Origin: Yponomeuta sedellus
Lineage: Eukaryota; Arthropoda; Insecta; Lepidoptera; Yponomeutidae
DNA length: 64,000 bases
Reading direction: 5' to 3'
NCBI GenBank assembly: GCA_934045075.1
Contig: OW203724.1
Coordinates: 10,341,473 to 10,405,472, forward strand
Shown here: piece after piece, positions 1 through 64,000 of the stretch
Numbering within the stretch: the stretch's first letter is position 1
How the letters are laid out: the number at the start of each line of letters is the position of its first letter
The notes under the pieces: generated by a model
Seen by the model: only the letters and a program-made list of their open reading frames with translations
Databases searched by the model: none
What the model was told of the DNA's origin: nothing
Program-made: the position numbers and the translations under genes

Positions 1-640
1 TCTTAATTATAAAAACTGTTAAAACTTCTTGTAAAACTGCTTTTACTCTGTCCTAAGAGTGTTTTAGTGAAATAGAACTTTTTATAAATAAGACTGGAAA
101 TACAAACACCGACTTTCGAGTCTAGTAATTTGATAACTACAATGGTTACGTTTTTTTTAATTCTTTGCTGCAGTACCCTAACAATAGAATAGTCAATTTA
201 AAGTTTTATGCCAATTTGGAAAGGTCAGTCAAAAGTCAAAAACACAATTTGATAATTATACGAAAGATAACTGCAGCGTTAGTAGTCTGCCCTGAGTTCG
301 CAATCATCCTCCCTCGCGACAATTTTAACTGCAGAGTTTATTTCGTCCCAGGTTACATCGTCCGCGACGAAGTATGAAATCGTACACGGTCACACTACAC
401 CCGTGTAATCCGGCGAGCGTCTCACTTAAGCCTGGCTTCTCACTTAATTTCGCGTAATCTGTCGGAGTCCTTATTCCACCACGTTTCATAAGCGTAGGGG
501 TCACACTCGTTCGAGACCAGAACTTCAACACTCTTTCGTTGCCAAAGCCAAATTATAATAATCTCTAATACTTAGTATGCTGTCTCGTAAATTACTTATA
601 TAGTTGAATGTTGTATGATATGTTGAAAATAAACACAGTA
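1..640. other. Unassigned AT-rich sequence
   Basis: I see no gene or known repeat here. A short minus-strand frame around 325-531 has no recognisable domain and a neighbouring frame reads equally well, so I do not call it. Confidence 0.3.
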
Positions 641-642
641 TA

Positions 643-680
643 GTTGAATGATCGAAAGACGTCTCTTTCGATCATTCAAC
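643..680. repeat. Short perfect hairpin
   Basis: Two 17-nt arms, the left reading GTTGAATGATCGAAAGA, are exact reverse complements around a 4-nt loop. It is too short and isolated to classify; it could be a collapsed MITE. Confidence 0.5.
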
Positions 681-804
681 AGTCATTCAGACAATTTTAT
701 TTGAAATTTTTAAGGGCTCCATTAAATTCACTAGCGCTTGAAGTTGAATATTTTATATTTTACAGAACGTTATGACAAAAAGTTACTTTTAAGGCGAAGC
801 ACCT

Positions 805-900
805 TCTTCTTCTTCTTCTTTAGGCTATATTAGTCCACTGCTGGACATAGCCCTCCCCTAATGAGAGCCATAGCGCAAGGTTGTGCCATCATTTGGTGTT
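805..900 (-). repeat. Interspersed repeat with TTC-rich edge (family 'CACTGCTGGACATAG')
   Basis: A run of CTT/TTC triplets is followed by the motif GTCCACTGCTGGACATAGCC and 'CCCCTAATGAG'. The same block recurs at 12,075-12,170 and 13,588-13,655, with a diverged relative at 34,595-34,640. The triplet run next to a conserved block suggests the tail of a retroposon on the minus strand. Class is not certain. Confidence 0.5.
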
Positions 901-989
901 TTTGTCATTGTTGTCGTCGCGCCAACAGAATATCACCAAGCCATCATCGAAGCACCTTAAAAGTCACTTATTGTCATAAAGTCTTAAAT

Positions 990-1060
990 TTTTCATACAT
1001 ACATACCATATACTCGCGCCTGTATCTCGGAGGGATTTTAGAACCCACGACGGAGAACCT
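990..1060 (-). pseudogene. 3' end fragment of RTE-like LINE
   Basis: Short CATA repeats followed by 'CGCCTGTATCTCGGAGGG' match the extreme 3' end and tail of the RTE-like copies at 5,296 and 19,886. It is heavily 5'-truncated, as expected of dead-on-arrival LINE copies. Confidence 0.45.
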
Positions 1061-1985
1061 TAAGATCCAGGGTACTGATTTGTGACATTTCGGTACGTGA
1101 ATATCGATTAAATAATCACTACTCACTCCGTTGTTCTTCACCTTGCAATTCTCCATTTTCTTCTAATTAAAACTTCTACTGACCATGAAAATATTAATAT
1201 GTTGATTTACTTTTAAGTCACACTTTTTTGCAACTAATTATGTCACAATGTCACATGTTGCATCTTTATTGCTCATGTAGATTCGTCGGATATCGTCTTC
1301 ATCATCGTTGTCGTCATTCATCTTGGACATGAATTATAAAACGTTCTGTAAATGTAATACGTTCACGTTCAGGATCGATATACATTGAAACGCGGTTCAA
1401 AAAATGTGTAAAGTACACTTTGTGCCAAAAAGGCTACTATAATATTAAGGCTTATTTAGATGACAATGATGTCTGGAATTAAAGCATGTAAAATGCATGA
1501 GTTTTGTAAAAAATATGTAAACTCTGTTAATTAAGGACTTTGAAAAGACTAAGTTTGGAGTTTTTTTGTCCATTTTTTCTCCAAAATGATCTAAATTTTT
1601 AAATGGACACCTAGTTTGACTTGTACCGTTAATTAAGTCACAGTATCTGCGCTACTTTGAATAAAACCTTTTAATTTCATTTCCTTTCATTTCAAAGCCA
1701 AGATGAGCAGAGCACGAAGTCAAACAACAGCCAAAGCCACGTGTGTAGCAAGAATCAGTTCAAAATACTCACCTAAATTGTCGAAATCACAAAAGTACAC
1801 GAATAACAACATTGGCGTAACCAAGAAATAGTTTTAAAATAAATGACGTCTTCAACTCTTCATGAATGTGTCAAACCCAAACTCAAGGTTGTCAATACCC
1901 AAGTGTTGCTAATACGTAAAAAACTGATAAACCCATTTTACTTCCAAGTAAACATTGTGTATACTACATTGGTGTTTTTGTAAAT
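1060..1985. other. Intergenic, nothing recognised
   Basis: AT-rich sequence with stop codons in all frames. I see no domain, TIR or tandem structure. Confidence 0.3.
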
Positions 1986-1987
1986 CA

Positions 1988-2250
1988 TACACACACACTC
2001 ACACACACTCACTCACACACACACACTCACACACACACAAACACACACATTTTCACTTTTACATACAGGCACATACAGTGCTTCTGGCCTCACACTAGGA
2101 TACCCTGTGTCGTGGGAACGATAAACAACGACATCACAAACATGTAAACATTCAAGACCTGGGGTTTTTTTGTCCCCCGCCGGGGTTTTAACCCGGGACC
2201 TCTTGCATGGTAGGCAGATGCGCCACTGCTCTGCCACAGAGGTCGTCAAA
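1988..2250 (-). repeat. tRNA-derived SINE with CA-repeat tail
   Basis: On the minus strand a tRNA-like head (A-box like GTGGCAGAGCAGTGG, B-box like region GGTCCCGGGTTAAAACCCCGG) is followed by a body containing 'ACACTAGGATACCCTGTGTCG' type sequence and then a GT/CA microsatellite at 1,988-2,049. Related bodies occur at 25,280-25,440 and 53,320-53,430. The B box is damaged (TTAAAA instead of TTCGAA), so this copy is probably not transcribed by Pol III. Confidence 0.6.
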
Positions 2251-2274
2251 TACTTTTCTTTTATGTGTAAGTAG

Positions 2275-2994
2275 ATTTATTTATTTTATTTATTTTTTTA
2301 TTTATTTCATATATACAATAAGAACTTACAGCTAACCCAAAACGCTCTTAATGTTTCTTAAATATTCCACACAAAAATTAACTACATAAGTGTAATCTTA
2401 AATTAAATACAATATATGACATAGAGTCAACAAAAATATCTACATGTTGGACATCGCTTAAAAACTTATTGAGCAGGGTAAGGGCCCTAGCCGTGGGCGC
2501 GTTGCTGGCGCGGCGCGTGCGCTGCGAGAGCTGCGCGAACAGCAGGTGCCGGCGCCGACCGCAGCGCAAGTAATTATCCGGGATGAATAGTCTGATGCTG
2601 CCCAGTATACCAGGATTATAGATGCTATTCCGCATAAGCAAACAGTTATGGATGCCTAGTTGCAGTTTCCGCCTCAAATCCAATGCCTACCATACCGTAC
2701 ACAAATAGAGACGGGTAAAGAAATGGATAACTTCCATACATCCGCTTGTAAATATACCTGGCAAATTTCCTTTTGACCCGCTCTATCATCAGAGTATAAT
2801 ATTTACTTTCGTGAGGATCCCACGTAACTGCACTATATTCTAGTTTGCTACGAACAAATGTGTTGTATAGCATGATAGCAACTTTTATATCCCGAAACTG
2901 GGCAGCTGTTCTCATGGTGAAGCCCAATACTTTATTAGCGCTTTTACATACATTTGTGACATGGTCACGGAAACTGAGCTTGGAGTCCAACAAC
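2275..2994 (-). pseudogene. CR1/Jockey-type LINE ORF2 C-terminal fragment (3' part)
   Basis: The minus-strand reading resembles the region after the catalytic palm of non-LTR reverse transcriptases: LDSKLSFRDHV, then FVRSKLEYSAVTWDP, then the arginine-rich C-terminal region. The reading changes frame near 2,683, so the copy is dead. The 3' side ends in a TTTA-rich tail at about 2,277-2,310. The frame continues upstream at 4,199-4,262 because a fold-back repeat (2,995-4,198) has inserted in the middle. Family assignment is from motif resemblance only. Confidence 0.7.
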
Positions 2995-4198
2995 AAACCA
3001 AGGTCTCACTATTTTTATTTTTAATGCACTAACCCGTGCTAAGGAACAAATTTAAAAACCTATTTAGAGGCTAAAAATTTCACCCATGCCGGGATTCGAA
3101 CCCGCAAGCTCTGGCTATCCGTGCCAGCGCTCTACCAATTGAGCCAATGGGCGACTCACGGCATCAGCGAAATTTCGAACCTCTTTACAATATTCTCTGT
3201 ATTACGTACAGGCAGCGACATCTGACTTAAGCAAATTGCATTACTTACAGCCCCGACTACCTACTTTGCACTTAGGTTTAACATCGGAACGATATCACTG
3301 TACCCACATGATTACACTATTTTTATTTTTAATGCACTAACCCGTGCTAAGGAACAAATTTAAAAACCTATTTAGAGGCTAAAAATTTCACCCATGCCGG
3401 GATTCGAACCCGCAAGCTCTGGCTATCCGTGCCAGCGCTCTACCAATTGAGCCAATGGGCGACTCACGGCATCAGCGAAATTTCGAACCTCTTTACAATA
3501 TTCTCTGTATTACGTACAGGCAGCGACATCTGACTTAAGCAAATTGCATTACTTACAGCCCCGACTACCTACTTTGCACTTAGGTTTAACATCGGAACGA
3601 TATCACTGTACGGGTACGGGTACTGTGGGTACAGTGATATCGTTCCGATGTTAAACCTAAGTGCAAAGTAGGTAGTCGGGGCTGTAAGTAATGCAATTTG
3701 CTTAAGTCAGATGTCGCTGCCTGTACGTAATACAGAGAATATTGTAAAGAGGTTCGAAATTTCGCTGATGCCGTGAGTCGCCCATTGGCTCAATTGGTAG
3801 AGCGCTGGCACGGATAGCCAGAGCTTGCGGGTTCGAATCCCGGCATGGGTGAAATTTTTAGCCTCTAAATAGGTTTTTAAATTTGTTCCTTAGCACGGGT
3901 TAGTGCATTAAAAATAAAAATAGTGTAATCATGTGGGTACAGTGATATCGTTCCGATGTTAAACCTAAGTGCAAAGTAGGTAGTCGGGGCTGTAAGTAAT
4001 GCAATTTGCTTAAGTCAGATGTCGCTGCCTGTACGTAATACAGAGAATATTGTAAAGAGGTTCGAAATTTCGCTGATGCCGTGAGTCGCCCATTGGCTCA
4101 ATTGGTAGAGCGCTGGCACGGATAGCCAGAGCTTGCGGGTTCGAATCCCGGCATGGGTGAAATTTTTAGCCTCTAAATAGGTTTTTAAACCAAGGTCT
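2995..4198. mobile_element. tRNA-core fold-back repeat, four units in a large palindrome, with 12-bp TSD
   Basis: Two units of about 310 bp on the minus strand (3,007-3,612) face two units on the plus strand (about 3,630-4,186), giving a palindrome of nearly 1.2 kb whose arms look identical by eye. Each unit contains a tRNA-like core (A box TGGCTCAATTGG, B box GGTTCGAATCC, anticodon-type stem CTGGC/GCCAG). The target duplication AAACCAAGGTCT sits at 2,995-3,006 and 4,187-4,198. The insertion interrupts a LINE ORF. One terminus is the unit 3' end (ACTATTTTTATTTTT in reverse), the other the internal site GGTTTTTAAA. Confidence 0.8.
3780..3852 (+). other. tRNA-like sequence inside fold-back repeat (not a functional tRNA)
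   Basis: Acceptor-type stem GCCCAT/ATGGGT, D-arm GCTC/GAGC, anticodon stem CTGGC/GCCAG and a T-loop with TTCGAAT can all be paired. The anticodon loop ACGGATA has C where U33 is required, and the T stem has a mismatch. Identical copies lie at about 4,089-4,161 (+) and, on the minus strand, at about 3,085-3,155 and 3,392-3,463. It is best read as a Pol III promoter of a retroposon. Confidence 0.65.
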
Positions 4199-4262
4199 TT
4201 TATGCTAGTCACTCTCTGTATCACCGTACCGCTCAAAGAGTACGATGCTACAATTGGTTTTT
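4199..4262 (-). pseudogene. CR1/Jockey-type LINE ORF2 fragment (5' part)
   Basis: The minus-strand frame reads VIQRVTSIKDLG, the residues expected just before LLDSKLSF in this enzyme family, and is the upstream continuation of the fragment at 2,275-2,994. The duplicated 12 bp at the junction shows that a single LINE copy was split by a later insertion. Confidence 0.65.
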
Positions 4263-4346
4263 ACGAAGATAAAATATTTCAATGTTAAATCGCGCTATAA
4301 CATTAAAATATCATAAATTGAGTGCCTAGAAAGTTAGAACATGGTA

Positions 4347-4400
4347 CAAGGAAGAATCGTATTCTACTGACAACTTTCAGTAGAATACGATTCTTCCTTG
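4347..4400. repeat. Perfect 24-bp hairpin
   Basis: Arms 4,347-4,370 and 4,377-4,400 are exact reverse complements with a 6-nt loop. A stem this long and perfect is either a very young palindromic MITE or a small-RNA hairpin. No gene context helps decide. Confidence 0.6.
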
Positions 4401-4401
4401 A

Positions 4402-5295
4402 GCTGAAAAGTATTATTTTCAGATTATGACTAATGAATATGTGATATGGATGGGCAATTGGGCATTGCAAGTTATAAAAATAATTTAATTTCTGCTACTG
4501 TTTGTTAGAAAAATTAATTTACCTAAAATTTTTTTTTTTATTTATATCAGGTATGTGAATCATGGATAACTAAATGGATCATGGTTATAGTCATAGGCTT
4601 AGATTTTACATTAACATTCACCAAACACAACGTAAATTCTTTACAAAAATACATTTTCGATTTCTGGTCAGAATGCTCCCTCATAATTTTGCTGAGGAAT
4701 TCGATGACATTTGTATAGTTGAACACAGGATGGGTGCGGGTAGTGAGCCCGCCATGCGACGAGTTGCGGTCGGATTTCCACGTGACCACGCATCAAGTGC
4801 TGAATAATTGAGTGTGCACTCCTGCTCTAAACAATAAAACTTACTTTGTTCAGTTAGCACACACGGCAACTTTTAGTGTTCAAATAAGTGTCAGTCATGC
4901 ATAACTACACATTCAGACCGACCTACGATCACAGGCAGATTGCAGATCGGCTGGATGAAGTTGACCGAGGATAGTTGACAGTGACCGGTCCTGGGGAGGC
5001 CTAAATCTAGAAGGGTAGGAGTACGGGCTTTTTGATCGATGTACTCGTATAACTCGCTATCAGACCTAAGCTTTTATAATGCCGCATCAACCGAACGGAT
5101 ACGAACAAACGAACGAATCAGTCGAGACATGTTTGTAATATGAATTGTTATATGAAATTTAATCCAGTTTTTACAGGAATCCTAGTCTGAAAAAAGGTAC
5201 AAACGGTTAACCCGGCTTGCATGAGATGAGACATTGTTACACAAGCCACGAGGAAGCCACGAGGCTGGTAGGCGTTAAACCTTTATGTTACATTC
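4402..5295. other. Intergenic, nothing recognised
   Basis: Short opposing open frames at 4,547-4,870 have no domain and probably arise by chance. No repeat family was recognised. Confidence 0.3.
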
Positions 5296-5649
5296 TTGTT
5301 ACTACGCAATAGTCTGATTAGAGAACGTTTTGGACTGAAAGAGGATGTAGTGACTAGAATTGAGAAAGGAATGTTGCGGTTTGGACATGTGGAGAGGATG
5401 AAGGAAGAAAGATTGACGAAACAAATATATATTGCGAATGTGAGTGGAAGGGCTGGTAAGGGACGTCCCAGACGGACTTACATCGACCAAATAGGGGATG
5501 TATTAGCAAAGGGAAAGATAAAAAGTACACGGAACCGGCGTGCGTGCATGCAACGACTTATGAACGTTGATGAAGCGAAGGTGATCTGTCAGGATCGTGG
5601 CAAGTGGCAGTCCCTGGTCTCTGCCTACCCCTCTGGGATACATGCGTGA
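5296..5649 (+). pseudogene. RTE-like LINE ORF2 C-terminus, 5'-truncated
   Basis: The frame holds the C-terminal segment typical of RTE-type endonuclease-reverse transcriptases: IRERFGLKEDVVTRIEKGML, a GHVERM motif, then KGRPRRTYIDQIGDVL and a final SAYPSGIHA before TGA. It lacks the endonuclease and catalytic palm, so it is a truncated copy. It runs directly into a long TATG repeat at 5,652, the simple-repeat tail such LINEs use. A longer sister copy lies on the minus strand at 19,886-20,850. Confidence 0.75.
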
Positions 5650-5651
5650 GG

Positions 5652-5843
5652 TTATGTATGTATGTTTGTATGTATGTATGTATGTATGTATGTATGTATG
5701 TATGTATGTATGTATGTATGTATGTATGTATGTATGTATGTATGTATGTATGTATGTATGTATGTATGTATGTATGTATGTATGTATGTATGTATGTATG
5801 TATGTATGTATGTATGTATGTATGTATGTATGTATGTATGTTA
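5652..5843 (+). repeat. (TATG)n microsatellite, LINE 3' tail
   Basis: About 47 near-perfect 4-bp units start right after the RTE-like stop codon. The same short tail (CATA on the plus strand) flanks the sister copy at 19,891-19,910. Here it has expanded greatly. Confidence 0.95.
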
Positions 5844-5844
5844 C

Positions 5845-6740
5845 TACGATTGTCAGTAACTTTCAGCTTTAAAATACCCTCTATTGTAACTATTGTTCAT
5901 CTTTTGTAACTATGGTGCGCAAGTTCAATTAAGCGCAGTATAACCTCAGCATAGCAAAGCTGTTTATGGATCAAAAAGACAGTCAGTTATGGCACTTTTC
6001 TTTTTATTTTATAAATTTTCTATTTTAAAAATGTATAGACTAGCTAATAATTTTGGAAGATTTTTCTGGATGGGTCGTGTTGATTCTTAATTTGATATTT
6101 TTATCCCACCTATTATTAAATGCGGTATGGAAAGTAACGTTGGAACAGTTCCTGTTTCTTAAAAACTCTTCAGAACAAGTCCTTACCTACGTCGTTCTGC
6201 ACATCGTCAGCTATGTAAATAGACTATTTTGTAAAAAAAAAACTTATTACAAGGCTCAAAGGTAGGCGAACTAAAGCACGTAAGTCCAAAACACAATTTA
6301 AATGGAGCAGTACAAAAAAACTTATTATAAAAATTACTTTATAACATTATTATTATTATGTCATTATTACATTAACGGAGAGCTGTCATGAAACAATGAA
6401 ATGTTATTTAACGAAAATGAAGCATAAGCGAACTGCTGTTGTAATTACCTTGCCTATACTGTATATAATAATATTTTAATCACAATTTGACGTATGTTCT
6501 TTAGCCCGCCGACCCTAGAATTAGTCCTTGGGGTCGCAAATATGCCGTTATTTATTATCCCTCACTCCGATTATTTGAAGGCCCGTCCTACCTTACCTAC
6601 TTTTTGAATAAAGTGCAATTATTAATGACTTGAAAAAGGTGCGACGACACTGAAACATGATAGGCATGAAATCGTACAAGTCGGACTTTACTTCGCCCCT
6701 TGGATTACGCCATTTGGTAGGGTCGAGTGACGCCCAGTGC
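5845..6740. other. Intergenic, nothing recognised
   Basis: AT-rich with short ORFs only. No domain, TIR or tandem repeat seen. Confidence 0.3.
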
Positions 6741-6742
6741 AA

Positions 6743-7090
6743 TCTATCTATATAAATAAAATTCAATGTACTGACTGACTCACTCATCAACGCCCAGCCC
6801 AAGCCGTTGGTCCTAAGAAGCCGAAATTTTGCACAGAAGGTCTATATATAATGTAGGCAAGAAATAAGACCGAATTTTTTGAAATTCAACCCCTAAGGGG
6901 GCGAAAAGGGTTGCCAAAATTTGTATGGGAGGTATAAAGAATGTTGTCTAATAATCTTGAAACTTAAAATAAACACTCTTCAACACAATTGATTGAACAC
7001 GTGTTTCACCGTTTTTATAAATTTACCCCTTAAGGTAGTGAACGGGGTTGCAAAAAAGTCCACGCGGATGGAGTCGCGGGCAAAAGCTAG
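6743..7090 (+). mobile_element. Non-autonomous Helitron-like element (Lep1-type resemblance)
   Basis: It begins TCTATCTATATAAATAAAAT, continues with GACTGACTCACTCATCAACG and a conserved body (CAACCCCTAAGGGGGCGAAA, GTGAACGGGGTTGCAAAA), and ends in a GC-rich segment that can pair (GCGG...TCGCGG) followed by CTAG and then T. A 5' TC start and a 3' hairpin plus CTAG are Helitron hallmarks, and no TIR or target duplication is visible. The body recurs as a tandem array at 45,600-47,745 and inverted at 48,645-48,975. The Lep1 name is from memory of lepidopteran elements. Confidence 0.6.
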
Positions 7091-7099
7091 TTGGCAATA

Positions 7100-7300
7100 A
7101 AATTAAACCTCCATCTGGCCGATCGACAATGGCCTCGGTCTAGGTGTAATTTCATGTTTGTGATGTCCTTGGCTGGTTACCATAGCACAAGGTATCCTAG
7201 TTTGGGACCAAGTCAATTGATCGTGTTGTGTGGAAGTTATTTATTTATCTTCATCTTCAAGTCTCAGAGGAGAGGCTCGCGAAAGTGTACATATTGATTA
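7100..7300. repeat. LINE/SINE tail block
   Basis: The segment 'GGTTACCATAGCACAAGGTATCCTAGTTTGGGACC' type sequence is the reverse complement of blocks at 29,225-29,310 and 38,090-38,160. It is a shared 3' body of several retroposons here. No coding content. Confidence 0.45.
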
Positions 7301-8295
7301 GACCTCTAGTGTGAGTCTAAATTCTTTGCTATCATTCGAGTAGGTACTATTGGTTATTTCGATCTATTGTAATACTCTATTTATATGCATCATCTCGTTG
7401 AAAGGATCTTTTTTGCCTATTTAATTTGAATTGCGATATATCGTAAGCCGGCCGGCTTGCGTCAACTCTATCTGATAGTACTATTTATATTTTTGTCCAA
7501 AAGTAGGCTCTATTTTGTGACTAAGTCCAGAAAATTTAATGAACTATGACAATTGCAGAGCTATCCATAGTTTAATTGACCCACGAACCCTGTCAATCAG
7601 TTATTTATTAATGAACTACAGCATGCGTAAGCAGTGAACCTTGTTATATTATAATAATATACACATTATATTAATAATGTGTATTTGTTTATCCCTGTAT
7701 ACTTTTCCAATGATTTCATGTAAGTTGACCTTACTTTGATACGACATAGCTGCTCTGATTTTGCATACTTTTTGTATCTTATATTTTATATGGTCAAAGT
7801 TTGTTATTGTAGTTTACAACTATAATGGAACTTAGGTTTAATTGCATGTCGAAGCTTAGCGCGTCACCAATAGATTTATATGTGTATATCCCTGTCAGCC
7901 TAAATTATGTACAGATGTTGTTTAAATACAATTTATCATAAACCAGGTGTAATTTTAGTCATGTATAAATTTGAGTAAAATCATGTTTAATTATATGTAA
8001 TAAGTATATTTATTTTACAGCCTAAAGATATAATGATTAGCATCTTCGAAACATAGGAATAATCTTATTCCTATAGATACAACAAAAGCTTTCCTTAGCG
8101 TCACCAAGATAATAGTTACAAAAACTATTAAATAAGTCGACAGCTACCTACCTCCTCAACCAGACCATTAGGGTGGCCAATCAGAGCGGGAATGCTGCCA
8201 GCATGACATTTTTTTATATCTAGATCTCATTGTAAATATTAAGGTAAAAATCTTTCTTCTAATAATAATAATATTGTAAGTATATTAATTCCTGC
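7300..8295. other. Intergenic, nothing recognised
   Basis: AT-rich. A short hairpin (ATACACATTAT/ATAATGTGTAT) lies near 7,660-7,685. No gene seen. Confidence 0.3.
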
Positions 8296-8300
8296 AATCT

Positions 8301-8350
8301 ATCGTTACTTGTTATTCACATAGCAATATGTGAATAAGAAGTAACGATAT
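8301..8350. repeat. Hairpin, 23-bp stem
   Basis: TATCGTTACTT...AAGTAACGATA arms pair over 23 bp with one mismatch and a GCAA loop. Probably a palindromic MITE remnant. Confidence 0.55.
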
Positions 8351-8394
8351 ATCTTTTCAAATTTTTTATTTCTTTACATCCACCTACTGAATTC

Positions 8395-8535
8395 TTCCTG
8401 AAATCCACTCCATCCAAAGGTTGTGTGAAAGAGATCGCTCTAAGCGATAAAACCACCAATTGTACAACTTGATTTATGTAATAATAATTGTAATTCTTTT
8501 TTTTTCTGGTTGTGCAATAAAATGTTCTCTATCTA
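8395..8535 (+). repeat. LINE 3'-UTR fragment (GAGATCGCT...CGATAA block)
   Basis: The block 'CTCCATCCAAAGGTTGTGTG' then GAGATCGCTCTAAGCGATAA and TGTGCAATAAAATGTTCTC is shared with 21,165-21,290 (+) and 29,640-29,705 (-). It is the 3' UTR with polyadenylation-like AATAAA of a common arthropod LINE. Coding part absent. Confidence 0.55.
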
Positions 8536-8757
8536 TTTAAGCTATTCTCCAATTAAATAGATAAGTGAAGAAACCTTATACTTCTTTCGGTTAAAGGTAG
8601 TTAAAATAGTGTTTCTTAATAGCTTTCGTTTTAATTTAGTTTATTTCTGCAGGCGGCTAAAACCATTATTTACCTTTTGAGAGCAATGTTAACAGAGAGC
8701 CTCAAAGAAGAGTTACTTAATTGATTTTAAACAATGACAATACATATTTACATTACT

Positions 8758-8900
8758 TAAATTCGTGCTTGTATTCCGGAGGGATAGGCTGAGGCCAGGG
8801 GTTGCCACTTGCCTTGACCCTGACAGACCATTTTCGCTTCATTAACATTCCATTAGACCTTGCATGCACGCACGCCGGTTTCAGGTCCTTTTTATCTTGT
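8758..8900 (-). pseudogene. RTE-like LINE 3' fragment
   Basis: On the minus strand this matches the last ~45 codons of the RTE-like ORF (GCATGCACGCACGCCGGTTT and CCACTTGCC segments), diverged from the copies at 5,296 and 19,914. Confidence 0.6.
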
Positions 8901-9339
8901 CCTATGCATAATTTATTCTCCGAATAGTAATTACTACCAATTTTAAAAATATTAGCAATATTTACATATATTTTTTATTATATTAGATAATTTACAGCAT
9001 GTTCTTTGTTGTTTATACGTAGTTATCAATTAATTTTCTCAATTTTTTAAATAAAGAATATTGATTACTAATTCATAATGTATTCTCCATTTTTACTTAT
9101 TTTTCCCAGATAATACTACAGAATACTATGTTAATTTAACATATTATAAGAATTTTCCGCTTGTAGGCATGCAAAATGAAATGAAGCGCAAGATTACAAA
9201 TGTTGCTTACGTACTAACTAGTTAATTAAATTACGTTTACTGATGTCTAAACAAAGTGATGTATAGTTAAAATTAATATTAAAAGTTATTCGTAGCGACG
9301 AGTACCCAGGATCTCCTCTTTTCGGATCGATGTGCTATT

Positions 9340-9395
9340 TTTAACCGACTTCAAAAAAGGAGGAGGTTATCAATTCGACGCGTATATTACTTTTA
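9340..9395 (+). repeat. Short common repeat (CCGACTTCAAAAAAGGAGGA)
   Basis: This motif followed by GGTTATCAATTCGACGCGTA is a block I recognise as widespread in insect genomes. Only this short piece is visible, so class is undetermined. Confidence 0.4.
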
Positions 9396-9631
9396 TACAC
9401 CATGTAGGTATAGTATATGCTATCCATTGCATCCTAAGAATAAAGAAAAACTTATTCCATTTCCTGTAAGAAGTAAATTTTACATTGCATTTCTACTGTA
9501 CCTCCTCTCTGCTTTTTGCCCGCCTTCCAATATCAACCTTCTGCCAACTTCAACCTTCTGCCGTTGAATGGTAGAAAATGCTTGTGGCGTTGAGTCCGCC
9601 GTATTGTACGGTTAAAGTTCAATAAAAAATA

Positions 9632-9795
9632 TTAAAAACCTATTTAGAGGCTAAAAATTCCACCCATGCCGCGAACCCGCGACCTCTGGCTAACCGTGCC
9701 AGGTCGCGAGTTCGAGTCCCGGCATGGGTGGAATTTTAAGCCTCTAAATAGGTTTTTAAAATTGTCCTTAGCACGGGTTAGTGCATTAAAAAAAA
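9632..9795. mobile_element. tRNA-core fold-back repeat, short
   Basis: Left arm starts TTAAAAACCTATTTAGAGGC and reads the unit in reverse through the B box. The sequence then turns and reads forward through B box, GGCATGGGTGGAATT, CCTCTAAATAGGTTTTTAAA and on to the unit 3' end (GCACGGGTTAGTGCATTAAA). The A-box half is missing from both arms. The flanks CAATAAAAAATATT and CAATATAAAAAAATATT look like a decayed target duplication. Confidence 0.75.
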
Positions 9796-9849
9796 ACAAT
9801 ATAAAAAAATATTAATAAATAAATGTAAACACAATGTCATTAAGAGGCT

Positions 9850-11110
9850 GAAATATAGATTTTGAGAATGGGTTTCTACATATTATAAAATGATCGGTGA
9901 ATATAGATACTTAGACAATTTTCAGTTGGAGCAAAGACTCAAGGTACTTTCGTCACATAACCCCTTTTGACATAATCTAGAAATTATACGCACAAGTTAC
10001 GTTCAAGCGCGTATCGTTTCGCACTGATAAAGTTTGGCACGTTTGAATGGCAATGGCTGACATTATCGTAAAAGTCGGAACTTTGTGTTGAAATTGCTCC
10101 TTCGAAACATAGGGGTTAACGTTACAATTGCCCAAGTTTCTAATATACCTTCTGTGTGTCCGCCTCTTTTGTATAATATGTACCACATAATAATACTGTA
10201 CTAATAACCACATATTGCTTTAATTGTCAGTGACAAAAATAAATTTCATTGTTTTTCGATCAACGTGAAGGAGCGTGAAAACTCCACAATAACTGATGCC
10301 ATTTTAGGCCTAATGTCAACTGAATCTAAGCCTAGGTTATCTTTAAACTTAGCTCGCGTCTCCTATAATGCAAATGATCCGGCTACATTACTAAACTTAA
10401 CGCTGAACAACGTTCAGCTCGAATGGTGAAATCATGTTTTTTTACTTAACAGCTTGTATATTATCTTGTATATTGTATATTATAATAGATAATAGATATT
10501 GTAATAGATATCAAGAGCTAGATAACATAATTGATTTTCAAATATTAGGTATCTGTCCAAACCGTAAATTTAGCTGTTCTAACGATTTTGGTAAGACTGA
10601 TAATAGAATCATTGATCTGACTATTAATAAATAGTGACATTATACACGTCAATATTGATTTTACTGCATCAAAATGGTTCATTCTAATGCGTCTTTGGAT
10701 CAGCCAAGCCGAAATTGATTTCGCTCTTATCTTATGTTTCGGTGGTTGGAAATGTTGACTCGGGAAACATAATCATTTCCAAATTTCACATCCTCGGTCG
10801 AAATGTACAAACTTCTCGACTACACAAACATTACTCGATTTACTCAGCTTCATAAGTGATAATTAGAGGCAACTCGTTTTAAAATAGACCAGAGTGTATA
10901 ATAACTACACCTCCGATGTACATAACTCTTACATGTAGATCTAAACCATTTGGTATTTACCACGGTATGTAGATATAATAGGTATATTACAGGCAACCTG
11001 AATAATCCGGTATTGTATAGAATACCTAGGCATTGTATAGAACACCTAAAATGTTCAGGTAATGTATAAAATATTATTTATTTAGTCATGGTATATAGTT
11101 AATATACATG
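9850..11110. other. Intergenic, nothing recognised
   Basis: Low-complexity AT-rich sequence with short chance ORFs at 9,977-10,634. No domain or repeat identified. Confidence 0.3.
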
Positions 11111-11124
11111 GTATATAACTTAGA

Positions 11125-11190
11125 AAACACAGTCATTGGTACATGGATTCGAAGCCGGGATTCGAACCCACAACCTCCCAAATGTCTCGC
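11125..11190 (-). repeat. tRNA-like B-box fragment of a SINE
   Basis: The minus strand carries GGTTGTGGGTTCGAATCCCG, a good B box, next to 'CATTGGTACATG', a junction shared with the SINE at 37,870. Downstream GC-rich sequence to 11,450 is open on the minus strand but has no recognisable domain. Confidence 0.45.
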
Positions 11191-11639
11191 AGCCGCCGCC
11201 GCTCCTGACAAAACTATGAAAGCGGTTTTGGCACCAAACAGAGAATGCATCCTCTGGCGTTCCTAATTCTTTGTGTAAACAAGACGTCGTAAAACGAGCG
11301 GGGCGCGGCGAGGCGGGAGAGCGGTCGCTGAGCGATCGTGTCAATAAAGAGCGTTGTTCATTGCGTTGTAAGTTGCCTCGTGGCGTCTCCCCGAGTCTCG
11401 TAAACAGCTCGTTGCCATATTTATGTGTAATTAAACTCGCGTGACGAGACAATCATGAGCTGCTGCTGTAGGTGTTCTTAGGGTCCTGCACCTCAGTGGA
11501 AGAAGTGAAACCTTTATATGTTTCACAAAATTACATTCTGAACCCCAGTTTTATTGTAGACTAATAGCCTGTTAATCTATTGTTAATAGTTACTAGTGGT
11601 TTTATTAGAGTTCCTTAAAGCAAACAACGCGCGCGCAGT

Positions 11640-11900
11640 GTAGGGTCCCGTAGAAAGACATTTTTTGACCTGCTTCACAGAACTAAAAATTTCATCAAAT
11701 TAATTTGCATGGAATTAGTACCTACGATGTTTTCCTTTTATAACTTGGTCGCCTATTATTCGTTAACATGTAAAGCCTACTTAGCTGTAATAGTTTTCCT
11801 TGTTTATTAAACTACTGCCCTGAAATTTTCCACGTTTCTACAATCAGCCGGCTCATCGGCTGATTGCAGAAACATGAAAAATTTCAGGGCTGTAGGAAAG
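11640..11900. repeat. Interspersed repeat (GGTTCCGTAG family) with embedded hairpin
   Basis: 'GGGTCCCGTAGA', 'ATTCGTTAACATGTAAAGCC' and 'TTTCTACAAT' blocks recur at 13,360-13,535, 21,420-21,660, 21,765-21,990 and inverted at 49,770-49,950. It is non-coding. This copy contains the long hairpin at 11,810-11,893. Confidence 0.6.
11810..11893. repeat. Hairpin, ~40-bp imperfect stem
   Basis: CTGCCCTGAAATTTT pairs with AAAATTTCAGGGC and CAATCAGCC with GGCTGATTG around a short loop; about five mismatches in 40 positions. Size and mismatches resemble a miRNA precursor, but a palindromic MITE is as likely. Confidence 0.55.
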
Positions 11901-12394
11901 GGGGGATGCCTTAACCCGACAAAAAATTGCGTTAGTATTTGGCAAACGAATCGAAGAGTAGTTTTCCTACACTGATAATATTTTTAAGAGACCTGTCTAA
12001 CGATAATTATGGTATAGGCAAAAAAAGCGTCCCTAATTAAGGTTAGGTACTATAAACATCTTTTTAACATTTTCTTCTACTTCTTCTTCTTCAGTCTATA
12101 TTAGTCCACTGCTAGACATAGCCGTCCCCTAATGAGCGCCATAGCGCATGGTTGTACCATCATTGAAGGGTAATGCCCATAATCCCCACGCTAGGCATGC
12201 GGTTTGGGGATCGCAGTGGGATTGTACTGCAGATTACATTTTATCTTAACGTTTTTAATAATGTATTTCTATGCCAAACTTCAGCTTTTTAGTAATTGTC
12301 GTCTCTGTGCTAAGCCGCAGACAGACAGTCGGGCGGATATATGCCGAAACTATTAGGGTTCGTTCGAAACGGTAAAATAAACATTGTTATCGAA

Positions 12395-12516
12395 ATTTTA
12401 AAAACCTATTTAGAGGCTAAAAATTCCATCCATGCCGCGATACGGGATACATTTTTAGCCTCTAAATAGGTTTTAAAATTGTCCTTAGCACGGGTTAGTG
12501 CATTTAAAATAATATA
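12395..12516. mobile_element. tRNA-core fold-back repeat, 122 bp, with 12-bp TSD
   Basis: The target duplication ATTGTTATCGAA is exact at 12,383-12,394 and 12,517-12,528. The insert begins with the inverted internal site (TTTTAAAAACCTATTTAGAG), turns near 12,447, and ends with the unit 3' end (GCACGGGTTAGTGCATTTAA). The tRNA-like core is almost wholly missing, yet both termini are kept. Confidence 0.8.
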
Positions 12517-12529
12517 ATTGTTATCGAAG

Positions 12530-13355
12530 TTATATAATTTTATTACTGGAATTGCTGAAAAACGACTCGTATTTTCGACGCCCTCGAGTCACATCCATTC
12601 TGTGTAGCCGAGGCCTTATATTCCACCGACAGCAACGGATCCGCGTGCGTAAATAATACAAAATAATGAAAAAATCTTCACTGCACTTTTCATTAGTTAC
12701 CCATGCTGTACTCAGAATCATCGAATATTAAAAAAATTAAATATATGGAACTACATAAAAGTCACACATAGTTTTCATAATTGAATAGGTACCGGTTCTC
12801 GTTTTCGTGTTTTTCATTTGTTTGATTGTTAGCAGACGCTTCTTTAGATCCCTGATTAATCTGCGGATGGCTAGCTTACAACTTTTTCATTTTAATAATA
12901 ATTCAACCAGCCATCGCGTTTACAAAATTGAATTTGCTGAGGAAATTTAACAGCGCGCCTGCCTACGAAACTAATTTAAATTATAAGAAACCCTTTCTTC
13001 CTTAATTCATTGAAATATTTTTTCGGTTTCCGTTGTGACGCACTTCGAGTGCTTTAGTTAAACAAAATGTTAAACCAATTATGAAATTAAATTCATACCA
13101 TTTTAACTTGTAGCGGTTAGGACCAACGATGTTGTGGATTGGTAGTTATTATTGTTTATTATCAAGTCAATAATTCTAAATTCATCAGTTTGATAGGCAA
13201 TATACTAGGTACAGGATTTTTTTTCATGTAGTTTCATATGAATCAAATGGCGTAATAAGCTACTGCAACTTAACAGTCTCCAGCCTAAAAGGGAGTAATA
13301 GCTCGACGATAGGGTCACTATTAGAATAAACTGGCCACGTGCCATGCGATTGTAG
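12530..13355. other. Intergenic, nothing recognised
   Basis: No domain, no tandem structure, no known repeat apart from common AT-rich tracts. Confidence 0.3.
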
Positions 13356-13359
13356 GGTT

Positions 13360-13660
13360 CCGTAGAGAGGGTTGTTTTAATAATAATTCATTTCTAGAAC
13401 AAGTCCAATTGAACAAGAGCAAGCCCAATAAGTCCAATAACAATATTAAAGTTAGGTAAATTAAAGTAAATACCGTAGATCAGTTACACCTGCTTTGCAG
13501 AACTGACAACTTCATCAAAGTAATTTTCAATGATTGATTGATTGATTGAAGACGTTTATTCCAATGAAAATCGCGATACTCAGACATCTACTTCTTCTTC
13601 AGGCTATATTAGTCTACTGCTGCACATAGCCCTCCCCTAATGAGCGCATAGCGCCCTGTC
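13360..13660. repeat. Repeat fragments (GGTTCCGTAG family, then CACTGCTGGACATAG family)
   Basis: 13,360-13,535 matches the block at 11,640; 13,588-13,655 matches the TTC-edged block at 805. ATTG repeats at about 13,530-13,548 separate them. Confidence 0.5.
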
Positions 13661-13734
13661 TTCAGCTCATACATAGTTATATATTAAACGGGTCTAATCG
13701 CGATTATTTATTAGGTAAAACGTAATACCTTATT

Positions 13735-14060
13735 TCCCGACGTTCCGACAGCGTTACAGTTGCAGTGTTCTCGGGTAGACTGAAGTGGCGAGTACAGCCA
13801 ATTATTGTGGAAAGTCACTTTTATTTTTCGCAGCTGGCCGACACACAACACTCACTACACCCACGGACAGGTCCGGTGATAAGGCGCGTGATTTGGATTT
13901 ACTTAGCGCTGGATTCCTTTACTGGATGCATTTATTGGAGGCCGGATCACTGGATCGAGCTACTTCGACCGAAAGTTCTCTCAACCGATCGACACTATTA
14001 TCGAAGAATCGTTCGGGAAGCAATTGAAATTAAAAAACACAAACATTTCAACAGAGAATA
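13735..14060 (+). pseudogene. Penelope-like element remnant
   Basis: The left part carries 'TTCCCGACGTTCCGACAGCG', close to the CGACGTTTCGAC motif I associate with Penelope-like terminal repeats. The right part encodes RRIVREAIEIKKHKHFNRE, the conserved C-terminal end of Penelope GIY-YIG endonuclease ORFs. Reverse transcriptase is absent, so this is an internally deleted copy. It runs into a minisatellite. Confidence 0.55.
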
Positions 14061-14063
14061 TAC

Positions 14064-14215
14064 CCAGACAATATAAGACAACAATATAAGACGACAATAT
14101 AACACGACGACAATATATAAGACGACAATATAAGATATAAGACGACACAATATAAGACGTCTTATATTGTCGTCTTATATATACAATATAAGACGACAAT
14201 ATAAGACCCAGACAT
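14064..14215. repeat. Minisatellite (ACAATATAAGACG)n with internal inversion
   Basis: Irregular copies of ACAATATAAGACG on the plus strand are interrupted near 14,155-14,185 by the inverted sequence CGTCTTATATTGTCGTCTTA. The flanking motif CAGAGAATATACCCAG occurs on both sides. Confidence 0.8.
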
Positions 14216-14367
14216 AGAAGACAACAGAGAATATACCCAGGTTTCAAGCTTTCAAGTACGTGGAATCCAGTGCCCGTTTAATACGAGTATATAACTAAAT
14301 ACAGCAGTTGGTTTCTGGCAAACTGCATGACAGTTTGCTGGCAGATGCTGTTGGTTTTACAACTTAA

Positions 14368-14408
14368 TTATACTATTTTTATTTTTATCCTCTAAATAGG
14401 TTTTTAAA
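14368..14408. mobile_element. Minimal tRNA-core fold-back insertion, 41 bp, with 12-bp TSD
   Basis: Only the two termini of the family are left: inverted unit 3' end (TACTATTTTTATTTTTAT) fused to the internal site (CCTCTAAATAGGTTTTTAAA). The exact duplication TTTACAACTTAA flanks it at 14,356-14,367 and 14,409-14,420. No tRNA-like core remains. Confidence 0.8.
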
Positions 14409-14419
14409 TTTACAACTTA

Positions 14420-15025
14420 AGTTAATCTTAAATGTTAGAATGGAATGCTATAGATGTTACTCTTAATAAGAATTGTAATGGAATAGTTACTTCTTAAGTT
14501 CATTATATGTGCTACTACAATTAACCGTTTTCCTAAAGACACAATATTTTTAAACGACCTAACCAAATTAGACGAGCACAAAAATGCATCCTTAATTAAG
14601 ACAGGACGGAACGGACATAAGCCTTTTTTAAGCCTGTTTCTTTAGTGCACTTTACATGATCTAAACCCAAGGACCTAACGGATGACTTGGTAACTATTAA
14701 AAAGGTTTGTCTGTAAATTGTGTTTCTTTTTAATTATTTTCTGATAATATCACAAATGTGCGCCTTCACAATAAAAACTGTCCGAAATAAAAAGCTGCTG
14801 CGGTGTTGTGTGACCTAATTAATGGACTGGTGTAAAAAAGGCATGAAGTTTGGGTGGTGTGAAAGCCATAGCAGAATGAACGTGCTTTAACTAGCTATCG
14901 ATAACTCTAGTTTGTTTTTTGTTTTGTAAATCCAATAATATCTTGACAAAAACTCTATCTATTACTTAGATATTTATGTTTTTCATGTACTCACATTCCC
15001 GATTAAAATTTAAAATTAACGATCG
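14420..15025. other. Intergenic, nothing recognised
   Basis: AT-rich with partial similarity to the GGTTCCGTAG repeat at 14,510-14,600. No gene seen. Confidence 0.3.
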
Positions 15026-15029
15026 CCAT

Positions 15030-15110
15030 TATTATAGCCGAATTGTGCGTGAAGCGGTTGAAAAGAAACACAAAAACATCGTCGAAACGTCGAGGTAAAA
15101 TAGCAATACA
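15030..15110 (+). pseudogene. Penelope-like element 3' remnant
   Basis: 'CGAATTGTGCGTGAAGCGGT' encodes RIVREAVEKKHKN, parallel to the C-terminal REAIE motif at 13,995 and 17,202, followed by 'TCGAAACGTCGAGGTAAAAT', a Penelope-type terminal motif. Very short. Confidence 0.45.
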
Positions 15111-15380
15111 TTACTACGCGATTAAGCCCCGAAGATATTCTAACTATGTGTACAAGTGGCGAAAGTTTAAAGTAGGTATTAATCTAATCTGATCTATGTC
15201 ATAACTCATAAGTAGCCAGCCAGATTGGTGCGTGCATGCCGTGGGTCATGGGTATTTTTTTCAAAAACGCGGTCAGCCATTTTTGTCTATGGTTTGAAGA
15301 CCTGAAGACTTGTAAACAAAGTTTGACATTCAACATCTGTGAGTGATTTGTGAACATAGTGAAATAACAACAACGCAACC

Positions 15381-15625
15381 ATGATTTCATCGCGTTTACA
15401 TGCAAAATATAGCAATTATCATTATTGCATTGTTCGAGAATGCAAAAACATTTCAATAAAGACCCCCGAAAAGTTGTGGATTAGTGTACCCAGTGAAATA
15501 AAAATTCCGAAAAATTGGCTCAATCTCCTAAAAAGAGACCGCGATACTTTATAGACTGAAACTCGGGTGTATTTATGTGAAGATCACTTTGATGTAAGTC
15601 CTCTAATTGTCACTGGGTCTGGCTA
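15381..15625 (+). pseudogene. Broken THAP-domain reading frame
   Basis: From ATG at 15,381 the frame gives a C2CH THAP zinc-finger pattern: CIVREC (C-x4-C), a tryptophan in KLWISVP, NWLNLL, and CEDHF (C-x2-H) near the end. A TAG codon interrupts it between RDRDTL and TETRVYLC, so the first ~57 codons and the CEDHF segment are separated. The AVPTRF-type motif is not seen. THAP domains bind DNA in chromatin factors and in P-type transposases; this copy could derive from either. Confidence 0.6.
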
Positions 15626-15659
15626 ACAGATGTTTGTTAACAAACTAAAGGTGTTTTCA

Positions 15660-16340
15660 ATATGGCGGATAGCGTTTTCACCGTTGCAAATGAAAAGCGG
15701 AAAATATGTTTATAATTTGCAAATTTTGCAGCCATCCTACATACTTACTTAGCAAAGTCAGTATATTTCAGTTTCTTACGTTAAATACTACAGGAAATAT
15801 TCATTTATCGCGTCAAATTTGATACGAGTCAAGTAGAGGATTGAATTTAGAGCTTTATTTATGTCATTTTCATAACCGTGTCCATGTCTGTACTGTATAA
15901 ATACTTAGATGCCATTATTACTAATTAATAATAACCGTGGCTTTCACACCACCAGTTTCAGCATGTATAATTATGATACTTTATACGATAAGTATAATAT
16001 ACTCTTATATAATCCACGTTCGAACTGTGAACACATCGCGTGAGCACTTGAGTTCTGCCAGCTTACTGAATGGACATAATTGTGCTCAATCGAGTCTGCT
16101 ACTTGACGTTCCACGTAAATATTTTATTTTACAGCGTAATAAACGACCCCCCTCGTGTTCTGAATGTTGTTGCGGATATTGTATTTGACATATTACGTGA
16201 TTTCGTGGTACCTATGCCAGTCATTTAAACATCGTTTGACAGAATCGTATTTTGCCCTTCTTCCCATGCAGCAATTTTTATAAACTAAAATTAACGTCTA
16301 AGCTAATCTTATCTTTTTTGTAAAGTCTATATACGTCTTA
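15660..16340. other. Intergenic, nothing recognised
   Basis: AT-rich; an open plus-strand frame at 15,937-16,188 has no recognisable domain. Confidence 0.3.
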
Positions 16341-16341
16341 C

Positions 16342-16560
16342 TGTAGGGCACAAGCATTCTCTAAAAGAGAGAATGGGCTTAATTACCACGCGAGCTCATC
16401 GCGGATTGGCAATTTCAAGCGCTGAGATAGTTGAACCCCTCAGGTTTCCTCACGACGTTTTCCTTCACAGTTAGAGAGTGGTAGCGGAGCGGTAGAACAC
16501 CGGCTTCTTAATCGAGAGGTCGTGGGCTTTCAATTTACACTCGAGAAACGGTACGTATGA
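16342..16560. repeat. SINE fragments in opposite orientation
   Basis: 16,440-16,475 holds the reverse complement of the SINE body block GTGAAGGAAAACATCGTAAG seen at 22,585. 16,478-16,545 reads forward as its tRNA-like head (GTGGTAGCGGAGCGGTAGAA). The B box is damaged. Confidence 0.5.
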
Positions 16561-17135
16561 TTCACAGATAACTCTACAACATCATTAGACTTTTATTATT
16601 TATTATTTTCTCATTCGAATTCAATGTCGTATGGTGTTCAGACAGATTTTGGCTTTCGTTCGACTTTTTATGTACAATTCAAGTCATACGCCTTAAAGTC
16701 GTATACGACTTATTTGCTAATAAAGTGAGAATTGGGCCCCTGGACGTAATTTTATTAAAAAAGGCGCCAATAAATGCTCCTGATGGTAACTAGGATTTAA
16801 GTCCCGGGCCTTTTGGAAATACAGTAGATAGTCTCTGGTCTCGAGTCAACTAGGCACTCGGTTATTGTGCATAACGATCTTAACAAATAATTACTTGATA
16901 ACCTGTAGGTACTCAATAGTCCTAAATGCATTCGCTAATGTGCGATATTGTTGTTTTGATACATTTGCAAAGATTGTGATTGTGATGTGTGTGACTCAGC
17001 GCAGTCAGTGAGTCGTCAACACAGATCAGATACATTACTAATTAGAGACCAAACTCAAATTGAAGCTTTTTGAAACAAAAAATGTGTTCATTTATAATTT
17101 TCTTCTCCATTTTGAAACTAACAACTTTGATGTTA
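16560..17135. other. Intergenic, nothing recognised
   Basis: No gene, TIR or known repeat identified. Confidence 0.3.
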
Positions 17136-17151
17136 AACAAAATATTTTTTA

Positions 17152-17611
17152 AACTAAAACTTTCGTAAGCACAACACATTGTAGACTTCTAGTCCGGAAA
17201 AATGCGCGAGGCTATTGAAATAAGTCGCCACCCGAATTTCAATAGAGACAGTGGATGGGCTCTTCCGCCGGCCTGGAAACCGGTTCTACGAAAGTGCAGT
17301 GATAGTGAATATCGAAATCGACACTGCAAGAACGAAGATGTCGTGAGCTGTGTCTGTGCCATCATGCCTAGTGACATTGACGACGGGAAAGCAGTAGGCG
17401 CTGCGGCGCAAGCCAGCGGGAATCCCCCGCAGCCAGAGTCGGCACCCGCCCCACCTATCTCGGCGCGGTGAGTCTCCCGTAGTGTGAGACGAGCAACCAA
17501 CGACGCGAGCTCCGTCTCTGCTCACCATGATTATGCTCTGCGAATCGGAGCGAAACCTGGTCGGACTTTTCCGATATAACAACACCCGTAAGTAAATCCG
17601 GACTAAAAGTC
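17152..17611 (+). pseudogene. Penelope-like element fragment with inverted ends and 15-bp TSD
   Basis: From 17,202 the frame reads REAIEISRHPNFNRDSGWAL and PPAWKPVL, the conserved end of Penelope-like ORFs. It continues open to TGA at about 17,471 with low-complexity residues. The segment is bounded by an imperfect 20-bp inverted repeat (TTGTAGACTTCTAGTCCGGA at about 17,179; its complement ends near 17,616). ACAAAATATTTTTTA occurs at 17,137-17,151 and 17,612-17,626, a likely target duplication. RT and most of the endonuclease are missing. Confidence 0.55.
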
Positions 17612-17633
17612 TACAAAATATTTTTTATTATGA

Positions 17634-17720
17634 ACTAGCTGTGTCCACGACTTCGTTCACCTTGGGTTAGAACATGAAGTGTCCTTATCTCTTAATCCAG
17701 GTCATGGTCTATCTCCGTTT
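17634..17720 (-). mobile_element. Helitron-like 3'-end fragment
   Basis: 'ACTAGCTGTGTCCACGACTTCG' is the reverse complement of the CTAG terminus and GC hairpin seen at 7,050-7,090 and 49,276-49,309, with some substitutions. Confidence 0.45.
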
Positions 17721-17779
17721 TACATTTCATCCCTCGACACCTTTTTGCGGTTATATTAACAGTTTAATTTTATCTAAAT

Positions 17780-17960
17780 ATACAACATAAGTCGTTAAGC
17801 CATGTCAGAGGCCTTATGTGTGGCTTGATAACTTCCGACAGTAAGGCCCGCCACTGTCTTGCGATCCTCCACCAACCCGGACATGGCCCCCGTGGTGGAG
17901 TAAGACACCCGTGCCCAGCAGTGGTGACATACCAAGGGTTGATATCATCGTCATTCAACA
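17780..17960 (-). repeat. Unclassified interspersed repeat X
   Basis: Contains 'CACCAACCCGGACATGGCC', 'GTGGTGGAGTAAGACACCCG' and 'CCAAGGGTTGATATCATC'. Copies occur at 22,009-22,100, 24,288-24,645, 26,925-27,990 (split by a solo LTR), 33,658-34,070, 39,540-39,675 and 63,125-63,485. The longest copies have an extra 3' block (GACAGCCGGCACCAAC ... CGACTAGGCCACAA). No coding signal or tRNA head. Confidence 0.65.
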
Positions 17961-18119
17961 TAAGAATATTATTGTACCGCTCGGTTCTTAAATAAATAAA
18001 TAAATCTATTCGCCATTCTCTTAAACCACCTCTCCAAATCTTGCTTCTCAGTTGAAAATAATTTCAGGTGGAATATAATGTTTAATATACTAGTGTTTTG
18101 TTTTTCGGATGTGTTTCCG

Positions 18120-18262
18120 GAATATTGCCAAACGCAGCATAGGTTGCCCACCAGCTCAGTGGACAACGATCTTCGGCAGATTGCTTACATTGGTAGCGGC
18201 TGGTTGAGGATGACAGAGAAAAAAGATGTGGCTAGTCTTGGGGAGGTTGATGCAGTAGTGCG
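18120..18262 (+). pseudogene. RTE-like ORF C-terminal fragment (second subfamily)
   Basis: The frame reads DNDLRQIAYIGSGWLRMTEKKD then shifts to LGEVDAVV, resembling the DDLRxIAGSxWLRMAE..W..LGEAYVQQW end of RTE-like proteins. Related ends lie at 24,700 and 34,795. A MITE-like block at 18,262 truncates it. Confidence 0.4.
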
Positions 18263-18345
18263 ATGCCGACTATCGCCCTGTGCCGACTTTTAGATATTTC
18301 CTTACAAAAAGTAGCATCACGCCGACAATGCGAAACATCCCTACT
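18262..18345. repeat. MITE-like block (GATGCCGACTATCGCC)
   Basis: 'GATGCCGACTATCGCC', 'TTTTAGATATTTCCTTACAA' and 'CGACAATGCGAAACATCCCT' recur inverted at 43,857-43,945. No coding capacity. Confidence 0.6.
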
Positions 18346-18349
18346 AGGA

Positions 18350-19540
18350 ATATGCCCAACAGGAACATACGTATTGGGCCTCGATCGTGTTAGCGCATTA
18401 TTAGTACCATGACAGATGCATGGTCGGGTCACGTGGGGTGTTTTTTCATACCATTGACGCCTAGAAGGTTCGAGGTATGCGCGCGCGTAGACTTGAAGCA
18501 GCAACGAAATTAAATCGCCATGTTCTTGCAGTTGTCATTGTACCACAATGCATTAGCAGAATCTAAGCCCTAGACTGATAGATTAGATTGGAATAAGCCA
18601 CCGAACATATAAAATTGCGCTCCAAATGCTATAAAATTTCTGACTTTTACTTCACATAACTCGGCGCTTGCAATCGCCAATCAGCGGTGGGCACGTGGTA
18701 ATTAAGCTCATACTTGCAATCTGAGAAAAGCTCAGTGCCCTGCAGTAAGACGTATATAGAATAGGGTACATAAAACAAAGTTCTAAACTAAAAACAAAGC
18801 TCTTAAATAGTGCTATCATCTTCAATAATGCAGTGTTTTTTGTTTTTTTTTTTTCATGTGATACAATAAATCTCATTAAGAACTAAATATTTGTATGTGT
18901 GTGTGCATGCAATTAAATTTTTATTTTCTGATGTTGTGACTGAGTTTAGACATATTTTTTAAGAGAGCTTCAATGTTATCATTTAGTGTTAGTGACTAGT
19001 CCATTATCAACATGCAACTCTGTTAATTAAGTTTTATATTAAAAAGTTGTATAGATAAAGAGAAATTTATTTTATTGCACGTTACTGCTACGTACAAAGC
19101 AAAGTAACTGGTCAAAAAAAATGGTTTTTATAGATACTGTACATACACACTGCATGTGTGAAACAAAAAGAAGAATTTCGTTTTGTTTCAAGGTGGGGTT
19201 TTTGTTTCATATTTGAGTTGGGTATTTAAACATAACAGTGTAACGAATAAATTATTTGGTGGAATTGTTTCAGCAATTCTCGTTTCTGCCTTACGGATAG
19301 AACCGAGAACTGCTTAAATAATTCTGGGTACAGGCGTGGGTGAAAATGGCTAACCTTAATTAACTGCCTCAACGCTCTCTCCAGAGGTATCAAGGTAGTA
19401 CCAACTGTGGTAGTACTGTGTATAAAATATCACATGCAATGAAAAGAATCACTTAAAGTTGATAAATCCACAACAGTATCTTCATATCTAAATACACGAG
19501 TATTAATAAAAAAAAAAAAATGTCATTGATAACAAAAAAC
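18350..19540. other. Intergenic, nothing recognised
   Basis: AT-rich sequence; poly-T at 18,840-18,855. No gene or structured repeat recognised. Confidence 0.3.
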
Positions 19541-19556
19541 AAACAAAATAAAATCA

Positions 19557-19830
19557 TTATATTCTTTTTGTTGCGCTAACCCGTGCTGAGGACAATTTTA
19601 AAACCCTATTTAGAGGCTAAAAGTTCCGCTCATGCCGGGACTCGAACCCGCAACCTCTGGCTAACCCGCTGCCTGTAAATAATACAGAGAATATTGTAAA
19701 GAGGTTCGAAATTTTGCTGATGCCGGCACTTGCCCATTAGCTCAATCACGAGAGCGCTGGTACGGTTAGCCAGAGGTCGCGGGTTCGAGTCCTGGCATGG
19801 GCGGAATTTTTAGCCTCTTAATAGGTTTTT
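19557..19830. mobile_element. tRNA-core fold-back repeat with 12-bp TSD
   Basis: The duplication AAAATAAAATCA is exact at 19,545-19,556 and 19,831-19,842. The left arm is a unit read in reverse from its 3' end through the B box to about 19,665. It then turns and reads forward through the body, a diverged A box (TAGCTCAATCACGAGAGC), B box GGTTCGAGTCC and the internal site ATAGGTTTTTAAAA. Confidence 0.8.
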
Positions 19831-19885
19831 AAAATAAAATCAGTCAATCAAACCGCCCCGAGTCATATTCGATCCAAAGGTACCC

Positions 19886-20850
19886 GATAACATACATACA
19901 TACATACATAACCTCACGTCTGTATCCCAGAGGGGTAGGCAGAGACCAGGGACTGCCACTTGGCACGATCCTGACAGATCACCTTCGCTTCACCAACGTT
20001 CATAAGTCGTTGCATGCACGCACGCCGGTTCCGGGTACTTTTTATCTTTCCTTTTGCTAATACATCCCCTATTTGGTCGATGTATGTCCACCTGGGACGT
20101 CCCTTACCAGCCCTTCCACTCACATTCGCAATATATATTTGTTTCGTCAATCTTTCTTCCTTCATCCTCTCCACATGTTCAAACCAACGCAACATTCCTT
20201 TCTCAATTCAAGTCACTACATCCTCTTTCAGTCCACAACGTTCTCTAATCAGACTATTACGTATCCTGTCATTCAAAGTAACACTACACATACTTCTCAA
20301 GGACCTCATTTCTACTGCATTCATTCTACTTTCTTGCTTCTTTTGCCACACCCAAGTCTCGCTACCATACATTAGTGTTGGGACGAGCACACCATTATGA
20401 ATAGCCAATCTAGCTCTTTTGGAGATGTTGCGGCTGCACGCAATGGAGTGCAAGGCACCGTTTACACAATTTCCCGCTTTTACTCTTCTTTATATATCAC
20501 CTTCACACTTTCCATCCCTCGTAAACAGGCTCCCCAAATAGACAAATTCTTTTACTTATTCCACTCTTTCACCTCTAATCGTTATCTTGCACTCAGTAAT
20601 TTCATCATCTTTTTCAAAGACCAGTACTTTCGTCTTACTCACATTAATGTTCATACCTTTCCTTTTAAATGCCTCATCCATTACCGTGACTTGTGTCTGC
20701 AGTTCTTCGACCGACGATGCGAACACGACTTTATCATCGCCGTATAACAAGCATTTCACAAGTAGCTCACCCATCCTTATCCCACAGTCATTCTCTTTCA
20801 GATCAGTCAGGCAACTATCCATGAATAAATTGAACAGCCCGATAACAATG
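19886..20850 (-). pseudogene. RTE-like LINE ORF2 fragment with RT palm motif
   Basis: Reading on the minus strand: LFNLFMDSCLTDLKENDCGI, then CLLYGDDKVVFASS (the catalytic Y-x-DD box, here YGDD), then NGVLVPTLMYGSETWVWQKK, IRNSLIRERCGLKEDVVT, HVERMKEERL and the C-terminal SAYPSGIQT ending at TGA (19,914). Frames change near 20,500 and near 20,205, so it is inactive. A CATA tail flanks it at 19,891-19,910. The endonuclease half is missing. It is the longest copy of the family truncated at 5,296. Confidence 0.75.
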
Positions 20851-21164
20851 GCAGCAATACAGCAATACCACGCTGCACTGCTAGCAAGGATGTTTTGTTC
20901 TTGACTGCTAGGGAGATCCTTTGCATCAAATATGCCCCGGAGCGGACTCAACCTACTGGTTGGGTTCTCAAGTTTTTCTTGGGTGAAGTCATACAACAGG
21001 TAGGCTATGATTGCCAGAGTGCCCAAAGTATAAATAATAATTAAAATTTTAACAATTTTGTAATATTGCCTTCAGCAACATGACAACGACGTGCTCACTA
21101 AGCCCGTACGTCTGACGCACCCTGGGTAACAATCAGTGACTCCCTTATGCCGATTGGTAAATCT

Positions 21165-21290
21165 TCTGTTAATAAAGTTTGTCTGGAAGAGATAATTTTT
21201 AGTGATAAGGCCGCCGTCTGTACTCTTAGGTTAAGAAATATCTGTGTAATTTCCTTTTTTATGTACAATAAAGTGTTCTCTATCTATCTT
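21165..21290 (+). repeat. LINE 3'-UTR fragment
   Basis: 'GTTTGTCTGGAAGAGATAAT', 'GTGATAAGGCCGCC' and 'TGTACAATAAAGTGTTCTC' match the blocks at 8,395 and 29,640; an AATAAA is present. Confidence 0.55.
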
Positions 21291-21419
21291 TTCACCACGA
21301 TGGCTGGTCGACTGATGACTAATAAGAAGAAGCAACATGGCGCAAATTTTTACGGTCCTATTCATAAGAACCAGCCAAGTGCGTGTCTTGTCACCACTGC
21401 AGGGTTCAGTTGAATGCGG

Positions 21420-21990
21420 GGTATTTTACCTGCTCTACCTTAAAGGACTAACAACTTCATCAAAGTAACTTTTAATGTAATTTGTACGAAGTTTATATGT
21501 TAGTCACCTATTACTCGTTAACTTGTAAAGCCTACCTCGCCCTGCTAGTTTATGGAAACAATCGTTTTCTTCAAAGGTGATTATAGGTGCTACTGAACTA
21601 AAATGTCTCACATTTCTACAATTAACGGTTTAGGCGAGGGGGGGGAGGAAGGGACGGCCTACTCTAACAAATATTTAGATAGCGCTATAAAATTCGATAT
21701 TTTGTTTGCAAAAGGATCTCGAAATCTAAAAGCCGCCATGTGCGTGTCTGGCTACGCGCAGTGTAGGGTTCCGTAGACAGAGGGCGTTTTATCCGTTTTA
21801 AAGAACTAACAACTTCACCAACGTAGTTTTCAATGGATTTTTTGCGAAGTTTTCCTTGTAAAATTTGATCGTCTATTACTCGTTAACTAGTAAAGAAGTC
21901 ATTATATGTAGCTTGAATTTTTTCACGCTTTTACAATAAATTGACCGTTTAACTAGGAGAGGGCGGACGCCCTACCCGGACAAAATTTTG
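21420..21990. repeat. Two copies of the GGTTCCGTAG repeat
   Basis: 21,420-21,660 and 21,765-21,990 share 'ACTAACAACTTCA', 'ATTACTCGTTAAC', 'GTAAAG' and 'TTACAATTAACCG' blocks with 11,640 and 13,360. Non-coding. Confidence 0.6.
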
Positions 21991-22008
21991 CGCCAATTAG
22001 TATTACCA

Positions 22009-22100
22009 ATCCGGACTTGGCCCCCGTGGTGGAGTATGTATGGCCCATACCTTTCTTACGGAAAAAACCCGTGCCCCTCGGTGGGGACATAATGTGTTAA
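22009..22100 (+). repeat. Repeat X fragment, with the site empty in comparison with 26,973
   Basis: 'CCCGTGGTGGAGTATG', 'CCCATACCTTTCTTACGG' and 'CCCGTGCCCCTCGGTGGGG' align to the sequences flanking the solo LTR at 26,973-27,927 and give the uninterrupted form of that site. Confidence 0.7.
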
Positions 22101-22444
22101 TGATGATTTTGCAAACGGAACCCTAAATCGAAAATTATCTTTTTACACCCATAAAAATATTTATCATTTATACACGAGCATTTAGGTGGGGGGAGGGGGT
22201 ACACTAATATTTTTTTTACGTTTTGTAGGCGTAATTAATATGTGTGTCTATAGTATGTGTGTGGCAAAGGAGACGGGGATTTCTGGGCCCGATTGTAAAT
22301 AGTTGAGATATGGTTTTAAAAAAGCGTTATATTTTTCTATTTTAAAATATAAAAAATGAGCTCAATTCACAATCTGGAAGACGAGAAATCTTAAAAATAA
22401 GTTTATGTCTCTAATAAAATAGGATGCTGATTAGTCTGCATGTA

Positions 22445-22712
22445 AGAGCGGTGGTAGCGGAGCAGTGTAGAACGCCGGCTTCTCAATTGGGAGGTCGTGG
22501 GTTCGAACCCCGGCATGTACCAATGACTTTGTTTTCTAAGTTATGTACATTTGTGAAATTATAGTAGCAATACTACTCGCTGACGGTGAAGGAAAACATC
22601 GTAAGGAAACCCTAGTGTCTGAGCTGTTAGCGTACCTCAGCGCTTGTTACGTAATGGCCCAACTATGAGGCTAAGTGCGGAAATCTCATGTCTAACTAAC
22701 TAACTAACTAAC
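22445..22712 (+). mobile_element. tRNA-derived SINE with CTAA tail and 13-bp TSD
   Basis: Target duplication TAGTCTGCATGTA is exact at 22,432-22,444 and 22,713-22,725. The head has an A-box-like GTGGTAGCGGAGCAGTG and a perfect B box GGTTCGAACCC. The body contains GTGAAGGAAAACATCGTAAG, and the 3' end is five CTAA units. It is a textbook SINE insertion, useful as a contrast to the fold-back family. Confidence 0.85.
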
Positions 22713-22729
22713 TAGTCTGCATGTATTAA

Positions 22730-24130
22730 CCCGTGTTTGTCAACTGTATTTTTAATCTGTGTCTGTGCTAACACTTAACAGTGACAGGCGTGACAGCTCC
22801 CTGACTTAATCTTCTTTTACGTCCGTGATCTATGACCACTCGTCTTCTCGTATCGTTCAGTGCGTTTTGAGTGTGTTTCCTGTTGTTTTTGTTATTATAA
22901 TTCTCCAACCAGTGCTTTCTTTCTACAGACTTACGATCTTGCTTAAATTGTACGGACACGGATAAGTTTAGTATAAGTTTCATTGTCAGCTTGTGGCATA
23001 GCCTCACTTTTACTAAATCTCTTATAATTCTGCTCTCAGATTGCCAAAATCCGCAGAATTGAAAAGAGGAATTTTCCGAGATGGTTTGCTAATATATAAG
23101 CTCTAAATTGACATCTCTTTAATCTTTTTACAGCCTGGCCCAAGAATGTATGAAAGTGTATCCGTCTCCTTTCAGCTTTCTAGTACAAATCGACTCTGAG
23201 CCAGGCCGCAGACAGAGAGACTGATGGACATGACGAAACTTTTGTTTTGGCCCTTTGTTGATATAACAAGGATTTGGGTAAAACGTTCTTGCTACAGAAC
23301 CTTAAAAATTAAGTAATACCAATCTCAGAAGCTCTTTAAGTAAAATGGTTTAAAACTAAAGAATAACTCTATGATTTATAAAAAGTTCTCACTAAATCGC
23401 TAATAAATGCATTCATAAATTCATTCATTATCTATAGATATGATCAAAAACGCTACGACGTGACAATCAATTCTTTGTAATCAAGTCTCTAATAAATGTT
23501 TTTGTGATACACATATTATTGACGTGAACTAGCTCTTTTATATCAACAGAATTATGTTCTACGAATATGTCGTAGATTGCAGGAAAAAGAGTCAGCAAAA
23601 ACGACCACCGCATAGTTCAGCTTCATCATCATACATCAAAGTTTTTGACTATTTATACGTTTATACGAGACTTTAGGTTGTGGTGGGTTTATAGCAGAAC
23701 TGAAATGGAGATCTTACTTTATCTTAATTTACACTAATATTATAAAGTAGAAACTTTGTAATTTTACATATGATTATTTGTAAGTTTGTATGTGGGGGGT
23801 GGTCTACGAAATTACTTGTACTATTTTAAAACTTTTTTACGAGTATTTTGAACCGGTCTTCAGGATGAACTTAGGCTACAGACTAATCTGTTCATCATGT
23901 GAACGTAGTCGCGAGCACTGCTAGTAAACCATGATTTACCTAAGATCTGTCTTAAAACCGCTTGAAATCTAACTGACGAGTGTTTAATTGAAATCTTTTT
24001 TCATAATAATTTACGTATCGTTTTGGTCAATAAATTACCATGGGGCTTAAAACTTAGAGTAGGTACCTATCGTCGGATTAGGACACCTATGATATTAAAG
24101 TATATTTGATTTATTTATATAATGTGATGT
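22730..24130. other. Intergenic with one unassigned minus-strand frame
   Basis: A minus-strand open frame at 22,768-23,007 (79 codons) is basic and ends NDTRRRVVIDHGRKRRLSQG; I recognise no family and cannot show it is expressed. 23,140-23,300 contains 'GGCCGCAGACAGAGAGACTG', a block related to 12,300-12,390 and 45,055-45,200, a dispersed non-coding repeat. Confidence 0.3.
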
Positions 24131-24287
24131 GTGGATGAGGGCAGCGTTTGTTTGTCCGCGTCTGTGTCTGTGACAGACTCTGTACCCAGCTCATGCACCA
24201 ATGTCTATGTTTTTAAGGTTGTGTCAAACACCCAGACATGTGTAAACAATGTCTGGGTTTTTTTAATGTTTACTTATGATGATGATG

Positions 24288-24645
24288 GTGATATCAATCC
24301 TTGGTATGTCCCCAGTACTGGGGCACGGGTATCTTCCTGCATCGCAGGAAGATTAGGCCATACTCCACCACAGGGGCCAAGTCCGGGTTGGTGGAGTATT
24401 GTAAGATCGGGGCGAGCCTTACTGTCAGAAGTTATTGAGCCGCCCATAAGGCCTCTGAAATGGCTAAACGACTGGCATTACATGACAGCCGGCACCAACG
24501 GTTTTGCCGTGCCTTGCGAATTGATTGCGAAGCATTGAAGCGCTCAGAAAAAATGCCACTAGCTGTAGTCACGGGATGGTCACGCTCAACCCGCTCAAGT
24601 GATTGACTCCAATAACTCGGCTCGACTAGGCCACAAGCGTTTGTT
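24288..24645 (+). repeat. Repeat X, near full length
   Basis: Both blocks of repeat X are present: the 'GGCACGGGTATCTTCC ... GGTTGGTGGAGTATTG' part and the 'GACAGCCGGCACCAACGG ... CTCGACTAGGCCACAA' part. An apparent 135-codon frame across it is a by-product of the repeat. Confidence 0.65.
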
Positions 24646-24689
24646 GTTTTTTATATTGTCCGACGCGGGTCAGATAGCCTGGAATATGT

Positions 24690-24895
24690 TATCATCACCG
24701 GTCACGCGAACGGGAAACAAAGCAGAGGACGAGCACCAATGCGTTGGACTGACACTATAACAAAAGCTTCGGGAGGGATCCTACAAGCAGACATACATCT
24801 GGTGCATAATCGGATCGAATGGAGGGCGCTAGTGGTGGAAGCTGCCCCATAGTCACGTCTCTCAGTCAAGAGGATACGACGAAGAAGAATAAAAT
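24690..24895 (+). pseudogene. RTE-like ORF C-terminal fragment
   Basis: The frame reads KQSRGRAPMRWTDTITKASG then HNRIEWRALVVEAAP and stop, followed by a GACGAAGAAGAATAA tail. A minus-strand relative lies at 30,110-30,295. It matches the end of the GRPPxRWxD RTE-like subfamily. Confidence 0.55.
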
Positions 24896-25279
24896 ATTCT
24901 TTAATTTCTTATTTGCGGGGATATCATAACAGAAACGAACACAAGCATTTCGGACGGGTTGGAAAAGCTTGTGAGTATCAGCAAATAAACATGGACCTTT
25001 GAGTCAAGACATAATTTAGTTTTGACTTTATGAATATTATAGAAAACACTCTAGTCGCTTTAAGTGTGCCTTTACTAGAGTTTTTTTCCATTTCTCCAGG
25101 ATCCCATCATCATCATCAATACTGACTTCATGATTTGATTCTAACTGACCCGACCATGGGACTTGTAAAATCTACCCTTTGAAACAAAAAAAACTTAGAG
25201 TATTCGGGGAACATACATGAAAAACAAGATTCCGACGAATTAGAATCCTCCTCATTTTTTAAAATGTTAGTTATTTAAA

Positions 25280-25440
25280 TAAATAACATTTACATGCAGG
25301 CACAAACATTGCTTCTGGCCCCACACTAGGATACCCTGTGTCATAAGAACTAGAAACAACGACATCACAACCATGTAAACATCCAACACCTGGGTTTTCT
25401 TTTTGTACGCCACTTTTCCGCGCCACAGAGGTCATTCTAG
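25280..25440 (-). repeat. SINE body fragment
   Basis: 'CACACTAGGATACCCTGTGT' and 'AACATCCAACACCTGGG' match the SINE at 1,988-2,250. The tRNA-like head is mostly lost. Confidence 0.5.
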
Positions 25441-26008
25441 ATTTGAAGCTCAGTTATCAAATAAAAAAATATGTGTTCAAAAATTTGTTCGATAAACCTA
25501 ACTCGGCATGCTACTCGGTATCTGGTGAACTTTGAAAGGTGAATGTCACCCTACAGATTAAAAAATAAAGCTTTCAAAGCAGGTAGTACAAAATGGTCAT
25601 TCAAAAGTCAACAACTCTGTTAGCTCACTTTTTTCTGCGTACCAGAAAATGGTAAAGATATCGAGAGCATTTACACGCAATTCGGGGGCTTTATGACCCA
25701 AAAAGCCAGAGAGGAATGAACGAAATGCGATACAAACAATCTTGTCGGATATTCCCCTAAAATGATATCCATAGCCATGAATTTATATTTCCCCGCCGCG
25801 GCACCTGATCCTGTTAGGCATAACGATCATCTCTGAATTATGTATCGATCTCGAGGATTAGGGTAGATGTAGATCAAATTGACTTTTCCTTCCTGCAAGT
25901 ACCTACATATTTAAGGCAAAAGGTCATTTGGTCTTTTGCACAAGAGATCATGGAGCTTCTTGGGGTTTCTAAGTTCCTTGCAAGCTTTTCTTGATTCCAA
26001 TAGGTAAG

Positions 26009-26226
26009 TACAGTACGATTAAAATCAGTTAACGATTCGGCCAACCTCGGTAATTCTCGTGAATCCCTCATCTCTCACAGAGAGTTATCAATTAACACAT
26101 ATGAACTTTAATTAAATTACTCGTTGTGTTATTGAATACAATACAAGAACGATAAGAGCAACAAAACCTCCTTTGTAGCTCAAAACTAACACAGCCGAAT
26201 CGTTGACTGATTTTAATCGTATTGTA
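26009..26226. mobile_element. MITE with ~33-bp TIRs
   Basis: The left end (TACAGTACGATTAAAATCAG ... ACGATTCGGC) is the near-perfect reverse complement of the right end (GCCGAATCGT ... TTTTAATCGTATTGTA). The 218-bp element has no ORF. TA at both ends suggests a Tc1/mariner-type target, which is an inference. Confidence 0.75.
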
Positions 26227-26469
26227 CTACTTAGTAATTATATCTCCATTTGGTTCTGTGATGTGTCTTGTAGTTGAATAAATGTGTTTTTAAATTTATT
26301 TCTTTTAAAAGAATCAAATAAACAAAGATATAAGGAGATGGTGTGATCGAAACACCAAACCCTCTGCACTACTTTAAGAACCTATCAATCCTACTGGAAT
26401 CGTATGCTTGTGGTTGTTATCAGCTCGGGAGTGCATTGAAGATAAACGCACGATAAAAGTAACATAATA

Positions 26470-26757
26470 TGCACAAAATAAAAGTTGCACAAAGAGCGAT
26501 GGAGCGTGCCATGCTGGGCATATAGCTTGTGGACCGCATACCAAACGTAGAAATTCGTCGAAGAACCAAGGTCGAAGACGTTGGTAAGCGGATCACAAAG
26601 ATAAAGTGGAGATGGGTTGGACACTTGGCAAGAAGGGAAGACGGCCGGTGGACCAGGACAGTATCGGAGTAGCGGCCAAGGGAGGGAAGGAGGTTGGTAG
26701 GCAGACCACCGACACCGGTGCAGTGGGTTGATGTGGGCTGATTATAGATAGAGAGAA
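26470..26757 (+). pseudogene. RTE-like ORF fragment, GHLARR region
   Basis: The frame reads KVAQRAMERAMLGI, stop, LVDRIPNVEIRRRTKVEDVG, IKWRWVGHLARREDGRWT, a further stop after TVSE, and RRLVGRPPTPVQWVDVG. This is the conserved C-terminal region of RTE-type enzymes (RxQWxGHxARRxDGRW). At least two stops make it non-functional. Confidence 0.65.
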
Positions 26758-26924
26758 AATTAACAAACTTTGAATGTTATGAATGTCTAACTTGACTATG
26801 CATGCGTATCTTAACCTACACACACAAGACTATTTAAGTTATTGTATGGACTCAGGCGTTACTTTGCGTAAATCCGTAATAGCATTAAAATGTGAAAATT
26901 TCTTTGCTAATTAAGACCAGCCAC

Positions 26925-26972
26925 TAGTCTTGCAAGCCTCCACCAATCCGTGGTGGATTATGACCTATACCT
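26925..26972 (+). repeat. Repeat X, left part (split by solo LTR)
   Basis: 'CCACCAATCCGTGGTGGATT' and 'GACCTATACCT' belong to repeat X; its right part resumes at 27,928 with ACCTTCCTCAGAG and CCCGTGCCCCTCGGTGGGG. Confidence 0.65.
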
Positions 26973-27119
26973 TGTGACGTAGCTAACCACGTCACCAGCC
27001 ACACCACGAGCACCACGCAGGCACGGCGTGACAAGACGCCAGCGGAGCGCGGCCCGCGGCGCGGGGCGCCGCATGCAGTGACGCCAGCAAGGACTAGCGG
27101 GAGGCGCGGCACGGCGGCG

Positions 27120-27155
27120 ACGCGAATATAAAAGGCGCAGCGCTAGCTCAGTCGA
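27120..27155 (+). promoter_or_regulatory. TATA box and initiator in solo LTR
   Basis: GAATATAAAAGGCGC is followed about 25 bp later by GCTCAGTCG. TATA plus TCAGT at this spacing is a standard arthropod core promoter. Its direction is plus, away from the GC-rich U3. Confidence 0.7.
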
Positions 27156-27359
27156 GCGGCTCCCACTACCAGTAAAGACGTTCACCGTAGGTCCGGTCCC
27201 GGTGTCAATTTAAGGGGTTTCTGGTTCGCTGTGGGAGTCCCGGTAGGGCTTCAGGGCAGTCGGAGGGGATCCCGATCTGTAGAGGGTTGAGGAACAGGTG
27301 AGGGCACATCGGCTGATCGCCGGAAGCGGTACAGTGGTCCGCCTCTGTGGGCCCATCCG

Positions 27360-27570
27360 AGGTTAGCCGATGCCGCTCACGAAATATCCTAGGGCGTGGC
27401 ATGTTGGTTTCCCGATAGTAGCCGGCCTAGGATATCTCGTGTGCCCGCCTTAGCTTCTGGGCGCTGGCACGTTGGGGTTCCCGATGGTGGCCACACCCAG
27501 GTAATAGGGAATCCTGAGAGCGGTATGTTGGGGATCCCGATATCGGCCGCTCCAGGATCATTGAGAGTCG
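27360..27570 (+). repeat. Three imperfect repeats inside the solo LTR leader
   Basis: GGCATGTTGGTTTCCCGATA, GGCACGTTGGGGTTCCCGAT and GGTATGTTGGGGATCCCGAT each start a unit of roughly 60 bp ending in 'CC.AGGA/CCAGGTAA'. They lie downstream of the predicted start of transcription. Confidence 0.6.
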
Positions 27571-27927
27571 TAGGTACCTCTCACCAGGAATAAGTACAGC
27601 AGTTAATAATAGTGAGCAAGTCGCCCCTAGTGTACATCAGTAGTTAAGTCGTGTGAGTGTCGGTGGTGTAACAAAGACAGTGATAATACAGGGACAATGG
27701 TTAAAACCAGTGGTAGGTTAAGTGAGAGACAATTTGAGTGTGTAGGGTTAATTAGGTAAATATTAGGTCTGTGTGTATTAAATGGTGTCGGTTTTTGGAA
27801 TCCAAGCGTAGTCATTTGTGAGTAGTCCCCATAGGCATCCTTGAAAGCGCCAACCCGGGTAGTATTTCACCGGGTCGCGCATAAACCTAGCCCCTCAGGC
27901 AGAGCACCTCAAGAGGTTAGTGTTACA

Positions 27928-27990
27928 ACCTTCCTCAGAGAACCCGTGCCCCTCGGTGGGGACATAATGGGTTGATGATGATGGTGATTC
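27928..27990 (+). repeat. Repeat X, right part
   Basis: Continuation of 26,925-26,972 after the solo LTR, beginning with the duplicated ACCT. Confidence 0.65.
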
Positions 27991-27994
27991 CACT

Positions 27995-28960
27995 AGCTTG
28001 GGCAGTAACATCGCACGGGCGAAACCACTGCCGTTGCGCAGTCATTCTCTGAGAATTTAGAGCATCTTTCTATGTATCCCTTGTGCCAGTCCAAATGCAC
28101 TCGATAAGTCTGGAGGCATCAGTGCGTGAGGAACGGTTCTGGTCTTTATTTGTACCGTGGTTCTGGGCCTATATCTATAAATCTAACTGTTTAGGACACA
28201 CGATAATAAGATGGGTAGTTAGACGACGGCGACAAAGGCGCGTGTTTCCTGTCTATTTATTGTATACTACTAAAAATACATCTAGGGACGAAATTTAGAA
28301 TAGCGGTAGTAGACCACGGTCTAAATTAAGTGGTAAGAGCACTTCATATTCTAATCCTACGCGAATGTAGGCGCGGGACAGCTTGTTGGTAATAAGTTTA
28401 TATTAGTCAAGATCGTGACAAGTACAATGATTGATTCAAAATTTCGAACTTTGGAACTTTCTTATGATAAATGAATTCAGATTGGCTGTATTAAGGTGGA
28501 GGTATTTCGTGCACTATCTCAAAAAGCCTCACCTCACGCCGACTTCAGCGCACCAACGAGCACAGGCGCTATTCTCGGTGCCTAATTCAGGAGCACTCAT
28601 CTCACCGTAAGGATACAAATTGTCACGTTCGGAGATCAATCGACCGCCGCATAAAGAGGTGGCCAAGCCGTGAACGAGATGCTCCCGTTACAAGATCCGA
28701 GGGGCCACCGTTTTGTAAGAGCTTGTAACTGTACATTCACAGGTTTTTGAGCTTCAAGGGCTTACTCGCAAGGTGTGTCGCAGCGCACACACTGGTTTAC
28801 ACGTACCTTGGAAGTGAAGGAGTGCCTTGGAAATATGATTTTTTTTTGTCAAAAACCATCTGTTTGAGCGAAAATGCAATGTGTAAACTTACTAGGTGCT
28901 ATGATTGTGATTTAGGGAGACACTTTTTTATTGCAAAAACTATTTATAAAAGATTTTTTA
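27995..28960. other. Intergenic, nothing recognised
   Basis: 28,500-28,740 is more GC-rich but has stops in every frame on both strands, and I recognise no family. Confidence 0.3.
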
Positions 28961-28965
28961 GGTTA

Positions 28966-29092
28966 TATTATTTTTAATGTACTAACCCGTGCTAAGGACA
29001 ATTTTAAAAACCTATTTAGAGGCTAAAAATTCGCCGCTAAATTCGCTAAAAATGCCGGGATTCGAACCCGCGACCTCTGGCTATCCGTGCCT
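28966..29092 (-). mobile_element. tRNA-core fold-back repeat, truncated
   Basis: One terminus (TTATTTTTAATGTACTAACC) and the reverse-read B box (GGGATTCGAACCCGCGACC) are present. The second terminus and target duplication are not seen; sequence changes at 29,093. An internal 'TTCGCCGCTAAATTCGCTAA' insertion-like tract is unique to this copy. Confidence 0.6.
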
Positions 29093-29224
29093 TCTCTTCC
29101 TTCTGCGGAACCCCGCAATTCGTGAGGCCCGACACGCGCTTGACCGGTTTTGTCGCACACAGTGCCTGTCTTCCGCCTGTAACATCAATTTTAATGTGTG
29201 ATTGGGGAAATTTCAAAAAAATAA

Positions 29225-29310
29225 TAATAATAACTTCCAAACAACACAATCACTTGACCAGGTCCCAAACTAAGGATACCCTGTACTATGGTAACCAGGC
29301 AAGGACATAA
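29225..29310 (-). repeat. Retroposon tail block
   Basis: 'CAGGTCCCAAACTAAGGATA' and 'ATGGTAACCAGGCAAGGACA' match 38,090-38,160 and the inverse of 7,150-7,240. Confidence 0.45.
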
Positions 29311-29639
29311 TATTATAATCTACACTTCTTAGTTTTCCCCGTAGTGGCGTAGAATGCCACAAATGACAAGGAGGAGGAGGTCATTTTCAATTTACTAACG
29401 GGAAGTTACGAACTGTTCATATTAACCTGCTTATTTTGATGATATTCGGAGGTGGCGTGCCCTTGCGTTCAATACACTGCAAAAATTTTATTTGGACAGG
29501 GCGGAGTGCAAAACTGCAAGACTAGCGCTAAAATATCGATTGGTAGCCCGAACATTGACCAACGTTGATACATAGAGATATTATTATATTAAACAACCAG
29601 AAAAAGAATACAATCATGATTTATTAAACCTAAGTAATG

Positions 29640-29710
29640 TTATAGAATTGGCGGTCTTATCCGTAAGAGCGATCTCTTCCAGACTAGCTTTGGATGGAGT
29701 GGATTGCATG
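29640..29710 (-). repeat. LINE 3'-UTR fragment
   Basis: Reverse complement of the GTCTGGAAGAGATCGCT...CGATAAGACCGCC block, as at 8,395 and 21,165. Confidence 0.5.
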
Positions 29711-30109
29711 AAGGATATAGTCGGTAGGTGCATGTACATAAATAATTAAATCGAAAATATATTGATACCAAATAGCAAAAGAGTGCGAGAATATAATTAC
29801 TTATAATTACATACGATATACAGTACATATAGATACCTAAAAAAATATACTTATACAATGATGAAATTGTGATGAATGACATGTAAAAAGTTAAAAACTT
29901 TAGTGTTCCTGATTTTCATAGATTATATGACGTCATAAAAACGTTAAACATCTTAAGAAAGGCATTGACAAATAAACATTTTCATTTCATTGATTGAACT
30001 ATGTATCTTAGCACCAATTATGGTGCAAACGATAATAGTGCACTATATGAAACTAGAGCAGCGTGGACATAAGATCGCAAGTTCCGCATGCATCCCTCTA
30101 CCTAACAAG

Positions 30110-30295
30110 CTATTCTTCTTCTTCGTCGTATCCTCATGGCTGAGGGACGTGACTATAGGGCAGCTTCCGCCACCAGCTCTCTCCACTCGTTTCAATTATG
30201 CGTCAGATGTATGGCTGCTTGTAGGGTCCCTCCCGAAGCTTTAGTTATGATGTCTGTCCAACGCGTTGGTGGTCGTCCTCTGCTATGCAACTGTT
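30110..30295 (-). pseudogene. RTE-like ORF C-terminal fragment with TTC edge
   Basis: On the minus strand it matches the sequence at 24,700-24,895 (GCGTTGGACAGACATC, AAGCTTCGGGAGGGACCC). The plus-strand TTCTTCTTCTTCGTCG edge is the GAA tail in reverse. Confidence 0.55.
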
Positions 30296-30354
30296 TAAAA
30301 TCAACTGTTAGTATTAGGTACAGTCACGATCATTAACGTGTATACACTTCAGTA

Positions 30355-30640
30355 CCTTGTCAAAGACCTTGACGGCCTCGGCGCAGCGGTTTGGCACGCT
30401 GACTGTCTCGGGTTCGATCCCCACCCGGCTCAAACCAGAAAACGAACTTTTCTAGTTTTTCTCGGGTCTTGGATGTTATTATGTATTCATTGTATTAAAT
30501 CTATCGTCGAAGAAGCACCTCACCAAGTAGCGAGTCATTTAGTTGTACTACTTATTATGGGGCTAACGAGATCTGTGTTATATGTCCATGAATATTTATT
30601 TATTTATTATTTTATTTATTTATTGTAGATAGTTTCCTTT
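30355..30640 (+). repeat. tRNA-derived SINE (CTCGGGTTCGATCCCC head)
   Basis: 'GCGGTTTGGCACGCTGAC' and the B box GGGTTCGATCCCC form a tRNA-like head; the body runs to an (ATTT)n-type tail at about 30,590-30,630. A headless relative starts at 37,305. Confidence 0.55.
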
Positions 30641-31055
30641 CTTGTTATAATAAAGTAATATACAGTGATGACCATGCCATTCTTTGCCATTCACATATAT
30701 CATGCTATGTGTGAATGGCAAAGATGTTTTTTCTTGGTCAATGGTCACTTCTACGCGCCAAATTTTCAAGTTTCAATCAATGGCCTCTGTATGTTCGTAA
30801 TGATATGATTTATGCAGCGTCCCGTAGCATATTCACTCACACTAGATGGGTGAAGGCACCACCTGGATTCTGCAGTGCCTGGGTGTAGACTTGCCCAGCA
30901 CCTATACCATCCTGACAGCTTAGTGGGCCTAGCCCACAGAAAAGACAAGTCAATACGTGCCGAGCCAACCAAGCCACAGGTTTCATCACGATGTTTTCCT
31001 TCACCATTAGAGTGTAGTACTGCGACTACAAATTCGAAAATGTACCTACCTAAAT
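30640..31055. repeat. Long dispersed duplicate, copy 1
   Basis: 30,640-31,055 matches 37,470-37,855 closely (for example GAAGGCACCAC, TGTAGACTTGCCCAGCACCT, ACAGGTTTCATCACGATG). Copy 1 has a complete hairpin (CTTTGCCATTCACA/TGTGTGAATGGCAAAG, 30,682-30,724); copy 2 has only its right arm. Confidence 0.7.
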
Positions 31056-31059
31056 ATTA

Positions 31060-32040
31060 TTTTTTATTATTATTATTAAAGACAAAATAGTCAATTTCTC
31101 ACACATCAGTCTGTGAGAAAGAGGTTAATATGACAAGGTGTCTAAGGTGTTTACATGTTAGTGCACGCGACTGTACGCATAGGATGGACTATTTTGATAT
31201 CGCTTGACTGCCATTTGCGATCCATTAGCGTTGTGGACGTCTGTCGCGCGCGGCACGGGCCGGGCTCGGCGCAACGCAAACTACGTCGCGTTGTCCTTAT
31301 TTGCCAATTTACTTACATTTCGTGCTTCGCAGCGCCCCGCGGGCAATAAAGTAATATTATTCGCTGCTAGCGAGGGCAATAGTGGCTCTACTGCCTCTTT
31401 TACGGGCACCGAGTCGCGTCACATGGGAAATTATTTGACGCCCGTTTAATGGATTTCTGCCATCATAACACGCCACCTACAGTCGAGTGAAGTATAAGTT
31501 GTTGCTTCAGCCAAACTCGGCTACCAGGCGATTTTTTACATTTTTGTGCAGTATCTAGTCGAACAACTTTAATGTACCTACGTAGCTAAATCTTTGCATC
31601 ATGCTTAAGTGAAATTGGATAAGTCAGAGCAACGGAAGCACGCATTTTCACCTCCAGAATAGGCTATTTTACAGTATTTCGAAAACCGACTCAGATTTTT
31701 TACTTCGTTGGTGTTTAATAAGTGATTTACTGAGCTGTGACGTCATTACAGATTTGACCAATCCTGGTCAAATCTTTCGATAAAATTGCTACAGTTACAA
31801 AAGTATCGAGTTCTATCCTGTTTTTTGCGGAAATTATTCCTTTTTTTATTAAAATGCTTTATATCTGTTTTAAATCTCATTATTGATACCACAGAACATA
31901 AAAAAAGAGTAGAAGTCGTAAGTGGGCGGTGCCCGCGTGCCTCACATTAGCAATGTATTGCCTATGCGTAGTCGGTGACAGTTTTGTTGACTTCAGTTGC
32001 CGTGCGCTTCTAGTAAAGAAAAAATGGTGAAAACTTGATT
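31060..32040. other. Intergenic, nothing certain
   Basis: 31,230-31,440 is GC-rich with open plus-strand frames of 64-81 codons but no recognisable domain. A small hairpin GATTTGACCA/TGGTCAAATC lies near 31,752. Confidence 0.3.
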
Positions 32041-32043
32041 AAA

Positions 32044-32127
32044 ATGCCTTGTTATGCTGTGTTAGAGAGCAAAAATAAAAGTTGGGGACCAAAATATACC
32101 GATCATGCCGTAACATTTCATCTGTAA
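32044..32127 (+). pseudogene. Possible THAP-like first exon remnant
   Basis: ATG at 32,044 opens MPCYAVLESKNKSW ... HAVTFHL, reminiscent of the N-terminus of THAP proteins (MPxCxVxxCxNK ... VTFHRFP). The second zinc cysteine position is Ser. After CTG comes GTAAGA (a donor) or an in-frame TAA at 32,125. Upstream at about 31,988 is GACTTCAGTTGC, an initiator-like sequence. It could be an exon of a gene or a transposon remnant. Confidence 0.35.
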
Positions 32128-32129
32128 GA

Positions 32130-33570
32130 TGTATTTCATTGTATTTTTAATTAAATTTGTAAGAACATGAACACGGAAACCAATCCGAAAATGAGAAAGT
32201 GAAACCACCTTTATTTACTGGTTAATAAAGTTAAATTTTCATCGAAGAAAGTGGACATTCTCTAGAAGTTTCTGTCAAAATTTGAATTCTACTCAATTAC
32301 GGATGGGGGCACACATGATAAAAATCTATCGATAATTTATTGTCTATGACGTAGTAGTCATACATACTTAACAGTACTTAGGTATTGATACTCCAATTCG
32401 TCTAAGTAGGTAATAGTACATTACACAACTAGGGTGGTAATACAAAGAAAGGCCGAGATCCAGAAGTTTGCGGCCCGAGCTGCAAGCGAGGGACGTAAAT
32501 ATGCGATCGAGAGCTTTCTTTATTACCTTCCGTGTTGTGTACATATTTTAATGTCCACAATTGGCCAGAAAGCGGCTTGTTCCGTACGCGCAGCGTGCGG
32601 AAAAAGCCACTGTATTGTCAGGTGTGGCATAAAATAATTATTGTTATTTTATACCTACTTCCTAAGTGCCTTTTCAAATGCTTCCGGTCGCCGTCCGGCC
32701 GGGCCGGGTAGTAATGTATGAGCTCTTGTCGCCGGCTGGTTGTTGTGCATGTGAAAACTGTCATTGGATCACAGCTAGATCGCGATATAGTTTTTCTTCA
32801 CCAGTTTATCAGTGACTGAAATATCTAAGAAACTATCAAAGCAATTTTAATCAAATACAAAAGAAAACCGTGGCAATGATACAACAACCCTCTCGGAATC
32901 AAAACAATTTGGAAGTGAGTTTTCGTTTAGTTTTCCTAAGAAACCGAATACGTAAGTAAAATGCATGGCAGCTATAGGAAGGCAAAATTGGTTCAAAACG
33001 ACGATGAGCACAATATATTCAGAGCATTTTCATGAACACGTCATAATAACTAAAAAAAGGCTTCACTTCCAGGTTAAACTCTTGCGTATAATTGAAATAT
33101 ATTCGTACCATCATCAATAAAATTAGTATAACGTATGAAACATGGCGTACAGATAGACAAAGATCTGAATTGAGTCGTAGAATACATGATATTTCCCGTG
33201 TTATATTTTGTAACGCCCGCGAAGCAGCGGGCTAAAGGTAGTTTTAAATAAGAGAACATTTTAAAATATGAAATCTACCACATTGTTTTCTTTGTGCATC
33301 TATTTACCCTATTAGTGTTGTATCTTTATTGCACAAAAAGATAATGTGAAAAAGATGCATTTTCTACCAGTCAACCCGCAGGCAAAAAAGAAATAGCTAA
33401 CAATTCTTCTAAGTACCAGTATTCGTATTCGGCCATTAATGTGTTAAACTGTTTGTACGGGTATAATTTGTCGATAGGTTCTCCCTATAACTATTACCAT
33501 TACCTATTGAGGTTTAAAATAATCACTTTTTGCAAAACCATCTAGTTAGTAAAATAGGATATTTTTTTTC
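32130..33570. other. Intergenic, nothing recognised
   Basis: 32,680-32,720 is GC-rich (CGGTCGCCGTCCGGCCGGGC) without ORF support. 33,350-33,390 shares 'CATTTTCTACCAGTCAACC' with 48,100-48,120. Confidence 0.3.
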
Positions 33571-33575
33571 TACTG

Positions 33576-33653
33576 CTTAATCCTCCCACTTTCTGTATTA
33601 ACACCAGTTCAATACGTCAATTGGTGTTAAGAATAGAAAGTCGCAGGATTAAG
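33576..33653. repeat. Imperfect hairpin, ~34-bp stem
   Basis: CTTAATCCT/AGGATTAAG, ACTTTCT/AGAAAGT and TTAACACCA/TGGTGTTAA pair in order with several mismatches. Likely palindromic MITE. Confidence 0.55.
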
Positions 33654-33657
33654 CGCT

Positions 33658-34070
33658 CGTGGCCTAGTGAAATGCCCGTGGCCTAGTGAAGCACTCGTGG
33701 CCCAGTCGAACCGAGTGATTGGAATCAATCACTTAAGTTAAGGAACAACAGGTGGGGTCAGGCGCAGGATGGTTGACCGTCCCGTGAATACCGCTAGTGG
33801 CATTTTTCCCAGCGCTTCCGTGCTCCACAAAGCACGTTAAGCCATTAGTGCCATGTAATGGCAGTCGTTAAGCCATGTTAGAGGCCTTATGGGCGGCTTG
33901 ATAACTGCTGACAGTAAGAGCCGCCACTTTTTGACAAACCTCTACCAACCCGGACTGGTCATACTCCCATACGGCCATACTCCCGTGGTAGAGTATGGCC
34001 TAATTCCTGCGAAGCAGGAAGAGACTCGTGCCCCAGCAGTGGGGTCATACAAGGGTTGATAACAGTTACG
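33658..34070 (-). repeat. Repeat X, near full length, inverted
   Basis: Both blocks of repeat X on the minus strand, with two 'GTGGCCTAGTGAA' direct repeats at the left edge. Confidence 0.65.
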
Positions 34071-34238
34071 TTTATTTATTTAATAATACTCGATATCTTC
34101 TAGGGGTATACGAGTATCTTTTTTATCACGTCAACAGAAACAAATCATGTAACGTAATGTAATGTACTGTACAGCAATGTCATGTAATGTAACGTCAGGT
34201 AATGTTTATCTTTTGTAAATCCTTGATTTTTTTTGCAG

Positions 34239-34450
34239 AGTCGGTGTGCTCCTTGGAGCTTTTAGAGCTGCGCGTGCCAAGCCACGTCCCGCTGGGCGCG
34301 CGCGTGCAATTGGCGTGCCGCTGGCGGCTGGCGCCGCGAGACATACTGTATTCGGTCAAGTGGTACAAGAACGGCAACGAGTTTTTCCGGCATGTGCCAC
34401 GTGACCTCGAGCCACGCCGACAATTCCTACTGCCTGGAGTCAAGGTTGAG
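34239..34450 (+). CDS. Beat-family Ig protein, exon with first Ig domain (N-terminal half)
   Basis: Part of a gene for a Beaten-path type cell-surface or secreted protein. In flies, Beat proteins bind Sidestep-family receptors in motor-axon guidance and synaptic matching. This exon encodes SLELLELRVPSHVPLG, the first Ig cysteine in QLACRW, and the Beat signature LYSVKWYKNGNEFFRHVPRD, ending LLPGVKVE. The acceptor is TTTTTTTGCAG at 34,238 and the donor is GTACGT at 34,451. It starts two bases into a codon and ends in phase 0. The signal-peptide exon is upstream and unseen. Four exons join in one frame of 267 complete codons. Paralog not assigned. Confidence 0.88.
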
Positions 34451-34594
34451 GTACGTACTTAGACTTTAGTCTAATACACACACATTATGTGCAATTTAAA
34501 GTAATTATTACGACGGCATTTAGCTGATATTTGCCTCTTTTTGTAGTATACTCGAACATCGTACTGCTATTGCTTAGCATCATCATCGTTATAA

Positions 34595-34645
34595 TCAGCC
34601 GGTGTCAGTCCACTGCTGGACATAGGCCTATGTTCAGCTTAACAG
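34595..34645 (+). repeat. CACTGCTGGACATAG repeat fragment
   Basis: 'AGCCGGTGTCAGTCCACTGC' and 'TGGACATAGGCC' within the first beat intron, related to 805-900. Confidence 0.45.
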
Positions 34646-34794
34646 TACAATGTGCGCAAATTAAATATTCGTTGCCGCGAAGAAGATCGAATAAAGTAAA
34701 GTTTCACGTGTTATACTATTGGATTGCGATTGCTTACTAGAGTAAGAATAGTGTCAATGAAACTATTATTACCTACCGTACTAATATTCACCAG

Positions 34795-34915
34795 ATTGTC
34801 TGATGACCTGGTAACGGTGGCGGGGAGTCTCTGGATGCGGACGGCACAGGACCGTGAAGTTTGGAAAATGATGAGGGAGGAATTTGTACTGCAGTGGGCG
34901 TCAATTGGCTGATGA
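34795..34915 (+). pseudogene. RTE-like ORF C-terminal fragment in beat intron
   Basis: Reads SDDLVTVAGSLWMRTAQDRE, VWKMMREEFVLQWASIG and stop, the canonical end of RTE-type proteins, followed by GATGATGATT, a short tail. Intact over 38 codons but lacks all catalytic parts. Confidence 0.65.
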
Positions 34916-34999
34916 TGATTATGACACCATTGTTACTCGTAGCATCCTTTAAATACACAATGTGGATACCTGGTATCTAAAACACGAATCCCTCTTCGT

Positions 35000-36065
35000 G
35001 ATTGCGGCTATGAAAGATTTATGTACGGACGGGATGCAAATTGTTAATACACTAGGAAATAGGAGAGAAAAGCCAATTAGTTTAATAACGCCAGTAGCTC
35101 TGCAGTAGCTCGTATGTTTTAGCAAACTAAAGGTTTCCCAAGCGCTCGCACGAACTGAATGTCATCGGCGAGAAAATTACTTCGTGGGTTTAGTAGCAAA
35201 TAATAGCAATTCAGATGTTTTGACTTTGTCTGTTGATTTCTTTATAACGGTAAAATTCTCAAGCCATTTCATAATAAAATATGGTGCTTAAACAAGGAAA
35301 GTAAAAGATCTGAGTTTCCTATAAAGATTACCTAGTCAAGTTTCACAAATTCACCTCTAACCGGTTTCTACATGTTTTGCCTTGTCACTTCTACTAAACT
35401 TATCACAATCGTCTAGTTAGCAAACATATGAATGGATATAATAATTTCTAATAGATATGCTGCCTTAATAGTGCCAAAGAACAAAAAAAAAAGTATTAGT
35501 AGCGATGAGCAGTTTGTGAAGAAACCGATGTCGCTTACTTATGCAATGAAACAACACATTGCGCGAATGATCTCAATTAGAGTAGTAGGTTATCAATCAA
35601 AACGGATAATTAAAAAAAAGACGTCGAAAAAATGTGACGTCGCCACATCTTTTTGTTCTGTGCCCAACGTGCATATTCGTATTGGACATATATATATATT
35701 ATTGCATAGATAGATATTAAATTGGAATGACCCACTTTACATAGGTATTAATTGAAACTTCATTATTTCCTGTACAATACTTAGTTCATACATATTATTA
35801 TTTCTCTATCAAGAAATATTTATAATTTATACGCACTATCACTTTATACGTAGCATACTTAGTTTATTTTAGCGTAAAACATGAAAAATGTTTTAAGTAT
35901 TTTCTATACATACTGTACAAATAATAAAAATACTGCACATTGTACATTTTTTTTTGGCATTGACTTTGTACGGGTCGAAACTGAGATTATTGTATATTGA
36001 ATTCTGTGCTATGTGATTGAACAAAATTTTAAATCACCCGGCTAAAGGCTTGTGGCTAGTTAAGT
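35000..36065. other. Intronic, nothing recognised
   Basis: Within the beat intron. A 93-codon basic frame at 35,432-35,713 has no recognisable domain. Confidence 0.3.
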
Positions 36066-36070
36066 GGTTA

Positions 36071-36177
36071 GTACAGTTGACAGCACATCAACCTTTATAT
36101 TTTAGTTGCAACGTCACTCACAACGTAACCGAATAGAGTGCACACGCGTTTAAAGATTGATGTGCTGTCGACTGTAC
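36071..36177. mobile_element. 107-bp MITE with ~28-bp TIRs
   Basis: GTACAGTTGACAGCACATCA at the left is matched by TGATGTGCTGTCGACTGTAC at the right. A half copy lies at 51,525-51,590. No ORF. Confidence 0.75.
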
Positions 36178-36339
36178 TAGGCGGCGCGTCTGCTTTCGTA
36201 GGGTGACCAAGATACAGATAGTACTCGCCTCTTCCGTTTGTCCGTGACCTAGGCAAATTAAACGTTGACGTAATTTACTTCTGCAAGTTCTCTGACCCTA
36301 CAGGATGTGCAGCCCTTTTGCCCTTGCGTAACAAAGTGT

Positions 36340-36420
36340 TCTCTTCGTTTACACAGCGGGCGGCAGCGGCCCGCCCGCGCCTCCGGCTTTTTATATACCC
36401 TCTAGGGAGTTAACCAAAAC
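36340..36420 (+). promoter_or_regulatory. GC-rich tract with TATA-like element (weak)
   Basis: A GC block (GGGCGG...CCGCCCGCGCC) precedes TTTTTATATACC at about 36,390. It could be a promoter or TE edge inside the beat intron. No downstream ORF supports it. Confidence 0.2.
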
Positions 36421-36500
36421 CACTGAATAGAAATAGTGCTGTGCTGAGTTTGTTTTTAAACTATTTGAAGCTATTGACCATTCAAAAGTTTAACTTTAAA

Positions 36501-36561
36501 CTTAAGCAATTCGACATTTTTTCTTCCTACATAGGAAGAAAAAATCGTCGAATTGCTTAAG
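36501..36561. repeat. Near-perfect 29-bp hairpin
   Basis: CTTAAGCAATTCGAC and TTTTTTCTTCCTA pair with TAGGAAGAAAAAA and GTCGAATTGCTTAAG; one bulged base, almost no loop. Palindromic MITE or small-RNA source. Confidence 0.6.
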
Positions 36562-37304
36562 AATGGCTGTTTTCGCGCCGTAATCCGTTTCATTTATACA
36601 AATGATAGAAGAGTCTGTTTTTTTATGTGATAAAAATACCTTTTTAACAACAAATTTGACCCTTATCACATAAGTGGAGTAAATCAACTGTTGCGTTGAC
36701 GTCATCTTTAATTATCTGCACACTAAATGGCGGATCTTTATTCAGCCTTTTAATCAAAAGCCTAGTTTCGATCACCTACGTAGTCAAACGTTTTACAGAA
36801 TGCTTTATTAAAAAATACATTAAATAAAAAAAGAACGAACAACAAAATAACGTTGCCGACCAACTCTTAACCGAAATAGGTAATTTAAATATGAATCTAC
36901 ATAATTTTTTATTAGATGGATGGTTATTTGTATTTTCATTCGCTAAAATAGATTATGTTACCGTTAATTACATCTTTACTCAAAACTACCTACATCGATT
37001 TATTTTTGCTTTTATTTTATACAAGTACTGAAATATTTATTTTTGTTCTCTCAAAAAAATAAGGCTTTGAATATTTTGTATCATAGAAAGCATGCAGCGC
37101 TAGTAAAAATAATTCGCCTGATTTTTCGTCTCCGTTTCGGTATCCGCAAAACCACTATAGGTACTCATAAAAATATCCAATGTCCATTCTAAAGTTTATT
37201 TTAAATAGTGGCGAAATTGATGCTTAAATCGGATAAGTAGATAGACGGTGATTTTCTACTATTTCCAAACTTCCAAAGAACTTTGTGTTTTATTATTGTT
37301 TGTC

Positions 37305-37860
37305 TCGGGTGTTGGATGTTATCTACGTATTTATTGTTTTAAATCTATCGTTGAGTTAGCAGCTGTAACACAATTCAATTTAGTTGTACTTAATACTTAA
37401 CGAGATCTGTGTAATATGTCCATGAATATTTATTTATTTATTATTTTATATTTATTTATTGTAGATAGTTTCCTTTCTTGTTTAAATATAGAGTGATGAC
37501 CTGTATATCATGCTATGTGTGAATGGCAAAGATGTTTTTTCTTGGTCAATGGTCACTTCTACGCGCCAAGTTTTCATGTTTCAATCAATGGCCTCTGCAT
37601 GTTCGTAATGATATGATTTATGCAGCGTCTCGTAGCATATTCACTCACACTAGATGGGTGAAGGCACCACTCGGATTCTGCAGTGCCTGGGTGTAGACTT
37701 GCCCAGCACCTATACCATCCTGACAGCTTAGTGGGCCTAGCCCACAGAAAAGACTAGTCAATACGTGCCGAGCCAACCAAGTCACAGGTTTCATCACGAT
37801 GTTTTCCTTCACCATTAGTGTGTAGTATTGAGACTACAAATTCGAAAATGTACCTACGTA
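37305..37860. repeat. Long dispersed duplicate, copy 2
   Basis: Matches 30,465-31,055 over most of its length, including the (ATTT)n-type tract. The left arm of the hairpin found in copy 1 is deleted here. Confidence 0.7.
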
Positions 37861-37980
37861 ACTTTGAAATTAAACAAAGTCATTGGTACATGCCTGCACT
37901 GGGGATCAAACTGGGGTCTCTCGCTTGCGAGTCCTTTATTCTACCCACTGAGCTACCACAGCTACAAGCTGAAAGAACTA
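37850..37980 (-). repeat. tRNA-derived SINE head
   Basis: On the minus strand GTGGTAGCTCAGTGGGTAGA (A box) and CAGTTTGATCCCCAGTGC (B box) precede CATGTACCAATGACTTTGTT, a junction shared with the SINE at 22,445. Confidence 0.6.
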
Positions 37981-38087
37981 CCCTATTGTTCAAGTCACCA
38001 AACAGACGCTTTTAGTGCTACAATTTTTCATAACTGGGTCTAGTTTCAAGACAAAAAGTCACGGGGATAAAAAAATAACTTTTACAC

Positions 38088-38285
38088 AACACAATCATTT
38101 GTCCCGGTCCCAAACTTGGATTCCTTGTTTTGCGGTAACAAGGCAAGAACATCACAATCGTGAAAATAAACCCTGAATGAGGCCATATCTACATAGTATA
38201 TGTACGGCAGCGTCCAGTAGGAACCGAAGCTACCACTTGCGGCGTGATAATCAGACGTGATACTGCTAGACCAACGAGGCAGTCA
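38088..38285 (-). repeat. tRNA-derived SINE
   Basis: On the minus strand 'GCCTCGTTGGTCTAGCAGTA' and 'GTGGTAGCTTCGGTTCCTAC' form a tRNA-like head; the body ends with the AGTTTGGGACCGGGACAAAT block shared with 29,225. It ends about 50 bp before beat exon 2. Confidence 0.5.
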
Positions 38286-38333
38286 GATAGATTATTGAAG
38301 ATAGTCTAACTACAGGGTGTTGTTTGAATCCAG

Positions 38334-38469
38334 AAATCGAGCTACAATGCGGCCAACCTGACGCTGGCGCCAGCAATACTGGAGACGAGTGGCCGCTACC
38401 GCTGCGAGGTGTCGGGGGAGCGACCCCTGTTCCTTACAGTCTCCGAACACTCCGACATGCTCGTCGTTG
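38334..38469 (+). CDS. Beat-family Ig protein, exon with end of first Ig domain
   Basis: Acceptor TTGAATCCAG and donor GTGAGT bound the exon. It enters in phase 0 and leaves after one base. It encodes NAANLTLAPAILETSGRYRC then EVSGERPLFLTVSEHSDMLV: the YRC cysteine that closes Ig domain 1, preceded by the Ser-Gly-x-Tyr pattern, and the typical Beat EVSxExPxFxTVS strand. No stop or frameshift. The preceding intron of 3.9 kb carries RTE-like and SINE fragments and a MITE. Confidence 0.88.
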
Positions 38470-38520
38470 GTGAGTCACATAACATAATATTCAATCACCG
38501 CAGACAGTAGTGAGAAATAG

Positions 38521-38640
38521 TAGATTGTTAAACGAGGGTGGAAAGAACCAATTCCCGAGGTATTTGGACGCCCGAGCGCAGCGAGGGCGGCTATAGTCCG
38601 AGTGGGAATTGATTCTTTTAACCATGTTAAACACTCTACT
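38521..38640. repeat. Imperfect palindromic MITE
   Basis: GATTGTTAAAC...AGAACCAATTCCC is mirrored by GGGAATTGATTCT...GTTAAACACTC around 'GAGCGCAGCGAGGGCGG'. Confidence 0.5.
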
Positions 38641-38649
38641 TTTCATTTC

Positions 38650-39535
38650 GAATATGAGAAAAATAAAACTGATTTTTAATACATATTCAAATCTAGCATA
38701 AAAGATTATTATCACCAATTTTTATTTGTTACATTTTTTTTTTATTCCGTCACAGATACATATAACAGATTAGTATCCCGCCAATTCATGTCGACTTTTT
38801 AAATTTTAAATATGGAACTCACCGCGTAATTGTTGCAAGTTATTCCGCTCAAAGTAGTTAGCGCTAAGTTCACACTGGCTGTTTAGAAACTCACATGGCC
38901 GCAGTATCTTTTTTAGTAAGTTTTTTTTACATAAAACTCTTCACAGCTGACAGTAGTTCTAATTTTAAAGTTCATTCCGGCCCTTAGATGGGAAGTAATT
39001 TTAATGAGTTTCCCTCTCTAGGGAGGAAAGCAGCATTTTCCACCCAATAATCAGATCAAAACAACACTACTTTCCGAGTATAAGAAAAGAAAAATACATT
39101 CATAATGTACTGCAAGCCGTGTGCAAAATACGCAGCCCACTTGCAGTGCTGTTCGACTCGACGTGCTGTTCGACTAACAACACGCCGACCACATGCAAAC
39201 AGCATACTTATAATTATTATAATACAGTGTATCAACTTCTTTGGAACTGCATTTTCCACTCCCATTGTTCGTTTCTCGGCGATCGATATCAACCCTTTTA
39301 TGTAAGATACAGGATCCCCTAGTTTAGGAGTCAGGGGCTTAACTAGTTGCCTACAGAACTGTAATTAACTTGGTCAATAAATTAATTACTAACATTGCAC
39401 TGATTGCTGTAACACAGGTTTTTAACCTAGCACAGCGTCAGAAGCTAATCGTTAATTTTGTATATAGCATTAGGTAAAACCATTTTGTAAAAGCTGTGTA
39501 CTAATGTTTTTGCCCAATAAAATATTCTATTCTAT
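38650..39535. other. Intronic, nothing recognised
   Basis: Second beat intron. Opposing short frames at 39,056-39,322 have no domain. Confidence 0.3.
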
Positions 39536-39539
39536 ATTT

Positions 39540-39675
39540 ATCACTGCTGGGGCGCGGGCGGGTCTCTTCTTCCATCTCAGAAAGATTAGGCCATACTCCA
39601 TTACGGGGGCTGAGTCCGGGTTGGTAGAGGATTGGAAGACAGTGGCAGGTCTTACTGTCAGAAGTTATCAAGTTG
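39540..39675 (+). repeat. Repeat X fragment
   Basis: 'GGCGCGGGCGGGTCTCTTC', 'GTCCGGGTTGGTAGAGGAT' and 'CTTACTGTCAGAAGTTATCA' match repeat X. It abuts the transposase remnant. Confidence 0.6.
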
Positions 39676-40243
39676 CCTATTGCCGACACAATAATCGCAT
39701 TTGGTCCAGGGAGAATCCCTGTATCAGCCAGACTAATAATCAAGTGCGTTTTTCGTTCAACTGTTGGTGTGGGATTGCGAAAAACCGGGTCCTCTTAGTA
39801 CATTTTTACGAAGGGCATTTGAATACGGAAAGGTATTTAGAAATACTTGAGATTTTAAGAAATGAGATAATTAATCTTCCGGTTGCAGAACGACAAAACC
39901 TTATTTTTCAGTAAGATGGGGCTCCGGCTCATAATAGTCACAGACCAAGGGACTATCTCAATGAACACTTTTGTCGCTGGATCGGGACAAATGGACAAAT
40001 AAAATGGCCGCCAAGATCCCCAGATCTAACCCCGTTAGATTTTTTTTTACGGGGTTATGTTAAAGTTTACTTTACAAGAACCAGTATGAAAGTGTCCACG
40101 AGCTACAAACAGAACTTAGACGTATTATTATGAATATCCACCACAACAAGATCAAAAGATCGACAGGGAGTGAAATAATCAAAAGAGTGCGATTTTGTAT
40201 TCAACAGGAGGGGACTCATTTTGAGCATTTGATAAATTGATTA
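39676..40243 (+). pseudogene. Tc1/mariner-superfamily transposase remnant
   Basis: Reads NNRIWSRENPCISQTNNQVR, NCWCGIAKNRVLL, VAERQNLIFQ, then a TAA stop directly before DGAPAHNSHRPRDYLNEHFC and WPPRSPDLTPLDFFLRGYVK. The DGAPAH and WPPRSPDLTPLDFFL boxes are the second and third catalytic-aspartate regions of this transposase group. Further stops follow in the C-terminal part. N-terminal DNA-binding region and TIRs are not seen. It lies in the second beat intron in gene orientation. Confidence 0.75.
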
Positions 40244-41268
40244 ATTTTGTATTAAAAATGTTAAAATTTATGGTCTTCCTTATATTTCTGATTGTATGTT
40301 ATTTAGCAAAAAATAATCCTTATGATGAAGCCTTCCGATCGGTGTGATAAAGCTACAGGGTAATTTTTTTCTCGTGTAGCTGGTTCGATTTCCGGTTCAA
40401 CCGTGTAATTATTTAAAAATCTATGAATGCAGTTTAGATTGTTTTTGAAATTAAAATATTGTCTTCCTTCAGTAAAATGTTCCACCTACAATATTAAAGG
40501 TACTTTCCCTCCACGTAGCATGGCCGTGGGACGCCCTGTATACTCTAAGTTTAAATACTGAAAAGTTTTTTTAATGTAAAATGTTGGCGCCAAGGCGCAA
40601 ACATCGATTGCGCATGCGTGTTGCGTCGCCGCGGACTCGTTCATTGAAACCTTTTTTTATAAAGTAGAGGTTCATCCTTCTAGGTCCAGCTGGAGGTTGT
40701 GTAGGTGTATCGTTATGATTAAAAAGATATATTATGATACATGCAGGTGTCCCTACAAGACCTGTATCGTAATAAAACTTTTAATTGTAATGTTTGTCAT
40801 AAGTTTTGTTTTCAGTTTTATAATCTTTGTTCCCCCATACAAAAACACAATTTCAAATGTAAGCACCTAATATTATTAGCGTAGCTGTTATTCTTTTCTA
40901 TCTCATAGTCTACTAAGCAATATTATAGTCTACAATGTCAATCCAATTGCATCCCACGCAAATTAAGCAGGCATCTCTCGCAAAGAAGATCGAAACGCGA
41001 ATAGTTAAGTAGCACGGGTGCCACCATTGGAATGAGATAGGTTAACAAACTAAAACTACAAAGTGTCAATAAAACAATTATTGCTTGTGTCAAGCTTAGA
41101 TTGAAGTGGAATTGCTTTAATATCACAGAAGACGTAGAAACTTAAGAAAAAATTAAAACACGAAAAATCATATTAGTATTAGCTTTTTTTTACTTAATCC
41201 TAAAATGGGCGTAGATGCATAAAACATTTTACGACGTAACTCGAATATTAATAAACGCTTCATACCGT

Positions 41269-41471
41269 ACAGTTTGTTAGCTTTTAGAACATACCTCGGG
41301 CTCTAGAGTAGGCTTCGGTTTTCCCCGAAAGCACACGAGTGTAGTACTACTTTCTGCTCTGTATAAAACTTTTCTTATTAAGTTTATTTAATTAAGTGTG
41401 TTATTAGTTTCTATTAAACGAATATATCCGATAGTAGCCGAGGTGTATATTCTAAAAGCTAACAGAGCTGT
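41269..41471. mobile_element. MITE, copy A (ACAGTTTGTTAGCTTTTAG)
   Basis: Ends: ACAGTTTGTTAGCTTTTAGA...ACCTCGG and CCGAGGTGTATATTC...AAAGCTAACAGAGCTGT. Contains GTAGTACTACTTTCTGCTCT, the inverse of a tract in copy B (44,012-44,232). Confidence 0.7.
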
Positions 41472-41705
41472 TACGTGCAAGTTGCGACGTCATAGTTTGA
41501 GTACGATTTGTATGGCGTGTTTTCGTACCACGTGACTAGAATGGCGTTTAGACAGGTCACATTATTAAAAGCATTCGTAGAGAAAAAAATTAAACATGAT
41601 TATTTATCCTTTAACAGTGTTTCGACAAGTTCTCCAGTATGCATTAATATCTCGTCTCCAGAACTCTGACTCTAACGGCTGCTTACCAGCGTCCATTGTC
41701 CACAG

Positions 41706-41965
41706 TGCTCCCTGACAAAGAGCCAACCATAGTCGGTTCTCGCATCCGGTACCGGATCGGCGACCGCGTCCAGGTGAACTGCACTTCAGGGCGGTCACGG
41801 CCAGCCACACGGCTCTTCTGGTACGTGAACGGCGAGCCTGCGCCGCCCTCGGCCGTGCTGCCGCTGCAGGAGTTCAAGCACCTTGACGGCCTCGAGTCTA
41901 CCAGACTCGGCCTCGACTTCAAGGCCAAGCCCAAGCACTTCCGGAATGGAAACATGAAATTAAAG
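41706..41965 (+). CDS. Beat-family Ig protein, exon with second Ig domain
   Basis: Acceptor TGTCCACAG, donor GTAAGA. The split codon joins to Val, giving VVVLPDKEPTIVGSRIRYRI, then GDRVQVNCTSGRSRPATRLF with the first cysteine of the second Ig-like domain, and WYVNGEPAPP. It ends FRNGNMKLK. The VLPDxxPxIxGxxxRYRxGDxVxxNCTS stretch is the most diagnostic Beat signature here. High GC and clean frame contrast with the surrounding repeats. Confidence 0.9.
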
Positions 41966-42093
41966 GTAAGATGACTTCGCCTCTTCTTGACACTCAAAAT
42001 ATAAAAATAGAACATTATTTTTGTAAGACATTTTTTTTGTACATAACGTGTAATTTCATACTGTGTAAGGACCTAATATGCTTAATGATATTG

Positions 42094-42167
42094 TTCCTAT
42101 TGATCGACCGACATGATCTTCAAATTATTGCATTAATTTGAAGCTCATGACGGTCGATCGATAGGAA
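42094..42167. ncRNA. miRNA-precursor-like hairpin (or palindromic MITE) in beat intron 3
   Basis: 74 nt fold into a ~34-bp stem: TTCCTAT/ATAGGAA, GATCGACCG/CGGTCGATC, CATGA/TCATG and CTTCAAATTA/TAATTTGAAG, with one G-U pair, two single mismatches and a loop of about 5 nt. Length, loop and spaced mismatches fit a pre-miRNA, but many MITEs look the same. No expression evidence. Confidence 0.4.
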
Positions 42168-42196
42168 TTAGGTAGTAACTGTTATCTAATGCCTGC

Positions 42197-42241
42197 GATA
42201 ATAGAATAGAATAGAATAGAATAGAATAGAATAGAATAGAG
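42197..42241 (-). repeat. (ATTCT)n tail
   Basis: About eight AGAAT units on the plus strand. They probably form the 3' simple-repeat tail of the minus-strand LINE extending to 43,166. Confidence 0.7.
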
Positions 42242-42244
42242 TTT

Positions 42245-43166
42245 ATTTAATAATTTGCATGCACCATTACATAAAGGTAGATGAGGTACATACAAAGTTG
42301 CTCGATTTAAAATCAAACATTACGGTGATCCCCACACTAGGCCTAGCCTGTATCGTGGGGATCAGCAGAGTGATTTCCAAATAACTTATTATAACCGTTG
42401 ACCAGTTGACCAGCATATACCTATGATAAATCTGAATGTTTAGCCATAGATTACAAAAATTACAAATTTGGTTCATGACATATTAATGACAAAAATTTAA
42501 ATAAATTAATGGGCGCATCTATCCCATCAACAAAGCTTTTAAATAGGTACCTAGGTGTTTTGGGAAACAACTTCAATACATGAAATTAAAATAAAATGCA
42601 GTGTACATAACTAAAGGAATAAGAACTAAATTATACTTAAACAGCATGCATATGTAACAATTGTGTGTGTGTGTGTGTGTGTGTGTGTTTATGTGTGTGT
42701 GTGGGGGGGGGGGTCATACTTTACTTCGCAGTAATTCCTCTGAGGTGCTGTAATTCAACTCCAATAAGAATTTCGTCACCCTCTGTTTAACCTCTCGAAA
42801 TGGGGAATTCACTAAATCACAGATCCTTGCGACTCGATTGTAAATAAAGGGTGTCAAAAAGTGAGAAAAGCGCTGTGCAAAAGCACTTCTCGTCTTAGGT
42901 AAAGGGATAGCGAAAACCCTTTTAGTGATAAGATGGGTATATTCAGGAGAGTTCATTATTCGTCTGTGGGTACTAAGTACTGATCTTAATATATAAAGCT
43001 GGCGCACTCGCAGCAGCGTGCAATCCTTATAAAGAGCATCGGTAGGGTATCTGCGGGGTTTCTTCAGCATCACTTTTAGGACCGATCTCTGTGCTCGCTC
43101 AATTTTGATCATAAGAGTCTTTGCGGAGCCACCCCAAACCATAATAAGGCTCAAAAAGGCATACAA
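42245..43166 (-). pseudogene. CR1/Jockey-type LINE 3' fragment in beat intron 3
   Basis: The 150-codon minus-strand frame (42,714-43,166) begins SLIMVWGGSAKT, then IERAQRSVLKVMLKKPRRYP, LLRVRQLYILRSVL and ICDLVNSPFREVKQRVTKFL, the region C-terminal to the RT domain. A GT/poly-G microsatellite (42,662-42,713) and a 3'-UTR-like tract with 'CCACACTAGGCCTAGCCTGT' lie between it and the ATTCT tail. 5'-truncated at 43,166, opposite to the host gene. Confidence 0.7.
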
Positions 43167-43356
43167 TTTTTCTTCTCGTGCCTAACCCGTCCATCCAAAT
43201 GTATACCATTGATTAGGTACAATAGGCGTTTAAATAACTCGGGTATCACTTATTAAAATAACGAATTTTCCGCACTAACAATACCTCATGTTTCCACGAG
43301 TTTTGGCCAGTAATTAGATTATTTCTTTATCTAATTGTTCTTTATCTCGCCCCCAG

Positions 43357-43554
43357 TGTCTCGCGACGATCGCCACCTTGTACTGGCGTAGCAACGAGGA
43401 GAGCGTGCAAGGCGTGAAGCCGAAGACTTACACGCAGGCGCATGAAGTGACTCTGGAGCACGAGCTCAGCGCAAGCCGAGTGGCTCAGCTCGCCTGTCTC
43501 AGCTGCCTTGTGGCCCTCAGTCAAGCAGTCACGCAGCTACTGCTCTTTATATAG
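43357..43554 (+). CDS. Beat-family Ig protein, last exon
   Basis: Acceptor ATCTCGCCCCCAG; phase 0. It begins CLATIATLYWRSNEES, supplying the second cysteine of Ig domain 2 (KLKCLATI across the junction), and ends with a hydrophobic stretch LACLSCLVALSQAVTQLLLF before TAG at 43,552. That tail fits a GPI-attachment signal or a short membrane anchor, so the product is probably tethered at the surface; cleavage site not assigned. An AATAAA at 43,971 is a possible poly(A) signal but lies beyond a MITE fragment, so the 3' UTR is unsure. Confidence 0.85.
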   Translation, partial: CLATIATLYWRSNEESVQGVKPKTYTQAHEVTLEHELSASRVAQLACLSCLVALSQAVTQLLLFI

Positions 43555-43856
43555 ATTCTCTGGTAGCTTTCAAGGGACCGGTTACCACTCTTCATTTAAT
43601 CTCTGACCGTTCGATGGGACTCTCGTCGTCTTCAGCTTTCATAAACCGGCTACAGCTCTTTATTTAGAATTTTAGACTATGTTCATGACAATAGTTCAGT
43701 ACACTTGATGTATTCACCTTCCGAGAATCTGACTACTGCTGATAATAATATATTTAGATTTTGTCAAATCAAGGTTTAAAAAAAATAGGCTATTCATCCT
43801 TATTTTGACTTTCTGATAGTTTAAAAGGCGATTTGATCAATCAAGCGATTCCAAGT

Positions 43857-43945
43857 AGGGATGTTTCGCATTGTCGGCATGATGCTACTTATTGTAAGGA
43901 AATATCTAAAAGCCGGCATTAGGCGATAGTCGGCATCGCGCTACT
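43857..43945. repeat. MITE-like block, inverted copy of 18,262-18,345
   Basis: 'AGGGATGTTTCGCATTGTCG' and 'GGCGATAGTCGGCATCGCG' match the earlier copy in reverse. Confidence 0.6.
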
Positions 43946-44011
43946 GAATCATTTGATCTCTTTATCTTTTAATAAACTGGCTCTCGCTCTTTATTGAGAA
44001 AGAAACAGTGT

Positions 44012-44232
44012 ACAGTCTGTTAGCTTTTAGAATATACCTCGGCTACTATCGGGTAGAATCGGATGTGTAATAGAAATATCGGAATTAATATGACTTTTAA
44101 CTTTTATAACTTTTCAAAATAGTGAAGGAAAGTTTTATACAGAGCAGGAAGTAGTATTACACTCGTGTGCTTTCGGCGATGACCGAAGCCTACTCTAGAG
44201 ACCGAGGTATATTCTAAAAGCTAATAGTCTGT
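44012..44232. mobile_element. MITE, copy B
   Basis: Ends ACAGTCTGTTAGCTTTTAGA...CCTCGG and CCGAGGTATATTCTAAAAGC...AGTCTGT; ~28-bp TIRs. Same family as 41,269-41,471, lying 3' of the last beat exon. Confidence 0.75.
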
Positions 44233-44566
44233 AATTTTATATTAAAACTTGAATTCATTTACAGAAAAATAGAAGCATGTATCAAGCTTACCAAAAAAAA
44301 TAACTAAATGTTGTTACTTACCTACCTATCCCAAAGAAAGTTCATCTACAGAAAAATACAAGCATTATATAAAGCTTAGCAAAAAAATAACTAAATGTGG
44401 TATTTTACCTTCCTTTCAGCCCAAAAGTGTTAATCGAGTAGTTATTTATATCAAATGGACGTTTAAATAATTCGTAATGTTGAATCTTAATAGTTTAAGG
44501 TTAGATAGACAATGACAAGCATACCGAAGGCCATTATCTGTAACACCCAATCATGTTTGCTTTACC

Positions 44567-44827
44567 TATTACACGGTTAATTTTTTTTCAATATTGCTTC
44601 AATGGCATTGAAACGTTATAGCGCAATTTCATTGAAAGCTAAAATTCGACGAACGTTTTCAATGCGATTGACGCGCAAGACTACTTTGTAAATAGGTAAA
44701 GTCGTTTAATGCTTTTCAGTGGAATTGCTTCAATTTGGTTGAATCGTGTAAATAGGTAAAGTTTTTCAATGTTTAATGTCCGATGCCTTTCAATGGCATT
44801 GCTTCAATTTGATTGAACCGTGTAATA
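44567..44827. mobile_element. MITE with TATTACACGGTTAA ends and internal repeats
   Basis: Left end TATTACACGGTTAA and right end TTGAACCGTGTAATA are inverted. The interior repeats the core TTCAATGGCATTGCTTCAAT and the phrase GTAAATAGGTAAAGT. Confidence 0.6.
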
Positions 44828-44829
44828 CG

Positions 44830-45575
44830 AAGATTTTAAAAGAAGTAGAGTCTAGGTAGAATCAAAACATATCACGTACCTCTACTACACTTTGTTTTGC
44901 TAACATTGAAACTTAATACGTGGTTATAAGAGCAAAATTGACCGTTTAAAATTGTTTCATTGATAAGAAGAGGCGATTACATAGTAAAATAAATATTTCT
45001 TTCCGCTAAAGCACGTGAAATCGTGTTGGTTGACCCGGTGGTGTTCATTTTTAGGGTTCAATAATATTCCGTTAGCAAGGAACACTTATAGTTTCGCCAT
45101 ATCCATCCGCCTGTATGTCTGTCGGTCTGTCCGCGGCTTAGCTCAGAAACGATTGGTAAGAAAAAGCTGAAATATTGCATAGATATACAAACATATTATT
45201 TACGTCGAGCATAGGAAATTAAAACATATAAAAAAAACTGTATTTATGGTGCCTCCCCTCTATTATGGTGGAGATCTACACAAAAATTGGGGTGATCTAC
45301 ACCTAAATTAGGGATGCATTTTTTTTGTTTCTCGCTAACACCATGTGTTGTATCGTTTGGGTTATCATTGGATTCCTCGTTCAAACCAGTAGCGCATTAT
45401 TATAATAAACTTAAGATTTAGATTTCTTATGGTCTTATTGCACTGCGCGAGCAAATAGCTAGGACAAAAGTAGGCATTTTTGAAATTACAAAAATGCACA
45501 TCTAATTAATCAAATTTTGACGACCGACGACACTTTTGCATTCGAATAATAATTTTGGTACATATTTTAATCTAG
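44830..45575. other. Intergenic with one dispersed repeat
   Basis: 45,050-45,210 holds the 'GTCTGTCCGCGGCTTAGCTC' repeat related to 23,170 and 12,310. No gene. Confidence 0.35.
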
Positions 45576-45599
45576 TGTGTCCAACTCTATATATATATA

Positions 45600-47744
45600 T
45601 ATATATATTAAATTCAACCCCTAAGGGGGGCGAAAAGGGTTGCCAAAATTTGTATGGGAGTTATAAATAATGTTGTCTTATTTTCTTGAAACTTAAAATA
45701 CATGCTCTTCAACACAATTGATTGAACCCGTATTTCACCGTTTTTTCTAAATTTAACCCTCAAGGGAGTAAACGGGGTTGCAAAATTTTGTTCTCCTGAG
45801 TGACTCACTCATCAACGCCCAGCCCGAGCCTTTGGACCTAGGAAGCTATAATTTTGCACAAAAAGTCTGTATACAATGTAGGTAAGGAATAAAACAGAAC
45901 TTTTTGAATTTCAACCCCTAAAGGGGCGAAAAGTGTTGCCTAAAATATGTATGAGAAGTATAAAGAGTGCTGTCTAATTTTCTTGAAACTTAAAATAAAT
46001 GCTCTTCAACACAATATTGATTGTATACGTGTTTCGCCGTTTTTTCTAAATTTGACCCACAAGGGAGTGAAAGAGGTTGCAAAATTTTGTTTCTTGAATC
46101 TTTTCCAAAATTGGACCTAGGAAGCTGAAATTTTGCGCAGAGCGTCTATATATAATGTAGACACGAAATGAGACCAGATTTTTTAAAATTCAACCCCTAA
46201 TGGGGCGAAAGGGGTAGTCAAAATTTGTGTGGGAAGTATAAAGCATGTTGACTAATTTTCTTGAAACTTAAAATAAATACTCTTCGACACAATTGACTGT
46301 ATACGTGTTTTTCCGTTTTTTCTAAATTTAACTCTTAAGGCAGGAAAGAGGCTGCAAAATTTAGTTCCTTGAATCTTTTCCAAAATTGAACCTAGGGAGC
46401 TGAAATTTTGCACAGAGGGTCTATATATAATGTTGACAAAGAATAAGACCGTTTTTTTTATTCAACCCCTAAGGGGGCAAAAAGGGCAGCCAAAAGTTTT
46501 GTTGGAAGTATAAAGAATGTTGTATTTTCTTGAAACTGAAAATAAATGCTCTTCAACACAATTGATTGAACACGTGTTTCGCCGTTTTTTCTAAATTAAC
46601 CGTTAAGGCAGTGAAAGAGGTTATAAATTTTGTTCCTTGAATCTTTTCCAAAATTGGACCTAGGAAGCCGAAATTTTGCACAGAGGGTCTATATATAATA
46701 TAGACAAGAAATAAGACCCGGGTTTTTGGAATTCAACCCCTAAGGGGGCGAAAAGGGTTGCCGAAATTTGTACGGGAGGTATAAAAAAAGTTGTCAAATT
46801 TTCTTGAAACTTACAATAAATGCTCTTCAACACAATATTGATTGTATACGTGTTTCGCCGTTTTTTCTAAATTTGACCCACAAGGGAGTGAAAGAGGTTG
46901 CAAAATTTTGTTCCTTGAATCTTTTATAAAATTGGACCAAGGAAGCTAAAACTTTGCACAGAGGGTCTATGTATAAAGTAGACAAGAAGAGAGATCGTTT
47001 TTTTTTTTAAATTCAGCCCCTAAGGAGGCGAAAATGGTAGCCAAAACTTGTGTGGGAAGTATAAAGAATGATGACAAATTTTCTTGAAACTTAAAATAAA
47101 TACTCCTCAACACAATTGATTGTATACGTGTTTCGCCGTTTTTTTCTAAATTTAACTCTTAAGGCAGGAAAGAGGCTGCAAAATTTAGTTCCTTGAATCT
47201 TTTCCAAAATTGAACCTAGGGAGCTGAAATTTTGCACAGAGGGTCTATATATAATGTTGACAAAGAATAAGACCGTTTTTTTTATTCAACCCCTAAGGGG
47301 GCAAAAAGGGCAGCCAAAAGTTTTGTTGGAAGTATAAAGAATGTTGTATTTTCTTGAAACTGAAAATAAATGCTCTTCAACACAATTGATTGAACACGTG
47401 TTTCGCCGTTTTTTCTAAATTAACCGTTAAGGCAGTGAAAGAGGTTATAAATTTTGTTCCTTGAATCTTTTCCAAAATTGGACCTAGGAAGCCGAAATTT
47501 TGCACAGAGGGTCTATATATAATATAGACAAGAAATAAGACCCGGGTTTTTGGAATTCAACCCCTAAGGGGGCGAAAAGGGTTGCCGAAATTTGTACGGG
47601 AGGTATAAAAAAAGTTGTCAAATTTTCTTGAAACTTACAATAAATGCTCTTCAACACAATTGATTGAACACGTGTTTTGCCGTTTTTCTAAATTTAACCC
47701 TTAAGGGAGTGAACGGGGTTGCAAAAACGTCAACGCCTACAAAA
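45600..47744 (+). repeat. Helitron-like tandem array, ~8 units of ~275 bp with a 3-unit higher-order duplication
   Basis: The block TTCAACCCCTAAGGG recurs at about 45,612, 45,910, 46,190, 46,462, 46,732, 47,012, 47,285 and 47,556. Each unit also has 'CTTGAAACTTAAAATAAATG', 'CACGTGTTTCGCCGTTTTTT' and 'GAATCTTTTCCAAAATTG'. The stretch from about 46,330 is nearly identical to that from about 47,154, a shift of 824 bp equal to three units, so part of the array was duplicated recently. Units correspond to the body of the single element at 6,743-7,090. Confidence 0.8.
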
Positions 47745-48641
47745 GGTAATATTACCCAACAACATCCAAGGATACAAGGTCAAGTAATAAAAACGAATTG
47801 CTAACGATATTACCTGATTGAATGGCTTCTATGACGACTACAAACTATTATTTTTCCGTCAGCCTATATATGGAGTGAATATTGTCTAATTTTCTTAAAA
47901 CTTAAAATAAATACGCTTCAACACCTTGAACCCGTGTTTCACCGTTTTTTCTAAATTTAACCCTTAAGGGTGTGAAAGGGGTTGCAAAATTTCGTTCTTT
48001 GAATCTTTTCCAAAATTAATTTTCTTTTTTCTTATTATTATTATTATTAATACTTTATTGCACCATAAAAATTGTACAATGCGGCGAACTTAATGCCATA
48101 AGCATTTTCTACCAGTCAACCGCAGGAGGTAGAAAGAAAACTTAGCAGGCGTGCAAAAAAAAAAAAAGGAAAAAGACAACCTTCCACATTATTATATACT
48201 TACACATATAATACACTAAACGTATATATTAAAATAATAGTATATAAATAATAAATAAATATATATATATATATATATACATACTCATCACATTACATAT
48301 AAATATATATATACATAAACATTACTATAAAATACATATGATATGATATCTTATTTTGCGCAAACGCCACTAGATGGCGGGCACTTCATTCTACATCACG
48401 GTATGGTTGTGTTTAACTTCACTCCATATAGAGTGACGGAAAAAGAGTAGTTTGTCGTCGTCATAGAAGCCATTCAATCATGTATTATCGTTAGCAAGTA
48501 GTTGTTACTTGACCGTGTATTTTAAAAACCTATTTAGAGGCTAAAAATTCCACTCATGCCGGGATTCGAACCCGCGACCTCTGGCTATCCGTGCCAGAGG
48601 TCGCGGGCGTGTATTCTTGGATGTTGTTGGGTAATATTACC
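47745..48641. mobile_element. Inverted-repeat element inside the Helitron-like array
   Basis: Starts GGTAATATTACCCAACAACA and ends TGTTGTTGGGTAATATTACC; ~135-bp inverted arms including GAATGGCTTCTATGACGACT. The inverted symmetry extends outward into Helitron-like sequence (GGGGTTGCAAAAACGT on both sides). AT-rich interior with TATA repeats and a retroposon 3' fragment at 48,040-48,120. No transposase. Confidence 0.65.
48522..48607. mobile_element. tRNA-core fold-back insertion, 86 bp, with 8-bp TSD
   Basis: The fixed internal terminus (TTAAAAACCTATTTAGAGGC) is on the left; the unit is read in reverse to GTGCC, then turns into CCAGAGGTCGCGGG and stops. CGTGTATT flanks it at 48,514-48,521 and 48,608-48,615. 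The opposite arm of the host element near 47,770 gives the uninterrupted site. The usual 3'-end terminus is missing here. Confidence 0.7.
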
Positions 48642-48975
48642 TTTTGTATGCGTGGACGTTTTTGCAACCCCGTTCACTCCCTTAAGGGTTAAATTTAGAA
48701 AAACGGGAAAACACGTGTTTAATCAATTGTATTGAAGAGCATTTATCTTAAGTTTCAAGAAAATTTTACAATATTCTTTATAATTCCCATACAAATTTTG
48801 GCAACCCTTTTCGACACTTAGGGGTTGAACTTAAAAAAATCCGGTACCATTCCTTGCCTACATTATATAAAGACTCTCTGTGCAAAATTTCAGCTTCCTA
48901 GGTCCAACGGCTTGGGCTGGGCGTTGATGAGTGAGTCAGTCAGTCAGTCAGGACTTTGAATTTTATATATTAGCA
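48642..48975 (-). mobile_element. Helitron-like unit, inverted arm
   Basis: Minus-strand copy of the Helitron-like 5' end (GACTGACTGACTCACTCATC, CAACGCCCAGCCC) through the CCTTAAGGGAG block, facing the plus-strand array across 47,745-48,641. Confidence 0.7.
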
Positions 48976-49275
48976 CCCGAGGGAAGAACATCTAATGTGG
49001 TATATAACGAAGTACTATGAATTATTATAATCACAACTAACCCCCTGTCAATAAGAACAAAGTAATCATACCCTCAGTTTTTGGATTTGCAGCCCACCCT
49101 TAGCGCGTCTCAGCGCTTGAGACATTTCGTCCTTTTTTAAAGAATGTTTAATCGACACAGTTCATTTTCAATAATTAACAAAAATCTATGGTTCTTCTGC
49201 GATTTGTCGCAGATTCAGATAATTTATCAGAACAAAATCGTCTGCATCTTTTATTGAAGCTTGTTGAACAACTAA

Positions 49276-49309
49276 AGTCCACGAGGACGGAGTCGCGGGT
49301 AAAAGCTAG
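49276..49309 (+). mobile_element. Helitron-like 3' terminus
   Basis: GTCCACGAGGACGGAGTCGC then GGGTAAAAGCTAG and T: hairpin plus CTAG end, as at 7,050-7,090. Confidence 0.6.
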
Positions 49310-49386
49310 TAACGATATAGGTATCATTTGGACACATTTACGATTGTTTTTTTGCTGCAGCGAAGATAAAAAACTTACTTTTTAGA

Positions 49387-49699
49387 TTTAAAAACCTATT
49401 TAGAGGCTAAAAGTTTCACCCATGCCGGGATTCGAACCCGCAACCTCTGGCTATCCGTACCAGCGCTCTACCAATTGAGCCAATGGGCGACTCACGGCAT
49501 CAGTGAAATTTCGAACCTCTTTACAATATTCTCTGTGTTACGTACTGGCAGTGACATCTGACTTAAGCAAATTGCATTACTTACAGCCCCGACCACCTAC
49601 TTTGCAGTTAGGTTTAACATCGGAACGATATCACTGTACCCACATGATTACATGATTTCCTTAGCACGGGTTAGTGCATTAAAAATAAAAATAGTGTAA
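49387..49699. mobile_element. tRNA-core fold-back repeat, 313 bp, with 12-bp TSD
   Basis: TTACTTTTTAGA flanks it exactly at 49,375-49,386 and 49,700-49,711. A full unit reads in reverse from the fixed internal terminus through B and A boxes and the body to CCCACATGATTACATG, then turns and ends with the forward 3' end (TTAGCACGGGTTAGTGCATT ... AAAATAGTGTAA). It is the clearest single-copy example and has intact A and B boxes. Confidence 0.85.
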
Positions 49700-49769
49700 T
49701 TACTTTTTAGACGTTAAATTATAGCCTATTACAGAGTAAAATGTATTTTAAAACACATTTTTTAGGTGT

Positions 49770-49950
49770 ATGGTTGGAGAAACTAACCTTAAAAGGAAAA
49801 CTATCACAGATAAGTGGGCGTTAACGAGTAATAGGTGACAAACTTATAAAAGGGGAACTTCGTTCAAATTCCATTGAAAATTACTTTTATGAAGTTTTTA
49901 GTTCTTTAGAGCAGGTAAAAACCACTAATTCTCGGAACCCTACAGTGCTT
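49770..49950 (-). repeat. GGTTCCGTAG repeat, inverted copy
   Basis: 'GTTAACGAGTAATAGG' and 'TCTCGGAACCCTACAG' are reverse complements of blocks at 11,640 and 21,765. Confidence 0.55.
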
Positions 49951-49959
49951 GTGGCCCGA

Positions 49960-50615
49960 TCGCACTTGGCCGATTTTTGATAAAAGCTTCAGCGTTTTAC
50001 TCAACTCTTAATGACAAAAAATAAATAAAAAAATTGTTCACTGTGACTCAATATTTTTTTTATATCCATTATGGGAATGTCCGCGAAAGTGTTAAGGATC
50101 TTTGACTTTGAGTTGTGGATCGTTAGTGAAATATGTGCTAGCATGTTGACTCAATGTAGGTGAGCCCTATACAATAGGAAAAGCTATTATTCTATGCGAC
50201 TGAAAACGAAACCTTTTTTCCGCTTATCTATCCAATAAGAAAGGAGTGATGGAGGAAAGACTTTAAGAAAATAAATTATAGGATAATGTAACAGTACAGT
50301 AAGATAACAGTTATCTGGACCCAAAAAGGGAAGCGAAAAATAGCGTAATTTTAATATTATTACTGGAATTCATCTAAAGAAGCAAGCTATATAAAGCTTA
50401 CAAAAAATAGCTTAATGTTGTTACTTACCTACTTGTCATCCCAAAGAAACTGTTAACCAAGTAGTTACCAAAGTGACCGTTAAAATTATTCGTTAATGTT
50501 GAGTCTGTTTATAATTTGAAGTTTAATAAGCAACGACAAGCACCCACTTATGTTCCTTTATAACTAGGTAAGTATAAGTTTTTAGCCAAATTCTACAGAA
50601 CTTATTAACATTTTA
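49960..50615. other. Intergenic, nothing recognised
   Basis: No ORF, TIR or tandem repeat recognised. Confidence 0.3.
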
Positions 50616-50621
50616 GTGTTT

Positions 50622-50802
50622 TTTATAAAAACACGATTCCTCTAAGACACTCCCAAAATGCACTTTATACAGTGTGTGGTAAAAGGAAGGACTTGACCTG
50701 ACGTTGAAAATAATAATGGTTTTCTATTGTTATTTTCAAAGTCAGGACTGAGGAGGTCAGACTGCATTCGCAAATTGTTTTAAGGAATCGTGTTTTTATA
50801 AA
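50622..50802. mobile_element. 181-bp MITE with 20-bp perfect TIR and nested inner palindrome
   Basis: TTTATAAAAACACGATTCCT and AGGAATCGTGTTTTTATAAA are exact inverses. Inside, CCTGACGTTGAAAATAA and TTATTTTCAAAGTCAGG form a second hairpin (about 50,698-50,746). Confidence 0.75.
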
Positions 50803-50804
50803 TA

Positions 50805-52085
50805 ACACAGGCAGGACCAAAATATATCACGCTTCTCTCTACACTTTGGTTGGCTGGTATACATTCCTGATATCGAGAGCTTCATAAAGCCTGCAGTGCT
50901 AATCAAATCACAGATAGAGAAATACACATGAATACGGTCAAAGATATGAGTCGTAACTAGTTTTGCTTTTACGTATGATGAGCTAGTCAGTGATTTCGTT
51001 TATAAGTGAGTCTTGGTCTTGGAGACGAGCTTTTCTTGCCTTTCCTTGGTCATCGGATTAAATTTTGTATCACTTTGTATCAATGAATTAATATTTATTT
51101 CTGTCCTAAGTACTTTTCTTCACACAGGACTAAGTAAACCCTTATTTGTGAACTTACATACTTTAGTTGTTGCTTGTTGTTTAAAATAAGATTAATTATA
51201 GGTACATAAGACAATCTGTGGGAGTTATAACATGTAATAAGTAGCTCAATTTAAAAATACGAAAATAAACGATATGATCGACAACGAATTCCTTTTATTT
51301 GAGATATACCTACCACCCCAAAAAAAGTCTTACACCTGTTCGACGCACGCTTCATTTCTACCTACAGAAATAGCATGTTACATTCTTTTGTTTTACTCAC
51401 TCAGTGTATAAACCTCCGAATATACCTCCTAAGACTGACCGTCAGAAAAACAATAGAAATAAAGTAGTTTTCTACGTCAGGATTTACGAGAATAGTTGAT
51501 GAGTCCCGATTTTGTAGATAGAACAGTCGACAGCACATCAATCTTTACACGCGTCTACTCTATTCAGTTACCTTACGGTTGATATCGCAAACAAAAATGT
51601 AATGATTGACCTGCTTTCCACTTTAAAGCCAGATGAAAAATTAATTTCGCTCTCTGTGGTAAGTATATTTTATCTACACCCTGGATTCTTTAGTGGTCAG
51701 AAGTCGCAATCGGTAGGAAAATATTTAAGTGTCAGCTTTAGTAGCCATTCTCTTTTTAGGAAAACTAAAGTAAAATGTTACTTAAGAAAGGACAATCTCG
51801 ATAATATTTCATTTTATTAAAATTTTATGAGAACTTCGTATACCGACTATTGCGCCTTACGAAATTGTATTAAAATGGAGCGTATTACAAAAAAAAAGTT
51901 TTACGTTTACCTGCAGTCCCCAAATTAGGCTGACACAGTTCCATTTTGTTGTTATTTCTAAACATCCAGGACATTTATAAAATATTACTGTGCACATAGT
52001 TTATACATACGAGTTTATCGTAGACTAATATTAATAAATTTGAATTTTTATGTATAAGTAGGTATATATTTTCTACGAAAGAAAA
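50805..52085. other. Intergenic with half MITE
   Basis: 51,525-51,590 is a half copy of the 36,071 MITE (ACAGTCGACAGCACATCAAT). Nothing else recognised. Confidence 0.35.
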
Positions 52086-52086
52086 A

Positions 52087-52285
52087 ATCTTTCATTCTTT
52101 TAATAAATTCAGAATAATTTGGGCTATTATAAATAAGGAAACCGGTAAATCCAAATCAGGAAATCGCGAACTTTCACTTAAAATAGATGATAAATTAACA
52201 ACCTCAAACTAAGACAATGCAACGGCTTTTGAACAGTTCTTTACAAATATTCCAATTGACAACATTTCAAAATTGGATAGAGCGA
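52087..52285 (+). pseudogene. LINE ORF2 fragment (region before RT domain)
   Basis: Reads IIWAIINKETGKSKSGNREL, SLKIDDKLTTSN, a TAA stop, then DNATAFEQFFTNIPIDNISK. This resembles the KxxWxxIxxETGK...FNxFFxNI linker before the RT in Jockey/RTE-like ORF2. Short, with a stop. Confidence 0.5.
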
Positions 52286-52453
52286 AAAAAACAATTTTGA
52301 GATTTGGCTTTGCACGTAAAAATTTATTTCAGTTTTTTCTGTGTTTGCATTTCCGAGAAAATGGTAAAAACACAAAATTACGCTGATGACGTCACACCAT
52401 GGCTCTCAGTGAACATGCCTGTGCCACGATAAAAAAAAAGTCAATTTCAAGAT

Positions 52454-52663
52454 TTAAAAACCTATTTAGAGGCTAAAACTTTCACCCATGCCGGGATTCG
52501 AACCCGCAACCTCTGGCTATCCGTGCCAGCGCTCTACCAATTGAGCCAATGGGCGACTCACGGCATCAGTGAAATTTCGAACCTCTTTACACTATTCTGC
52601 TGCCTGTGCGTAATACATAGAATAGTGTAAAGAGGTTCGAAATTAAAAATAAAAATAGTATAA
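52454..52663. mobile_element. tRNA-core fold-back repeat, 210 bp, with 13-bp TSD
   Basis: TCAATTTCAAGAT occurs exactly at 52,441-52,453 and 52,664-52,676. The unit reads in reverse from the fixed internal terminus through B and A boxes to CTTTACACTATTC, turns, and ends in the forward direction with AAAATAAAAATAGTATAA. Middle parts of the unit are missing on the forward arm. Confidence 0.85.
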
Positions 52664-52679
52664 TCAATTTCAAGATCTA

Positions 52680-53010
52680 ACCTAAAAAAATACTTTGTGT
52701 GTATTTAGTAATTTTTCGATACGAAATGATGGGCGATTATGTGACAACTTGGAAACCAATGAAACTGCAGTATTGCTTCGTGAACAGATTGAACAAAATT
52801 GAGTAGAGAGAAATAAATTTAACACTACACAAAGTTTGTTTACGTTACGCAAGGCAAGCCACACAACATAAGTATCAGGGTTACCATACAAAAGTAACAA
52901 ACTGGCAGCAAAAACACTCCGAACGCAGATAAAGGCTTTGCCAAAACAAAGTGCATTTAAAAAAAAGGAGCAACTACATACATAAGGGATGATGAATTGA
53001 ACTAAGCTGA
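52680..53010 (+). pseudogene. LINE ORF2 C-terminal remnant
   Basis: Short plus-strand stretches read like the end of a Jockey-type ORF2 (RYARQATQHKYQGYHTKV, then IKALPKQSAFKKKEQLHT) in shifting frames. It may belong with the fragment at 52,087. Confidence 0.35.
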
Positions 53011-53282
53011 TTTAATTGTATAAAAGAAAAAGATATTTGCAGATGTTAAAAAAATACAGAAACTGTTTTTTAACATGGCCCTGGCAATACTAAAATGACA
53101 TTTGTTTGTAACTATGTTTTTTTAGGATATTAGGCAAAGTAAAAATATTTTAAACTTTAAAAAATATAAGAAAAGGTGAGTGTTTCAGAAAATAAAAAAT
53201 ATGGGTCGTTTTATTTTGTATCTAGTTTCCTTTAAGACAATAAAAAATGTTTGCTAAAAAAATGAAATGTTTCATTGTCCAT

Positions 53283-53430
53283 CACCTCACCTCACCTCAC
53301 CCCACCCCACCCCACCCCGATATGACAAACATGTAAACATACAAGACCTGGGTGTTTTTTGTCCCTTGCCGGGGTTCGAACCCGGGACCTCTCGCATAGT
53401 AGTCAGAAGCGCTACCGCTTGTATGTAAAT
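53283..53430 (-). repeat. tRNA-derived SINE head with CCTCA/CCCCA repeats
   Basis: Minus strand: AAGCGGTAGCGCTTCTGACT and a perfect B box (GGGTTCGAACCCCGG), then a body like 1,988-2,250. Pentamer repeats CCTCA x3-4 and CCCCA x4 sit at 53,283-53,320. Confidence 0.6.
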
Positions 53431-53439
53431 GTTATGTTA

Positions 53440-54950
53440 TGTTTCTCGCACCCACCGCCACAAAAAATGCTTTTGTATTTTGATAAAAACATTAATTTAT
53501 CTCCTAATTAATTATTTCTCGCAACTGCCATAGACGATTTAAAATTTTGTCTCTTCAGTCACTCACTCCATGTTTGTACTTATGATAGTACTATTGATCG
53601 TGCAGACAGAACATTATTTTTACTCGATGATATAGGTCTGGTCAAATAATTAGAAAATTAACGCGTCTAATCTTGATTCCTTATGAAAGGAACTTAATTT
53701 TGAGCGATTATTTTTTTTCTAATGTCATTCTTCATGGTATTGGAAAAGCCAATTTACTTATTATTAGGTACCTACTCCAAACCTTCTACTTTAGTCTACC
53801 TTCAAATCACCTCAAAACGTGACTGAAGTAAGATGGTAAAGATTAAATGTTATCATCTTTTCTGTTGACGCTCAATTACGGAAAATAAGAGTATACAAAT
53901 CCTTGAACACCTTCTAACGTTTTCGACGAGACTAAAGCTTTACTAAACAACTCGGTCAAAAAACATACCCTAAAATAAAATGGCTATGGCTCGCTAGCAT
54001 ACCCCAAGGATAAAATCATCAATGCAGCCGCTACCGAATTGAGTGATATAGCTACGAAAAAACTCATTTATTACTGGCTAACACGATGTAGAGCAAAAAA
54101 AATCTTAATCATGGCGCGCAATCCCATTTTGCGTGCCACGCAGCCGTTAGGGCGCTGCATACGGTTTGCATTATGCATACCAATCCGTGGTAGTAAGGCC
54201 GCGCGAGCACAAGCTCCAATAAGTATTGTAATTTTGCCACTACTAGCCAGCTACTAGATTTCAGCAAACTCTATTAAAATAGGAACGAGTTATTTGCGCA
54301 TGTTAACACCATCACAATAAAATTACGAGCGTTTTACAGTCAATTCATAATTGAGTTTTTGATGCTGGATTCCTCGACCGCAATTTTGACTGCAGCAGAA
54401 TCGAATTTCTGAATACGCCACTCTCTATTCAACGCTCGTCCGAGTACCGCCGAAGCGATCGAAAAGTTCTGCCACTACTTTGCCCTAGGGCAATTTTGCA
54501 GGCGTACGTATCTAATTCGTAAGGTAGGTAATGTCCAACACGTTTTGAATCGGGCTCAATCGGGCTGTGATCAATTTATGATTAAACGTTTGCATTAAAG
54601 CAACAAACAGCATGAAATTATTGTCATTGTTTGCATCGGGTATCTAGAAAGTGGTAACAGACTGCAATCGTACCCAAAACGGTTCAAGCGAAAATAGGCG
54701 TCGATTGTACTTGGTAACTACATTTACCAGAAAATGTTTATCATAAATGCCATTCTCTGATAAACATTTTCATTCATTATCTGATAACATTCTCTGAGTC
54801 GTAATTAGATTTAGTTATGTAGATATTTATCATTTTCTAACGAAAACAATACATTCATTGGGGTTGTTCCACTAATTCCCATTGAAAATCCCCATTGATG
54901 GGGACTTGTGTACTTTTTGTCTGTAAATCCCCATTGGCGTATCTTTCATT
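53440..54950. other. Intergenic, nothing recognised
   Basis: Short chance ORF at 54,039-54,257; small hairpin AAAATGTTTATCA/TGATAAACATTTT near 54,730-54,772. Confidence 0.3.
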
Positions 54951-54952
54951 GT

Positions 54953-55910
54953 ACTATTTTTATTTTTAATGCACTAACCCGTGCTAAGGACAATTTTAAA
55001 AACTTATTTGGAGGCCAAAAATTCCACCCATGCCGGGATTCGAACCCGCGACCTCTGGCTATCCGTGCCAGCGCTCTTTCCAACTGAGCCAATGGGCGAC
55101 TCACCGGCATCAGTGAAATTTCGAACCTCTTTACACTATTCTCTGTATTACGTACAGGCAGCGACATCTGGCTGAAGTAAATTGCATCACTTACAGCCCC
55201 GAGTACCTACTTTGCAGTTAGGTTTTCACATCGGAATGATATCGCTGTACCCACATGATCATACTATTTTTATTTTTAATGCACTAACCCGTGCTAAGGA
55301 CAATTTTAAAAACCTATTTAGAGTCTAAAAATTCCACCCATGCCGGGATTCAAACCCGCGACCTCTGGCTATCCGTGCCAGCGCTCTTTCCAACTGAGCC
55401 AATGGGCGACTCACCGGCATCATTGAAATTTCGAACCTCTTTACACTATTCTCTGTATTACGTACAGGCAGCGACATCTGGCTCAAGTAAATTGCATCAC
55501 TTACAGCCCCGAGTACCTACTTTGCAGTTAGGTTTTCACATCGGAATGATATCGCTGTACCCACATGATCATACTATTTTTATTTTTAATGCACTAACCC
55601 GTGCTAAGGACAATTTTAAAAACCTATTTAGAGTCTAAAAATTCCACCCATGCCGGTATTTGAACCCGCGACCTCTGGCTATCAGTGCCAGCGCTCTTTC
55701 CAACTGAGCTAATTGGGCGACTCACCGGCATCAGTGAAATTTCGAACCTCTTTGTACTATTCTCTGTATTACGTACAGGCAGCGACATCTGGCTGAAGTA
55801 ATTGAAATTGAAATTAAGTAAACGCTCCTGGCACGGATAGCCAGAGGTCACGGGTTCGAATCCCGGCATGGGTGGAATTTTTAGCCTCTAAATAGGTTTT
55901 TACAATACAT
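54953..55910. mobile_element. tRNA-core fold-back repeat, three tandem units plus inverted partial unit
   Basis: Three units of about 310 bp on the minus strand (about 54,953-55,260, 55,262-55,570, 55,573-55,800) are followed by a plus-strand partial unit from the anticodon stem to the internal site (about 55,825-55,905, CCTCTAAATAGGTTTTTA). Termini follow the family rule; no target duplication is visible. All three have CAACTGAGC in the A-box arm and the third has extra changes, so it is older than the 2,995 locus. Confidence 0.8.
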
Positions 55911-56094
55911 TCAATCAGTCGGGTCGTGCCTCTACCTACACATGTCTCACTTCACACATTACGTTCCGCTTTATTCACTGCTTTCCACTAAGGTTATAAT
56001 TATGCATAAGTAGATCAAATGCCATTTTTTTTGTTAAATAGAAGTTACGGAGCTTTGCTAGTAGAAAGCATTCATTATTATTTTTAAATAAGAC
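55911..56094. other. Flank of Ty3/gypsy element
   Basis: No feature recognised. The last four bases, AGAC (56,091-56,094), are the left target duplication. Confidence 0.4.
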
Positions 56095-56958
56095 TGTAAC
56101 ACCACCACATTTTTTTTTCATCGTCATTATACTTAAGTTGCATACTAGATGGCGTCACTTGTATTATGCATCGCGGTATGATTTTGTCTTTTCGAATACA
56201 TATATATGTCGTCCGCTTAGTTCCGATGATTGACACTAGATGGCGCCACTTGTATTATGCATCGCGGTATGGTTTTGTCTTTTCAACGTCATATATACTG
56301 CCAACCGTTTAGTTCCTTTTTAATAATACTAGATGTCGCCGTCCTTATTTTGCATCATAGTATAAGAATGTTTTCTCGCTTACATATAAGAGCCCTTGGG
56401 TCATCGTTTAATTATTCTCATTCTCATCTGATCTTAGAACTGGAGTAATAGTACGGGAGTTCAAATAAGTTCTGACATTACTTTACTGCAGCCAGCACCC
56501 TGGCACGGTATCTTGGTATCTTTGGTCTGAATGTAATTTTGGTCTCTGAATATCGCAGCCGGCTCCTCGGCACGATATACAGTTTATCTATTGAGCTCAT
56601 CTATCCGTTCTGCAGCCATACCCTGGCACATTCCGGTCGTTGAGTCTCAGATCTAGCTCATCTATCCGTTTTGCAGCCATACCCTGGCACATTCCGGTCG
56701 CTGAGTCTTAGTAGTAGCTTAGTTTACCTAACCGGCCCGCAGCCAGCACTCTGGCACAGCCCGGTCGGTGAGACTTTAAGTTTTGTTTAGTTCTCGGCAC
56801 TGCAGCCAGTACTCTGGCACAGACCGGTCAATTTATTGTTTATTAAGTTTAATCATAAGCTCTGTATACGCCTATCACAAATAAAACGTTTTGCCTAACT
56901 TCCTGTCTTGTCTGTGTATTTCCCACCGGAAGGGCAACCAACAAGATCCACTATTACA
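56095..56958 (+). mobile_element. 5' LTR of Ty3/gypsy element (864 bp)
   Basis: Starts TGTAACACCACCACA, ends GATCCACTATTACA. It is the near-identical partner of the 3' LTR. U3 holds three ~92-bp imperfect tandem units starting ACTAGATGGCG (56,144, 56,234, 56,328), each ending in a CATATA-type TATA-like tract. A TATAAG at about 56,386 and TCATTCTC some 30 bp on suggest the transcription start near 56,415; AATAAA is at about 56,881. Six small hairpins fill 56,488-56,830. Confidence 0.92.
56488..56830 (+). ncRNA. Array of six short hairpins in LTR leader
   Basis: GCAGCC...GGCAC units: GCCAGCACCCTGGC, GCCGGCTCCTCGGC, GCCATACCCTGGC (twice), GCCAGCACTCTGGC and GCCAGTACTCTGGC. Each pairs as a 4-5 bp stem with a 4-5 nt loop, and most are followed by CCGGTC(G). 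One stem keeps pairing after changes on both sides. They lie between the likely start and poly(A) signal, so RNA would carry them at both ends. Confidence 0.55.
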
Positions 56959-56959
56959 T

Positions 56960-56970
56960 TGGCGCCCAAC
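56960..56970 (+). promoter_or_regulatory. Primer binding site
   Basis: TGGCGCCCAAC, one base after the 5' LTR, complements the 3' end of an insect tRNA-Lys (…GTTGGGCGCCA, recalled). The match seems to stop after 11 nt. Confidence 0.75.
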
Positions 56971-57065
56971 TCGCGGCAAGATTATGCCTTAAACTGGCGG
57001 AATCTTCAGAAGAAAATCCCACATACGTGACCAAGGCAGGTCGGAAGACGACAACAAAAATCAAG

Positions 57066-60000
57066 ATGGCGGTAAATTTCAGCGACGAACAGTTCCGAAA
57101 ACTACTGGACTCAAACGCTCGCGCTGTCGCCGATGCGGTCGGCAAGGTAAATGAATCCAGTTCACGCAGAAAAGGCTCGTTTGCCACATGCTTCGAGTTC
57201 TACGATGGACAAAAGAACTCGGAGGTACTGGAAACATTCCTCGCCGCAGTCGGTGTATTCAAAAGAATCGAGAATATAACGGATGCTGAGGCAATTGACG
57301 GACTCCCATTATTGCTGAAAGGCGATGCTGCAACATGGTGGCATGGTATAAAACATGAAGTTAGCAGTTGGGATGCATTTCAGTCGCGCCTTCGCAATAA
57401 TTACGCACCCAAACAACCGGCTTACATGATTTACCAAGAGATAATGGGCCCTAAACAAAGCCAAGACATCTCGACGGAAAACTTTATAGCCAAGAAAAGG
57501 ATGTTGCTGTCTCAACTGCCGCAGAACCACAAGCTCACCGAGGAACAACAGCTTGACATGATATTTGGTCTATTGCATCTCAACATCCGCGGCGAGATTC
57601 CAAGGAATAACATAAAGACATTTGACGTACTATTGGAACGCGCTCGGGCAGTGGAGCAAGTAAACAAGGAGCGAAGAGTTGGTCTGAACACGAACGGATC
57701 AAGTGAGCGCACGAACATGGGAGCTCGTTTGAGGTGCAACTACTGTCGCTACCCTGGGCATACCTCAAATACTTGCTTGAAAAAGAAGAAGGTTGATCAG
57801 CAACACGAGCCGTCCCCAGTTCCGACAAAGCTCACGGCGGGTACACAAGCTCCGTCACCGTCACAACCCCGTTTCAGTTGTTACGGATGCGGCGCACCAG
57901 GAGTAGTACGTACATCATGTCCTACGTGCAAAAGTAAGCCTCGTCATTCGCTGAAACCCGATGATGTTGGCTTCTGTGCTGTCGATGTTGAAGTGGACGC
58001 TAGATCCAGACCAGTTGTATTCATCTCTCTCGACGGCCAAACCACCGTCCCAGCATTTGTGGATACCTGCGCGAAGACTAGTGTCGCCTCTTATGATTTA
58101 TACCGTAGTCTACGCGACAAGGGCTGCAAGTTTGGAAGCAGAACAGCTACCGTAACTCTAGCCGACGGGTTTCAAAAGTCACAGAGAATCTTAACCATTG
58201 ACGCAGTGGTTCACTTGGGGACCAAACGAGTACCTACAACATTTATCGTACTCCCAGAATCAAGGGAAAATCGCACCCTGTTGGGAATTAGTTTTATAGA
58301 AGACGCGCAGATGGTGCTGAACTTACCACAATTTACATGGCACTTTATCGCAGAACCTACGGTGGAATACGAATTATTCGAGGAAGAGTTTGTCATATTT
58401 AAGCCAGGTAACTCTGAGGATCCGACACGACCCACTACTCCAACAGTGAGACCAGTGACTCCAGAAATCTCCATTGGGTCTATCACCCCAGTTCTCTACA
58501 TCGAAGCGAGTACGCCAGGGACACCATTTGTTCCCTCTACACCAGAACCTGAAATGTTACCACAGGAAGGAACTAGCAAGCCTTATAAGCTTATACCGCT
58601 CACAATGGAATGTTCCCCTCCAACAACAAAGAAACCACGGACCCTCTTTGACGGATATTCCCCGAGATTTGTGGATTTTATGATGCGGGACGCACAAATA
58701 CAAGTATACAGCCAACCTGTCACGTTGTCCCCCTACTCTCAGGGTCTATTTCCAGACGTCAATATCGACATTGACTCAATTAACGTCGAGTTTAGTGATT
58801 CCATTATGACAGAAACACAGACAGAGCAATTAGAAGAAGTTTTGGCCGCTAACAAAGATGTCTTCGAAACCAACGGACGTCCTACCACGCAGACTGAACA
58901 CTGTATAGATGTCACGGATCACCGTCCAATATCCGTACCCCCGTACCGACTTTCCCCGGTGCGAAAGGAAGTCTTGCGACGGGAAATCGATAGTATGCTT
59001 AAAGATGGGATTATAGAACCATGTGCATCACCCTGGGCAGCGCCCGTAGTATTGGTTGCGAAACCAGATGGAAGCACGCGAGTCTGCATTGACTTTCGCC
59101 GACTCAATGCTATCACCGTTCCGGACACCTACCCAATTCCCCGAATCGATGACTTGCTCCATGAAGCGAAATCAACTCCGTTTATGTCGACGCTTGACCT
59201 CGAATCTGGTTATTGGCAAATTAAGGTCCGCGAAGAAGACCAGGAAAAAACCGGATTTATCACCCCTTTTGGGATTTATCAGTTTAAGCGCATGCCGTTC
59301 GGCCTACGGAACGCCCCTGCCACATTCCAGAGACTCATGGATAGGTTCAAAGTGAGTCTAGAACACGTGAAAATGCTAGCCTATCTGGATGACCTGGTAG
59401 TACTTTCAACAACTTTTGAACAACATATCTCAGACTTAAACGACGTATTTCAAAGGATGCGAGAATATAATCTCACAATCAACGGCGAAAAGTGCCGCTT
59501 TTGCTGCTCCTCCATCAAATACCTCGGACATTTCATCACACCTGAAGGACTGAAAGTTGACCCAGATAAAACAGCCGCCATAAGAGACTTACCAACTCCT
59601 ACTAGCCTCCAACGTTTGGTTTCCTTCTTGCAAACATGTTCCTGGTATCGACGCTTTATCGAAGGCTTCTCATCCATTGCCGAACCGTTAACAAAGCTGA
59701 CTAAGAAAAACGTCCCGTGGAAATGGACAGAAGAGCAGGAAGCAGCACATAAGGAACTCAAGTACCGCCTTACGACCGCTCCCGTTCTGCAACAAGCTGA
59801 CGCGCACAAACCCTTCATCATCAAGACGGATGCGAGCGGTTACGCTCTTGGAGCAGTTCTAGTGCAGGGGGAGGATGAGGACGAGCATCCAGTCGAGTAT
59901 GCTAGTCGCCTGCTTAAACCAGCTGAAAGAAACTACACAACCACTGAGCGTGAGGCTTTGGCTGTTGTCTGGGCAATTACTAAATTTCGGGGATACATCA

Positions 60001-61637
60001 AGGGCTTACCTATTACCGTTGTCACGGATCATCAGGCTCTGAAATGGTTGATGAGTCTTAAATCTCCGAGTGGAAGACTCGCCAGATGGGCTCTGCAGTT
60101 ACAAGTCTACGATATCACCATAAAGTATGCTCCAGGACGCACGAACGTGGTTGCCGACTCTCTCTCGCGACCCCCATGCACTGAGTGCCCCAGCACTGAG
60201 TGTGGAATCTGCAGTATCTCGGTGGATATCCCAGTAAAGAGTGCAGCGGAGATTCGCACAGAACAGCTGGCCGATGAAAGCATCATGAAAATCATTAATT
60301 CCTTGGAAGAAACCAACAGAGATGAGAATGCGGTTTACTGGAGTAATAAGGGCTATGTAATGAATAACGGATTACTGTATAGACACAGCAATGATTCGGA
60401 GTCCGACGATGCTCAATTAGTCGCCCCTGAGCACGATTGGGCTAATATTCTTGCTGCCTATCACGATGACCCCCTCGCCGGACACTATGGCGCGGATAAA
60501 ACATACAAACGTATCTCGAAAAGGTATTTCTGGAAAGGCATGCGGAAGTACATCGAGAGCTACGTCAAGAAGTGTTTGGCATGCCAACGGTATAAGCCTA
60601 GTAACATGAAACCAGCCGGCCTCCTTCAAACCACAGCAATGAACAAGAGGTTTGAAATAGTCTCCTTTGACTTGTTTGGGCCATTACCACCGTCCAACGA
60701 AGGAAAGACGTGGATATTGATCGTGGAAGATGTTGCTACTCGATGGGTGGAACTATTTGCGTTAGAATACGCAACCGCAGAGAACTGTGCCACTACCCTT
60801 CTAAACGAGATATTCCTGAGATACGGCATCCCACGCCGATTAATAAGCGATAATGGACCGCAGTTCGTAAGCGCAATCATGCAACAAGTCACTTGCTGTC
60901 TTAACATTAAACACGCTTACACACCGGTGTACCACCCTGAAGCCAATCCGGTGGAACGTCGTAATCGCGATTTAAAGACACAGTTAGCTTTACTCGTGGA
61001 GGAGGACCAACGCAACTGGTCAGAACAGCTCCCAAGCATTCGATTTGCGATGAATTCGGCAGTTTGCACGTCTACCGAGCACAGTCCTGCTTATTTAACC
61101 TTCGGAAGAGAGCTGAGAACCCCTCACGACGCCACTCACGACCTACGAGAGGTAATACAATCTGAAAACTTTGTCCCAGAGATCACCCCGAAGCTGTTGC
61201 AGATGTCTCAGACCTTAACCCGAGTTAAAGAGATTCAGGAAGATAAAGAGGAGTCTCGAAAAGCCTATGTAGATAAGCAAAGACGCAGCAGTCCAGCCTA
61301 TGCCACTGGAGACTTGGTTATGGTCACACTTCACCCAATCAGCAAAGCTTCACAAGGCATCTGTGCAAAATTATCACCACGTAGGGATGGTCCTTACGTA
61401 ATTGTTCGAAAACATGGTTCCGCGTCTTACCAAATAGCTGTACCTTCCACGCCGGATATTGTTATAGGCACATACCATTCCTCAATGTTGGTACCATACC
61501 ACGGAGATACTGATACCGTGCCTCTGCCTGTTAAGCCATTACGGAAGCGAGGCCGACCAAAGAAAAATGCTGCTGAGGCAAGCCCTAGAGCTACTGCTAA
61601 TAGGAAAACCCGCGGAAGACCCAAAAGGTACAACTGA
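57066..61637 (+). CDS. Ty3/gypsy Gag-Pol polyprotein, single intact frame (1,523 aa)
   Basis: Start taken at ATG 57,066 (AAGATGGCG); the frame is open from GTG 57,027. Order: Gag with Ty3-type capsid; zinc knuckle CNYCRYPGHTSNTC (residue 224) and a second, degenerate one (about 272, His lost); protease with FVDTCAKTS (D at 333) and LLGISFIEDA; RT with CIDFRRLN, FGLRNAPATF and YLDD (773); RNase H (KTDAS, D 922; TEREALA; TDHQAL; ADSLSR); integrase with HHCC (about 1135-1173) and D1202, D1262, E1297; GPY module (1442); two C-terminal AT-hook-like motifs (1495, 1516). No env. No frameshift between gag and pol. Protease DTC replaces the usual D-S/T-G. Confidence 0.93.
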   Translation: MAVNFSDEQFRKLLDSNARAVADAVGKVNESSSRRKGSFATCFEFYDGQKNSEVLETFLAAVGVFKRIENITDAEAIDGLPLLLKGDAATWWHGIKHEVSSWDAFQSRLRNNYAPKQPAYMIYQEIMGPKQSQDISTENFIAKKRMLLSQLPQNHKLTEEQQLDMIFGLLHLNIRGEIPRNNIKTFDVLLERARAVEQVNKERRVGLNTNGSSERTNMGARLRCNYCRYPGHTSNTCLKKKKVDQQHEPSPVPTKLTAGTQAPSPSQPRFSCYGCGAPGVVRTSCPTCKSKPRHSLKPDDVGFCAVDVEVDARSRPVVFISLDGQTTVPAFVDTCAKTSVASYDLYRSLRDKGCKFGSRTATVTLADGFQKSQRILTIDAVVHLGTKRVPTTFIVLPESRENRTLLGISFIEDAQMVLNLPQFTWHFIAEPTVEYELFEEEFVIFKPGNSEDPTRPTTPTVRPVTPEISIGSITPVLYIEASTPGTPFVPSTPEPEMLPQEGTSKPYKLIPLTMECSPPTTKKPRTLFDGYSPRFVDFMMRDAQIQVYSQPVTLSPYSQGLFPDVNIDIDSINVEFSDSIMTETQTEQLEEVLAANKDVFETNGRPTTQTEHCIDVTDHRPISVPPYRLSPVRKEVLRREIDSMLKDGIIEPCASPWAAPVVLVAKPDGSTRVCIDFRRLNAITVPDTYPIPRIDDLLHEAKSTPFMSTLDLESGYWQIKVREEDQEKTGFITPFGIYQFKRMPFGLRNAPATFQRLMDRFKVSLEHVKMLAYLDDLVVLSTTFEQHISDLNDVFQRMREYNLTINGEKCRFCCSSIKYLGHFITPEGLKVDPDKTAAIRDLPTPTSLQRLVSFLQTCSWYRRFIEGFSSIAEPLTKLTKKNVPWKWTEEQEAAHKELKYRLTTAPVLQQADAHKPFIIKTDASGYALGAVLVQGEDEDEHPVEYASRLLKPAERNYTTTEREALAVVWAITKFRGYIKGLPITVVTDHQALKWLMSLKSPSGRLARWALQLQVYDITIKYAPGRTNVVADSLSRPPCTECPSTECGICSISVDIPVKSAAEIRTEQLADESIMKIINSLEETNRDENAVYWSNKGYVMNNGLLYRHSNDSESDDAQLVAPEHDWANILAAYHDDPLAGHYGADKTYKRISKRYFWKGMRKYIESYVKKCLACQRYKPSNMKPAGLLQTTAMNKRFEIVSFDLFGPLPPSNEGKTWILIVEDVATRWVELFALEYATAENCATTLLNEIFLRYGIPRRLISDNGPQFVSAIMQQVTCCLNIKHAYTPVYHPEANPVERRNRDLKTQLALLVEEDQRNWSEQLPSIRFAMNSAVCTSTEHSPAYLTFGRELRTPHDATHDLREVIQSENFVPEITPKLLQMSQTLTRVKEIQEDKEESRKAYVDKQRRSSPAYATGDLVMVTLHPISKASQGICAKLSPRRDGPYVIVRKHGSASYQIAVPSTPDIVIGTYHSSMLVPYHGDTDTVPLPVKPLRKRGRPKKNAAEASPRATANRKTRGRPKRYN

Positions 61638-61669
61638 TGACTGTCCTTTTCGTCGGGCCGCCTTCGAGG

Positions 61670-61683
61670 ACAGAGGGGGAGAC
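61670..61683 (+). promoter_or_regulatory. Polypurine tract
   Basis: ACAGAGGGGGAGA(C) lies directly before the 3' LTR, the expected primer site for plus-strand synthesis. Confidence 0.75.
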
Positions 61684-62546
61684 TGTAACACCACCACATT
61701 TTTTTTCATCGTCATTATACTTAAGTTGCATACTAGATGGCGTCACTTGTATTATGCATCGCGGTATGATTTTGTCTTTTCGAATACATATATATGTCGT
61801 CCGCTTAGTTCCGATGATTGACACTAGATGGCGCCACTTGTATTATGCATCGCGGTATGGTTTTGTCTTTTCAACGTCATATATACTGCCAACCGTTTAG
61901 TTCCTTTTTAATAATACTAGATGTCGCCGTCCTTATTTTGCATCATAGTATAAGAATGTTTTCTCGCTTACATATAAGAGCCCTTGGGTCATCGTTTAAT
62001 TATTCTCATTCTCATCTGATCTTAGAACTGGAGTAATAGTATGGGAGTTCAAATAAGTTCTGACATTACTTTACTGCAGCCAGCACCCTGGCACGGTATC
62101 TTGGTATCTTTGGTCTGAATGTAATTTTGGTCTCTGAATATCGCAGCCGGCTCCTCGGCACGATATACAGTTTATCTATTGAGCTCATCTATCCGTTCTG
62201 CATCCATACCCTGGCACATTCCGGTCGTTGAGTCTCAGATCTAGCTCATCTATCCGTTTTGCAGCCATACCCTGGCACATTCCGGTCGCTGAGTCTTAGT
62301 AGTAGCTTAGTTTACCTAACCGGCCCGCAGCCAGCACTCTGGCACAGCCCGGTCGGTGAGACTTTAAGTTTTGTTTAGTTCTCGGCACTGCAGCCAGTAC
62401 TCTGGCACAGACCGGTCAATTTATTGTTTATTAAGTTTAATCATAAGCTCTGTATACGCCTATCACAAATAAAATGTTTTGCCTAACTTCCTGTCTTGTC
62501 TGTGTATTTCCCACCGGAAGAGCAACCAACAAGATCCACTATTACA
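61684..62546 (+). mobile_element. 3' LTR of Ty3/gypsy element (863 bp)
   Basis: Same ends as the 5' LTR; right target duplication AGAC at 62,547-62,550. By eye I count four substitutions (for example CGGGAG/TGGGAG near 62,041, GCAGCC/GCATCC near 62,200, AAACG/AAATG near 62,475, GGGCAA/GAGCAA near 62,520) and one T-run indel relative to the 5' LTR. About 0.5% divergence points to a recent insertion. Confidence 0.92.
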
Positions 62547-62550
62547 AGAC

Positions 62551-63120
62551 TGCATATTGTTCAATCGGTTTTTATAAATTTTTTTTCTGCAGACTGTTTC
62601 AACTGGACAACTGGATGGGACTTCATGTGTGCACAACACGAACCAATCACCGATCACTCATTTGCTATAGGTACCGTACTCTTTGCGCTCATTTCATTGG
62701 TGGAGACAGACTAATAATTATCAGGTTGAAATAGATTGATGCCGCTTTTGGGCACCAGATAGGAATAGAAACAATACTTTTAAAAGGTTATTGTTAGGTA
62801 ACAGTACATACAGTTTCCTATATTATAAGCGTCATAAATACTGCTTGATCGAAACACCAAATAGTTTCAAATGGCAGCTATTTGGGATGTCATTAAAAAA
62901 GCACTCTAAATGGTCCATGCTGTTTGTTATAAATCGCCGATTACAATTGCATTATTTGTCAATGTTGCGACGCGGGGGTGGGTTCGACGTTTGAGTTATA
63001 GCCACTGTATATACCTAGATAGTTGATGCCGATTCACAATGAAACACCGCAGCCGCGCACAAAAGGGGTCTACTCAGGGCCTTAAATCAAATTAAAGCTC
63101 TTTATTTATTTTCGATCGAC
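62551..63120. other. Intergenic, nothing recognised
   Basis: Short chance ORFs only. Confidence 0.3.
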
Positions 63121-63124
63121 CCGT

Positions 63125-63485
63125 TTATGTCCTCACTGCTGGGCCACGGGTCTCTTTCTGTATCGGTCGGAAGGTTAAGCCATACTCCACTACGGGGGCC
63201 AAGTCCGGGTTGGTGGAGGAGTGTAAGGCAGTGGCGGGCCTTACTGTCAGAAGTTAACAAACCGCCTATAAGGCCTCTGACATGAAATTAAATGAAATAG
63301 CTTAAAGACCGCCATTACATGACAGCCGGCACCAACTGCATAGCGTGCCTTGCGAAGCACTGAAGCGCTCGGATAAATACCACTAGCGTTAGTCACGGGA
63401 CGGTCACCCATCCTGCACCTGACCGGGCCTGCTGTTGCTTAACCCGTTTGATTGATTCCAATCACTCGGTTCGACTAGGCCACAA
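63125..63485 (+). repeat. Repeat X, near full length
   Basis: Both blocks are present ('GGGCCACGGGTCTCTTTC', 'GTCCGGGTTGGTGGAGGAG', 'GACAGCCGGCACCAACTG', 'TCGACTAGGCCACAAA'). Confidence 0.65.
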
Positions 63486-63592
63486 AAAATAGAAATTAAC
63501 AACATAAAATATCATTATTATTACTACCTATTATACTTTATTGCACACAAAACATCAAAAAGGACATTACATGAGAAATCACATGTACGTGG

Positions 63593-63724
63593 GACAATCA
63601 GAAAGTTTTGAGGTACTAAAAACTAACTTCTATGAAAAAAATATTTTTATTAAATCTTTTCAAAGAACTCTCCACCAGCCTCTATACAAAGTTTCATGCG
63701 TCTGAACCAATTTTTGCCATAGAT
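63593..63724 (-). pseudogene. Mariner-type transposase 3' end and terminal region
   Basis: Minus-strand frame: NWFRRMKLCIEAGGEFFEKI then TAA (63,650-63,652), the conserved C-terminus of mariner transposases. The stretch to 63,593 (CTCAAAACTTTCTGATTGTC on the minus strand) would be the terminal repeat. The rest is missing upstream of 63,724. Confidence 0.6.
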
Positions 63725-63789
63725 TAAATACCTGTAAATATAAATAAATAAAATACCTAGTAAATCATAAATAAATATATAGCTCAAAG

Positions 63790-64000
63790 TTATGATAGAA
63801 ACAAATAGTGCTTTTTCAACTGCTTCTTAAATGTACTAATTGTGGGACTAGTGCATATTTTCTGTGGCAGTGCATTCCACAACCTAACCGAATGGACGGT
63901 GAACAAGTCACCGTAAGCTCCAGTGCCGTGAGCAGAGATTTCAAGAAGGTGGGAGTTAAGTCTCTTTGGCCTATCCCCACAGTGCAGTTACTGAAACCTT
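63790..64000 (-). pseudogene. CR1/Jockey-type LINE ORF2 C-terminus, runs off the window
   Basis: Minus-strand frame: GDRPKRLNSHLLEISAHGTG, AYGDLFTVHSVRLWNALPQK, ICTSPTISTFKKQLKKHYLF and stop at 63,790-63,792. RLWNALP...TFKxxLKxH is the canonical end of these ORFs. No stop occurs within the visible 69 codons, so the copy may be longer to the right. 3' UTR with TTTATTGCA and ATAAATA tracts covers 63,520-63,790, interrupted by the mariner fragment. Confidence 0.75.

What the first reader, a model, noticed from the sequence alone, without database searches (positions are those of the whole stretch)
2995..55910. A retroposon-like family with a tRNA-like core that inserts as an asymmetric fold-back with fixed ends and 12-13 bp target duplications
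Ten loci share the pattern. In eight of them one terminus is the unit 3' end (AAAATAAAAATAGTRTAA) and the other is the same internal position (GCCTCTAAATAGGTTTTTAAA, about 50 bp before the 3' end) in inverted orientation. The turn point between them varies, giving inserts of 41 to about 1,190 bp. Exact flanking duplications occur at 12,383 (12 bp), 14,356 (12), 19,545 (12), 49,375 (12), 52,441 (13), 2,995 (12, including a few terminal A's); 48,514 has 8. Ordinary tRNA SINEs are head-to-tail with variable 5' truncation, and TIR transposons have symmetric ends. Constant duplication length with a constant inverted internal end suggests a defined cleavage or priming step: twin priming, snap-back second-strand synthesis, or a Penelope-type mechanism (PLE remnants are present in this window).
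Basis: partly seen in the sequence, partly recalled or inferred. Interest (0 to 1): 0.88.

Follow-up and report, generated by a model that had tools for sequence, protein, structure and literature searches.

The report
tRNA-core retroelement inserting as asymmetric fold-back
A stretch of a probably insect genome carries a short, protein-less jumping element with a tRNA-like core, mostly inserted as head-to-head fold-backs with two fixed, different ends and a 12-base target duplication, a layout that fits Penelope-type retrotransposition in which both cut DNA strands prime on the RNA.

Summary
Ten loci carry a 308/310-bp unit with a tRNA-like core. In 8 of 8 two-ended inserts one terminus is site P (GGTTTTTAAA, inverted) and the other site T (GTRTAA or a degraded form), 47 nt further 3'. 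Random pairings never gave 10 bp or more (0 of 4000). New: GTT follows 6 of 12 nicks in six loci, on both strands (random sets, any trinucleotide: 0 of 20000), but neither nick of J. Tandem units, head-to-head arms and a tail on one end are the published anatomy of Penelope-like elements (PLEs), whose enzyme cuts and extends both strands from two adjacent internal RNA sites. I read the family as a non-autonomous element inserted by a PLE-type enzyme through double target priming. It has no hammerhead ribozyme and no PLE protein was found in the frames scanned, so it is not filed as PLE or retrozyme. The host genome search did not complete; copy number, partner and host are open. New variant of a known kind.

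The parts
2995..4198 (-). Locus A: fold-back with about two units per arm (T end at 3007, about 3 nt short; P end at 4186-4189), 17-nt spacer 3612-3628; TSD AAACCAAGGTCT at 2995-3006 and 4187-4198
   Evidence: four unit copies identical over the shared length; joined flanks give a 140-aa open frame
9625..9806 (+). Locus B: P arm unit 259->177, T arm about 199->294 and on, turn at the anticodon-stem repeat GCCAG; degraded T end, 10-bp exact TSD (11-12 with one A-run indel)
12383..12528 (+). Locus C: 122-bp insert, P arm 256->206, T arm 226->302; TSD ATTGTTATCGAA
14356..14420 (-). Locus D: 41-bp insert made of little more than the two ends; TSD TTTACAACTTAA
19545..19842 (-). Locus E: 274-bp insert, P arm 253->87, T arm 184->289 then a degraded T end; TSD AAAATAAAATCA
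28963..29091 (-). Locus F: T end and forward arm only, no TSD found
48514..48615 (+). Locus G: P end only; P arm 253->177 with a short fold-back at GCCAG; 8-bp TSD CGTGTATT
49375..49711 (+). Locus H: 313-bp insert; P arm 254->1 and about 13-19 nt into a preceding unit, T arm 258->301; TSD TTACTTTTTAGA
52441..52676 (+). Locus I: 210-bp insert, P arm 254->108, T arm 88->133 then 279->303; TSD TCAATTTCAAGA(T)
54846..55913 (-). Locus J: about 2.7 tandem units on the T arm, short P arm (251->177), about 91 bp of non-element DNA (54858-54948) next to the T end; probable TSD ACAATACATTCA
3629..3936 (+). Reference 308-bp unit: tRNA-like core at unit 150-225 (box A at 158, box B at 202), P site after unit 253 (GGTTTTTAAA|), tail unit 254-300, T site after unit 300 (GTGTAA|)

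Best explanation
This is a family of short, protein-less retroelements inserted in trans by a Penelope-type reverse transcriptase/endonuclease. Shown by sequence: inserts bounded by a mostly 12-bp target duplication; the inverted arm always starts at P; the other end is T, 47 nt further along the same RNA sense; variable turn point; head-to-tail units within arms; preference for GTT after the nick on both strands in six loci. Inferred: (1) a sense RNA, often of several units, is made (the tRNA-like core could be a Pol III promoter, or readthrough may serve); (2) a dimeric enzyme cuts both strands 12 nt apart, leaving 3' overhangs; (3) each 3' end primes synthesis on the RNA, one at P and one at T, with up to about four bases of pairing at the A/U-rich P site; (4) the two first-strand cDNAs, both antisense, are joined at short inverted repeats or with templated filler, giving a head-to-head fold-back whose turn point varies.
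For: The inverted arm starts at P in 9 of 9 fold-back loci, and T ends the other arm in 8 of 8 two-ended loci. Exact duplication of 12 bp in 6 of 8 (J's) and 13 in one. GTT after 6 of 12 nicks in six loci, three at P and three at T; random sets never reach 6 for any trinucleotide in 20000 trials. Joined flanks at A give one open 140-aa frame across the junction; it looks like the end of a LINE ORF by eye, though Pfam matched nothing in its main part. Arms cross unit borders in A, H and J. Published matches: a PLE protein cuts and extends both strands and starts at two adjacent internal RNA sites that bound the genomic tail (PMC11167929); Penelope inserts have direct pLTRs plus an adjacent inverted pLTR, an optional 31-bp tail on one inverted end, partial tandems, and 8-10 bp duplications where present (PMC3846280). 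Short nonautonomous Penelope elements are reported in heliconiine butterflies (PMC6685494).
Against: No PLE protein found in the window and no sequence shown to be shared with an autonomous PLE. No hammerhead motif, which PLEs are said to carry. Duplications of 12 bp and a 47-nt tail, against 8-10 bp and 31 bp in the rotifer study. The published PLE cut preferred ATT, was primed without homology to the RNA, and its start sites did not differ between strands, whereas here P and T always take opposite sides and P junctions often share 1-4 bases with the target. J shows the T side can start outside the unit and has GTT at neither nick. G has 8 bp and F no duplication. Ten loci from one window.
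Confidence: 0.65

Rival explanations
1. A tRNA SINE mobilised by a LINE, with twin priming at a favoured A/U-rich internal site. The second DNA end anneals to UUUUUAAAUUU because most AT-rich overhangs can pair there.
For: tRNA-like core with box A and box B; primer ends can pair by 1-4 nt at P in several loci (by eye); a LINE-type reverse-transcriptase fragment lies in the window.
Against: The core is about 150 bp inside the unit; 9 of 10 loci are fold-backs; the inverted arm starts at P in 9 of 9; other A/T-rich stretches of the unit (for example unit 222-230) are not used; the duplication is near constant; GTT after the nick is not the TTTT/AA nick I recall for APE-type LINEs.
Confidence: 0.18
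2. Two RNA species: a Pol III transcript ending in the T5 run at P and a readthrough RNA ending at T, each copied from its 3' end by one of the two nicked strands.
For: P lies directly 3' of GGTTTTT, a possible Pol III terminator, after a small predicted hairpin (no better than shuffles).
Against: Bases beyond the T5 run are present in the insert at C, D, H and I, where the adjacent target does not supply them; random choice between two RNAs should also give P-P and T-T inserts (0 of 8 seen).
Confidence: 0.08
3. Snap-back second-strand synthesis from a single T-primed cDNA.
For: B and G turn at the anticodon-stem inverted repeat GCCAG, A at a GTAC palindrome.
Against: Self-templated synthesis would copy back to T, so the ends would be T-T; it does not explain a constant P end 47 nt inside.
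Confidence: 0.05
4. A DNA fold-back transposon or MITE moved by a transposase.
For: Inverted arms and near-constant target duplication.
Against: The two termini are not inverted repeats of each other: the 41-bp insert D shows none by eye; arms contain head-to-tail units and vary in length; 12 bp is not a TSD length I recall for a DNA superfamily.
Confidence: 0.03

Closest known systems
Endonuclease-containing Penelope-like elements (Penelope/Poseidon type)
   Same: Tandem or partial-tandem units; head-to-head inverted copy; one end longer by a short tail; target duplication; both strands cut and extended; AT-rich target (PMC3846280 passages; PMC11167929 parts 1-2 of 4)
   Different: No RT/GIY-YIG ORF; tRNA-like core; no hammerhead found; tail 47 nt, duplication mostly 12 bp; GTT instead of ATT; P and T always on opposite sides
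Metazoan (non-LTR) retrozymes
   Same: About 300-bp AT-rich non-coding units in tandem, suspected to rely on PLEs (PMC7229834 and PMC8969392 passages)
   Different: No type I hammerhead; fold-back insertion with fixed P/T ends was not in the passages read
Short nonautonomous Penelope elements of heliconiine butterflies
   Same: Short, PLE-classified, in an insect (PMC6685494 passage)
   Different: Their end structure and any tRNA-like core are not given in the passages read; sequences could not be compared
tRNA-derived SINEs of Lepidoptera
   Same: tRNA-related region with box A and box B; similar length (PMC8010984 passages)
   Different: In SINEs the tRNA part is at the 5' end, with a body and a 3' tail recognised by a partner LINE

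Membership tests
Penelope-like element | ORF with telomerase-like RT and GIY-YIG endonuclease | tested here: not met
   No such ORF in the element and none found in read-through Pfam scans (frame +3 beyond 30 kb not scanned)
Penelope-like element | Tandem or partial-tandem units | tested here: met
   A and J tandem; H arm crosses the unit border by under 20 nt
Penelope-like element | Adjacent inverted copy, head-to-head, with a short tail on one end only | tested here: met
   8 of 8 two-ended loci; F and G lack one end
Penelope-like element | Hammerhead motif in the repeat | tested here: not met
   No Rfam hammerhead match (whole window; locus A, relaxed); no core pattern in the reference unit
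Penelope-like element | End sequences shared with an autonomous PLE of the host | not testable with these tools
   Host genome search did not complete
Retrozyme | Self-cleaving hammerhead in each unit | tested here: not met
Retrozyme | Circular RNA intermediate | not testable with these tools
   No RNA data; the 91 bp at J rather suggests a linear RNA with a flank
tRNA SINE | tRNA-derived head with Pol III boxes at the 5' end | tested here: not met
   Boxes present at unit 158 and 202, core starts about 150 bp from the unit start; where the RNA starts is unknown
tRNA SINE | Single-orientation inserts with variable 5' truncation | tested here: not met
   9 of 10 loci are fold-backs
TIR or fold-back DNA transposon | Both termini inverted repeats of each other | tested here: not met
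   P and T termini differ; none seen by eye in the 41-bp insert D

The most novel reading that the evidence does not exclude
The family represents a ribozyme-free, tRNA-core class of PLE parasites in which every integration is a coupled double priming: one side of a 12-nt staggered cut at AAC(N12)GTT-like sites starts at P and the other at T of the same RNA. That would explain the head-to-head inverted copy and one-sided tail of Penelope elements in general, without an antisense template or self-priming.
Probability: 0.37. Interest if true: 0.76.

Novelty: new variant of a known kind. Interest (0 to 1): 0.56.

Why it matters
How PLEs make their inverted, tailed inserts is unsettled: the rotifer study proposed self-priming, perhaps on an antisense template, and the in vitro study says later steps are yet to be validated. 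A tiny element with fixed P and T ends, a 41-bp minimal product, a near-constant 12-bp stagger and a two-strand target preference gives clean integration products to test this. It would also extend the set of short elements that may exploit PLEs beyond ribozyme carriers.

Tried and rejected
Self-cleaving ribozyme near GGTTTTTAAA: none by Rfam at gathering threshold over the window or relaxed over locus A, nor by core pattern in the reference unit (one relaxed CTGANGA hit falls in the E copy at 19586, not in the others). The below-threshold mir-5014 match (68.3 bits, gathering 101) at the turn of A reflects the perfect hairpin, in my reading, not homology. Stem-loop in the tail (GCAC...GTGC): predicted in four of the five pieces folded, but no piece beats its shuffles (z -0.33 to 0.31) and E and F carry changes in it, so it is not used as evidence. 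Looking for the family elsewhere by exact patterns: 0 matches in viral contigs and genome contigs; these collections are viral and prokaryotic. Protein search with a spurious ORF of the element: 3 candidates, none at E 0.001 or better. Snap-back alone and DNA transposition: see rivals. The listings of my paper searches on nonautonomous Penelope, SINE and tRNA terms showed no paper on a tRNA-core PLE element; I did not open most of the listed papers, and subscription papers are mostly absent, including two PLE papers that I tried. In one search the P arm of J was given in the wrong strand and that row was ignored; its letters were read.

Changed after re-checking: odds of the best explanation 0.66 to 0.65, of the SINE rival 0.17 to 0.18 and of the novel case 0.38 to 0.37, because the duplication at J rests on a later scan and the arms of A and H stop near a unit border.
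Full report
What was checked. I read all ten loci and turned them so that the unit 3' end (T) is on the right. The window is probably from an insect: it holds two exon-like frames with weak immunoglobulin-domain matches that look like a beaten-path gene (the gene name is recalled), but no tool named the host.

The unit. Tandem Repeats Finder gives 308 bp in locus A and 310 bp in J. In unit coordinates (1 = window 3629) box A is at 158 and box B at 202. The tRNA-like core (unit 150-225) is found by ARAGORN in nine unit copies (eight called Ser-GGA, one Ser-TGA) and by Rfam in ten places at only 29-40 bits. By eye it lacks the long variable arm of a true tRNA-Ser and has C where tRNAs have U33 (recalled rule), so it is a tRNA-like relic or a promoter rather than a working tRNA. 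The unit RNA folds better than shuffles (z -4.40), and unit 120-238 partly pairs with itself (63% over 124 columns).

The ends. P is the position after GGTTTTTAAA (unit 253), T the position after GTRTAA (unit 300); the 47 nt between them are the tail. Of ten loci, eight have both ends, always P inverted on one side and T on the other (A, B, C, D, E, H, I, J); G has P only and F has T only. T is degraded in B, C and E and about 3 nt short in A. The turn point varies: P arms stop at unit 177 in B, G and J, at 206 in C, 108 in I, 87 in E, about 226-234 in D, and just past a unit border in A and H. Turns use inverted repeats (GCCAG of the anticodon stem in B and G; GTAC in A) or short filler that looks copied from next to the junction (A, C, H, J; read by eye).

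Target duplications. Exact lengths at the ends are A 12, C 12, D 12, E 12, H 12, I 13, B 10, J 0. A window-wide scan for exact 12-16 bp repeats, which lists 36, then showed a 12-bp repeat that abuts the P end of J exactly and whose other copy lies 91 bp from the T end. In I the thirteenth base is a T that the P end also has. In A, D and E three or four bases next to P could belong to target or element; that the maximum is still 12 argues that the stagger is 12 and that the primer end pairs with the RNA there. Random pairings gave no repeat of 10 or more in 4000. G has 8, its other end being truncated. F has none within about 3.9 kb. Joining the flanks of A gives one 140-aa open frame across the junction, evidence for a clean insertion with duplication; it resembles a LINE ORF end by eye, but Pfam matched nothing in the 119-aa part tested.

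Target choice. In the six loci A, C, D, E, H and I the base after the nick is G in 7 of 12, the next T in 9 of 12, the next T in 10 of 12, and the base before is A in 8 of 12. GTT follows 6 of 12 nicks, three at P (A, C, E) and three at T (C, D, H); in 20000 random sets no trinucleotide reached 6. J, found later, has GTT at neither nick (printout), making 6 of 14; B and G were left out because their boundaries are uncertain. The six duplications are AT-rich, 56 of 72 bases. The same preference on both strands suggests that one endonuclease makes both cuts.

Template. All four unit copies in A are identical over their shared length, so A is recent. A (both arms) and J (T arm) were copied from at least two or three units; the P arm of H runs only 13-19 nt into a preceding unit, and the arms of A also stop within about 10 nt of a unit border. 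An RNA 5' end near that border is therefore not excluded. In J about 91 bp of unrelated DNA lies between T and the duplication; the simplest reading is a readthrough RNA carrying the source flank (3' transduction), which points to a linear RNA. In J two of the three tandem units share a change that the P arm lacks (GACTC against GCCTC), so the template units were perhaps not all alike; this is one site and weak.

Mechanism. Both arms are antisense to the unit when read from their own end, so both were copied from sense RNA, one from each 3' end of a cut with 12-nt 3' overhangs (inference). Two start points on the RNA are required. This is what was shown in vitro for a PLE from Anolis: both strands cut and extended, starts at two adjacent internal sites, and the genomic tail equal to the stretch between them (PMC11167929, parts 1-2 of 4 read, plus a term search). 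The rotifer Penelope anatomy is the same in kind: direct repeats, an adjacent inverted repeat 37 bp shorter, an optional 31-bp tail on one inverted end, partial tandems; some copies there had no duplication (PMC3846280, passages). What is new is that the two starts take opposite sides in 8 of 8 two-ended inserts, whereas the in vitro study saw no difference in start site between strands.

Membership. It works like a PLE insert. It is not filed as a PLE, because it has no RT/endonuclease ORF and no hammerhead, nor as a retrozyme, because it has no hammerhead. It does not meet the 5'-head and single-orientation features of a tRNA SINE. Whether a host PLE shares the P-T region could not be tested: the genome search was unreachable in ten attempts (calls in the membership table).

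Limits. Ten loci of one window; no independent genome; no RNA data. The Pfam scans left frame +3 beyond 30 kb and most of the region beyond 56.66 kb unscanned apart from the gypsy ORF and one short frame at 63793-63987. A perfect 561-bp palindrome such as A could in principle be an assembly artefact, but eight other loci show the same kind of fold-back. Other papers named in this report were seen as passages only or as search listings.

Noticed in passing
window 56111-62300: Ty3/gypsy LTR retrotransposon with an intact 1592-codon gag-pol frame and LTR stretches identical over at least 300 bp: a recent insertion.
   Followed up: partly
window 54858-54948: About 91 bp of unrelated sequence with repeats of CCCCATTG between the T end of J and its 12-bp duplication; possible 3' transduction from a source copy.
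   Followed up: partly
window 45536-49310: 278-bp tandem array (about 7 copies, 45832-47726) with an inverted partner copy at 48610-48944; a hairpin plus CTAGT near 49310 resembles a Helitron 3' end (resemblance recalled).
   Followed up: no
window 34193-34459 and 41648-41971: Two exon-like frames with weak, below-cut-off immunoglobulin-domain matches, resembling an insect beaten-path gene (name recalled), so some inserts may lie in introns.
   Followed up: no
window 3562-3678: The turn of locus A scores 68.3 bits to Rfam mir-5014 (below gathering), probably because it is a perfect hairpin; such fold-backs could be miscalled as miRNA genes.
   Followed up: partly
window 2130-2250 and 53330-53420: Two other tRNA-related repeats appear by eye in single orientation without fold-back, unlike this family.
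   Followed up: partly
window 39474-40130: Frames resembling the C-terminal part of a mariner-like transposase (recalled motif); no Pfam match for the first frame.
   Followed up: no
window 3748-3866 (unit 120-238): The unit is itself partly self-complementary around the tRNA-like core, as if it arose from an older fold-back insert.
   Followed up: no
window about 15426-15596, + strand frame 3: A THAP domain match just below the Pfam cut-off (22.3 bits against 23.9, E 0.00023), perhaps a P-type transposase or host gene remnant.
   Followed up: no
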